Shown one piece after another: positions 1-64,000 of a DNA stretch of 64,000 nucleotides. The translations under genes and the position numbers were made by a program. The stretch covers positions 7,755,001 through 7,819,000 of the forward strand of contig NC_134025.1 in NCBI RefSeq assembly GCF_964204645.1, written 5' to 3'. Under the pieces are notes generated by a model. The model was given only the letters and a program-made list of their open reading frames with translations. It did not search any database and was not told the origin of the DNA. Within the stretch, counting starts at the first letter, position 1. Every line of letters starts with the position of its first letter. Source of the stretch: Tubulanus polymorphus. Its lineage: Eukaryota > Nemertea > Palaeonemertea > Tubulaniformes > Tubulanidae.

Positions 1-624
1 GCACCAAAAGGGTGCATTCTGAGCACTTTCCTGGTTAGAATTAGTAATGAAATATGCTCACAATTTCACCATTGTCCAAACAAAAGTCTTAGGGAGAAAA
101 CTTCAAGGTCGCTCGGCTGAAAAAGGGACCCTAGGATGTCCCCACCGCTCACTATACATGAAGTGAAACCATGCCATTTTTGGTAGATCGGTGTAATTGC
201 GGCGTTTTATTTTATGAACCAACAATTAACAATATAAGCCGATGCGCATTGACCGCAGGACACAGTTACAGTTAACGGCTGCTCCCACGTAATTACGCAG
301 AACGTAAGCAAGTTAACAAATGCATTCAATTTCGAATACAGTTGGGAGTTTGAAAGTTAACAAGATAACCACATCGCGTTTACAGGCTGTGAAACGGACG
401 AAAATTCGATTTGCGCAGCACCTTATTGGTGTAGATAAACGATAATTTCCTTGCTTTACTATCCATCGTATCCAAATACCAAGATTGTATCTATATACTT
501 AAATCATGAAGTGGCTATATACTTGTTATATATTTGCGTATATGATAACAACGTATGAAAAAAATGAAACTATTTAATTAAAGACCTAATTGGCATACAG
601 CCATTTAGATACTAAACGTGTGGG

Positions 625-705
625 GTGGGGCCACCTCAGATCGAAATTTCTAAGGTGGTTACCCTTACGGGGATTCGATCGTCTTATCCACTCGGCCACG
701 CTGAC
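625..705 (-). repeat. tRNA-like SINE head (degenerate)
   Basis: Read on the minus strand, this stretch contains a good RNA polymerase III A box of the Ser/Leu tRNA type (TGGCCGAGTGG, complement of 688-698). About a dozen bases later comes a B-box-like ATCGAATCC. The two boxes are much closer than in a real tRNA and no anticodon arm or acceptor pairing can be drawn. I read it as a tRNA-derived SINE head or tRNA pseudogene rather than a functional tRNA gene. The limits are approximate. Confidence 0.4.
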
Positions 706-1889
706 TGGGGCGATTAGTGTCGTCCCCGACTAGACTTGATGAATCCAACGTGAGCAGGAATTACCTTTTTACGTCATTTCTTGGGGATAATTCATCATCG
801 ACATTATACATACAATCAAAAATACTTGTATTTTTGATATGATATACAGAGATAGCTTATTGAAATGCCATTAAGTAATTGCAAAACATTAACAGTGGAT
901 TTGATATACATAATCTATATACTTGATGTATATATTAGTAATATGTACACAGTAATTGATACATAATCTATAACGCACTTGAACTCATATCGCGCGTATC
1001 TGGGTCTATCTTATGAAATGTCACTCGTATATACGACAGCTGCTGAATTTTAATTGTAACAGACGCTGTTTATTTATTTCTACGTGACAGCATTATATGC
1101 GACCTTATAGTTTTCAACTCTATATTCATCGTTTACAACGCAAGCCTCAATATTCATTCTCCATTTTCGCGCATAATTGAATTAAATTGTGACTGGGAAA
1201 ATTAAGTCAATAATATTTTCATTTGAACGATTGATGTGTTTGAAGTGCACTAGAACTATTAATAGAAGATCAATATTTGAGATGCAACAATTTATAGAAT
1301 CCGCTTTGGGAAGAATGACGAAAAATACATCGAATTCTACAAAGAGTTTACACATACCACACATCCTCATCGCCGATAGTAGGTTTCCATATAAAGGTTT
1401 ATTGATGTTTGATTTTTATTTTTCAAGTGAATCAGTGTTGCAAATACAAACAATCTTTGACTTCAAGCAACTGGTTCAATGTGTTTTATTAACTACGCGG
1501 GAGAAGGTATTTTGTTACATACAAGCGAAAAGGTATCTTAATGGAAACTTCCAGTTATTCGATATTCTAATCGAAACATTACCCACGGGTATATATGTTC
1601 ATTCTGGTGACGTGCGTTAGCGTAAACGTTTGCGTGGTTACAGACCTATCAAAATATATCATCGCCAATATTTATGTGTAACAAGCACACCGCTACTAAT
1701 CGCTAACGCGTTGAACCGCATCGATATACAATGTTTATAATCTCCTGATCATTCGGAAAATCTACATCAAATTGAAGCTGTTAGCACTTTATCCATCATA
1801 TGCATTCTACTAAATGTCTTTTTGACACCAAGTAAGGCTTATGGACTAACTAATAACAATTCAATCTCATTACAGAAAATCTTTATATG

Positions 1890-2135
1890 CTATTGGGTAC
1901 ATGCCCTTCTATCTATTTTTCTCTTCTTCGTCATTTCCCCCTTTCTTTCTTTATTTTTCCCTTTTGTTTTCTTTGCTTCTGTTGTTTTTCTTCTTTTATT
2001 TCATTATCATCTATTAGGTGTTTCGGCCACAAAGTAGCCAACACAGCCATTGGCTTGCCGGGGTCCTTCATTGTGTCAAAATGTATATAGAATATTGTAT
2101 ATTTTTCGATGAAAAATAAATTCATTCATTCACTG
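1890..2135 (+). mobile_element. Probable 3' tail of a truncated non-LTR retrotransposon
   Basis: A long pyrimidine-rich tract (about 1910-2015) leads into a short, more GC-balanced segment, an AATAAA-like tail (around 2115) and a terminal ATTC/TTCA tandem repeat (2121-2132). Simple tandem repeats at the 3' end are typical of 5'-truncated CR1/Jockey-type LINE copies. No reverse-transcriptase coding sequence is present here, so the assignment rests on tail structure alone. Confidence 0.35.
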
Positions 2136-5100
2136 GAATATCAAAGTATTGACAAATTTCAAAAACCTGTCTTTTGATTATATGAGATAATTTGGCCTTT
2201 ACATGACTTAATCCCATTTTTCATCATTACATCATTACTTTCGGACTTAAAGAAAGTCTTCTTTCATTGCGTGCATCATTATTTGAAATTCACGGCGGTT
2301 TTAGTATCATCAGATTAAAATTCTCAGAATTAAGATTTTTTTTTACGAGAGCAGCAAGCTGTCATTTCCGCCAGGTATTTTGTAGCAATACCCCTTAATC
2401 TAGTCATCTCAAGACGCTGATATAACACGATAAAAAGGATCAAGTTCTTCAGTCAAAATTATACACAATTCTATCATAAAGCCGATAGATATAAAACGGA
2501 ACTTAGGGTTGACGAGCCCCGAGAAGTGCTGTGAACAGCCGTAATTATCTTATTATGAGGTTGTATTACTGCGTTAGAGTGAGGCAAATTATGACGCTCG
2601 TATGGCAATACAAGCCGGAGACTGTATGATGAGAGTCATGACACGCGCTTCGGCAATAAAAAACCATATTAAAAATGAATTATACATTGCTAATCTTGCC
2701 GGGCGATAATTGAAGATTCGTTCGTGGCGTGAGATAATAACAAAAATATCGACGACGTGTTTTGTCGTGTATGAGGGATGACGGTGCGCGTTGAAGGGCT
2801 AATATCAGTGAAAAATGCCAGAAAAATATGAGTAATTTCTATCAAAAATTCATATTGGGCGTGAGTCGCTACAATTTAACAATACATGATAATATATATC
2901 AGTTGACCTATTCGGTGTAACATCAAAATTATCTGGCACTTGTGTTTTTCTACAAACTTGTCCTGGTGTCACATTCCCCGTACCTTGTTGCTAAGAGGTA
3001 GGAAAAACACTTTACGTAACGTAAAATATTCTATGAAACAACACCATCTCTCTATCAGACACCGACTGATAGAGATACATTAAGCCGAGAGGGGAAATGT
3101 TATGACGTTAGTATTTCAGATAAGCTTTACGCTAATGTTATGAGATTGAAACTTGTCATTGCCTATACGTGTTCAGCAAGAAATATCAAACGGTGATGTT
3201 TGGCTGGATTTTGTAGTGGCTCTTGCGCAAACTGTCGCTTTAAGATTGATTAATCATGCCACCATTTCGAAGTACCATAGCCGAGAACGTCTCACGTCTT
3301 TGACATAATCATTTATACCTTGAGGCGATTAGTAGACAACTTTTGCAGGACAGTAATTGATTCAGTCTAGTCAGACGAGAAAGAGTAGGGAGTTTACAGT
3401 GTAGACCTACACGAACCAAATCCAAAGTCTACAGCAATTTTCACCAATAAACATTCATTTTCTTCTCAGATACAATTAGGGTCCCCTAATTCAACAAGGT
3501 TCATTTTTCATTTAAAAAATTCATTGATTTTGTGAAGAATATTGTATTGAATCTCATTAGGATACGTTTGTAAGAAATAGATGGAGGGGCCAACGCTTTT
3601 TATCACTGGGGACCAAAGGGTCATTTATAACTACAGGAAAGTGTTGTTGTAACTCTCAGACATCTTATATCCAGTAGTGCAGAATATTGAAAACAAACAG
3701 CGCGATCAATCCCAAAACGTAGGATTCGCTGCAAGGCACGGATACGACGTTAATGACTACTTTGATCCACGATTCTTCAAATGCGCGCTAACCTGATTTT
3801 CTTCCGATCATAATACAGGCCGAATGCCACACAATTTGCCAGGGAAGCACACGTTACTAGATTTAACGGCAAAAGCAATAAAATTCGGAACGTCAAGAAC
3901 TGCTCACACTAGACAGATGGGAAAATTAAATTCACCAATGAAACAACCAGTTTCTGAGACGAACAATATTCTAGCTTTTGGACAATGATCATGCCTGAAC
4001 ATTCGTCATTTTCTAACCATTGGGCACACCATTTTGCGTCTTTCGTCGGCAGACATAAACACCAATGTGATAGTTGAGTAAATATACTTAGGAGATGGAA
4101 ATATATGTGCATAGTTGCTATTCCATAAAAAAAAACTTATCAACACTGATGAAAACGTCATACAATTTCATACAGTCTTAGCACAAATGTCAAGGCTTCA
4201 GTACAAGATACGACAATCAGTGTGAATTGTCCTGCGAATCGCGAATGACGGGATGATATAAACGTTGACTTATAATTACCAACCAAAGGCTGAAATATTC
4301 CTAGCTAAAATGGTCAGGTTAGAGGTTTTTATTTCAAGTCAGAACTTTCAGTCGATATTTAGCAATATCGTGAAAATGAAGCATAATACCCAACATGTCC
4401 TTTCTATACCAGTGTGGCAGACACGCCAGTTGGATCTGCAATAAATGGAAACATCACGGTAGTGTGACACGAAATTAGCCAAGTCTAAAGAAACACGGTT
4501 ACGAAATGACAGTAACGTCCATAAATAAACATCATATACCAGCGTGTAATTGATAACACGGGGGGATCGCCCGCTATTTGGCATCGTAAAAGATGGATAA
4601 TGGCCGATTGCTGAAACGCGACCTCGTGCTGTGGACTACAAACGACGGAGTTTTGTCACCGGCACGAGGTGATTCATGACCACAGCTCTGGGAATTAATG
4701 TCCCACCTATGTCCTGTTGCATTAATTCCTATTCCGTCGGGGAACACTTTCTATTACACCGACGCTGAAAAGTGGACAAGAGTTCGGCTGAAATCCGAGT
4801 GAACGGTTTCCCCTTTCGTATTGTTTTTTTAGTTTGTTCATATTTCATTGTTTCATATCCCGATATCCCAGTTCGCCATCAGCAGGTTATACAAGTTACT
4901 GCTGAGCAATGAATCAAGACATCGCCCTTACAGTAGGGCTTTGTTATCATTTAAAGATATCTGTTGATTTAAAACTGTTTCTATTTTTCATTAACAATGT
5001 TGAGTTCTGTTATATAGCGGCATTAAGGAAGTTGTGTAGTCATTTTTCACTCGGATCGGTTGGATCCAAATTGGATGCAAAACGTTTGCTTGTCTTAGTA

Positions 5101-6306
5101 AACCAGATAATACTAGATATGAGGGGTGCAATTGTTTGGAAATCAATAATCGTCAGTTCAGGAAAGAGAAGAGCATTCGTTGAATGATGTTGGTTATCAT
5201 TATTCTCAAGCTATTTCTCGATATCATTCATGTCTTCCATTCTCCTCATGAAGTCATTAACCTAGACCTAAAAATGGGTCCGAGAACGTATACGCTTAGA
5301 AAAGAACATCTACGTCATATGATGCACAGCGTGGAAGCATTTGTCTTTCGCATTCAAGCAAAGCCGGATAGAAACATATACAAACGTGCTGTTAATAATT
5401 CTTTAAAATTTCTTTTAAACGATAGAATCGACGTTAGTCAATTTAAACAAACTTACCTGTTTATTCATACGGAAACGGGTTCAATTTAGTATGAAAAGAA
5501 AAATGAAGAAAACATGATTCGATTTAACTAGTTAGTTAGGTTAAACTGAAATAGTAGTTCAATTAAGATTCGTCAGAAATGGAAGAAATGAAAACGCAGG
5601 GAAGGTTTCAAAATTAGGAAGGGTTCAAAATAAGGCATGGAACATATTGAATGAAAAATATCAAACCAAAATTCCGTGGAATTCAGAAAAATGAAAAAAA
5701 GTGTCTTAGCAGTGTAAAAATGGCAAAATGTAGAAAGTTCACCATCTGATGAACGGAGAATTTTTCTTAAGTTCAGTTCAAACAGGAACTAGCGCCTCTA
5801 CTGTCTAAACGTTTTAGGTTCATTTTTTCTTTGTTTTGGTGGAAGAAACTATGCAAACCATCTGATACCGGCGCGAGGGCGCGTAATGAATCATTCCTAA
5901 AAACATTGGCAAATGCCGTATTTTTCCACGGCATTACTATAAAGAAAAAAGTTGGCACTGCGCGAGGAAATATTTAATAACACTCATAGTAGAACTTAGA
6001 TATCAAATGCGGCGAGCATCTTGATTTCCATATGGCTGCATATTGCGTCGTTCTTTTCTTATACTTTTTTATGGACGCGCTCTACATCTCTTGTCTTCTC
6101 TCCCTATCAACTGCTAATGAAAAATGTCGCATCGATGAAATCTGATAGCGCTTATTATCATTATAACAGTTCAACCATCGACCGGTGGATGAATACTCGG
6201 AGCAGCATTACAACAGCCCAATGACGCTATCTATTCTATTCGCTGCGAACTTACGACTCGGAGTGCTGCGGAGGCGGCAGACATACGTCCGGATCGGGTT
6301 TTTTTC

Positions 6307-6650
6307 GACGCCGTTTTAACCATTGCAATAATATATATTTTGATACCAAGTATGCGTTACGCAAGGGGTTCTATGTGAGACGTCATCAATATTGGCGTTT
6401 CAAAATAACAATTACAATTGTGAATTTTGGCGTTTCTTTTGTAATTTAAGTATATTTCACAACTCTTATCTTATTATTGATAAATCTTAATAATTACTTT
6501 TTTAGAGGAAGTGCAATAGACTACGCCATCAACACATCGGCCTAGACTGGTTGCCGGTCAATTATCGATATATTCAAATCCAAAATAACTATATTGATCA
6601 TCAATATCATATGATTCATATTATATCATACATTGTCGACAATATCAAGC
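6307..6650 (-). repeat. Dispersed ~350-bp repeat, copy 1 (inverted relative to the others)
   Basis: The reverse complement of this segment aligns along its whole length with 20,990-21,330. Both begin with ATTGTCGACAAT and pass through shared blocks: CGATAATTG, CAACCAGTCTAG, TTGATGGCGTAG, AAATTCACAATTGTAATTG and GAACCCCT. Both end in ACGGCGTC (here read as GACGCCGT at 6307). Partial copies lie at about 29,518-29,795 and 59,538-59,690. There is no coding capacity and no clear terminal inverted repeat. It could be a SINE or a non-autonomous DNA element. Confidence 0.8.
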
Positions 6651-8255
6651 AATACATATACTGTATATGTTATTTTTCGAGGCGTCAATAAACTTTTAAG
6701 TTAATCTACTTGTTTGCTCGTACTGAAAACAATCAGTTATCAGTCAGGGCTAACATAAATTAATTTAGTATTATTTAACTTTCATGTTTCATTACCCCGT
6801 ACGAGTTCCGTCGATGACGTCTATTCTTTATTACACAATAGAACATTAAATACATCAAAACCAGACCGAACCAACAAATATTCTATTAGGATAAGCAGTT
6901 TTACCGTTTCTTTTAGTTAGTTCCACTATACCGATCTTGATTCAATAATCTTATTACGTTTCGTTTATGAAGCTTTTTGAAGTCATTTCGTAAGCATCAA
7001 ATTAGATTCAAGGTTCCTGAGGTTTGTAAAACATGTGGTATAAAAATTCTCTGGACAAAAAAAACAAGATTGCCGGACCTGATAACAGGTTTTTCTCCAT
7101 AAAAGAAACAGTATCAAAAATATGATTTGATAATTTTTTGGTCATCGTGGCGTTATAGTTCAAAATGACAATATTTTTGGACAAGTTTTCCTAACGTCGA
7201 ATGTCGATTGCATGAACATTCGGAAACAAACATACGCCGTGTCGTGCATGAAATCATCGATGTAATCAACGAGCTTGTATGTAACGAAAGTTACAATGGT
7301 TCGATCCATCATACCTCATAAGAGTAACGGGGAGCTGGCGCGATGCGACTTTACCATTCCCATTTGCGCTCGGCTGTAAAAATCATGACGGCAAAAAGAT
7401 AGCCATGTATAAATTGCCAAATAGTGGAAACGTGACAACTAAGTAATTGATTGCGCGCGCACGAGAGCAACCCTACTTGAATTATGAAGTTATTACGCCG
7501 CAAGACACAAATGTAAAGAACCAGGTAATACAGCTAATGGCTTTATTCTGTTACCCTGTCGTAATAACCGTAAATATATTTCTGATCATTACGCCGACAA
7601 TAGACTCACCCAGAATCTATCAGGCTTTCGGAGCGATTTTTTTAGAAAATTATCGCACGATTTACTACAATTACTTCAGGGCTGCTTCTCAAAGGCTGCT
7701 TTTCAAAATATACAAGCGATTGAAAAAAATCATAGCATGTTGTGAATTATTCAATAGATTTGCTGTGGCTGTTGGTTCATTGAACTGAAGAGTACTGAAT
7801 AATCAACGATCGTAAAACGTATCATGAAAAAAATATCTTCACGTCGTTAATCATTGATATATACATATATACATTTAAGACTCCAGGAAATTAAGAGAAA
7901 TTTCGATCCTATGTAACATGCTTATGAAACGTGTGCTTAGGCATTCAACAAGTAATTGGCTATCAGAACAAAAGATTTCCCCCATATGGTAAATTGTATA
8001 ATTATATAAAACGATGTAAGTGCATGGCGTTAAAGAAATACAATACAACGGCTTGCTTCAGCGAAAAGTAATGAATGAAACATAGAACTTGAATTAATCG
8101 AACTAAAAGATTTCACAACCAACTGTCGTATAGAAATTCCTTGAATGAAAAAATGCATATTTTATTCTTATTCATTGAGCATAAAATATGTGAAATAGAA
8201 ACAGAAACGGTCAATAAAGTGCGGCGTCTTGTTGGGTTTCGGTGGCAATACTTAC

Positions 8256-8417
8256 AAGATTTAAAGTATTGTCTTCTGGTTGTTGCCACTTGGTATGTGA
8301 AGCTTGCATTCTTCTGTTAGGTTGTTCCGCCGTATCATCGATACAATTGGCTGGATTACAACATACATAAAAATAAATGCCGGTTTTTTGAGATCGACGG
8401 TGACGTCTAAAATAGGT
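8256..8417 (-). CDS. Candidate internal exon of an unidentified minus-strand gene (W-x-x-P-x-D motif)
   Basis: On the minus strand a 54-codon open frame runs from an acceptor-like CAG at 8420-8418 to a strong donor (CTT|GTAAGT) at 8256. A second possible acceptor (TTTTAG) lies at 8407. The peptide has a cysteine cluster (YVCCNPANC) and ends with KWQQPEDNTLNL. That ending shares the pattern W-x-x-P-x-D-[ND]-[TA]-[LI]-[QN] with the ends of candidate exons near 25.7 kb and 30.5 kb, and all three stop within zero to eight residues at a splice donor. That recurrence argues for a real coding exon. I do not recognise the family. Start, stop and partner exons are unknown. Confidence 0.4.
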
Positions 8418-11400
8418 CTGTACGATGAATAAACTCGACAGAAATCTATCAAAATGGCATCCGATACGAAATGCGTGAATGAAATAGATACCGAAAGTGA
8501 ATAAGATTATTTGGTTCGAAATGTACCTGCGGTCTCTCTCACCTATATATGTAATAGACAGATAATCTGTTTAATGATATACCTACATCGATTCTGCCAT
8601 GCGCTCTGTATTTTGTAACCTGGGTCTTTTTGTAGATTTGGTAAACATTCGGATGAATTAGAGATTTTTAAGCACCGATAAACCGTCAATTCGCGATGTT
8701 CACACTAGCCCGGATATTGACCGCAGCGGATAGTAAAACGGCATGGAAGCAGCATGTGTGAACTCGTTTCGTTAAGGCGATAAGACAAGTGTTCCAAACA
8801 TAGGTTGAATCTCCTTGTTGAAGCGATGACGTCGACTCCATCCGATAATTGCAGCCTTAACAGAATGCGTAATAGCTCTGCTATAGATTCGCTCACAATG
8901 ATCGTTCTTTTTCTCCTGCAAATGTGATCTTATCTAATACGAAAAAAGTGTTGTTAAGTTGTTGATGGTAATTATCTAGTAATAAAAGTACTAGCTAACT
9001 CGACCAGATATTTCGTTGTATATCTCACATCGCGTATCAAGCCGTACATGAAACCACTTATCTTGATAAGTGACTTCGACACCATTATCGAAAATAGATG
9101 TTGTTGCATCAAGTTAAATTCTCCAGGCAAGATGGAAAGGGATCGAAAGAGCGAGAATTTAAGATGACGAGAAGTGAGATCTAAAAACGGATGTATCGGA
9201 AACTAAAGCGTAATGCGATCCAAACCTATCGGTTATACTCCTTGATTAATTATACTCCTGAATGAATTGGAAACGTTCTGTTAATCAGTATGTCTCTCTT
9301 TGTGATTAGCAGCAGACACAAATTACGACGGTCTTTCATTAGAAATACCACAAGAAATATACCAATCAGATACGATAAAGTTTCCTCGATATCCTAAGGT
9401 AACATATCTAACGAATCCCATCGTCTGACACCAACAGGATAGGAATAGGAACAACCAAAAATACGTATTCTTTTCAAGAACGCATAAATATCTTATATAA
9501 AAGCCACAAAAGATGGCATAATAAGGCAATCTGCCTGCATCTAAAGAGAGGCTATGCATCTACGGTCATAGTTGCAGTCATTGGTTAGCCAGGCAATTTA
9601 GAGTACATTGAAAAAGGATTACATGACCGGGTATTGAAAAATTGTAAATAAAACATGGATGAATACGGCATTATCATACATCCGAACCAACCACGTTCGA
9701 TAGCCACAAGTCGATGAACCAGTTTGACTTAAGACGACCCATAGAGTATAACAAATCCGATACGACAAACATACAATTTCCTTGTAGCCTTGAATAATGG
9801 GGTGGATAAAATGTATATCAACTAATTCCTTTTTGAGGATTGACTCTATACGTCGACAAACCCTCGTCTTATTGGATTATGATACATAAAACCAATTGAA
9901 AGTCAACAGGTGGTCGAAATTGAAAGAGCTTTAATTGTAATTAAGCGTAACGATAACTTAACTTCGTTATTGGCGTTATTGAATTCTCTCCATGTCTCCA
10001 TGTTGTGCTTTGATTAAAAAAGGACGAATACTGCTATTTTACCGTAAAATGTTATGCCCATTTCAACGAAGCAGTATGGGTTTTCATGAAAAGCTACGGC
10101 AATGATAATCCGCTTAATAATGGAAATTCACGATCAACATGTGACTTCATACAGCTGAAATGAGAATTTTTTTGTCCCGGAGCAGTAATTAATGTCTAAG
10201 ACGACGTGCATGATTCTAACGGTTATGAAATACCTTCATTCGTCTATTTTTCAGTATCCTAGAGGTTAATGCGTTTTGATACGGCTCGACCTGAAGTCAA
10301 TCGTTATTTTTAAACTACCCTAGGATGTTTGATAATGCTAGATGTCAGGAAAGTGGGGACTACCCGGCAGATGAGCATATTTGAAAAACTATCAACTGGA
10401 AACTTATGAAAATTCTGAATAGAAAAAATGGCAATATAGTCCTGTAGAATTATGGAAGTACTCATTGTGGGGGCCTTTGAGCATTCAGCAGTAATGTAGC
10501 TCGTGAATCAATTCCACTTTTAGATTGATAGTTATTTCACATTTTACAACATTCTTTCTCAAAGAGAAGCTATAAGGGACTATTCTTCAAATTTGTTTTA
10601 TGGCATTCAATAAAACACTGTAATTATATAGAATGCGTGGCTCGAATAGTGTCTTTTTTATAATCGTCGATAGGGGCGACATATTTATTCATTCGCCCCA
10701 AACGAACTTGGATTTTACACCAACAGCAATAATGGAATGCGAAAGATAGATTTGTTCTGACGCTGCAGCACTTTCCTCTTAGTGGTCTCGATAATGAATA
10801 TGGTGAAATATGATTTGAATGTAATGAAATCCATTACAAAATTTATCGACAATTATCAAATAGATTTTTTAAATTATCAATTATAGTTATGCTGGTTACG
10901 GGCTTCAAATTCATGAATTATTTCTAACAGTGAATGTCCTTGTTTCTAGATTTTCTATTGAAATAAATCATTTTTTCGAAACCAGACTGCTTCGTATTAG
11001 AATATGCCATTATGGTTTATATGAAAAATTAAATTCTTTATTGAATAACCTATATTTTCTGTTACAAGGTAGCCATTGGCGACGTCAAAACTTTAATGTA
11101 ATTAGAAAGTATATGATCAGTACGTTAACGCAAAATTGGCCAGTCAACATTAATTTGTTAATAATTCAGCTATGTTTGAATATCGGTGAGATACGCTTAA
11201 ATGCTGGGCTTGAAATTTATTAGAGAGCTTTTAGATATGGTTTGTCATTTACGTATGCGCAGATATAAAGAAAAATATCTCTTCGAATGCCTATCAGCCA
11301 CCACTTTTAATTTTGATTTCCTTATTTAATTCACTTCCAAAAATGGTTTTTCTGCTGATGAAAAATGTTTGAATGCGAATATGAGAGTATATCATTACGA

Positions 11401-13071
11401 GGCTTCTCAACGATCGAGGTCAGAAAACCAATATCCACTTTCTTCAGGTCGTTGGTACCAGAGACATGAGGTCCGTGATATTACATTCAGCATTTCTGTA
11501 GAATGGAGTCGAAAATCGACCAAAAAGCAATCCAGATATGTTGGCAGTCTGTCAATACTTACGCAATAAACGCTACACATATACGTGTACGCATGAATAC
11601 TTGAATGATCGGTTAACAATTTATCACGAAAAGTCTGTCAGCATTTTTGAAATAATGCGTAACACAGTGAAATTATGACTTATAGTTTCATATGAAAAAC
11701 CATGAATGCCGAGAAAAACCTCCGAACGTGGAAAGCTGAATGACAATGAAATATAGGTACATTTGTAATACGATACGCAGGACTGTAATCATACTACGCC
11801 GAAGTGAAATATTCTCGGGTTATTCTCATCCTGTCACCTGTCTCGAGATATTCATAGCTCATAGCCGGAACAAGGAACCACTAAGGGGAAAATGTCAATA
11901 TAGAACTGTACGCGTGTGGAATAAGTAATTGCCGAACTGACAGATGCAGATCAAGCTATCCGCTGTACCATTTGCAATATTTATATGAAACAGTTTTGTA
12001 TTATAATCGCGTTTTGCAGCTACGGTTTCCTCGCTATTCCCCTCTCGGGACAAGGAAGAGACACTCAGAAAGGGTTTGCTGTTGTCTAAAGTCTGTCGTT
12101 GACTTATAGGATACGATTCGTGAAATTTCTATTTTTCAATTAGTGATGCTGTGAATGATGCCCGACACCGAACAATATTGATGGCAGCGTGCCGTTTTGG
12201 AATACACGTAGATGTAAATAAGAAGATAATTTCATTTTTAAATGCTGTCAACATGATAGGTAATCAGTATCTGCATTAGATAGATTAGATATTGTGCATA
12301 GTCCTCAGTATAAAATTATCGTATCACTCGTATTTTCTAGGTGATGAAGACTATTTTAATTCTAATTAAAGTTTGCCTGGCAATGAAAGCAGAGCTATTT
12401 TGACTACGAGGTGTAAAGCGTACGCGGAAATAACGACTATTTTCAATTAACGATCATTTACCAAACGACAGAAAAATTCTAATTGAACGCATTGACACGA
12501 AACCATGAAAGACATCTCTAAATTAAATGCATAGTTATCTAAGCACTTTTAGAACAGAAAGGACATGGTCTTTAGAACGCGACACCATAAGGATTCTTGG
12601 AATATGTATGGTTTAATTGCTAAATTCTTCACACATATTCCAAATGACCTACGCATTAAATAATCATTAGAGCAAAGCTACGCATAAACAATACCTAGTT
12701 TTTTTACTAGACGTAAATCCCCATATAATTCGCTCCGATAAGCTCTATCATCTGACCAGAATTAAACGCCTTTTTATGAAGCAAAGCTGTAGCCTCGAAA
12801 TTGAAAATAAGCAACAAATATGAGTTAGCAAGTTATGGCACACATTGTATCGTGATATATGGAAGAAACTGCATACAAATCGCTTCCAATCATCTTTGTC
12901 CATATAAAGTATGCATTCAGCGCAACCATACACGATGATGGTCCGAAATGTCGACTCGGATGGAAATCTACAGTGTAGTTAACCCATTTGTAAGTTTATC
13001 CAGCTTTATTCGGGCGATCGCTCGATCGACTGATCGATACGTGTCATACTCTCGGTACACTTCCTACTTAC
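8418..13071. other. No gene recognised
   Basis: AT-rich sequence with only chance-like open frames, for example 9323-9559 (-) and 10930-11223 (+), none with a recognisable domain or paired splice signals. A run of overlapping GATCG motifs lies near 13,016-13,037. It is probably intronic if the minus-strand exons on either side belong to one gene. Confidence 0.45.
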
Positions 13072-13135
13072 GATAAGCCATTTGTGGAGAATGAGTAACC
13101 TGCCAAAGCAATGAAACGTCACTACCACGAGCCCC
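13072..13135 (-). CDS. Possible short minus-strand exon
   Basis: The minus strand reads TTTAG|GGGG at 13,136 and a strong donor ATC|GTAAGTAG at 13,072. Two of the three frames are open across the 64 bases. One gives a protein-like peptide containing SDVSLLWQVTHSPQMAY, the other a hydrophobic one. Neither is recognised and the frame cannot be chosen. It is listed because the donor is strong and it lies on the same strand as the other candidate exons. Confidence 0.2.
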
Positions 13136-13267
13136 CTAAATTAAAACCCCGGAATATTGCTAAGTCGAAATTATACCAGCATAAAACGGACCAAGCGCAC
13201 ATTTCCATCGATTTTTATTAAATAGCTGGCCATTGCATTAGGACTCGAGGGTGACATTTATTTTTAT

Positions 13268-13366
13268 TTTTTTCAAATTGAGCATCCCACCCTTAGTGGT
13301 GAATTTTTATTTGTAAAATGCATATAATTCTTTTTTTTCAAATTGAGCATCCCACCATTAGTGGTG
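13268..13366 (+). repeat. Direct duplication, two 34-bp units 65 bp apart
   Basis: The block TTTTTTCAAATTGAGCATCC, followed by a short imperfect hairpin (CCAC...TTAGTGGTG), occurs at 13268-13301 and again at 13333-13366 with one substitution. It is a local tandem duplication with no coding signal. Confidence 0.85.
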
Positions 13367-13588
13367 GCAGAAACGTTTTCAGTACAAGGCCTATATTATC
13401 GCTTAGATTCAGGCGACGGTGAGTTAACATTATTGCACAGAAAGTTATTAACCATTTCGTGTTTTATGGCCCGAGAATATGCCATTTTATACGACTATGA
13501 TGCAAATGTTTGCCGATGAGGCGATGATGTGAAATTATCTTCGCTAACGTTTTATGTGTACAGTTGTCATTTCTCTGAATATTCATTA

Positions 13589-13752
<164 letters not shown>

Positions 13753-13888
13753 ATATATATTTGGATACGTCATGTACGTGTTTGTAATGATTTCCCAAAC
13801 TACTCCAAGACGTTGGATTTCGTTCCACTGGGAATACCAGACCAATGCGGCCTGTAACAGGACTCATGTAGTTTGATGATTTATTTAG

Positions 13889-14097
13889 AGGACGCCGTAA
13901 TGCTGTTACCGATGGTGCGACCTTTCACCAAAAGAAGTGAAGTTAATAAATCCATGTCACCAATTACCTCAACGCACGATGTAAAACAATACGCCACCCT
14001 GCCTTATATGTACATATACATATATATTTCTAGGATGATGTGGGAGTCTCCGAGGAATCACGGTACAGTCTGGAGAACGATTACAAAATTGCGTCAG
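13889..14097 (+). CDS. Possible pair of plus-strand exons
   Basis: A pyrimidine-rich acceptor (ATTTATTTAG) precedes an open 92-base segment (13889-13980) ending at GAT|GTAAAA. A second acceptor (TATATTTCTAG) precedes 14034-14097, which ends at TCAG|GTAATG. The phases match (1 in, 0 out, then 0 in), giving a joined peptide with DVGVSEESRYSLENDYKIAS in the second exon. The second segment is also open in another frame, and the donor of the first is weak. No family is recognised. It could equally be chance. Confidence 0.2.
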
Positions 14098-14905
14098 GTA
14101 ATGGTGACCACACGATAAAAAGCTATCGAGCAAGATTGACCCGTTAGTAAGCGTCAAGAATGCGCAGGGATCAGATTTCCTCCCATATCAACCAAACGAA
14201 TTCCCGATGCAGGACGCGTATCTGATACTACTTGGCAACATATGCGTTTTCCATGGCAGGGTTTTTAAAACTAAGATTTAAAAGCCGTTACGATCAACGA
14301 AGCGCTTCGAGTCTGGCACAAATTTATCTGCAGTCGGATGCCATGTACTACGGCTGTAAAATGCTCTTGTAACGACGCGCGATATTCCCTAATGCATACT
14401 TTTATTCCCGACTTTAAACAGCATTTGCTTTCCTAAGTTGCATTTTGGATTAATTTCGAGGGAAGATGAGCCGAGCGTCGAGAATATATACGACTGTTTG
14501 GGATAAATCGTTCAACATCACGCGGTTCAATATGTACAGAATTTTAAGATATCCACCCGGATATGTCTTTGTTCTATCGACAAAACAACGGGTTCTAAGC
14601 CTTATCTATTGAACGGTTTATCAGTGCATATTAAGTTCGTATTTCTCAAAATAGATCAACACAGAAAGTGTTATTTGTCACTTATAATACAGAAAATACA
14701 CGACGACTACAATGTACAAAATGTAAAAGCGCTATTTGGCATCTCGTGTATAACACTGATGAATTATGCAGGAACATCGTGAATTTGTCAGTGATAAAAA
14801 GCTGCCTCCAGTGAATTAGTGTTTAGGCCTAAAAACAGAGGGTAACTTTTAAAATGTTCGTATAGACGAAATATTATATTTGAGAACTCATTTCATCGAT
14901 CTCAC

Positions 14906-16103
14906 CTTTAGAGTTGATGAATTTCTCCAACGAATTGATAACATAGAAATCTTCATCACCAAAAGGTGTACTGCCATGAATTAAATCAAAAATCGGCCCG
15001 AGCCAAGCTTCCGTTGATATAATCGTGTTTGTTGTTTTATCGTAAACCTTCACTTCAGCGGCTTTTATTCGCGCCAAAACGTACATTCATTATATAACGT
15101 ATGATCAACGCAAGCATGCGCGATCAAATTCCAGCCAACACTCGCAATTTTCTATCGATATATTCCGATTATGATTATACGTTTAATTCCCGTAAACCGC
15201 TATTAAACGACTGTTCAAACTGCGCTGGCGGTGAAGCCTTCACCCATAGTTGCGGTATTTAGTCTTTTTTTCAGTGTGGCCAAACGAGTATCGATTGACG
15301 CCGATGTCATAAGAAGAAAAAAACTAGCCAGTTACTTCGATATGATAGATATATATATATATATATATATACAGATATATGATAAATATGTATATTGTAC
15401 GGTGGCGGAACGAATACTTTTGTGTTTGTCTTACGACATCGCCAATATTGTTCTACTCTCACTGCAATAATTCCGTGCGACTCGAAAAGAAGACAAATAC
15501 TTGAGAAAACCGTAATGTTTAGATAATGATCAATTTAAGTTGTGTTTTACGCGATATATAAAAAATGACGCCACATGATGCTGCTGTTATGTTTTGACGA
15601 TATATCATTAACGAACGTTAGATGCACGGAAAGATATTTTTCTGAAAATGTTTTCGAGAATTTATAGCTTACAAAAATGAGCCCATGTCGATGAGTCTGA
15701 TATTCTAAGTGTCGTCGTTACGGGAGAATTTTCAATAGATACAAACATCTCCTGAAGTTTTAGCTATATCAATACATGAACTTCTTAATTCCAAGAATGC
15801 TGGTAGTATGCATAGCTCCCCAGATCTTCTTCAGTAGCACAGAATATTTTGTCGTTTAATAGCTAATAAAAATGCGTTGTTTGACGAAGGCATAATAATC
15901 CAAGGCAATGTATAGCACATACTGCAGGCAGCCAGGCTACATGCAATCTGTAGTCTCTTCTGGCACAGACGCGTCGGCAGATCACACAGACGGACAAAAT
16001 CGGCGAATTTCAAAGTCTCTATCCGCGACGATCGACCGATAAACCGAGTCGGTAAAACGCAAATAACCATGCCTGTAATAACGAACGTAATCCATACGTC
16101 CAT
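14906..16103 (-). CDS. Candidate first two exons of an unidentified, possibly secreted protein
   Basis: Minus strand. An ATG at 16103 opens 60 codons whose first 17 residues (MDVWITFVITGMVICVL) look like a signal peptide or signal anchor. A donor (A|GTATGT) follows at 15923. The next candidate exon, 15061-14906, starts after AAAAG and ends at a good donor (AAAG|GTGAG). It encodes a protein-like segment including ISTEAWLGPIFDLIHGSTPF. Phases agree (1 out, 1 in). The acceptor at 15,062 has a poor pyrimidine tract and the continuation below 14.9 kb was not found. The product is not recognised. These may instead be internal exons of the gene suggested by the exons at 34.9, 30.5, 25.7 and 8.3 kb. 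Confidence 0.28.
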
Positions 16104-17029
16104 TCGGATGAAACCGGCGACGTGAGGTTACCTTAGTTTTTTTTGATCGAGTTCGCGCGACGCATTAGACTGGGCACATCTTGTAACTTCCGTTTACATC
16201 AATTTGCTGTATTTGGCTTTCAATGCGTGGTTGTGGCTGTGATTAGGACCGACGCGTACTGGTTGTACAGACACATTATAGATTTCTTCTGGAATTATGG
16301 ACGACGATCTGTTTCAAATGTCGGAGGTCAACGCTTCGCCTTTCTACCATAGAAGAAACACGACCATGACCAAAAATGTCACCTCCGTTCCTTGGTTCCT
16401 CGGCTCGTTATATCAAATTTTATTAGACCTTGTACTTTATTTTGATATATAGAATCAGCACTTTGTCCTTTCGAAATGGAAGCCATTCATCAAGATTAGC
16501 ATCCTGCTGGCTACAGATAGACAATTCACCAGTATATATCCAACACGAACGCCCTAGCATACAAATAAAGATCTTTACGCTATAAGCTTGTTTATGAGCT
16601 CATCAAACCAAGACGGCATGGAGGAAACCTTCGGCAGCTTCGGTAATATGGACATTATACTAACTTTCATTTTAGAAACATCGTAAAAAGTAACAACCGA
16701 TTAAAAGGGCCAAAATATTCCATATATGATTCATAACTCCAACCTAAATTTAGAAGTGGACCAAGGCGTGGATACTCAAGATGTCAGGAGAACATAGATT
16801 GGTTAGAAATGCACAAACTGTGTTAAAGCCGATGTTTGCCATAGTTTCAAATGTATTTAGATTATTCCTTTTTTGCTGCGAGCCACGACACGCTTCCCGC
16901 AAGAAATCACGTATACAATTTTCAACGTGAAAATCTCGGAAATCAAAAACAAAACACATATTATACGTGATAATTTTCGTAGCAGTTGAATGGTCTCGGA
17001 AAATTACTCGACAAAGTCTATAGCTAAGC

Positions 17030-17475
17030 ATACATCGACAAAGCGACTGGAGACAACTAATTGCTAGTGAGCGAGTACCCGCGCACATCGAAAATTTAGT
17101 AAAAACCAGCAACTGCGTGGCTCATGCCGGTCGCTAGGTCCATAGCGCACACATCGACAGCAACTGAGATGTGGTTTAGCAAATATTCTTGAGGGCATCA
17201 CAAGTCACGTGACAAATAGCTTTGTTTTAGTCAGTTACAACCATGTGTTGTTGATTATGGAGCGCTCACATCGACGGATATGAGAGCAACTGAGTACAAC
17301 TGGTTGCTCAAAAGTAAAACATGAGCAACTGGGTGGAACTGGAGATAGATGGACGCTAACCAGTCGTAAGCTCGCTCACATCGACAAATTCGAGCAACTG
17401 ATTGTATCCAGCCAGTTGCTCTCATGCGCCGAAAACTGCCTGGCAACTAGTTGTCTCCAATCGCAGTGTCGATGA
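17030..17475. repeat. Cluster of degenerate direct and inverted short repeats
   Basis: The motif CACATCGA(C), often preceded by GCGC or GCTC and followed within 30 bases by GCAACTG, recurs near 17,033, 17,085, 17,148, 17,263 and 17,377. It appears inverted (GTGTCGATGAGCGCT) at 17,467-17,481. Paired CAACTGGTTGCTC and CCAGTTGCTC blocks make local inverted repeats. It looks like a decayed satellite or foldback element and has no coding potential. Confidence 0.65.
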
Positions 17476-17551
17476 GCGCTAGGCTTATATTTTCTCAAAG
17501 ATGTATCTGATAACGCAATGTTCTCAGACTAGTCCCTGACACGAGAATCCA

Positions 17552-17617
17552 ATAGGGAAGTTTCCAGTTTCCAGGCGCCATTTCAAAATGGCGCCTGGAA
17601 ACTGGAAACTTCCCTAT
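17552..17617. repeat. Near-perfect 66-bp palindrome (32-bp arms, 2-bp spacer)
   Basis: The left arm 17552-17583 and right arm 17586-17617 are exact reverse complements, separated only by CA at 17584-17585. A transcript would fold into a perfect 32-bp hairpin. The outer arm includes GGGAAGTTTCCAG and the inner part GGCGCCATTT. It could be a foldback-element tip, a recent inverted duplication or an assembly artefact. Confidence 0.97.
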
Positions 17618-20600
17618 CAATCAACAGTCATACGTAACACATAGACGGAACCTGTTACACTAAACGCATGATATAAAACGATATCAACGAATTTCTCTGG
17701 CTTTTTCCTGAATTTAAGCTTTTTAAAAATTAAATCCCCTTACTATTACCTGAAGTTTCTCTGATTTCCAAGTAAGTGGCCATTTGAAATGCAGAAAATA
17801 CCCATCTTGCGATTCCTATTACCTTTTTTGGTTGAAACGTAAAATTCTTCATCGGAGAATTTGCTCGATTCGATCGGAATCTCCAAAATGGATATGTTAT
17901 TGAATATTAAGTATATGTATACATATATGATACATATATGTACATGATATGGGTTTAGTGGTCATCCAAAACAGGTGTGACAACAGTAATCTATGATATA
18001 TTAAAAATTCTACATTCTGGCAAAATGTCAAAACAGTAGCAACAGTAGCGAGGAGTTATGATTTCGAAGCGATATCAACATTCTATGAAATTCAAAATCA
18101 GAACAGAAACTTAGTGGTTAGCAAAGTTAGCGCCTAGCAATTGAAAGCCGTTCATTTATACACGTCATAATTAACATACACATTTTTCACCGGAAGAAAA
18201 TTCCTCATCTATTTCGTGCGGTGTGTATTTTGGTTTTCCCCGACAGATAGAAATACAACATAGACTCGATGTCACCATACTGTGGCACCGAGAAACGAGA
18301 AAAAAATATGACTCATTAGTTAAACTATACTCACCCCAGATCGATTAGCAACCTTCGGCGCATCGGCTGCCCTGCTGGAACCGGCCAACATTTTATAAAA
18401 ACAAAATAACAGTCGGGTTTTCTAACGGCAACGATGCTACTCGTACATAAAGGTATTATTAGCCGGGGACAATGGCAATTATTTGCACGCTACCTGTATG
18501 CATAGAGGGTTGCATATACGTACACCGTGAAAGATGTAATGCATCAATCAAGTAAATACATTAAAATTTGATACATGTCGTTTAGAATCGGAACCCTAGC
18601 AACGGCCGATATAACCCCACAGCCGATACATAAGTGGTTGAGGTGATGAGTAGATATAATTTATGCATACAATTAATCACGACTTGATACTTAGCTAAGT
18701 TGTATATCGCTGAATTACGAAGTAATCTCAACAAGTTTTGTATTTTTGTATTTCTGATGACGAAACATGTTCAGAAGTACGGTGTCATTAAACATTAAAA
18801 ATCTAGAGCGATAATCGTGACAGAAATAAAACGATAATTCATTCAACGTATAGCCATTTGTGTGAAGAGAAAAACACAAGTAATGGTAATATGAAAATAT
18901 CTAACAGAAAGAACTAACAAGAACTAGAAGGTAATTCTAAACCATAGGTTTGCTGGCATCTTGGACTAATCTGAAAGGGCCCATTATGCATATAGACAGT
19001 ACATACATATATAATGTACATATAATATACCTAATCCTTTTTGTTTTACCGGTACCATACAACAGCCCTCATAGGTCGAACCCGGAATTTTTGTGTTAAT
19101 TTCCATCTTTCATAAAAAAGGAGCAGTCCTTAATTTGTTTATGTTAAGCCATTTTGTTTCGAGTCCTGCTCGATTTTTACCAACGACAATCTGTGTTTAT
19201 TATGATTTTTACGAGTTTGATTGAACGTAGCAAATTACAGGACAGTTTGGTAGAATACTACAACGGACTTTATTCAAAGGCACATACCAAGAAAACCCGG
19301 AGGGAATGCTCATTACATTCTTGCGCTGTGCGTTTTGATCTACCCCAGTGAAATGCGGACTAACGGCACTATTCATTATAAATATCAACGGCAACTGAAC
19401 TGATATTGAAGGAAATCTCAAGAAAATTGCACCAAATTCAGAACTGAACCAGACGTCAAATTCTTGATACATTCACAAAGATGATGATGTCATGAATAGA
19501 TCACTCACCTTGGAATGCCGAAGAGAAACAGAGTACATGATTTTCAAATATTTCATCCTTTATCATTTTCAATTAAGTTGTTTATGCGACTTATCGCATT
19601 GATGATTGTCTCATTTTGACAAAGCAGTGACCGATTTTACGACTAACGTTCCATTGTAATTTCATCGTTACCAACCCACGGTGCCCGCAAAACATTGGGT
19701 ATCTATGCACACTATCGACTTATGAACCGTGTTTGTTCTTCGTCAATACTACCGCCCGCGACTCAATAAAAAAATATATAGATACGATGATGAAAATCTG
19801 CTTCAGAAACGATTCTCGTTTTACTGATACATTTACTAATAATTTAAACATTGCCTTTGTGAAAATATACTCTTCTTTTTCGATTAATGTCTTAATCTTA
19901 GTTTTGATCCGATATATCATAGAATTTATCATATATTGGTGGTAAAGTTCATAAATGCACCATTCGTGATATCTGAGCAATGTTGATTTTTACGCAGGAG
20001 GTCCTCATTTTGTATGACCTGAAATGTCTTAGACGCACATTCATTGCAGCGACTACGCCATCTAGAGAAGAGACACGTCTTGTTTGACGCAACCGTGGAA
20101 ATATGGACATGAATAATGAATAAAATATAGCATATCAGTGTATCATATTGTATTCGTAGTCGTGATGTATTCTTGAGCCATTTTTTCGTCGGAAATAATC
20201 TTGATGCGTTCAGTTCATAAGAAGACGGTTTACTTAATGGCAAAAAAGATGTTTAAATGTAGTTCTCTACGGAATTTCCAGAGCAAGGGCTGATATATCG
20301 ATGATAGGAATCATTATATGTTAACAGCTTGATGTCGTTCAGTTTTCGAATTAAACCCCGTAATGAATGCGAAACAATATTGGTAAGCGCGTTATAATTG
20401 CAAGGCTTCAGTTTAGTTCTGAATTTGTTTCAAGAGCGTCGGTTGTTGGCTCACTTACCCCATTAATTGGAGTTGCCAACAGTAACCTTCACCTGAGTTA
20501 CGGTTTGAAATATACACCTATACGTATTGCAAAGTACAACGAAGATATACGAAGAGGTTATTTATACAACAAATAATACAAAATGCACCAACGGAGTGTA

Positions 20601-20989
20601 CAAATTTTTTTAAGCTGTCATATAGCATATTGCGTATAGCATCGCATTAGGGGGGGGGGAAAGGTAAATAATCGTGCATAATGGCTAAACACATGTAAAT
20701 CGTTTCTTTCTTCATCTTGAAGACTCTTGGAGATTTAATAAAATAAAACTGATACGTGATAAGATTGCGATAGAATTAGACTAAAAAGTAACAACTTGAA
20801 GTAAGAAATGCTGTTTTTGATAGTAACATTAGATTCTATACGTAATTGACTGATTCTTTCTTATCAATTTACAATTTAATAATTATCAAAAAAAGAAAAA
20901 TAATGAACGTGATATTCAATAACTGTGCATGAAACATAACACGAACACTAACATGAAATTTTGTTGAAAACTTACACATACATAGCTTA
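17618..20989. other. No gene recognised; weak exon-like signals only
   Basis: There is one strong minus-strand donor (AAG|GTGAGT) at about 19,511. It is preceded by a short open frame (IKDEIFENHVLCFSSAFQ) without a convincing acceptor. Open frames at 19720-19980 (-) and 19929-20243 (-) have no recognisable features. A G9 homopolymer lies near 20,651. Confidence 0.4.
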
Positions 20990-21330
20990 ATATTGTCGAC
21001 AATAAATGATACGATTTGAATTATATAATATTAAGGATCAATGAAGTTATTTTGGAATTGAATATCGATAATTGTATTGAATTGACCGACAACCAGTCTA
21101 GCCGCGATATATTGATGGCGTAGCACACGCCCTCTCAAAAATGATTATCAAAATTTATCCAAAATTAGATAAGTTAGGAATTTTTCAACACCAAAATTCA
21201 CAATTGTAATTGTTATTTAGAAACGCTAATATTTATTACGTAGTTCACCTCGACATATACAGAACCCCTCAGATAACCCATATTAGGTATCAATATATAT
21301 AAACATTATTGTAACGGTTTTTACGGCGTC
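20990..21330 (+). repeat. Dispersed ~350-bp repeat, copy 2 (reference copy)
   Basis: A full-length copy running from ATTGTCGACAAT to ACGGCGTC. It aligns over its whole length with the reverse complement of 6307-6650 and over its central parts with 29,518-29,795 and 59,538-59,690. It is non-coding. Two full-length copies in opposite orientation with the same ends show that these are real element ends. Confidence 0.8.
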
Positions 21331-21698
21331 AAAGAAATGTAGACAAGTGGTCGTCTATAGCGTGCATGACATGTGCACGGTGACACGTGTTACTTTCTAA
21401 TTCACCAATTAGTCAGTACATAACGCCGTTACGATAACAACCGAGTTGACGCTCAATTGGTCCAGAAGTACTCTAGGGAAATTAGACGTAAAGACAAATG
21501 GCTCGGAACAGATTGTTTTGTTTCTAAATTGTTACAAAAACGTTGACTTATATCACTATCAATGTGCTCCTGATTTATCTAAACAGTCTCGGTCTACTTA
21601 ACTTCATTTTTTTAAATTCAGAATTATAGAATTCATTGAATGTTTTTTCATATTTCAGTTTAATAAAACAGTTTGTATAGTTAGCAAGTTTCAATTAC

Positions 21699-21761
21699 CT
21701 CGTCAAATTTACTATGGCCACCTCCACCGCCTCGGTGACAGGCCACCGCTGACTGTTGCAT
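21699..21761 (-). CDS. Possible short minus-strand exon with a start codon
   Basis: The minus strand reads GTTAAG, then ATG and 21 open codons ending at GACGAG|GTAATT. The local base composition is clearly more GC-rich than its surroundings, which is unusual here. The peptide has a pentaglycine run (CHRGGGGGHSKFDE). It could be an initiating exon or an internal exon following AAG. It is not recognised and no partner exon was found. Confidence 0.25.
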
Positions 21762-24700
21762 CTTAACAGCGACTTTCTATTTTATTCCTACGTCGATAGT
21801 ATATTCCTATAGTTTTGTAGAAAAAAGCTTTAACAACTCGGCGCTATAATCAACGGCAACACGTGTTCCAACTTTCATTAATCTCGGCCTTAATTCCGAA
21901 TTGATATACCTATCACGAAGATAAGTAAATCAAGCGAGGTTGACTACTTTTTATGGCATCAACGTTTTGCAGGTGTTTGCGTCAGGATAAATCAAAGGAG
22001 TTCACTTCCTTTTGATATCTGCTAAGAGAGGACCGTACTAAAATCTATAGGTACAGAACTTCACCTGCGAGCGAAAAAATCCATTATGTAGAACTGTATA
22101 ACAGATAATCTAAATATCGATATACAGTTGCTTCCAGGTGCGAATTAAACTATAATACTTGCTGCTAGTAAGAAGTCATGGCCTTCTGTTGATGTCTGTA
22201 AGCTAGCATATACACGATAACCTGACAAAAGAATGTTTTCCTAACTTTTGCTTCGTCGAATGATATATGAGCATCACCAGGTAGTACTGCTCCATAAGAG
22301 AGGGGCTAAAACTTCGTTTCAGCTTTGTTGAAAACAAATTCCTAAGACTGCGTCCCTTTCTAGTTCCACCAAGCGAGGTGCGGTAGTTTCGTGATACAAA
22401 ACGCAGATACTGAAAATCTATGACTTCTCTACAACACGCAAAATATCTTTTCAAAGCCGCTCGAAATACCATCAGTTTCTTTTACCAGTCCGGTAATTGA
22501 ATATCATTTTTCATTCGGATTTATTCCTTTCAGGTGAAAATCAAATAGCGTCCCGATCTCCGTGCGGGGAATAGCGAGCGATGTCGTCTATTTTTATTTT
22601 CTAACTTTCGAAACATTTTCTGGTGATGAAATCATCGTCGAATCGGTCTGTAATATAAAACTCGTCCACAATCCTACTCACATTAATGATGTCATTAACA
22701 TTACTGGTCGTAGGTTGAAATCACCGAGTGAAATAGCCTTTTATGTAGATATGCAGCAGAGAATGTTGATGTCGGTATGATTCTCAGTTCAATAGCTGCA
22801 TTCTATTAATATATCGGCCATCAAAGCCAGAGTTAAGGTTCTCTATTGTTTCCTTTAGTAATTCGTAAATAGGGTCTGAAACGTCATTCATTTTAAATCA
22901 GCCGCATATGTATGCGGTCTCGAATCAAAGGTCCTATTCGCATAAATAATTCACCATACTTGATAATTGTATTTGGCAGATAAATTCATTAGGCGAAGAT
23001 AGTTTTATCAGTGGAATATCGAATAGATAGAAGACCGGTGCCTACATGAACGCCTACATCGGAGTTGTCGAAACGAAGACATATCACTTACAAATGAATT
23101 CTGAGAGAGTATATAGAAATTGAAAATTTCAATCACAAGTTATATATACACAATAATTACGGTCCATGGTGATCAATCGACTTTGACGAATACCTACATA
23201 ATTCATTTAGAACGTAATATCTAATAACCGATTGATTCGATTTCAGTCACGCAAGCCCGGGAAATAACAATGAGTTGGGTCTAATTAATATTCTTGCTTT
23301 AAAAAATTAGCCTTGGGAGAATTTTCTAACGATGTTGACATTTTCTATCGAATAAATTCTGTTCGCTACTCTTGTGGATAGTTTTGTGACAAACCTTTCC
23401 GAAGATTACGTGATGGTGACGTATGCGACGTTATTGAACAGGATGTTCGTCTGCCACACGGAGGATGACGTCACGGTAGCGTAATACCAGCCAGCGATAG
23501 AATAATCGGCTCAATTATCAGTTTACGAAGAAGATTCCGACGAGACCCACGCTAATATTTTCATCGGCTATGCCAATGACAAGCTGACAATCGGACCATA
23601 CTCTGCCCGGATTCAGTCAATTAGATCGATTTTCTCGCCTTGTATACAACATCCAATTCATTCGCAAATGAGATGAAAATACGTGCGAAGAATGAAATAC
23701 ATTATGCCGACATTAAAAGTCCGTAGAGTCGGTTATCGAAAACGATCCATGTTTGCAGACAATTTGATACAAAAAACAACCGGGGCCAATAACTGGACTC
23801 TGTGTAGGTACCGAAGCGAAATTCGGTGTTATACCACAGATACTTGGTGGGTTGAATGAGTTGGATGAAACGTCACCAGAGAAATAAGAAACATTTAGCG
23901 TTGACATTGATAAAACAACGTTCATCAGCGTCCAAAATGCCTGTATAAGTTTGAAAAATAAAACCGCTAATGAAATATTCGAAGTTCATGTAGATCTCTG
24001 GTTAATGCTTGGGACGCTGGGCTGTCATCGCTTTTGTCTGAGCGTCTGATTAAGGGATAAAGGTTTGCGATACCATGGTACCATTTCACTCTCACTCGGA
24101 CCTTATGCGTGAGTGTATACACTTTGGTAAGTGTGAAAATTCGCGCCATTTTGCTATATTGATGAATTATTCACATAAACGACACCGACTGGGAATACGT
24201 TATTCCGATGATACGGCATCTTTATACCTCCAGTGGTGCAAGACTTGAGCAATTATTTAGTTGGCACGCACCGAAGCCTGAACGATTTATGTGTTTTACT
24301 AAAAAACGAATTACCGTTTCCCTGAATTGTCTGACCAGTACGCGATAGTTTCATTCGATACCGCCCAACAGAAATTCCGTTTTCGCTATTGTAACTAATG
24401 CCAAACATAGTAATGTCAAAATCTAAGCTGGACGTATCGTGCATAAAGGAGCATACTCGACGTAAACTCAATTTTTTTTCACAAATATTATCTTCTTTGT
24501 GTTTATCGTTATTACTAAATAAACTTAATCGACCAGAACCAACAACCCTCAATCACGGGTGCCTGCGCGGATATGTAATTTCCTCCTGCTACGCACTGAT
24601 CGAAATATATTAGTTATGGATGTAATATCCTCAAGATGAACTGCTTAAAATACCCATTGATTCGTAAACCAAATGTTCGTTCTGTACATTTCGTCCTAAC

Positions 24701-25570
24701 TTCATTACTCGCGAATCCCATCTAACTGTTAATCGGTATTGTTGATGGTGACGTGTCCAATTGTGAATTGTCTAGTTTTTCGGGTCAAAATAATGGATTG
24801 AATGAAATATCTTTGTCAGGGCTGTTCGAAAATTGTCTGCTGGTTCAGTCGAAGTTCAATTAGTTCACGGCTTCAAATTGCTGCCGCATTCCGTGGTTAT
24901 CGGCTGTTTATTACAGGTCGTTGTCAAGAGACGCCATTGCTCGTGGTAATTATACAGCTAGGTGGAATAACATTGCAACAATTTCTTATTTTCATCTCCC
25001 AAATGTCTAAGACCAAACATTTTGCTATTGTTCTATTTATTATGTGGTGGATGCGAAGAGGTGATTCGGCGATGATATATAACAGAGTCTGGTGATAGGA
25101 TTATTTATCGGTAGCAATTTATTAGGCGAATATATACATTCTTTTGCATCGACATCAGTCACTTTACCGGACAACAGGCAGAACACTTATTACCAGAAGC
25201 CCGAATCTATATAATTTATTTTTCTAGAGCAGCACACTTACGCGCGAGTTAGGTGGAACAGTTTGGTGGAAATCGCCAGCGATAAAAGTAGAAATCAGAA
25301 TGGAGTCTAATTAAAAACTAAATTAAGCTTTTTGAATTTTAAGCAAACTGTAAGTAATATGAAACAATGACGATGAAAATTGGTAAGCAAATTGATGATA
25401 ATCCAAATAATTCATGAGCATAATTGTTGTATTTTGTCTGCAGCTTCACGTAAAGCAAATATATATTTACATATATCTTGAATAAATAATTCATTTTCAA
25501 ATCATTCGAAAAATAGTCCTTTAGAATGTTTTTCTTGTAAGCTCCGTGTTTATGCGATGACATGTCCTAC
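21762..25570. other. No gene recognised
   Basis: Short open frames at 22203-22472 (-), 23713-23925 (-), 23967-24149 (-) and 24802-25095 (+) were inspected. The minus frame at 23713-23925 follows an acceptor-like ACAG and is moderately protein-like. The frame starting at 24149 (-) has a good start context (AAAATGGCG). Neither continues into an exon I can pair. Probably intronic or intergenic. Confidence 0.35.
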
Positions 25571-25827
25571 CTTCGCTTTGTTGGGGTCGACCACTTGTAG
25601 AGTATCGTCGGGTGGGAGTCGCCACCTTTTACCGACGGTTCGTCCAGACACTACACCACTGGCTGGTTGCATTTTCGGAATGATTTCGCACGTTTCAGTG
25701 TAAACAGCGTTTCCTAGAACATGAACCTTCAGATCCAGAATTGACGATTTGCAAATGAGCGGCAAACCTTTAAACGTTTTCTTCCATACGGTCCTTTTGC
25801 CAGCACCGGGCAGCGCTGTGACTGTGT
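25571..25827 (-). CDS. Candidate internal exon of an unidentified minus-strand gene (W-x-x-P-x-D motif)
   Basis: Minus strand, 257 bases, open only in the chosen frame, between an acceptor (pyrimidine-rich tract, then GGCAG at 25832-25828) and a donor (AAG|GTAGGA at 25571). Phase is 1 in, 0 out. The encoded ~85 residues are basic and beta-like and end with RWRLPPDDTLQVVDPNKAK, which matches the ends of the exons near 30.5 kb and 8.3 kb. A second, weaker exon candidate lies just upstream at 26034-26127, but its phase does not join directly. I do not recognise the family. The recurring exon end suggests internal repeats in one protein or tandem paralogues. Confidence 0.45.
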
Positions 25828-26033
25828 CTGCCATAAGGGATGTTCATCATAACAAGAGAGCAAAATAATGTCTCGCAAACAATTAACAGCATGAAAGTTC
25901 TAAGTCGTAGATTCGCCGAAAACGCCGTAAAACACTCATATCCAGGTATTAAGGTAACGTGGGTCATTAAAAGCTAATGATGCCGTAAATCCGATGACGA
26001 CACAAAGAGCCATCCCAAAAACCATGCATCTAC

Positions 26034-26127
26034 CTCTCCCACCATTCAACAATGTGCTGACAAATGTAACGGATTTTGTCACGGCGGTTTTGGGTAGTTC
26101 TGCCAGACAGTTTTGCCTCTGGAATGG
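26034..26127 (-). CDS. Possible minus-strand exon
   Basis: The minus strand has an acceptor-like ACACCAG at 26128 and a donor GAGAG|GTAGAT at 26034. The open frame extends upstream to 26230 and includes DKIRYICQHIVEWWER. It looks helical and protein-like but is not recognised. The phase (1 in, 2 out) does not join the exon at 25.8 kb, so it may be chance or need an intervening exon. Confidence 0.2.
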
Positions 26128-26230
26128 CTGGTGTGTAATCGTGAGTCAAAACAATATGTGCATATGTTGCTAAATTACACAGCCGGGCATAAAAGAATGT
26201 AGATCTACACCGTGTTAACGACGCCAGCAT

Positions 26231-28640
26231 TGGGGTTGTGTAAATGGAAATGTTTTAGATCATTCTGCGCCCTCGTACTTCATATATATTTGGATAATGC
26301 AATCTCGAGAATTGATTTAGGGATATCCAATCGAGGCGTAAGGACACGAATACATAATTGCCTATTACGTAATCTATATACGCAGACTATAACTGAGATG
26401 GAAAGCTCTCAAAACTCAGTAAGAATGGACAGCCATATAAACTATCTAGTTTACAGTTCATGATTAATCGAATTACATGATAAATCTTGAAAAATAAGGT
26501 TTGATTGGTGAAATATGGATTTTTCCGAAGTTAATTGAAAATGCAAGATGTCGTCCGACAGAAACGTTTTTATACTCCCACGCTGTTGATCTGTCTCAGA
26601 CGATCATTAAGTCTCGCCTGCTTATCGATGATGTATTCAGCCACGCCGCCATCCAAACAATGATGGGGCGAATACCTCCGCTAAGGCAAGATGATGTTCA
26701 CAACAGTGTCATTCACAGCATACGATACATGGCAAACAATCCAAGAAAATTACATGATGGAAAAATGGAGATGATTATCTAATGCAAATAGTCGTTTGGT
26801 AATGCATTTTGTTGTACATTGCTCATATTCCTCTCTGGCTTACGGGTATTTCCTTTTGAGGCAGTTCAATCCTAAAACATGCCGTACGGTGAATAGATTG
26901 ATTGGGCCCAATGGAAACAAACAGAATGCTGCTAAACTAAGTTTTTCTTTTAAATCAACAGATGTTCGTAGTCACAAATGAGTTAATTTTGCCCCTTTCT
27001 CGTGGGTATGAGGGTTTTGATAAAGGCTACGTAGTGAAATAATGTATTAGATTGTAGGAAAAAATTGCCAAGGGAAAAAGGCTAATGAAATTATTGATTT
27101 TTTATGAGGCATTTTATACAGTTTGAGTTAAACAATTAAGAATACATATAATGAATTCAGAATAAGTAGACGTTATGTGCAACACCATGGTAGAAATCAG
27201 AATTACACCATGATTACCAGCATCAGTACATTTTGTAAATTCAATTCATGTTAATTTTACCTGGTAGCGACCAATGCCATTTTTATTCGCTCAGCTGGCC
27301 GCATAAATTCCCACATTAAACTGACTTATTTTAGTGGAATAGCATACCGTTCTTGTTGAAAAACTTCTCAGCGAACTAATTGGCTTAAATTAATTCAGTA
27401 ATTAATCTAATAATCTCAAAAAGTGATACGTCAAAAGATCTATGCATTCAATTTTGTGGAAATTTATGCGATGATAATTTTCATTTAATTTTCTAGGTCA
27501 TTTCTTCGTCCACCGATTTATTAGCTCCAAGATCAAATGAAACTTGAGCCTACAATTTAACATATATTTCATGATGCAATCTCACATCAAGATGTGCTGA
27601 CTTGTCTGTGATGAACGAAAGCAAGCGACATCTTTCGTAATCTATCACGATCAATCAATGTGCGTCTGCTCGTGAATGGCAACGCTTTCGCGTTTTGTTT
27701 ACGAATTTGGGATTGTACGTAGAACAGTGTTCGGAAAAACTATGAAAACCCGATTCACGAATGGCTGTAAACATATGTCCAGATAATACCTATGTTTGTG
27801 ATCTACATATACTGTAATTATTTCGACTGTATTTTTGCTGTGAAATTGATGTAACTACCGGTACATAAAAGGCAACAAACATTGTAATTACATAGAAAAT
27901 TCAACAACGGGCGCAATACATATATTCCGAAAACAAGTGATTTTTTACTCCATATACTAGTTTGAAGGATCGAAAATGGATTAACACTAGCTGGTTCATA
28001 GGTTGTGCAACTTCATGTATATTAATGTCAATATGTTCTACGAAAACCATGTAAATTCCGGGAAAAGTTAGCTATTATGTACAATTGATATTAAGTAAGG
28101 TAACAACGATGTTGGCACTTCTTAATCAGTGACTTTCAGACTAGGTGACTGACACTATTGATGTTGATGTCATTGATATCGGTTACTCGTTTTACATATC
28201 AACGATCAATGATATGATATGAAATGATCTTGATATCTGCCGTTTAAAAATGATCATTTCGTTTCGAAAAACAATTATCGACGCAAAAGAAAGGCCGGCC
28301 ATTTCTCGAAATGTATCATTATTGCTTATTCTGACTGCAATAAATAGCACAACCACAATATTGTCTTGTCTCACGAACGCCTACGGTCATTTTTAATTAA
28401 CACGAAAAGACAGTCTGCGTATCGTGATTTTACATATGAATATTCGTCTATGTCTTTTTAGTTATTCGCGTGGTATGTTGATTATAAATATACCGAACTC
28501 AAGGAAAAAATCAACTACCGAAGCAGAGGGCCCTTTATTTCTAGGAAATAGATTTTACTTAGACAAATAGGTTTCATCTTGAAATGACAGCCATTATCAT
28601 TACCCATAGTTACAACATGGATAATCTAGTCAGGCATCAG
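26231..28640. other. No gene recognised
   Basis: AT-rich, without convincing exons. Open frames at 26501-26782 (+) and 28192-28374 (-) have no recognisable features or paired splice sites. Confidence 0.45.
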
Positions 28641-28652
28641 ACCACAATTAGG

Positions 28653-28989
28653 TTAGTAGCTCGAAGATGCGTAGGGCCGGACCCCAAAAATAGTACCTAG
28701 AGTGAAGAAGAGGTCCCCCATAAATGTTGCCATAATTTCTGCAAATGGGATAGGTAACGAATTTCGGTTATATGTATGAAATCCATTGATCCTGAGAGAC
28801 AGATTGATGATGAAATAAGGGATTCCCTGGACTTTTTTTGCTTGGAGTAAGGGTACCAAACACGGTGGGGGATTCCCTTAGATATTTGGCTCGGATGTAC
28901 TGGCATACCTGTACTGGGATACCCCTCCTTTCTAAAGGTTTGATTATTTCAAAAGTTAGGTTGGGTATGTGGGGCGAAAACCACTTCAA
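28653..28989 (-). pseudogene. Degenerate LINE reverse-transcriptase fragment
   Basis: On the minus strand two overlapping frames together resemble the palm region of a non-LTR reverse transcriptase. The first frame (28989 down to 28768) contains RRGIPVQVCQYIRAKYLRES, like the conserved helix before the QG motif in many LINEs. A -1/+1 shift then leads into the second frame (28859-28653) with KKVQGIPYFIINLSLRI, matching the place of the (R/K)QGDPLSPxLFNLVL motif. It ends with GDLFF, where the catalytic ADD block is expected. Key residues are lost (no DPLSP, no ADD) and the frame is broken, so it is dead. The clade cannot be fixed; R2/NeSL- or CR1-like are both possible. Confidence 0.45.
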
Positions 28990-29517
28990 TGCGTAGCTAA
29001 GATGCTGGCCTATGAGCCATAAGCAGGATTTCCCCTGAATTTACGCGCTTATATATGAACTAAACTCTCGAATTTCTTGTTTTTACTATAGGATATAGAA
29101 GATTTTGGAATAGTGGTCTGAGCTCATCAACTTCAAACCAACATTCCTGCAATTAATACGGAATTGTTCGGAATTGTCGGGAAAGCCTCTTGTACTCATT
29201 AATTCAGGGTTATAATAATAATCACTATAACGCATACGCAAATCAAACATCAATCAGCCAAATTAGTAAACAGGGTTTACATACATAATTGAAATATCTT
29301 ACAATCCTATACCTCTTAACCGCACCAACAGGATCACAACTCAGACTGCACCCTTCGAAATTACTGATACGGACATTATCAAAAATATCAAGACACGACG
29401 TTTAGACATGCTAACACTGTCACGTCATTCTCAAGTGAACTATGTAGGATCTTTAAGTGACCAGAATATCCCCACTAAAATGAAGAAGAAAACTAACTTG
29501 AATATACTTGAACCTAA

Positions 29518-29795
29518 TTTGAATATATCGATAATTGAAATGAATTGACCGGCAACCAGTCTAGCGCCGATACACTGATGACATTCTCACATTCTCGAAA
29601 AGAATAGTTATTGATATTTTACCAAATATAAAACAAGAAGTTATGAAATACATTCAATTACACATTAAACGCCAAAATGCACAAGTGTAATTGTTATTTT
29701 GAAACACCACCAATATTGATGGCGTAGTGCACAACGACTCACACAGAACCATCCTAGGTAGCAATGTACATGCACATTGCAACGGTTGCTTAAAA
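29518..29795 (+). repeat. Dispersed ~350-bp repeat, copy 3 (diverged, 5' truncated)
   Basis: It shares CGATAATTG, GACCGGCAACCAGTCTAG, AACGCCAAAATGCACAA, GTGTAATTGTTATTTTGAAA, AATATTGATGGCGTAG and ACAGAACC with the full copies at 6.3 kb and 21 kb. The block order shows a small rearrangement, and the terminal ACGGCGTC is degraded. Non-coding. Confidence 0.7.
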
Positions 29796-30409
29796 ACCCC
29801 GTTAAATTTGGCTTCAGTCATTCATAAATCTCATTAGAACCAACATCGATGTGCAAAACCTTCGAAAAGACGTGTAGATCATGCGAATTATTCATTTATC
29901 CTAGAAAGACCAAAATTATCATTCGCGCGCTGCCCACGTGAAATAATTTGCCGATACGGAAAACTGTGCTAAGCACGACAATTATCTAATGGAGAATGGA
30001 ATACCAACGTTGTTAGAAAGCCTAATTGCCCATAATCACTCTCATGGGTTGCTGTGTATACTGGTATTTAACAATTTTGATGCTGAAATCGCTTCAATAT
30101 TATCGTTTTTGCACATTTCAGATCGTTTTAAATATGAGTTGGTGTTTATACTTCGCGAAAGAAAATTTATACGTAACTTCTAAGTAATTCCATCATTCTA
30201 AACCCATTAAATGACACATATCACAGACTTCTTTTTCTTTCATTATAAGGTCATCAATATCTTTGGACAACAAATATTCTACGAGCGGACGGTTTTTACG
30301 ACCGGAAAGCGTAAATAAGTTGACGATAACAGACCCGAGCAGGTAGCATGACGTATAGTCATACAACGTGACACAATAAAGATTAGATGCTTAGGAGCGA
30401 TGTCCTTAC

Positions 30410-33400
30410 CTCAGAACCGTATTTTCTCAGATGGACTACTTGAATGGCATTATCGGAGGGAGCTCGCCACGCACCTATACCACCTCCAAGAACGGTCATA
30501 CGCGCATTTAATCCTTTTGTGTAACAAGTCTGGATGATCCAGTACGCGTAGCCACTTTTTAAATCCAACAGGTTGTAATCCAAAGCTATTGCTGCTGAAA
30601 AAAATAATATCGCATTTTTTGAAGCTTCGATATCTGATATCTACTTCGGAAGCCGCATTTCATATACATCAGTTACAGAAATACTATTTAAAGTATCCTC
30701 TAGTACCTGTGGATGACCTTATAGTGTAAGGCGTCCGTTTGCGCAAGGGAGATCAGGTTTTCCGAAGATGGCAATCAAATGGTGCTATCCCTTATCATCA
30801 GCAAACAAATAAATACAAATATCATGAAAGCTTTGTAAACAACGGCTGATGGTTTATACAATCAATGCTAGGCAGATGCGGAGTTGACGGCAAACATTTT
30901 AGCACCAATCCAATTATGATGAAAATATGTAAAATCAAAATTCAAAATTTTGTTGACGTTTGTACTCCATAATTTAGTCAATAGCGCGTTCTGATCGTCT
31001 GGCTCTGTGATAGCTCCACTGTATAATGATAATTTGATAATCGAAGTATCGGAATGATGTCGACAATATTTGGGTACATTTATCGTAGTTGCCGATATAT
31101 GTTTTCCGTGTACGTTTCGTCGAAGAATTCCAAAGAGCGTCATATATACAGTACGCATGCAGATACAAAGACTTCTCCAAAGCGCACTCCTGGTCTCAAT
31201 AAAAAGATAATGGTGCAATTAATACAATTTGGTACGAATGGTCTCTTGATAACACTCTCACGGGTACTGAGTTAATTTTTTAACGTCGAGTGAAGAGATG
31301 TGAGGTCATTATTACCTCCTGCTGACCTTTCCAATAGGCTTTCGGTGCCCGACGCTCCTGTGGTCTCGCGCTTATACTGTTAAGCTACAGAGTTTGGCTA
31401 ATGACATTAATAAAACTAACCTATGATGGCTACATATGAATATATGAGAAATGAAAATTGATGAAAAATAATAAATGTTACTCAGCCATGTATGTCCGAT
31501 TATGTACGGGCAATTATGTTCTTTACATATCGTATTATGTATCAGGAAAGCGAATGCGTATATCACTATACCTAAAGAAAGACTTGCTATCAATTTATCT
31601 TATGGCGTAAGTATTTATATAACGTATTCAACAAACCATTGCCAAAAATAATGTGTATCATCAAGTAGCTGATAGGTCTCAGAAGTGAGCATTAAGGCAA
31701 AATTTCCTATCGTCCAGGTTAGGAAATGCAATTACGAATACAGCGCCTAAAAGGCAATTAGCAAATCAGTCGTGAATTTTACATGAATGTTCGCTACTTC
31801 GAAAAAATTGTACCCCTTTCTCTGGCATCATGCGTCGACAAATACTATTCCCGCAACTGGGACCTACTCAGGTTATATACACGACAGCACAACTAACAAT
31901 TTTAAACGTGACGTTGATGAAACATACTAATAGCTTTTCAAATTAATCTCTTCGGAGAAATTGAAGTTTTTGCATGACGAGGGTAACAATTGAAATGGGG
32001 ATTATGAATGGTGGGACACCAAATACGCCTAGGATTGGATCATAAATTGAGAGGCAAAGCGCGTAAATAATAGTTTAATGATGTCCCACTCGAGATATGC
32101 AATGTACGCGCATGATGATATACGTAAACTAAGGTATCCTGTAACTGAACAATAGGAAATAGATTGTTTCAGCCGTGATGCTATCGAAACGTGCACTCAC
32201 TTTTCTGTCCTATCAATTCATCTTTTTGATGAAATATAAACAATTTCTATACGCGATTGTGTTTCTGGCTGTTTCAACATCACAGTTTTAATTGTATAAA
32301 ACTAATATCATGATACGAATGCATAAATACTATCTTTGAAGCGACAGAATGATTTGACAGCAAAAGGATCGGGCCCACTTTTGGATCAAACAGTCTTGGC
32401 AAAGTTTCGTCAGTTCTGTTTTAAACTCTGGATGCAGTATAGTTTCGAGAGCAAAACTAATTGATTTCAACTGTTAAAAGCCCGAGTTGAATGTTATAGA
32501 CTTTCTCAACATTTTTTCCAACATTCATCGCGTTGCTAGGAAATATGGGCAAGAACGAGGCAAGAAAATGGACACCCCATTCTGTCCATGGTAAAAAATG
32601 TCACCATCGATTATCGGACGTCAACAAAATTAATCATAGCCTTGCGCATATTGGATTGCCAGCATTTTAGAGATACGTCATTGGGAAAGACAGGCGTGGA
32701 ATCACAAGCGTAAACCGAACGATAACCGAAGAAAGATAAATTGATTAGATTGATTACAGTCGGAAGATGGACATTTCTTTAGATATTCGCTATATTTCTG
32801 TACAACGTACATGAACATCCCATAGCGTGACTTAATGTAAATCGTTTATTCGTGAATAGTGTCGGGCGACACAGCATCGTCGTCGTCGGCTGAATTTTCA
32901 TGATCAACACTGTGGTGTTGACTTCACGTTTTTAGTAGGTTTGGATAATACACCGTGTTACCACCGGCTTGTTTATATCATGAAGCTGTGGATGATGTTT
33001 CCATTCCCGGACACATTATCTGTGTTTAGTTTCCAATGAACAAATTAGATATCTCTTATCTCCATACACTTGAAGAAGGTTTTTAGGGTATGCTCGGACA
33101 ATGAATAAAAACAATTTGTTTTAAATGACCATCTCTCGGAATGTTCGTGTCGTGACTTATACAAATTCATTTTGCTCACTACGGACACAATCTGCACGAC
33201 ATACCCACATCTGCGTAACACGTATTTCAGTTTTTCTGACATTTGTAGTCTTGAAATCGCGCGTGCAATACGAGTGTGTTGGCGTCACGCCCACATTCAT
33301 AATCTGTAGTAAAATAAGGCGATTCGTGTGTGTAACACGCTATCGGCGAATCTAATATCGCTCACGTGCAGACACTTCACTCCATAAATATTCGTATCTC

Positions 33401-34996
33401 ATTCATATCTTCCGCATCTATAGTTGTAAAATTGGATCGTAGCGTTGGCGATGTAACGTATCTCAAAATATCGTTGACGCAAGCATTATATGTAATCTGA
33501 GATTCCCTTAAGAATCTCACGACGGATATTAGTTATACGAAAAAGTCTGACACGTGAGATATTATTTGGGAAGCGATTTGTATATTATGCTAGTGACATC
33601 ATAATGTCAACACGTCATCAGTGACATGGCATTAAAATGGTCCACGTTTCATCGAAAGCAATTTCAATTTATTTATTGCTGTATTTACGAAAAAAGGTAG
33701 AACATTTCTAAAATGCAGCATAACCATGTTTTACGTGCCGTACTTAGAATACATTATATTAAGTTCTCAGTATATTTTTGTCCAAAACAAGATGATAAGG
33801 TTTAACAACATTAGCTAAAAACCTGTTTATGATACGTATTTACGGAAACGAATTCGATCTCTAATGAAGAGTTTCTACAACAAAAGTGTGTGACTAAAAA
33901 CAAAAAGTTCATGTTTCGATGGAAAAAAAACTTTTGGAAGCCACATCGTCAACTTACTTACTTTAAACCTGGACCAAATGTTATATATACACTTATGGTG
34001 GATTGACGTACCTTTATCGGACATCGATTATCCGAGTTGTTAAAGTCAGTATGATCATCAATTATTAGCGAATTAATAAGCCATGAGAACATGCGCGAAT
34101 AGAAGAGAGAAAAAGAGAGAGAGAGCGCGCGATAAGACCGTTTTACAGTCGCCGTAAAGAACGCTTATTAAGTTGTCACAATTTCGTGTCTGGCGTGTAG
34201 CTTACGTCACAAGACATCGTCGGGTCAAAAAATATTTGATTTATATTTGTCCGCAATGATTAATCACTGTCGTTTTACGACGGCGTTGAATGACGAATAA
34301 CTATATAATAAATTCAGATTCAGATTCTGATGGTCCAGTGATAGATGGAATCCGTTCTCGGCACCAGTCGTTACATCGTCAGTTTGAATAGGCTTCTGGT
34401 AGCCTGGCAGTTTTTCAAACATATAGGAGGTACATTTAGGAAATTTTTTAACTTGAAAGATTGGGATTTTTAACTTCGAGCATTATTACTTACTGTATAT
34501 AGAGAACACTCGCATGCATTATGAAATAGCGTTCAAAAGCAAAGAGAAAACACATCCCGATATTCATTATGTTATATGGAAATACATATGAAGCCTATAC
34601 AAATGTTTAGATAAGATTCTTCGTCTCCTGTGCTTCCACATTTCGCACTTTTCTTTACTCGGTGATTGGATTCGCTTCTTGTTGTAACTGCATGCTTACT
34701 CTCGTAGAAACTATTCTAAAATGGTCCTCATAATTTGATATGTAAATCGACGAATGGGATGAAACGCGAACAATAAATAGTATTTGTATTTCAAAATCTA
34801 TTCCATTCGAATCAGAAAACGATCAAAGCCTACCTTCGTTTATGGCTAATCTTAGATTTTTGCGCGCCGGTAATGGAGCAGTTCCGATCACATACGGATT
34901 TCCATTCCATCCATAAGTCATCAAACATGCTGAATTTTGTCTCTGTGACGAATCGTTTCGGGTCATAGAAATTTGTCGTTGTATCCTCATCTCTAC
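30410..34996 (-). CDS. Two phase-matched exons of an unidentified minus-strand gene
   Basis: Exon 34996-34834 is preceded by ACAATAG, is open for 54 codons and ends at GAAG|GTAGGC. It includes SACLMTYGWNGNPYVIGTAP. Exon 30594-30410 follows a strong acceptor (TTTTTTTCAG), is open in only one frame and ends at GAG|GTAAGG. It includes SGYAYWIIQTCYTKGLNARM and then AWRAPSDNAIQVV. Phases agree: 1 out, 1 in, 0 out. The joined peptide of about 116 residues looks like an ordered, secreted or extracellular beta-rich segment, but I do not recognise it. The start may be an ATG that directly abuts a donor (ATG|GTAAGC, 35,176-35,178) on the same strand. The second exon shares its W-x-x-P-x-D ending with exons at 25.7 kb and 8.3 kb. 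A weaker candidate exon lies at about 31,317-31,400. The intron between them is 4.2 kb. Confidence 0.45.
30984..34833. other. Long intron-like stretch of the candidate minus-strand gene
   Basis: No recognisable gene on either strand. Open frames at 30868-31218 (-) and 33045-33355 (both strands) are chance-like. A GA-rich patch (about 34,105-34,128) and a small possible exon at about 31,317-31,400 (-), with a GAG|GTAATA donor and two open frames, are the only structure noted. Confidence 0.4.
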
Positions 34997-35807
34997 CTAT
35001 TGTCCTTTGGTCGCCTGAAACTAGGATCCTCGATAACTCGACTACCGAAATTATCATACGGGGTTACGTACGTATATACGACTTCTCGAGTGCAAAAATT
35101 GATTGCAATTTCCGATGCTCCCAACTTAAGAAATTGATCGTCAATTATGAACACACCTGCCAAGTATCACAAGGCTTACCATTTGTCGTATGGATACCGA
35201 TTAGTTAAGTTCAACAGTGTCGGGTGAAATATCTCAATTCAACGATGGTATCACATTCTACGATTGTTTTGAAATATTTCGTTTGTAAATCTTGATCGGG
35301 GCATGGTTAAACGCACCTAATACTTTTTATCGTTATCAATTCAAATTCAGAAAATATAAAACCTCGACGCCGTTACGACTATAGAGTTCGTAAGTGTAAT
35401 CAAGTCACTCATGAACGAGTTAGATAATATTATATCACTATCACATACAATACTAACATTTTTGAAAGGTCCCCCATACAAAATATAAATATGGCGAACT
35501 TCCTATGTGTGAAACCAGTTTTATACCGTTGTAAGTTTACTCAAATTGCTATAATTTCCAGGACGTTTTTTCTGCTATATATGACTGAACATTTAACACA
35601 GGAGTTATTCACCAGGGATACGATAGGGATTTACCAAAGTCTAAATCTACTTACGTAATTAAATGTTACTTTCAATTTTGGAATTTGTCGATTTATGCTT
35701 CGTCATGGAATTTTACATGTGCTACTATGAAGCGGATGATTCGAGCTTATGACAGTTGATCCTGAAGAACGACAAACATTGTAAGAGAAACTCCTTCTTA
35801 TTTTCAG

Positions 35808-38388
35808 TTTATCTTTGTCTGGTCATATTTTCAATGACATTTCCTACAAAGCTGTCAGATAACGAAACAGAAAAGGTAAAATCAAAGAGTGCCAACCAAA
35901 TGTGGACTGAATTCATTTTAACAGAGGAACCGCAGAGAAGATTATTTCTAGCATTTTGAAAAGATTCAATTAAACCGTGAAATAATTTCAATATGATAAT
36001 TTCAATATACTAAAATAATTCCAGCCTTGTAGTGCGGTGCAATATTGGAATCCAGACATTCAAGGGTTTTGTTCGGCGTGCCCTCGAGGAACTTATGTAA
36101 AAATACATTGTACCCGTAATAACCCTAATTCCACCTGTGCGCCTTGTCCGACCAGAACATTCAGTGACAAGTGCAACGGAGCTACTGCCTGTACTGTTTG
36201 TACAGCTTTCTGCAGTGGAGGAAAACACGGAAACATCGGTAAGTAGCCGGGCAGATAATCGTAGAAATCTTGTTATTGTCAATTCCAACTCTTGGGCAAT
36301 GCCAAGTTGATAATCATAATATGCTTACAGATCATTTTGTTTTTTGACAGCTGATTTTTGTTTTCTTTTTTATGTGTACTATTTAGTTCCGCAGATAAAA
36401 ATTCGAGGGTGCAACAAACTACACAACATAGTATGTGCTTGCCCCGGAGGTTCATTCATCAGTAATGTTAACCCTGTGTACTGCGAGAAGTACACTCCAT
36501 GTAATGCGGGAACAGGGGCCGTCTTTCCAGGTACTGTATGGGATTATTTCTTTATTCGAAGTACCGGTTTTTCCAACCAAAATCGGCCACAAAACAGCTT
36601 AATTAAATCACCGAAATTGGTGAATAAAAAAGATTTTTTTCTTCTATGCAATAAGTAGAGGTTATATAACAAAACAGAAATACAGTTAAAGTGCGGTATG
36701 AAATGAATAAAAAAAACTAATGCGAACGTGGCGAATAACTTATCAAAAATATGTTAAACTTGATCTAAAATTGAAAACTTAATGCCATGTCTCGTGACAA
36801 CCTCACGGCAAAACACTCAGCATAAGCAGATCTTAATGCATTATTCTCTCATAGACATGTATATACCTGAATAATTTAAGCACCAAGATACCGAGATTTA
36901 ATTTGTGAAGCGTGTATTAATGGAAAAACCTATCAGGACAAACCTTCTGTTAGCGCATGCATGAACTGTACGCAATGTCCAAACGGTTATGACATTATTT
37001 CTCAATGTAACGTTACCTCTGATACGATTTGTGCCCAAGGTAGGTCGAAAAAAGCCATCTGATACTTAGATACTTTAGATTTGATAAAATGATGGCAATA
37101 TTGTTCTCCGCTAAACAGTTCCACCGACCACGTTGACGATGAAGACAAAATCATCCACGCCAGTCTCAACTGAAGCACCAGATTCGGACTACGGTACGCA
37201 TACATCCTGTTAACCGTTCCCGCTACATGATAATCTGTATTTGAATTAAGATATAAATTTTTTTAAATTTTAGATATTATATGGAAGAGTATAGTAGGTT
37301 TACTAGCAACAACAGCAATTTGTGGAATTTGCGGATTTATTTGTAAGATCAAGCATAAGATCATCTTGAAATTGAAAAACTTAAGATTCTATATCGGCAG
37401 AGGTAAACAGGCCAGATTATCTTCAGACATAAAAAATAACTTATCACTGAATCACACAACTAGTTATTATGGTGAACGTATCGTGAATAAAGACATCATA
37501 TTACGTCTACAAAGCTAAATATACCAAAAAGACAGGTTATGAACAAAGTTATAGTTTGACTAAAAACTTTAACATCTATCTCCCATTTTCATATGGTTCA
37601 TGAAACATAAATTTGAAATAAGATTTATGATGATATCTATTTGAAATGTTATTCAGAAAAGCCGATGTTGGAACGCTACAAGAGTAATAACGAACTGATG
37701 TTTAAAGAAGACGTTGACCGTTCGTACCATTTCGATTTATTTAACGTTTTGTTTTTATTCTCAAGTTAAAGTTTTTATTCAATTTTAGATTATGATATCG
37801 TCGCGTTCATTCAAAACAACGACCGCATACATGAAAATAAGAAAAGATTCTGTAAAGGTCTGGGTGAGTCAGTACTGTGTACTTGAGAAAAAAATGATTG
37901 AAATAAGATAGAAAAGGAAAACTTTAGAAACGATTTACATTTGAATTATATTACAATTTACGTTTTCAAGTATTGTTTTTGAGGACATTACTGATGAAAA
38001 CATTGCTCATATTCAATCATTTCAATACTTAATAGGTTTTTCGAATCATGACATTGAGAAGATTTTGAAAAAGGACGACTTTTTCACCGAGGTGTGTTCG
38101 TTAGCATTTGTAGCACACAGTACTTAAGTAATTCAATCCATACATCACAAGTAATTTACTGACAACGATTTCATATATTTCAAGGCTATGAGAATATATC
38201 GCCAAAGAGAACTCGATGATTCATCTGCATGGCTCAAAATTGGGAAAGTAATTGAAGAAATTGCAGGAAAGGCGGTGGCGTTGAATTATTTCACAAGACA
38301 CTTTAAACCGCCAACTTCTACGCCAAGTTCAGAAATTGGACAAGGTCCTGCGGATGCATTGATGCACGCAAGATCAACCGCTGTTTGA
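35808..38388 (+). CDS. TNF receptor superfamily member with death domain (start exon not found)
   Basis: Phase-matched exons: 35808-35875, 36025-36238, 36387-36530, 36881-37039, 37119-37193, 37274-37402 (or to 37471), a short exon from 37657 (end 37683 or 37764, uncertain), 37789-37863, 38036-38091 and 38185-38388 (stop TGA). They encode in order: a hydrophobic signal-like segment (YLCLVIFSMTFP); three cysteine-rich exons with TNFR patterns (SACPRGTYV, STCAPCPTRTFSDKC, EACINGKTYQ, CMNCTQCPNGYD); a Ser/Thr/Pro stalk; a transmembrane helix (SIVGLLATTAICGICGFIC); and a C-terminal death domain (KRFCKGLGFSNHDIEKILKK, DDSSAWLKIGKVIEEIAGKA). TNFR-family proteins bind TNF-type trimers at the cell surface and signal through death-domain adaptors to apoptosis or NF-kB. 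The 68-base exon 35808-35875 needs an upstream exon supplying the start and one base, which I could not identify. Total length is about 400-440 residues. The class is firm; the vertebrate orthologue is not assigned. Confidence 0.88.
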
Positions 38389-40408
38389 ACTTCACCTTAT
38401 CCAGACTGTATTGGTCAATCTATAGCCGTAGTCGCGGTCACACGGAGACGATTTGGCTGTAGTTAGTTACCTAATCGTTGGTGGTAAGCTTTTATAATCG
38501 GATGGGTGAAAATATCCGATTGTGAAACTAAACCACAGACAGGTTACTGACTAATTTGGCTGTAGCCTAATTGGCACGGATCAGGCTCGGATCGGGCCAA
38601 AACTGGCCCGCCCAAACCAGCCCATTTGGCAGTATGAAGAGTTCTTTCGTTCGAGTTCCTGTCATCTGTAGTATTTAACATTTTTTTTATGCAATTCCGC
38701 TAATTGATGTATGAAAAAGAAATATATATTGTACATGTTCAGTGACAAATACACTCCGTTTGATTAGAGAGTGGATCGGTAATGTTATTTCTTTAAAACA
38801 GTTATCAAACGATTCATCTAAAAGGTTCATTCTAACTTGGCAATAAATTTTGGAATGTGAGCCGGCGGTAATCCTCTCGAACACCAGAGCGGCAAAAGAT
38901 CAAGAATGCGACGGGAAGGCCAAATGCGGAGGCCACTCGGCGGGGATGTTTACCGAGGTTCGTAAAACATTGGGTCAACCTGATCTAATCGATCTTTGTT
39001 GATGGAGAAATAGTAACATCAGTGTGGTCCTTGAACCGAAGCCCCGGCAGCGGCGGCGGTGCAAATCTTTTTTTTCAGTGATGGTTACCGGCCCGTTTGT
39101 AAGTATAGTAACAATAAAGTGTATGTGAAGTAGAATTTGGATTGAATTGAGCCCGCATTAGAAACCATTCAAGGTCGTGTGGAGTAAATATTTTGGGCGT
39201 AAAAAAGTCCCACAAAGTTCATAAATTCTCTGCATATGCATATCCTTTATCCCCTTTATACTTTCCCTTCTTGATCTAGCGCTGTTATATCATGGATTCA
39301 ATCTGCTGTAAATTAGTAACTTAAGGATACAAACGGTAAAGTAGAGTCATTAAAAGAATTAAAAGAATATATGAAACAATCAAATTCAATTTCACCATAC
39401 CCCCCAAAATTCTTGAGATACTAAGCGATTAGGGTAATTTTTTATGAATGAAATTCATGTTACAGGACTAATGCATCATGAAAAGCTGATTCACCGGAAA
39501 TAATTCAAAATAGTTAATTTTTCGGCTAATTTTAGTAATTTTTTGCTAATGCTAATTAAGCATTTTTAATTCAAATTATCACCTATTAAAAGTTTACCCC
39601 TGTGTGTTTGTGTTTGTATGGTTTAGTTTCACGATTGGATATTTTCATAAACACATCCGATTTTAAAAGCTTACCACCAACAACTGTAGATAACTAACAA
39701 TTCCCGGTGCTGCGCTCTCTGCTGGAACCAATATTATTTCCTTTATTTTTCTTAAAAATTATTATGGCTAGAAACGATTATTAATTGATCACAAGAACAT
39801 TTTCAGTAACTCCAGGAGCTGTATCCATCGTTGAGTATCCTGTTGTATGATTAAGGTCTAGTACTAATTAGATGTGGCTACATCTGCGTGACATCAGAAA
39901 GTTTATCATATTGCTATCAAGCCGTTGGTGTAGCCATCATTACCATTGTTTTATTTAAGGCCTGTCACTTACACAACGATAAAAACTCAAATATGCAAGA
40001 AATCTCTTATGAATGATATTCATATCTAGAAGTGTATATTCAATAAGTTTTTGCTTGTTGTTTACGGTGCTGAATTTGGATGATGAACGCTTTTGAATGT
40101 ATATTTCAATTGTCCGTGTTGACATTAAATCCTGAATGGTTTTTTAAGTTTTAAGTAAGGTAAAACATTTATGATGGTATGAAATTAAAAACATTGCCTA
40201 CAATGTGTTTACAACTGGATACCATGTTTTAGTGCTGATTATAATCTAGGTTAATAAGGCCACTTAAATTCCTCCTTGGAGTACAGTAGTTGTATTGGTT
40301 AAGTGTTTTTGAGTACTTGAGATTTTTAGACCGCAAAGATTTTATCTATATCGAGTAAACTTTTGTACTTAATTGTCATTTGTTGCCCACTTCAGGTTTG
40401 ATGGCAGT
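38389..40408. other. Intergenic region between the TNF receptor and SAM-domain genes
   Basis: Contains the end of the TNF receptor transcript, a 1.24-kb inverted-repeat element (listed separately) and upstream sequence of the SAM-domain gene. AATAAA occurs at 38842-38847 and 39112-39117, but either may belong to the element. No coding exon was seen. Non-coding first exons of the next gene probably lie between 39.7 and 40.3 kb, because its start codon follows an acceptor. Confidence 0.5.
38457..39698. mobile_element. Inverted-repeat (foldback) element, ~1.24 kb, non-autonomous
   Basis: The left end 38457-38536 and the right end 39619-39698 are imperfect inverted repeats of about 80 bp, sharing GGTTTAGTTTCAC, GGATATTTTCA and AAAAGCTTACCACCAAC. 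No transposase frame lies between them. The interior has a smaller inverted repeat (CGGGCCAAAACTGGCCCG near 38,593) and an AT-rich second half. This structure fits a non-autonomous DNA transposon or foldback element that inserted between the two genes. Target-site duplications were not clear. Confidence 0.75.
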
Positions 40409-43400
40409 ATGCCTGTTGTATCGGCCCGTATTCCAAATCGCAGACAAAAACACAGTCAAAATCGTCCCGTTCAACTCCGAGAGGGTCGACCAATTCCCAA
40501 CACATATGCGTGGTCCGTTACTTCTTCAGTTGAACCGAAGCAATCATTAAAACCGAAGATGCCAGCAAAACCTGGTCGTTTCATGAAGAATCTCAGTGGA
40601 AAAGTTGTATATTCACCAAATAAACCGGGCCCTATTAATTTTACTGTTGATTATAACTGGACACCGCAAGAGGCTGACCAGGTAAGGAAAATTCGATTTT
40701 CAAATCAGTGATTTTGTTCTTTCATGAACTAAGGCTGCCAACTTTATGTGGTTTGAAATTTATTCTTCTAAATTGAAAAATATTATAGCAAATTTCTGGA
40801 ACTCCAGTGGAATCTAATCATCCATTTGCCGGGACTCGGCGTCCTAAGTCTGCACCACCATCGAAGTGGAATTACATCGGTATGTTTATATTGTTTGAAA
40901 GTAATAATGTTGAATTCTGCCAAGGCCAATTTCAAGGCCATGATAATGCCATATTTTCATTTTTTTTAGATAATTCTGGTGGCCATACTCCAATATTTGT
41001 ACGTACAAATGTAATGAGAAAAATTTGGTCTATTGTAACAAACGTTCTTATTACATAATATCATCATCACTACCTTACATGCATTCCATTTCAGTCAACA
41101 ACAGAATTGAACGATGATGTTGTGTCCCAAAGATTTGTGTCTCCTAATTATGCCAAGAACAATTCTTTCTTACAAAGACCTAAGAGTGATGGACCGATAA
41201 ACAAACCTCAGTATCCTAACCACACACGATTGACGCCGACTGGTGCAGTTCAGTCACCACATGCTGAGCAGGTACAGTAGTCCGGTTTTTATGGAAACAT
41301 GACACCAGTATCGTAATCAATGGCTTAAAATTTTTTTCTGAAATTATCTAAAAACTAATTGTTTTAGACAACTAAATCTTAAGACCAAATAAAAAGGATC
41401 TGTGAAAAATTGTAGAAACAGTCAAAGTTCTATGTCTTGTCAGGGTGTTAAGGGATGATGTCATTATTTTCTATGTATAGTTCAGTGGTATGAATACAGG
41501 TCATGTATTATCAGTAGAAGAACGTTTACGATCACTAGTGAATCCATCTGCTGGAATTGCCGATGCAGAACCTCAAATATCCAAACCGGTGAGCAAGTGG
41601 ACAACTATCTTTTTAACCCCACTCTCTACCAAATGGGTCAGCTGATCAGCCTATTATTTGTAGCACTTTGAAGACAGTGACATTCTGTTGCCTCCGAAAA
41701 AAGACCGGACTGCATCTACGGATGATAGCGTGTTTTACGATAATGAAGCATTTGATGGATGTTATTCACCATTTCGTGGTATAGCCAAACAATTGGGCAC
41801 TAACTACATTGTAAGTACATTTATACTACTATACCAGTATATTCACTTTGTTTTATGCAACAAATTTTCTATTAAAGTATGATTAGTACTATAATGACTA
41901 TGACTATTTTCTATCAAAGTATGACTATTATATCTACTTATCTCTTGTAAGCTTGCTATCATGCAATTCTTGTTGAAGCTGTAGTATTTTTACTGAATCT
42001 CGTCGATAGTTTGCCTCAGATGCATGTGTTTTCTATCACAGCCATCCAGACCCTCGGAGAAGAAACCGGGTCCACGAGCTGAAGTAATTCTCAACCGTCC
42101 TTATCACACACCTACCACTGTACCACCTCCGTATCGCAAACTTCCGTCCTATCACCAGAGCACGGCTTTCATTAGAAACAATGAAAAGTATGATTCAAAT
42201 ACAATACATGTCTATTTTTATAATGCCAAGCTTCTCTCCTTTTAATGTTTCAACCAGGCTTTAATGATTTGTATGTTGTTTTCAGTCAAGATGAGCTTCA
42301 GGATATTTGTAATAGGTTAAACAAGATGCCTGAGAATAGTGTGCCAACTCAAATAACATCTAGTCAGGTTAGTGTATGAAATATTAATCTGTCATTGAAA
42401 TATCCTTTCCGGAGAGGATGATTCTCCTAGGCTAGATGTCTAGGTTGGGTAACCTTAGATTAACAAACATCTACTAGTAAAACTACTATAAATATATAAA
42501 AAAATCAAGAATATTATTTGAATTATTTTGCAGCCAATTCTATCCAAGTCTCCCATCAGACAAGTTCAGGCTAATGCACTAATGTCAGAACAAACATCGT
42601 CAAGACCAACGCCGGTAGGAGAAAGCTCGCCGAGCAGTCGTAATTCTAGTTTTCTGAGCGCTTTGGGAGAAGGTTACATTAGCTACAGCAAACCGGGAAT
42701 GTATCCTCATTTTACGAACACTTCATCAGTTACCGTCCCGCTGACTACGCCCAGCGGTCCTCAGATTTCAACGCGTCCAAAGGATTACTATTTTCCACAG
42801 TATCATGTCCCGGAAAAGATTAGCTCGGCTGTACTAGAAACATCAAAAATGAAAAATCAAGGATATTACGGGTTTGGCATACAGTTGATGCCCAGCGATA
42901 CGATTAATATGCAAAAACGAATTAATAATCCGGCTGGTTTGAATTCCACTCAGGTGCCTCAGAGGTCTAGGCAACATGAAATAAATGAACTGAATCAGAA
43001 ATCTCAACTCGTCAAGAGCGTACAAGATTCTTCAGCTGAGGCTGGTGAATCAAAATTGTTGCATCATGCTAATGATAGAATTGAACAATTATCTGAATCT
43101 CAACCAGTTCAGTTTAGCGAATCGGATCATGAAGATTCATCTCATAACTCTGGAAATATTCCAAAACTCGGGGATCCATTTTCCGAGCTGCATATGGAGT
43201 TTTTGCGGCCGTTAGCTAGCGACGAGGAATCGATGAGGTCTGTTACGCCACCACTGCCTCCACTTTCACCGACCACATCGGTTACTTCATCTCCTTCACC
43301 GTCACATCAGATCACACTGCAGTCTTCATCGCTTAAGCAGTCACCTCCAGCTCCTGATTTGCTCACTAATACAAATGAAATAAGCCTGTCACCGACGAGG

Positions 43401-44912
43401 GGCGCTGGCAGTCCACATGTTGAGGTGAAGAGGCGAAGATCAGTTTCACGTTTGACCAGGAACGCAAGCTATGAAAAACGTCTACTAAGACAAGGTGAGA
43501 AAATTAGCGTCTCCCCGATCCTATTCTTACCTGATGTACTGTACAGATTTTAAGATTCTACTTTTATTTGATTTTATATTAAATTACGAGATGAGTAGTA
43601 CTATATTCACCTGATGAAGCTTCTATACATTAGTAGCGCAAGCTCGTGCGTCAAATAAATGGTAAACCTATATAGTACTACTCATCTCATTATTTATTCA
43701 AAACCCGGTTAACACGGCTACTCAACGAATCTTTTTATATTGAATACAGGAATAAATGAATCTTCTGAGAGTGATATCGAAATTTCCTCGAGTTCCCCCG
43801 ATCGAAGCAGAAGCAGTCCGATACGGATAATTACTCCGAGTAATCAGATTGAGTCGCATGACGCGGCAATCATACACAAAAAACTAGATGGCCTCGAAGT
43901 GATGTACCACGAAATTCTGAAAATGTTGGGCATAGAAAAAGATTTTGTTATTAGTGCTCGGAGGAACTCGACCAGCTCAATAGATATGGGGAAGCCGGCT
44001 GCCAGATTTCTTAATGTATCTGCTCAGAAGACAAGACACAAGGATATGAAGTATGTAATGTATTCTTTAACCGCTTATTTCTTGGAAAACTAGGATTTGC
44101 CTCTAAATTTGAATAATTTGATGTTTTTCAAGATTAATCGATAAACGATTTGCACGACTTGAATCTCATGTCGTTACACTGGCAAGAAGTGTGGCTCACT
44201 TGTCATCTGAAATGAGACAACACAACGTTCTAATCGACGAACTGGAATCTGTTAAACAAGAACTATTCACCTTGAAGCAGCAACAGAACAACATAGGCGG
44301 TGCCCATTCGGATAGACCGTTGACCGAATGGGAAAAATTCCGTAAATGGGTCTCGAGTATCACTAATCCAAGAAGGGTGAATAAGCTAAGAAAGTATGTT
44401 ATTGTACTACAGCTTCAATGCATTTGACGCTTCATACTCATAATAAAAGTATAATATTTATTTACATAGAATATCTAAAAAAATTGTTTACAGACATGTA
44501 GCGATAAAATGAAAAACAGCAGACAAATATTAGACAATAGTATAATGAATATAAAACAGTTCATTCTACATTAACCCTCATAAAATTTTGTAATTAATTT
44601 GACAGGTTTTTTGGCCAAGATCCTTTACTACATTTATTTCTGGAAAAGTTGGGATATGAGGTAAGCCACATTTACTGAATATTACTTGTTTTTGCTCTTA
44701 AAAAGCGGCAATTGAGTTCAATTTCTTTTATATGGTATTTTCAGAAATACGCTCAAAGGCTAGATGCTGAAAAGATTGGAATGATCGAGTTGCCTTACCT
44801 CACTGAAGATCGGCTACAAAAGATAGGCATTCCAATGGGACCACGTCTTAGAATACTTCAAGAAGCACAACTGTGTTTCAGGCAGGAAAACTTGGACATA
44901 TATATTATTTGA
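40409..44912 (+). CDS. Proline/serine-rich scaffold protein with coiled coil and C-terminal SAM domain
   Basis: Thirteen exons join in phase to 932 residues: 40409-40681, 40789-40879, 40970-40998, 41095-41271, 41481-41588, 41664-41810, 42042-42187, 42286-42367, 42534-43494, 43750-44050, 44133-44393, 44606-44660, 44745-44912. Start: the ATG (MPVVSARIPNRR) lies 15 bases after an acceptor (CACTTCAG), so exon 1 is non-coding. Residues 1-690 are low-complexity, rich in Pro, Ser, Gln and basic residues. A helical segment (LDGLEVMYHEILKMLGI) is followed by a coiled coil at about 775-830 (ARSVAHLSSEMRQHNVLIDE). A SAM domain occupies about 858-925 (GQDPLLHLFLEKLGYEKYAQ, GMIELPYLTEDRLQKIGIPM, GPRLRILQEAQ). 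SAM domains form homo- or hetero-oligomers. With no enzyme domain, a cytoplasmic scaffold or cytoskeletal adaptor is the likely role. The exact orthologue was not identified. Confidence 0.87.
43588..43688. repeat. 101-bp foldback insertion in intron 9 of the SAM-domain gene, with a hammerhead-like core
   Basis: Perfect 19-bp inverted repeats (43588-43606 and 43670-43688) enclose CTGATGAAGC, a short stem-loop, GCAAGCTCGTGC and then GTC. This order (CTGATGA, stem, GAAA-like, short stem, GTC, inside a long outer stem) is that of a type I hammerhead ribozyme as found in retrozymes and Penelope-like elements. The second core block reads GCAA instead of GAAA, so if it is a hammerhead it is probably inactive. 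The inverted repeat is certain; the ribozyme reading is inference. Confidence 0.55.
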
Positions 44913-47900
44913 TCATCAAAAAGTAGCCAGTGATATATAAGAAATCAGGCATAATACTTAGTAATAGAAATAGTAATTTAATTTCTATAGTGCCCTTTTC
45001 ACTGTGATACAATGTTCGACGGCGCTTTCCATTAATTGGTATTATTACCCCGAGCCTATAACTCTAACAATTTATCTGTCACCTCTCCATGGGTGACTGA
45101 AGTAACATCAGAGCAGCCGCTAGGCGCTCGGGTGTCATCTATCAGGCCAGTTACCCATTTACTCCTGGATGAAGCAGGGTCTGATCTAAGGAATGAAAGC
45201 CACTTGCCCGGTGGGCATGCATATCTGAAATTTCGCTTGCCCCCTCCAAAAGCTACTTGCCCTACACAGGTTGTCCAATTAGTGGATCTATCATCTGTTG
45301 TATCGACTGGGAAAAAAGCTTTGTGACGTAAAATTGCACTAGCCTGGTGGACAAGTGATAATGATAACCTACTTGCCCTGATGAGAATATACTTGTCCCG
45401 GGCAATCGGACAAGTGCTTAGATCAGACCCTGTGAAGGGGGATAAGTGGATAAGTGTCTTGCCCGGGGACAATGTATGGGGTTCAAACCCACGACCACGA
45501 GCTCTAACCGCTCGCTCAATAAAAATACTCAATAAATACTTATGTTATTTATTGTCTTTGTGGTCGTTTTTGAGAATCATTTACCTTATTAAACGTTTTT
45601 CAAGTTGCCAGTATTTCACTCATTCTGCTGTTACATTGCCATATGGAATGGTTCTTGCCAATTATAATGTCTTTGTTAGTATCTCTTGTTTGTTTGTATC
45701 CGGCTTTATATCATTTGGATCTTATCATAAATATGTCTGTATTGCAGATTTTGTTACATTGATGATTTTCTTGGTTTGCATAGTTGGTTAAATGATTATT
45801 TATTTGTTTACTGTATCTATATTTGAGCCATTATGTAGGATCACTGTCCAGTTTTCTTTGTTGCCCTGGACATGTCCCTAAGTTGCCATTTTCCATTCTT
45901 TCTTTATTTCGAAGAAAATGTATCATTGTTAGATTTAATGTACCGTGTTTCATGCAAGGCAATTTTTACATTCAAGATGTTCATGGAATAGTAGCAGCGT
46001 GCGTCAATATAGTGAAGCATGTAGCTCTGTACAGTTTATGCTGAAATGCTGATAATGTATACAACACATGTAGTAGTTCACGATATTTGTTTGATTTGTA
46101 GAGTTCCCTGTCTGTGCATTGTCTATTTGTTTATAATGAAGTCACCCGACGTTTTTTCGCTCTAATAACAATAATCTAAATTGTCAGAGGTGCATATTTT
46201 TGTCTAATTTGAAAAAGGTTGGGACAGGTTCCACAATTCTTGGGTTCTGTTTGAATCTAGAGAAATGAAATTAGTTAATTTCCAATACTCTTACCCTAGA
46301 GTCAGATTATAACCGAGAACTATAAAATTGCATCCTGATTTCTTGGGAGTTTCCAGGGGGATTGGTTTTGTGGCTCTGGACTCATACCTTCCCATTGAGA
46401 TTGCCCTTTCAATACAAAGATCATTAAAACCTGCAAATCTTCATATTTCGCCAAAAATATCTAACGAGGGTGGGACCCTGGCGTTCCAATTTTCCTGGAT
46501 CAGCCCCTAGTCTCACAGTACTGTTTGTTAAACCACATACCCGGTAGTAAAAGTACTGTGCAAGAAGTTGGCTGCTGATATTTTCTGGTTGTGATGTAAT
46601 CTTTCGTATGTTTTTGTATGAAGGTTACGTAGAATGTACTTATATAATTGCAGCAGTCTTTCGTATTATATTTTTGTTTTCTGAAGTGGTAGAAGTGTTC
46701 GCTTACACTTCTATACCGAAACATCTCCAGACAAGCAGTCTGCCAGAATTGATCATGCACACAGCTTGTATTTCATTGAAGTTTGTCCATCATATAGGTT
46801 GTTTCCACGAATCTGCAAATCAATGGCATTTGCTGTTGGTAAACAGCAGTCTGTATGTACATGCCACCGTGGAACTAACTGATTAGCCTATCTCTTCCTG
46901 GAAAGGCGTCTGTGTAAGAATAGTGTTTGAACCTTTCAACTTATACTATTAGAAACTAGGTCTGATTAATATATCAATGTGTTTTCATTATCACAGGTAG
47001 CAGCTATGAGTGAATACCAATTTGTTGTATACCGGTTTGTTGGGTTATAAAGCCAAAAAACAGCATAATGATGTATTTAAATAACAATAAGATGACCTAA
47101 ATATAGTCAGAGACAACCCCAGTAAGGGGATAATTATGTCTAATGATCAATCCATCAGTCACACTATATTTATCTATGATATGTACATCATATTCAATCA
47201 ATGTTATCTGAATATCTCTTCCAATTCAAAATATTGATATAGCATAGGTAACATGCAGGTCAGTTTTATCAAAATTTGGTGCTACCTTAATAAAAAATCT
47301 TGGCCAAACACATGGGAAAATTAAGCTATTTACCATTTAATCAAACAATGATTTAATCATGAAAAATATTATACTTTTATATTTTAATATAATTTATTTA
47401 TACCTCTTACTTTTCTGTGATAAACCAAAATAAATTGATGTTTGTCAATAAGCAGTTTGTTATTAGGTTGCTGGTTCTAATGCCCCTTTTCTTTCGAATT
47501 GGCTATTTGTTGGATTTGATTGAAATGAAGAAAATGAACAATGTTTTCCAGATTATTTCTTGATTCTCCACTAGTGGCCTTCCTTTTTTTGAGTATCCTG
47601 GGAGGAAGGATTCTATAGTCATTCAAGACTCCTTTGTAAAAGCATATCAATACAATCAATGATGATCCACTAACAAATGAACTCAATTCACATGTATTTT
47701 TCAAATTGAACCCACATTTTATTTTAAATTTCACCACTTCAAAAATACATTGCCTAGGAACGTTAACACCAGGTCTCAAACTCATGAAAATAATCCATCC
47801 ATACAGCTTTTTAATAATAAAATAATACTTCAGACAACTATATACACGTACATTGATATTCATCAACTCCCATAGCATCACCAAGTTTAGAGCAATATTG

Positions 47901-48990
47901 TGGAATAAGCCATTAGTTGAAATATAATGCAAGTGTGGAAAAACTATTATTACTGGCCTTTTAAAAAGACACATTCATTAAAATCTTTTAACACTTATAA
48001 TATCCAAAATGCCCTAATATGTTCCGATACAAATTTATATATACTGTAGAAGTTATATTCAAATAGGCCTACTAATTAAGTTTGTTATAATACATTAATT
48101 TTTTGAGAGTATTTCTTCATTTGAAAAAAAACTACATTTCTGAGAAACCATACAGGAGAAATCTAACAAAGATTGTTCAACCAGCATTACTGAGAAGCCC
48201 GGGTTTAAATGAACACATTGCTCACTTCAGTTGTCAGGTGGGCTAATATTCTATATAACCTGAACACAATACATATATATATATATATATATCAGCAGGA
48301 ATATAGTTTATTTCTAAATGTCGACAAAGATTTAGCACATTTTCATTGTATAATGTTATACACAGTTCAGAGTAGCACATTTCAAGTTAAATTGTGAAAG
48401 GACAGGGGAATGGTATTGCTTTATTATTAGACAGTTGAATTACAATTTTGAACACTGTATATAAAAAAAAATTTCTATTTGATTGACAGAGTTTTAGGGA
48501 TTAATGGGAAATCCTGCCTTGACTGTTGATTTGATAATAACCTTAATGCAGACAACCTACATTCAACACAATCTTTTTTAATCGCGTAGCATCATTTTAA
48601 ATGATAAAACTTTCAATCAAAGGAAATTAATGTTTTACATTGGCTAATAACATTTTCAATGTTGCAACTAGTAATAAGCACAGACAAGCCGATTCAAATT
48701 TCATTCAACCTTGCAGGGAATTTCTCTTACCTATTTCATTTAATGAACACAAGTCACATAAATTAATAATACACATTCATTTTTTTTTTCAATTTTCATT
48801 TTCGTCATCTCTCCAAATACGGAACATTCAAACAATAATCACTGCATAGTAAATTTATCGTATCCAATTCGCAAAAATCTTTAACTACATTTTTCCTATA
48901 ATATATACAAGTACGATATTAACCCATTCCTAATTCAAATAGTCTAGTTCTAAACTAATGCAAAGAGGTCATCCATCAAGGTAGACCAGT
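44913..48990. other. 3' untranslated and intergenic stretch between the SAM-domain gene and FAM162
   Basis: No coding exon was recognised. It begins with the 3' UTR of the SAM-domain gene; AATAAA occurs at 45518-45523 and 45531-45536 inside a SINE-like segment. A 165-codon open frame at 47974-47477 (-) has no domain, starts inside AT-rich DNA and is judged fortuitous. A short (AT)n run lies at 48273-48292. The end facing 49 kb is the 3' flank of the minus-strand FAM162 gene. Confidence 0.55.
45420..45540 (+). repeat. SINE-like segment with tRNA-type B box
   Basis: The segment TAAGTGTCTTGCCCGGGGAC, then GGGGTTCAAACCCACGACC and CTCTAACCGCTCG, ending in AATAAA, resembles short repeats common in the UTRs and introns of marine animals. 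GGTTCAAACCC fits a tRNA B box or T-loop and CTAACCGCTCG resembles the remains of a tRNA 3' arm. The preceding ~350 bp contains further tandem CTTGCCC/ACTTG-rich blocks. Its family is unknown to me. Confidence 0.45.
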
Positions 48991-48994
48991 CTGA

Positions 48995-49000
48995 TTTATT
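48995..49000 (-). terminator. Candidate polyadenylation signal of FAM162
   Basis: TTTATT on the plus strand, AATAAA on the minus strand, about 195 bases past the stop codon of the minus-strand FAM162 gene. It is the first canonical hexamer downstream. Not experimentally supported. Confidence 0.45.
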
Positions 49001-49195
49001 GTTGAAGGCACGAACAGCTGGTCTGATTGCTTGTTTGAAATAGACAACTAGTTAATGTTTAACCAGACTTATTCAATAACTGGTTTACAGTGATGCTGAC
49101 CTCGCGCTAAAGATATACATTATTCCTTCAACTTTGAAAATAACACACCTAGAGATACTAGGGACCTTTCATTTGAAGCCTGTTTCGAAGTCGAC

Positions 49196-49899
49196 TTACT
49201 CTTTGAGGGAAATGACTTTCGGTTTAGTGTGGACGTCACCGGTTTCCTTAACTTTTTTGTGCCATTCTTTGTTATATTCTTCAACACTGTGGCCGTGGTT
49301 ATGAGTGGTTTTTCCACTAAATATCATGGCTATGCAGGCTACTGAAGTAATGAATATCATACCGATGCTCATACGGATACGGAACCAATCTCTTCCTCTC
49401 TTCATCTTTGCCACCCTAAAATAAATTAAACAAATAGCCTAAGTAGGCAGTTGGGGTAGGCGTAGGGCATTATTTGATGATAAATTTTATAATATAGATG
49501 CTTCCAATCACTAGTTTTATGAATCTAGAACGGCAAAAAATTACTTACGACACTTTGTCCGGAACATCCGACAGGTTTTTGTATATTTTAGACCACGCCA
49601 TCACCTTCTTATCAAAATTCGATAATGTAACATATTCTTTCTTGACTTCTTGCTTTGCTGAAAATATCAAGAAATATGTATATTAATGAATAAATTGATG
49701 ATAAATCGTTTTGACTTTTTTACTATGTGACCGTAACGTGCTGCCACCACACATCAATTATCGAAAACACAAATAATGGGCAAAAAAGCTAAGCAGAAAA
49801 ACATTTATATTTACCCGCTGTAGATGCACCACTGCAGAATCGCGAACTATTCTGAACTAATCCCCGCGATGCACGAAATAATCTACTTATGGACAACAT
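49196..49899 (-). CDS. FAM162: FAM162 / UPF0389 family mitochondrial protein
   Basis: Three minus-strand exons join in phase to 137 residues: 49899-49815, 49657-49549 and 49415-49196 (stop TAA). The N-terminus (MLSISRLFRASRGLVQNSSR) is an arginine-rich, acid-free mitochondrial targeting sequence. The centre carries the family signature NFDKKVMAWSKIYKNLSDVP, followed by VAKMKRGRDWFRIRMSIGM. One transmembrane helix (IGMIFITSVACIAMIFSG) precedes a lysine-rich tail. Length and layout match the FAM162/UPF0389 (DUF1075) family of small inner-membrane-associated mitochondrial proteins. In mammals FAM162A is hypoxia-induced and promotes cell death; the invertebrate role is not established. The gene is transcribed away from ZUP1, with start codons 1.3 kb apart. 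Family assignment is confident, A/B orthology is not meaningful. Confidence 0.85.
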
Positions 49900-51205
49900 A
49901 GTGCAATTTGAGAGACAATAAATACTGAGTCGAAAAAACAGTTGTTTTTAACGTACTTTTTCACGATACTTCGCCCGAGACGATGAGGTTACATTCGAGT
50001 ATACCCTAACAATACAACGTCTTGGACATTTATATATTTTCCAAGCTAGAATTTCTCAGAAATCCGGCTAAATAGCAAAAGTCTAGATATTAGTTAGAAA
50101 TCCATAACACGAAATCGAATGAATCGTCCCTCAGATGACCTACGACTATATATAGAAATAAGCCGTAATTAGCAAGGGGTTAATCAAATTTACCCCAATC
50201 ATAAAAGTAAAATTCTGTCCTGAAAATCACAGATCGCGTATATTTCATCTAGCATATCATTGTCAAACATTCATTACATTTCTTTTATTTATTATTTCTA
50301 CTGCTTGATATCTTTCTACCTCTATTTCATATCTCATTAATTGATAAAATTAAGATAAATGTGTCGTCACGACGTTTCGTCCACTCTATTTTCTTCCCGA
50401 CAGATTCAACTTTATTCGATAGATGGCAGCACGTCGAAAATATGAGAAAATTTCATTAAATCGGGTAATTATTTCGTTGTTTCTATGCATAAATGTTTTT
50501 GATTGCTGTGATATAGTGTACACATGTTGCGCTAACTATGAGTGAAGTAATATTTGCTCGTGTGGTTTCGATTTCTTAACCTTAACCTAAGAAGCTCTGC
50601 ATTTTTAATTTGGACGCACTAATTATCGATTAAAAACATCACCCGATCGACTACGGTTGCTTCTCAGCAAAATCCTTTTTCATATTCTGTTATAGGTGTT
50701 CAGCGGAAATCAAATCATGCCTATATCTGGACTGGGGCTTCTGGCTCAATTATTATTCAGTGACGTTCTTTATAGACTCAGTTTGAGAATAACGTTGAAT
50801 TTGAAGTGTGAAGGTTCAGTGGTTGTTTTCTATGTTTCTACAACGTTTGTTTTTGTTGATGTGAATCATAATGTGGCTGATACGAGGCCTCAAACTTAAT
50901 TGTTATGGAACTGAACATTTACCAACTTTCAGCTTGAATCCATAGTTTCATTCCAATGAGTGTCCAACATTTTCGGCATTTTACGATAGTTTCTGTTATA
51001 GGCAGGTTAAGAAACCGCATGTTCAGGGGGCTAGTGCCTGCTCTATTAATACCACAAATTTGAGCATCTGCCGCAGTCACTGACTCCTAGTGGTAGTAGA
51101 TATCTAAAAGCGTGCTTCTATGAAAACTTTTCTCGTTAAAAACACTTCATACAAATTTAAGTTCATTTTCTTTTTGTTTTTCAGTGCTCATTTATTTGAT
51201 TGACG
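49900..51205. promoter_or_regulatory. Divergent intergenic region of FAM162 (-) and ZUP1 (+)
   Basis: This 1.3-kb gap separates the two divergent start codons and must hold both promoters and 5' UTRs. The ZUP1 start follows an acceptor (TTTTTCAG at 51184), so a non-coding first exon lies upstream, perhaps near 50.4-50.7 kb. I see no clear TATA box at a fixed distance and no CpG-island-like composition. Whether the promoters are shared cannot be told. Confidence 0.4.
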
Positions 51206-54126
51206 ATGGCTGAGGGCGGTGTGTTGTTTTTTACGTGTGATATCTGCGGTCAAGAAGGATTATCAGAGAACGACATGAAAACGCATGTACTTATCGAGCA
51301 TGTTGAAGGTGCTATCACTTGTCCTTTCTGTGACATAGAAGGGAGCACTTCGGAAGAAATGAACATGCATATCAATGCTGAACATCTCGATGTTCTGAGC
51401 CCAACAAAAACTGAAATAAACGGACCTCTAGCACCGGCTTTGCCTAACCGAAAAAGTTCTTTTAATCCTAGAAAGAATAGTGGCGATGAAGTTAATGGAA
51501 TGCATGTCGATGACAATAACAGTTTAGATTTGGATCCATCTCCTTCTAGTAGTGAATGTTCATTGGAATTGGTTCACTCGTCATCGAGTAGCTCGCGACT
51601 GTCCGATGAAGAGCAAGTGAAAAAACGTGCTAAATTACGTCTGAACGTCACCATAAATAGTCCACGTAAAACCAAATGCGACACCGTGCAATCTGCATTC
51701 ACTGAAATGCGAAAATCTGCTCGGAAAGATATACAAATTGTAAACGTGCTGGATGAACCGGATGACAACGCGAATAGCGACATGGTTGAGGTTTATTCAT
51801 GTCCGTTGTGCGTGTGGACGACGACGAATGAAGACGAAATCACTCGACACGTTAATGTTCAACATTTAGATCTTTTGAGCCCGGCTCTGAAAAACAATAA
51901 CCGAACGGTTAACGGCGTACGTTACGACAGCGAAAATAACGTTATCGCTGAAGACCCTGATGCCCCTGTGCAGTTTATTTGTCCAATCTGTGGCCTGCTC
52001 GCCGATTGCGCACTGACGTTAGAGGTACATGTAAATACTAAGCATTTAGAAATTCTCAGTCCAGATAGCGCTCAGGTGACTGCTAGTAACTCTATGGTGA
52101 ACCACGAGGAAATGTCTGAAGATGCTGTACACCAGTGCCCTGTATGTGGTATGGAAGATTTTGATCCTTACACTCTCACTACTCATGTCGAAGGTCATTT
52201 TTCAGCGGCTAATACTCCTGGTTAGTAGGTTACATCGATAGCAATAGAACTTGGAATCGAAATTGCCTTAGTTAGATGGCAGGTTAACAATTCAAACCTT
52301 TTTGTAGCTCCAGAAGCTGCTGATAATATTGTTGCGCAAGAATTGGAAAGACGAGAAAAGATGGCAGCACAACATCAAGAACAAAAGGAATTTGATAAAC
52401 TTCAGGTAAATCATTACTGACAATTTGATTTCAATGTTCGTAATAGCTTCCATATTCAGTAGCATCAATAATGATATTATGAATACATTTTTCAGGCAAT
52501 GTATGGTATGGACAATAAAACTGATTTTGTCAAACAGACTGAGAAGAACTTAGAAAGAGCTGTCGTCCGTGGAGACATGTCTATATCTGATTATTATGCC
52601 AAAAAATTGGACATTCAGCAAGCCAACACACTTGGAGTTGATGATGGTCATTCATGCACAAAAGGTATCGCGCTACACGGTAGTGAAGAGGTCAATTCTT
52701 TCACGGAATCATTTCGTTTTGTAAGTCTAAAAAAATTGTCTGAATTCATCTCTGCAGGTATCACTGTCAAGCTTCGGGAATTTTATCAGAACAATAACAG
52801 TGTCCATCAGTGGTGGTTGTGTTCTGATTTGGATCACTATGCATCAACGTACGGAGATAAGGGTTGGGGCTGCGGTTACCGTAATGTACAAATGTTACTC
52901 TCTTCACTGGCTATGCACAGGTCATATCGACTTGTTTTATTTAATGGTGAGTTTTGAATACCTGAAGCCTCCAATTAAAAGTACGACAAAGTTAGAATTT
53001 ATGGAAGCTAATACTTAATGAAATTTAAGTTATTTCCATCGATGCTATTTATTTGCCAAGTTAAATACAATTGATTTATTTGGTACATGTAATTTGCTAT
53101 TCAGGTCGACCAATGATTCCATCCATTCCAAAAATTCAGCGTTTAATCGAAGCTGCCTGGCAAAAAGGCTTCGATCTCCAAGGTTGTGAACAGTTAGGTG
53201 GAAAGGTGGTCGATACAAACAAGTGGATAGGGGCTACAGAAGTTGTTGCTACTCTTGCTTCATTAAAGATCAAGTAAGTGGTAGATCAGTTTAAATAAGC
53301 TGTTCAGGGACAAATGAAATATATATATAGAATTTACACTGAAGTCTGGACCTGTTTGATAGCTAGTGTAGATAACATGGATGATTGAATATATGTATGT
53401 TTCAGGTGTCAACTGGTCGATTTCCACGCCCCAACTAACCAGGATGGCACCCACCCTAGAATGTTCGAATGGGTACGAGATTACTTCAAAATAGCATCAG
53501 ATTTCAAACCACCTCTTTATTTACAACACCATGGTAAGCTGAATTTCGAAATGGTCCGATTTATTTTCAAAAACTGGGCCCCTAAATAGATTTTGCAACA
53601 TTGCAGTTTTGCTGTGATTTTGAGAAGGTCGTAAAGGATTGATTTTTTCGTTCTGACAGGACATAGTCGAACCATCATTGGAGCTGAGCAGGCGCGGGAT
53701 GGGTCGATCAAGTTGCTGATATTTGACCCGATTTATACTCACAAACAAATGCAGCAGTTCATGGGAATGATTAATAACAATATGATGCGAACAATGAGAC
53801 GTAGTTTAAACAGCATGAAAGCGAAACAGTACCAGATTGTAGCTGCACGGGGTATACTCAGCGATACTGAATATGAGGTAAAGGCACAGTCAACTGTTCG
53901 TGATATTCTCGAATGTTTTCATTGCAACAAACATGTACAATATACAGTACATGTACAGAGAAGAGTATGATACGCCTAACTCAGATATACGCATAGTGAC
54001 TAGAAATTATGGTCCCAAATGATCTGACTTACGTGTGTTCAACTGTATACCAGTATCTTAAACTGTCTTTTCATTTTGGCTTTTCAGGAAAGTAAGATTA
54101 TCAAATCAGACCGGATTCCAGCTTAG
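51206..54126 (+). CDS. ZUP1: ZUP1 (ZUFSP), zinc-finger K63-specific deubiquitinase
   Basis: Seven exons join in phase to 705 residues: 51206-52220, 52308-52405, 52496-52946, 53105-53273, 53406-53533, 53660-53877, 54088-54126. Five C2H2 fingers lie in exon 1: residues 11-32 (CDICGQEG...H-H), 39-60, 198-219, about 253-275 and about 310-330. A charged helix in exon 2 (VAQELERREKMAAQHQEQ) matches the ubiquitin-binding MIU. The C-terminal C78-type peptidase has the catalytic Cys in GDKGWGCGYRN (about residue 495), the His in HHGHSRTIIG and the Asp in LLIFDP. The end (KSDRIPA) resembles the human C-terminus. ZUP1 cleaves long K63-linked ubiquitin chains and protects genome stability. It is longer than the human protein (578 residues), mainly in the linker between fingers 2 and 3 (61-197). 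The ATG gives MAEGGVLFFTCDICG, directly before finger 1. A 93-base in-frame segment in exon 3 may be an intron. Confidence 0.94.
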
Positions 54127-56051
54127 CGAGTATGTTATTATCATTACCATCCTATGAGATGCAATGAGCTGGCATTGAAGATGGTTATATTTCGTTCATG
54201 CTTTTAATATGTTCAGGGATTGAATGAACGACATTCTACAGCCTAAGTGTGTGTACACAGCTACGTTATAAACTGTATATGGTACTGGCAGCAAAGCATA
54301 ATTTATATATACACAACTTGCATTATATTTCTCCGCCTTATCATCATCTAGATTAGTCTGTGTATTGTGCCCGTATTATCGTTATTACTATTGAAATTAT
54401 TGTTATATGCAAATCATATGTAAGCATGCACAATACAAGCACAATTTCGCTAAACAGGGCATTGAGAAATTTTTGTAATGAATGAAATAGTGTTCCCTAG
54501 GTTTGTGCCTCTTAAAGCACTTGCTGCTATTCACTACATTACCTTTGAAGGGTAGCTATTATGAATTTCACAGCTTGGAGGAGTGATACCATTAGTGCAT
54601 GTGTAGCTAGTTTGATGTTTATATTTGAATCTATGAATTCCCTGATATCATAAGTGTAATTAATTGGGTAATAATTATATGTTTAATTAACGCCAAACTG
54701 GGTATTTTACTCAGATCCTGTGCCCTGGTTCGGGTGCCTTTGAGAGTCATATGGTTAATGCATTTGTCTTTTAGATGCTTGATGTTCCTGTACAATCTAA
54801 GTGTTATAAGTATTTTTACATCATTTCTTCAGTGGTTTCAACATCATTGTACAGAAGTATGAGGATATTGGTAGAACTGACCGCTTTATACTTTTAGATA
54901 CATTATGTCGGTATAATGTGCATTTGTGTAAATATTCATGGAATACTCATGAAAGTCTATCTAGTCCGGTCATTAACAATAACGTAAAACAGATCACATA
55001 ATCAATAGACATTATTCTTGAATTGTCTGAAGTCTCTGGATAAATTTTAAGAAAGAAATATACGCTGCTGCCAACATTCATGTACATTTATATATACATA
55101 TATATTTTATATCTTATGTATATTTGACGATCTCTTACCTACTGTGTACTTGCTGAATATAATGGTTTATCCAGTCTTCAGGCTTTCGTGGAATCTTTTC
55201 CAGACAATCGAATGTTCTGTCTTATTTTTTAGGCCACTTGGAGCCAAGACCAAGCGGGCTATTGCATTCAATTTTCCCATCAGGGCCTATCATCACTAGA
55301 AAAATTTGGTTGATTGGAAACAAGATGGCCATCTTATGTTCAGTTAGGTCTGAATTCTTAGGCCTCCAGCTTCTCTATGGTTTGTTATATTACATGTAAT
55401 TTTCATGGCATGTTCTATGATTGTGGCAAGTTTAAAGGTACTGGTAATAGGTTTCTGTATCTGTTCGACAGGGGGCATTGCATATTGAAATTGTCAGATT
55501 ATCGAGCAGTTCAGACCACTTCCCTAGTTGCCTTGGTCGCCCTGGACCCTAAGTTTGAATATACAATACTTTAAGGTGGGGTACATGTATATTACTTACT
55601 AAATGTATATCCTACATATTATGAGTGCATATCTTTAGAAATTATGTAATGCATTAAAGGTCTAGGAAAATCGATAAGACTAAATTTATAAGGAAAAACG
55701 TAATTGACAGTTTATCATGTGTTTACTCTCCAGGATTGACATATATATTATGTGGATTTATGAAGTGGATCAAGAATTAAATTTTCACTGTCAGCGATGT
55801 TTTTGCTTGACCACATTATTTGTCTTCCATTTACTTCCACTTATTGGCACGGTCATGGCTTTTTTATCCATTAGTTGCATTTAAAACGTGTATTTAAGTC
55901 GTAGTGTAACGTTTTTGCATACTCATGCCAGAGGCGCGGCCTTGTCACGTGGTTTCCAAACCAGTTTCCAATTTGTATTTGCATATTATGTAAATGTGTC
56001 AAAATGTTGTTATTGTTTTTAATTATTGATACTATTTTTCACTCGAATAAA
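54127..56051 (+). other. Long 3' untranslated region of ZUP1 (inferred)
   Basis: No coding exon follows the ZUP1 stop. The AT-rich sequence runs to a canonical AATAAA at 56046-56051 followed by a T/GT-rich stretch, which would give a UTR of about 1.9 kb. No earlier AATAAA in a good context was noted, so one long UTR is the simplest reading. A frame at 55377-55574 is chance-like. Confidence 0.45.
56046..56051 (+). terminator. Candidate polyadenylation signal of ZUP1
   Basis: AATAAA followed within 40 bases by TTTATTGTTGCTGC and a T-rich run, a typical downstream element. It lies 1.9 kb past the stop codon. Confidence 0.45.
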
Positions 56052-57585
56052 TTTATTGTTGCTGCTTTATTTTGCCGAGTTTTTTTTATGATACAGCGCG
56101 AGGAATATGTGGGTGGTTCTTTTTTTTATTTTGATCGGAACTGATCTGGTAGACCTCACTCGGAAATGTGTTCAATGTGGATACCCAAATTGGACTCCAA
56201 GTGATTCCGTGTAGACCCTGGTCTATGAAGTAAATGATCGAATTTATTATACACGTATTGTATTGTACATGTTTTTTAGTGGTGAGGCTAATGTACAAGT
56301 AAGCACTTTCAACGCTTTTTAGTGCGGAAAAGGTAATTGCACTTTTTTATTGAATTGCGTCCAATAATAAAATTATTGAACTGCTTATATATCATTTGTC
56401 AAACCATTACAATATAGCCTCCATGGACAGACTGACCCTGTTTTGTAGGCAAAATATCGGACAGAATTAATTTTGGAACTTATTTCAAAAATTTCCTTTA
56501 ATTTTAGTTCTTTGTTGACGAATAATTTCACAAAGCGTGCGTTGGTGGAATCGGCGATTAGTAAATTAGCGATCTCGACTGTCTAGTGTTGCCTCTGCGT
56601 ATAACGATAGCGGAAAAAACATGAACTAACACAATACTCGCTTGCCGCCAATCTTTGAACGGCCGTACTGGACAAACATTTACCGATCGGACCGGATTCC
56701 GAGAAAATTCTCAGACTCCGCAAAAAGTGGAAATTTGATTTATTCTGTATATGAATTGTAATTGATTGAATTGTAATTGATTGAAGAGATTTTTTGGTAA
56801 AAGAAAAATTAAATTACTATGTATCAATAATTTCATCAACGTATTATTAAGCTTTATGAATGAATCTGCTTTCGAAGTCGATTTTCAAGCCTTTTTAGTA
56901 GAACCCGTCCTATGAGGCACCAACAACTATTCTTCCTGATCCTGCAACCCTTACTGTCGCAAGTTTGTTTCGTGAATGCAAACTTGTTTTTCTACGGACA
57001 ATTTCCTTCCTCGTACATCACACTATAATTAGGTGCGCCATGATGTCAGAGCTAGGTATGTATAAGTGATAATGGATCTGGCCATTAGCACGAGCTATTT
57101 CTGCTGATAAGAAAAGAAGAACAAGCAAATGACAATGTCTTTAGATAGCATCTCAGGAAAATTGGCTTTTGAACTTGCTTTGCCTACTAGATGCATCCCC
57201 GTTTTCCCTGGGCTTAATTGCCTGATCCAACTATAAAGCTCAGCCCAACAAACAACGAGGAAACGGAAAGGTTTACTCAGGGAATTATAATACATGTTTT
57301 GTGACTCCAGTTATTTTAGTATTCACTGATTCATTCGTACGTCTAAACGAAAGACGAGAAGAAATATGGTAGACGAGAAATGGATATTTATTAACAAGAT
57401 TATAGAGCCTTATTGAACAGAGAATGAATTAGTATCACGTACGCCTCAGGGCCCGTGAATTAGGCCTAATAATAACAATTTAAAGATACATGTAGTTATC
57501 GCAATCACAACCCTCTTATTTATCTCGAAGCATGTAAACTAACTCGAAAACTCGCTGTGTCCATGGTACAATTTTTCAATAACTC
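56052..57585. other. Intergenic region between convergent ZUP1 and the class C GPCR
   Basis: No exon was seen on either strand. The only repeat noted is a 15-bp unit (GAATTGTAATTGATT) present twice in tandem at 56753-56782. Open frames at 56086-56298 (-) and 57095-57295 (-) are chance-like. Confidence 0.5.
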
Positions 57586-57591
57586 TTTATT
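57586..57591 (-). terminator. Candidate polyadenylation signal of the class C GPCR
   Basis: TTTATT on the plus strand (AATAAA on the minus strand), about 210 bases past the receptor stop codon. A second candidate lies at 57387-57392. Confidence 0.4.
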
Positions 57592-57801
57592 ACACCGATA
57601 CCCCTTTTCCGGGTCCAGATGTATATAGTGAAATTTATAAACCTTAGAATTAAAACAATCCATCGATACATATAGAAATTTACATCACCATGATATTAAC
57701 ATGATAACAATAAGTATGTAAGTGAAGTCGGCAGCAGGCAGCGAGAGAAGTCACTAGAATTCATTTACGAAGTTCTCAGCTATCGAACTGACAGCAGGGA
57801 T

Positions 57802-60800
57802 CTATTGCAGGTCGTTTTGGGGTTTTACGATTGAATTATGTAATGGTGACGAGATTGACTTTTTATTCGTAATCATCGGAGATTCTGCTACCGCTCGGCT
57901 GCCGTTTCTCGCCGTCGTTTGGAGAACCCTGATATCGTTTTCATCGACGAACATTACTGCGTACAATTTCGGCAAGAACAAACACACATGAACTACGTAT
58001 GAATTTATTATCATTGCCAGTGTCAGATAGACGACTTTCGCTTTTTCTTGAGAAGCCGTGAAAAAAGTCGGAATGAAAACTAACCATAGAATGAGCGTCG
58101 TATATACACTGAAACTGATGAAACGAGATTCGTTGAAGTTTTCGGGCACTTTTCTCGACCTGATCGCGTAGTATGTACACGCAATGATAAGTATTAAGTT
58201 ATAAGATACGCAGATCATTGTTGTCCTCATAGATGTATCACATCCTAGTTCTACTTTTTTCACGGTCAAGATGCGCATGTACAACTTCCGATGAGGCGGT
58301 TCAACGGCAGCTATCAACACACAAACGAATACCTAAAAAAGAAGAAAACAAGAATTCGGTGAATCTGTGATCTTATAATGCCACTTATCAATGATGTTTT
58401 TACTGGCTTGGTTTCTCAACGCAAATTCCCATTGTCAAATAAAGTTGCCTTTTCAAGTTTCATTTCTTTTTCAAAAATATGATGAAATGATTAGGGAAGC
58501 AGGGAGCTTCAAGGGAACTTCCCTGGGAAGAGTGAAAATAATACTGGTAAGACGTTGGAAAATGTGAGTTTTGGCAAGTCATGAAACGATCTGCGGGAGC
58601 CACCAAAAGTATAAAAATGACATAAACCGGAAACCACGTGCATCGACCATGAAATTAGATCGAGACGTATTGTTTTATGTTGTTGGGGGTTATGTTTGAT
58701 TACTCAGATAATGATATCCATTCCATTCATTCTAGTAGGAGGGCTGCTCAACGAAGACAATAAATAAGCTTCGCGTTTATGGTCAAGAAACTGATCAATT
58801 AATCATCGCCACAAAACAGACGATAAATCGGGTGATTAATGAAACCTTTTGCGTAATCTGGAAAGCGCCGACGACAGAGGATTACACGCCATGATGTGAA
58901 CAAACTACCGATACATAAACCTCGAGCTGAAAACAGGCATTAACTTTTTAGCTGTCGTAGAAAATCAAGGATCAAATTCAGTAATATCAAAGACTTGTTG
59001 GCGCGTTATAGACAATGGCAAATGTCTACTACAAATGATAGATGATAGATGTACCTTGGAGCATGGACGTATAAACTAGTTTATATGTCCATGCTTGGAG
59101 TAATCATTTGAAATGATTTCAAATGATTACTCCAAGGATGTACGTAATATAACGAAAGTGCAGTAGATATTCTTCATTTCTGAACGTATATGTACATTTC
59201 CTATTGAAACTAACAGAGATCAAAATAGCAGATATATTCTTTTAAGATTACAAAATCGCATCTTGCTGCAGTACAGATAGCATAGTTATCCGTGGGATTT
59301 CGAGTTCATTACATTTCATGGAAATCAAATCAATTTAGGCGCACTTTTCATCAGTAAAATTCAATTCTGACATGAAATTCGATTAGCTATGACAATCATT
59401 ATAATTTGATTTCCACTGGTGACTCAAATTGTCTTTTTCCTTCTCTGAACCGAACGAAGGAAGTCATTTTGATTGCAGTGCGGAAGATTCGCCAGTGTTT
59501 GCAAATACTCAAGCGCTGTATAACCGATAGATATCTAATTTATCAAAAATGAAATAAGAGTTATGAAATGTATTTGTTTACATATGCCAAAATCCACAAT
59601 ATTGTAATCGTTATTTCGAAATGCCAATATTCGCACACAGAACCCCTTAAATATCACATATATGCTAGGTATCAAAGTATCAAAGTCCAAATTACTCAAG
59701 GGATTCTCCAAGTGTATTTTGATCAAACTATAGGTATTGCTACCTCTGCCTATATAGTAATAACAGCGCTTATTGATGGACAATTCTATACGGCTGCGCT
59801 GCTGATCTCGTCTAATATTGACTTAAAAACGTATACTGTATCGTTCTACATGTCTGCCCGATTAGATATAAACGAAAAATGATCGGCTTAAATACCGAAC
59901 CAATGCGAAATAAATCAGTAAATTGTTTATCTGAATACGAGCACTCGGGTGATTTATACAGCGTTTTGCGAGTAGAACCGAGTTTTATTATATCTTCAAT
60001 TCATAAAACCAATAACGATTAGCAATACGTAAATAAACCACAACCCGTTTCGGGATGGAATATCACTTTGGCACTACGGGACGTGTATAGGTCTGTAAAT
60101 TATAAATCGGGCTCACGGGAAATTGGACAACCGAATGGATTTCGAAGTGAACCTGTATTTCGATTAGAAAGATTTCGATATTTTTACGTTCATGCAATCA
60201 TTACAACTAGCATCTGTGTCTACATGATTTTGCTCTCAAGATATTCAGTAGATCAGTCGATTAGGAATGATATATTACCACGAACAGCGCAAAACCGGTC
60301 CATAATTCCAGGATATAAACCAAGGGCACAATCATTGCTGAAACATTACGACTATAAGTCTTCATTAGAGCAATGTAGCTAAAATCAGCAACTGGCCCAG
60401 GGCACGGATTTTGAGTCTTTGTGAACGTAAACCATGTGTACCATCGTAAGTCATTTCCCGAGAATATGTTCATACATTCACCATTCACATTTTAGAATTC
60501 GATTCATCACAGTGATAAACAGTAACTGTTAAGTTGTTAGGATAACTTTTAAACATCTAAACGCTTTCAACACACATCTAAGAGCCAAGTCCATCCGCGA
60601 CTTACCCGCTGAAGAAACTCAAAGGTACTCAAGATAATACAAACCAAGTGCCGAAGATATTAAAATAAAGAACGCGTGTATTTTCTGTATGCAAATTCTA
60701 GAATTTGTACACCACGTAAGCGTTCAAATTAATAGAACTATAGTAGAATGGATATTCGTTCCGATTGAAAAAATTGTCTTGTTTCATCAATTTTCTATGG

Positions 60801-63800
60801 GTACGATACATGTAACATTGCGTCTAAGATTTGTTGGTGAATTTCATTCTATTGGCAACATGCTGCTCTCGTTGAAGACGATCGGTCACAAACAAAGGCT
60901 GTTGGCGATCCCCTCTCAAACATTATAGTCAATTAAACCAGATATAATTTCTAATAAATCATTCGTTAGACCATAAAATGATGACGAACGATATCGCTGT
61001 CTTGCTTTACAATAGTATATCAGATTATAGTGCACCACGTATTGATTCAGAACCGGTTTAAAATGTTTTGAGGGAACGCGCATGTTTTCGTTTAGAATTA
61101 CTTAATCAAAAAAAACCCTCTTTGTTATTCTTGAGATGTTCTTGCCTCCGCGCTTTTGAATCTGTTTCAAAAGATTTGAATTCAAGGCCACACACGCACT
61201 GCTCTAATTATTTAGAGTGTGAAGTCATGTATTCGTTTTCCTGTAGTACTGCCGTGCCTCTAATGAAATTGGAATGTGATCATTGACACGTAGCGTGGTT
61301 TTTAATCTAATTCGCTTATAAAGAAAAGTATGCTTTATCGATGCCTGCAACGAAAATCAATCTAACTGGGAACAGATGAAATTCCATCTCCACCATCGGA
61401 ATTCAATTATTGCGAAATAGAAATGTGAAGGGTACAAAAACAACGACAGTCAACAAATAACTGGTCTTCAATGACTGATAGTGTGGCATATTGTCCTAGC
61501 GTCTGCATCGCGAGTCAATTAATTTCACCAACAGCACTGTATTCTATTTGGCTTGATTTATGCATTTCTATTTGGAGAATTGGTTCTTGACACAAGCACC
61601 TCTATTTCATTTGTGAGGCTGTGATTTGATTTTGCTGGAATAATTGTCAACGAGAAGCTAGAAAGCTCTTCATGCAATCTTAATCTCTATCATCTAAAAA
61701 CTGTGTATGATATATCAAAGTTTCGATTACCATACATAACTTTAGTTTAAAGCAGAAAATATCGTACTTTTTACATCATAGGTAACATTTCTTTTGCTTC
61801 TCGGAGGTTGATTTGAAATGAAAAAGAAGTCCTACGACATCAACAACATTAGTGTGACGACAAAATGTATTTATATGGCTGCTTCTCGCGAAATCATAGA
61901 CATTACTAGTAAATTATTGCAAATTCTTTTTAGCATCGGTCTTTTACTGCTATCGGAAATTGCCTTCAAGACTACAGTAGAAATTAATCGGCGAAACTGA
62001 GTGAGGTTGCATAAAAAAACGATCACTGGCAAAGGAAATACGCAACCATATTTCAATTTTTGAAGCACAGATCGCTGATAGGACACGGTCTCTGGTGAGA
62101 TTACAACTAAGCCCTATATTTCATTTTTCCCCACTCGCCGGTCTAACATTGGTTAAGCCAGAGGTGCCTATCTGGTGGCTGATTTGGGACATAAGGTAAC
62201 ATTTTGATATGCAAACGAGGGTGCTAGAACGCTTGAACGTTGAAATAAGACAAAGGCGAATTTCTCTCAAAAAGCCATAATACTTTCAGATCAATAGAGT
62301 TCTTCAGATCAATAGAGTTCTTCTATCACACAAACACCATTTTAAACCATAAAGTTTTTTAAATGGTGTGCACGGTGCTTTTTAAATCGACCGACCATTG
62401 TACCCATCAAATATACACTTTATGGACATGGGCACTAATAACGTTGATAGCTTTGAGTGGCGAATGGAGAGTTCTGCAAAGCCGTCACTGCGGGAACTGG
62501 TTGGTTGTTGAACTTACCTGCACTGTGATAAGTATCGAGGCAATGACAATCTGTGATTTACTGTTTACGAATCTTGGCGGTCGTTTCGTCCTGCTGCCAT
62601 AATAGAATATCGAAAATATTCTCCTCGTTTTCACCATCAGCGGAGCATAAGTAAAGGTGAAACTGACGTGAAATCCGAATTGCGTCACTTGACAAGTAAT
62701 CATCGACGGTTTGGCGAAAAAAACGAAACACAAAAAAAGCGAACAAAATATCCCCAACAAAATCATATACATGATTTCCGTACTGGACGCTTTTATAAGT
62801 TTAGAGTTTCTGAAGTATGTGAATATTACGAAAATGATAATCGTTACGATAATTCCAATGCTTGCTAATGTAGATATACCAATAGCTACAGGTTCTGACC
62901 AGTGTATGAAAGTTGGTTCTATGTTCATGCAGGTATGCCAGAGTTTGTCGGGCCACTGGAATTGGGGACATTTCGTACACTTGCTTCGATTTTCGTTGGT
63001 TATTTCATTTTCCCGACAACGTTTACATTCCCAACAACAAGGCACATCTTTGGGCAGGCGATAGAAACCGGGTGAACAGTGCTCCGAACACGCTGATATT
63101 GGAGGTGAGGATGAGTTACTTTTGAAACCATACGGCCAAACTACCTTTCCATCGTCATACATGCTCAAATCATCATTGGCAATATGATACAGGCCAACTC
63201 TTCGAGCATGTCTTAAGCCGTTAACAAGTTGGAAATTCCTGATTTCCAAATAACCAACTACATCGCCATTGCTATCAAATTCTATCTTCCCGACTAACCC
63301 TTCGAAACTAACGTTCCCAAGAAAGCTTCTCAATAAAGAGCCAGTAACACAAGTTCTTACATTTTTACTCGTGTTCAAACATTCGCTTACAATCAGCGTA
63401 TGGAGTGCATTTGCATACGCGTATACACTGTCAATTACAAGCGAAACGGTCAAATCAGAACTGTTTCTCAATAAACTACATGATTCAGAATGAGGCGAAC
63501 AAGAACTCTCTACGATGTCATCGAACAATGTGAGATCTCCGCTGATATTCAAAGTTCGCATTGATCTGTAATACTTTTCGAAGCCCGGGTCGTGCACTGT
63601 GAATTGGGTGACTCCGAACGAGCCAACGGGGATCTTTTGGAATTTGTCCGTGGACGCGATGATTGACGTTATAGAATCGGAAAAAATGAATACGTATTTA
63701 TCCGTCTGCTGCGCGCGAGAAACAGCATCGATGAAATTTACCGTATCGATAGTGTTCGCGAAAACGATCACGACTTTGGATTTGCCAAGTATAAGCCGTC

Positions 63801-64000
63801 TGACAATCATGTCGTAATCCTCTTGGTAAGAGTGGATTCTAATTTCCGCCAGTGTTTCGAAGCAAATGCCTTTGCTAGCAACACGCTCTTGAATATGTTT
63901 AACGCCTTCGGTACCGTAACCGCCCTGGGAAAATACCGCAGCAATGTATGACCATTTGAAATGTAATAAAAGCCGAATCATCGTCTCAACTTGGTACTTA
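57802..64000 (-). CDS. Metabotropic glutamate receptor-like class C GPCR (5' part beyond the window)
   Basis: Two minus-strand exons join in phase 0: one running from the window edge (64000) to 62518 and the last one, 58332-57802 (stop TAA). The frame is open through the edge (KYQVETMIRLLLHFKWSY), so the methionine at 63981 is not the start and the N-terminal lobe is missing. Visible parts: the rest of the Venus-flytrap ligand domain (GTEGVKHIQERV, VIDSVYAYANALH); the NCD3G cysteine-rich domain (ACSEHCSPGFYRLPKDVPCC, WECKRCRENE); and seven transmembrane helices. TM4 is split by the 4.2-kb intron. The diagnostic third loop and TM6 are present (RKVPENFNESRFISFSVYTT, LILWLVFIPTFF), then TM7 ending LPKLYAVMF. 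The tail after TM7 is short, about 45 residues. It is a plasma-membrane G-protein-coupled receptor for glutamate or a related small ligand. The mGluR class is clear, the subgroup is not. Confidence 0.92.
59055..59136. repeat. Two abutting palindromes, the first flanked by 7-bp direct repeats
   Basis: Palindrome 1 spans 59061-59094: two 17-bp arms with one mismatch and no spacer (centre ACTAGT). It is flanked by the direct repeat CTTGGAG (59055-59061 and 59094-59100). Palindrome 2 spans 59094-59136: perfect 20-bp arms around TGA (CTTGGAGTAATCATTTGAAA and its complement). The first looks like a tiny palindromic insertion with a target-site-like duplication beside a second hairpin. Confidence 0.93.
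59538..59690 (+). repeat. Dispersed ~350-bp repeat, copy 4 (3' part only)
   Basis: It shares GAAATAAGAGTTATGAAATGTA, TGCCAAAATCCACAAT, ATTGTAATCGTTATTTCGAAA, TGCCAATATT, ACACAGAACCCCTTA and CTAGGTATCAAAGTATCAAAG with the right-hand half of the copies at 6.3 and 21 kb. It sits in the receptor intron. Confidence 0.6.

Follow-up and report, generated by a model that had tools for sequence, protein, structure and literature searches.

The question raised by this locus is whether three open segments on the minus strand that end in a similar short peptide are exons of one gene, pieces of several genes or random frames. The window, meaning here the whole 64-kb stretch of DNA that was analysed, comes from a genome of 268 Mb on 77 contigs. 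Its gene content is animal-like: Pfam matches place an intron-split class C GPCR gene (56–64 kb, CpG o/e 1.2), a Peptidase_C78 gene with C2H2 fingers and a SAM exon at 36–64 kb, together with a weak TNFR-like exon that scores below the Pfam cut-off; the finger repeats lie at 51.2–52.2 kb on the plus strand. The region from 1 to 35 kb, in which all of the motif exons are located, is gene-poor, and the best Pfam match among the further frames compared from it (DNA_pol3_a_NI, 1186–1617, plus strand, E 0.0046) is below the cut-off. CpG o/e is 1.1–1.4 across 1–36 kb and 0.54–0.85 in three of the four intervals of 40–56 kb; the motif region carries no indication of gene-body methylation, which counts against a gene there, although the GPCR gene has a similar value. 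We consider it reasonably probable that the segments are three real coding exons of a lineage-restricted minus-strand gene, whose 3′ ends would descend from one ancestral exon of which a 13-residue core has been kept.

Candidate motif exons and their splice sites

Exon A (30410–30594, minus strand, 185 nt) is bounded by the acceptor TTTTTTTCAG and the donor GAG/GTAAGG and ends in phase 0. Exon B (25571–25834, minus strand) ends in phase 0 at the donor AAG/GTAGGA and may begin either at ATG 25834, which gives 88 codons (264 nt) opening with MADTV, or after a weak acceptor before 25827 (score −1.2, 257 nt). Exon C (8256–8417, minus strand) is positioned within an open frame of 119 codons (8570–8214) and ends in phase 0 at the donor CTT/GTAAGT (score 2.5). 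Its acceptor is ambiguous, being placed before 8417 (phase 0, score 1.6, 162 nt) or before 8350 (phase 2, score −1.6, 95 nt). All splice-site scores are based on generic weights rather than on weights trained on the source genome.

The minus-strand motif copies are AWRAPSDNAIQVV in exon A (30434–30472), RWRLPPDDTLQVV in exon B (25589–25627) and KWQQPEDNTLNL(V) in exon C (8253–8291), where the donor GTAAGT opens with the codon of the last V. All three are recovered by the leave-one-out and 13-mer triple tests described below. The core across the three copies is [AKR]-W-[RQ]-x-P-x-D-[ND]-[AT]-[IL]-[QN]-[VL]-V, 13 residues in length. The sequence-only reading had proposed that the segments 30594–30410, 25827–25571 and 8417–8256 are open and end in this motif at a constant place relative to a donor. 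The first part agrees with our analysis in coordinates, peptides and boundary dinucleotides, with GT donors that are all in phase 0. The constant placement does not hold, as the motif ends 8 residues before the donor in exon A and 6 residues before it in exon B, with the last V inside the donor in exon C; the spacing varies by at most 9 residues among the three copies.

A candidate first coding exon (34834–34990, minus strand) runs from ATG 34990 to the donor AAG/GTAGGC (score 5.2), ends in phase 1 and joins 30594 in frame. This exon had previously been drawn from 34996 and joined to exon A, and the join is indeed in phase (163 + 185 nt, 116 open codons). The upstream boundary is poor: position 34996 is not a credible acceptor because it scores −9.4 and is directly preceded by an in-frame TAG, and the exon fits solely as an initial exon that begins at ATG 34990. 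By arithmetic, its donor would also join 25827 in phase.

The motif triple compared with chance

The pattern W..P.D occurs five times in the six frames of the 64 kb, where null sequences average 1.55, and three times, compared with 0.10, when D is followed by N or D (60 Markov sequences), though the pattern was in both cases written post hoc. Peptide tails ending at donors were compared on the minus strand of 1–35.5 kb, using frames open for at least 50 codons and donors scoring at least 2.4, a limit chosen in the knowledge that the weakest of the three (exon C) scores 2.5. Among the 17 tails found, the three highest-scoring pairs are those between A, B and C (44, 35 and 33), and the next pair scores 23. 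With looser limits (36 tails), a triple in which all pairs reach at least 33 was observed in none of 600 nulls (mean 38.9 tails), while a single pair of at least 44 was observed in 3 of them. Donor tails from other loci reach at least 33 in 37 of 15,218 pairs and at least 44 in 16; the 12 best pairs shown represent EGF repeats of locus L019 and a dispersed repeat found in L014, L024 and the window. A reduced set without L014, L019, L021, L024 and the minus strand on the right-hand side of the window (L025–L027 had been excluded beforehand) gives 6 of 8,646 pairs at the lower level and none at the higher, and null tails give 30 of 77,028 and none.

The similarity was also assessed independently of donors by comparing all 13-residue words from open frames of at least 25 codons on both strands of the 64 kb, with IYIY frames left out. 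When every pair of a triple was required to reach 36 and one of them 42, limits taken from the observed scores, A-B-C is the sole minus-strand triple, and the sole plus-strand triple is the repeated finger spacer around HLDxLSP in the C2H2 gene, which serves as a fair positive control. The finger repeats resemble the motif in forming such a triple, but unlike the motif exons they belong to a recognised family, are contained in one open frame and have Pfam matches. No above-threshold triple was present in any of 105 null strands. In a leave-one-out search of 294,841 13-mers, each copy is the top non-self match of the other two (75, 81 and 78 versus 47, 54 and 51). Second codon positions are conserved among the copies at 29 of 39 sites versus 21 and 19 for the other positions, a pattern that is partly built in because the copies were selected on protein similarity. 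The donor-tail, donor-free and leave-one-out tests make an accidental triple very unlikely, though a lone pair could be accidental, and the earlier observation of a motif common to the three segments is confirmed.

The likeness could nevertheless be a coincidence in which three random frames with a similar motif were noticed in a large search. It spans just 13 residues, and the region is poor in recognisable genes. When 929 frames were compared all against all by BLAST, the score of the A-B pair was 45 (E 0.19). At least 30 other pairs score higher, the top ones being repeats. A profile of A and B gives copy C 6.1 bits (E 8), and three background matches score better. We regard this explanation as quite unlikely, given the empty counts from the unrestricted null strands and the restricted donor-tail nulls and the additional agreement in donors, frame lengths and strand.

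Each of the three copies has a phase-0 donor no more than 9 codons away, while the 56 donors of at least 2.4 on the minus strand of the 35.5 kb lead by our own arithmetic to an expectation of about 0.016 per copy. The donor of copy A is one of three scoring at least 7.0 on the minus strand of 1–35.5 kb. The open frames around the copies span 85, 97 and 119 codons, and frames of those lengths hold 3.7%, 1.9% and 0.7% of null sense codons. The donors constitute separate evidence, since they were not used in the donor-free test, but both the donor and the frame-length arguments are weakened because the sequence-only reading had picked long, donor-bearing segments.

Exon A scores highest as an internal exon on the minus strand of 1–35.5 kb (18.5, reached by 13 of 1000 null strands), and over 75.5 kb it is outscored by one candidate per strand (25.3 on the minus and 20.2 on the plus strand). 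Exon B has the highest mean codon score among the 209 frames of at least 50 codons that remain in 1–35.5 kb after an entropy filter, and 0.17% of sequence intervals reach its GC of 0.498. Exon C is ordinary in codon score and GC, and its donor is weak. The codon model was built from 17 long frames (5,709 codons) and three known exons, with a similar set for internal-exon scoring, and it separates weakly, as the known exons of the window themselves lie between −0.09 and 0.17 per codon.

If the frames were instead left unspliced at these donors, the segments would be the ends of three short proteins with a C-terminal motif, and stops are found 16, 12 and 13 residues past the motif in A, B and C, respectively. 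An AATAAA is positioned 48 nt beyond the stop of copy C and 333 nt beyond that of copy B, whereas copy A has neither AATAAA nor ATTAAA within 700 nt. The in-phase donors at all three copies and the failure of the post-motif tails to align also argue against short-protein ends, which we consider improbable.

Extent of the likeness and proposed arrangement of the exons

No significant similarity was found outside the 13-residue motif, either before it (p = 0.23–0.37) or after it (p = 0.41–0.98). A longer domain common to A and B, suggested by a Smith-Waterman score of 49 (p ~2e-4), was rejected since p is 0.09–0.16 once the motif is removed. A supposed frameshifted third copy, LDVTVDLKK from reading frame 1 in exon C (p values of 0.33 and 0.48), and a counterpart of the 34.9-kb exon ahead of exon B (p ~0.9) were likewise discarded. 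A repeat with a copy near each motif exon, at 29.5, 21.0 and 6.4 kb, was considered as a duplication unit or splice docking site and rejected because it proved to be genome-wide, with at least 41 genome matches (40 scored of 1032 candidates). It is likely, judged on sequence, that the three segments are related coding exon ends. The proposal of a repeated domain encoded by similar exons is sustained in part, as to a motif beyond chance at what look like related exon ends. Exons or domains that are alike over their whole length are not supported, the likeness being confined to about 13 residues.

In a protein search of the 268-Mb genome, each exon peptide matches itself alone, and the queries also miss one another, indicating limited sensitivity. 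A repetitive mobile element is unlikely on that basis, as the many copies expected of mobile-element coding sequence were not seen in the 268 Mb. The same search, within its sensitivity, revealed no better copy elsewhere, as might be sought if the segments were decayed duplicates of exons from a gene located elsewhere or lost. The unalignable flanks and the weakness of exon C fit such decay, against which stand the open frames and the donors that are present, and we consider it highly improbable.

With the best-scoring sites, the 34.99-kb exon, A and C are compatible in frame, as are B (from ATG 25834) and C, while A and B are out of frame with each other. Exons A (185 nt) and B (257 nt) are both 3n+2 in length, B from its ATG is 3n, and C is 3n from acceptor 8417 and 3n+2 from 8350. 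Acceptors at 30529, 25726 and 8350, which are weak, would permit A, B and C to be used serially or as exclusive alternatives. We infer that A, B and C are members of one transcription unit, and our preferred model is a single gene in which exons were duplicated and the 5′ ends are alternative. Such a gene is predicted to give two in-frame products from the best-scoring sites, one joining the exons at 34.99, 30.5 and 8.4 kb and the other joining the exon that starts at ATG 25834 to that at 8.4 kb, and its downstream exons would lie below 8.25 kb.

Independent starts are plausible at both ATG 34990 and ATG 25834, as would be expected if the exons belonged to different tandem paralogues, with one motif exon per gene and strong divergence outside the motif. 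Whole genes would fit into the gaps, which measure about 4.6 and 17 kb. Comparison of the 28, 109 and 318 possible phase-0 starts that follow the three donors gave no pair that stands out (best pairs 43, 41 and 38, judged without a null), and this argues mildly against whole-gene tandem copies, as does the lack of homology between the 34.9-kb exon and the start of exon B. Tandem paralogues, which the sequence-only reading had offered as its second option, were therefore not borne out as whole genes, and we regard them as unlikely. No convincing exon was found downstream of the motif exons, and by eye no exon of a known family is evident in the next 55 kb of the strand.

The single-gene arrangement that we favour resembles tandem exon duplication in having several same-strand exons, spread over 22 kb, with a common end peptide and donor phase. 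It differs in that the homology covers 13 residues and the exon lengths are unequal; no constant downstream exon was found, and exclusive use is putative. Tandem homologous exon sequence on the same strand is found for the 13-residue motif alone, as the remainder of the exons does not align.

Family searches and significance

No convincing match was obtained for the exon peptides or the joined and minus-strand frames in Pfam, NCBIfam (joined exon and exon B only) or PDB sequences, which agrees with the earlier statement that the family was not recognised. Absence from domain libraries is expected for lineage-restricted proteins and is not surprising by itself. No Pfam domain was found in the minus-strand frames of 1–35.5 kb, the best match being a weak one to IL7 (E 0.11). 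Other weak matches were to DUF761 in Pfam for the exon peptides (E 0.47), pantoate kinase in NCBIfam (E 0.12), and mistletoe lectins and others (from E 0.17), an FBP protein (E 1.3) and a dehydrogenase (E 1.3) among PDB sequences. Two AI-designed TIM barrels matched the tail of exon A at E ~1e-4, yet no stretch passes alone. Searches with the exon B peptide in collections that hold no animals, and so say little, gave 17 pattern stretches in viral_contigs and 159 in genome_contigs, with none confirmed in either, and no match in phages. The papers listed by a broad any-term literature search, which is no proof of absence, do not mention WxxPxD. An AlphaFold model of exon B with A in the alignment is uninformative (mean pLDDT 37.7, pTM 0.20), also as to a beta-propeller fold.

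The segment D-[ND]-[TA]-[LI]-x-[VL]-x resembles the strand that closes a blade in WD40 repeats (PF00400), although a fixed W-x-x-P ahead of the strand is not known as a WD40 feature. The terminal Trp of that strand is missing, with V at this position in all three copies. No WD40 match was found by Pfam for the exon peptides at E ≤10 or for the minus-strand frames of 1–35.5 kb at E ≤1, under HMMER filters that discard most weak matches. A WD40-like pattern matches just the three copies in the window, but it was written after the motif had been seen and is thus circular and counts for nothing. As for function, our guess is that the motif would be a small strand-turn-strand unit repeated within a scaffold-type protein inside the cell. 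By eye, neither start (ATG 34990 or ATG 25834) shows an evident signal peptide.

Duplicated exons are a known kind of arrangement, and if the protein is real, it has no name in the libraries that were searched. It is conceivable, though we would give it little weight, that the exons represent an undescribed lineage-restricted family of alternative duplicated exons with a common W-x-x-P-x-D core and otherwise diverged sequence, in which a swap-in module would combine a constant anchor with variable bodies. If real, this is a protein-coding gene overlooked by domain libraries and long-ORF scans and detected only via the short core common to its duplicated exons. It would add an orphan family in which exon duplicates have diverged everywhere except at one anchor, and the unrestricted motif-triple test can help to separate such genes from chance without RNA.

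Repeats and simple sequence

Copies of a dispersed repeat, 230-310 bp in size, lie at 29520-29830, 20982-21340 and 6300-6653. At least 41 matches to this repeat were found across the genome, with identities mostly of 74-82% (40 of 1032 genome-wide candidates scored). The minus-strand open frame at 45059-45544 is probably a dispersed repeat as well; near copies of one of its stretches occur at two other loci, L014 and L024. A long AT/TA microsatellite is positioned at 13587-13750 and gives rise to spurious (IY)n frames.

Coding features within and beyond the window

Domain matches on the plus strand at 51200-53967 identify C2H2 fingers followed by Peptidase_C78, and a spacer around HLDxLSP recurs 3' of the fingers. 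The minus-strand class C GPCR gene at 57805-63999 is composed of ANF_receptor, NCD3G and 7tm_3 matches, the last divided over two frames, one ending at 62488 and the other starting at 58332. To the left of the window, a minus-strand frame starting PKMVKLFKKSNKPSNVERRLSMARRAST... runs from C1:7717081 downwards (contig NC_134025.1; window coordinate -37919) and contains several RRxS sites; it looks like a first coding exon, of a gene that we do not recognise.

CpG content

CpG observed/expected is 1.1-1.4 across the gene-poor 1-36000, whereas four consecutive 4-kb windows spanning 40000-56000 give 0.85, 0.54, 1.07 and 0.66. Going by these lowered ratios, it is as if some genes at 40-56 kb were methylated.
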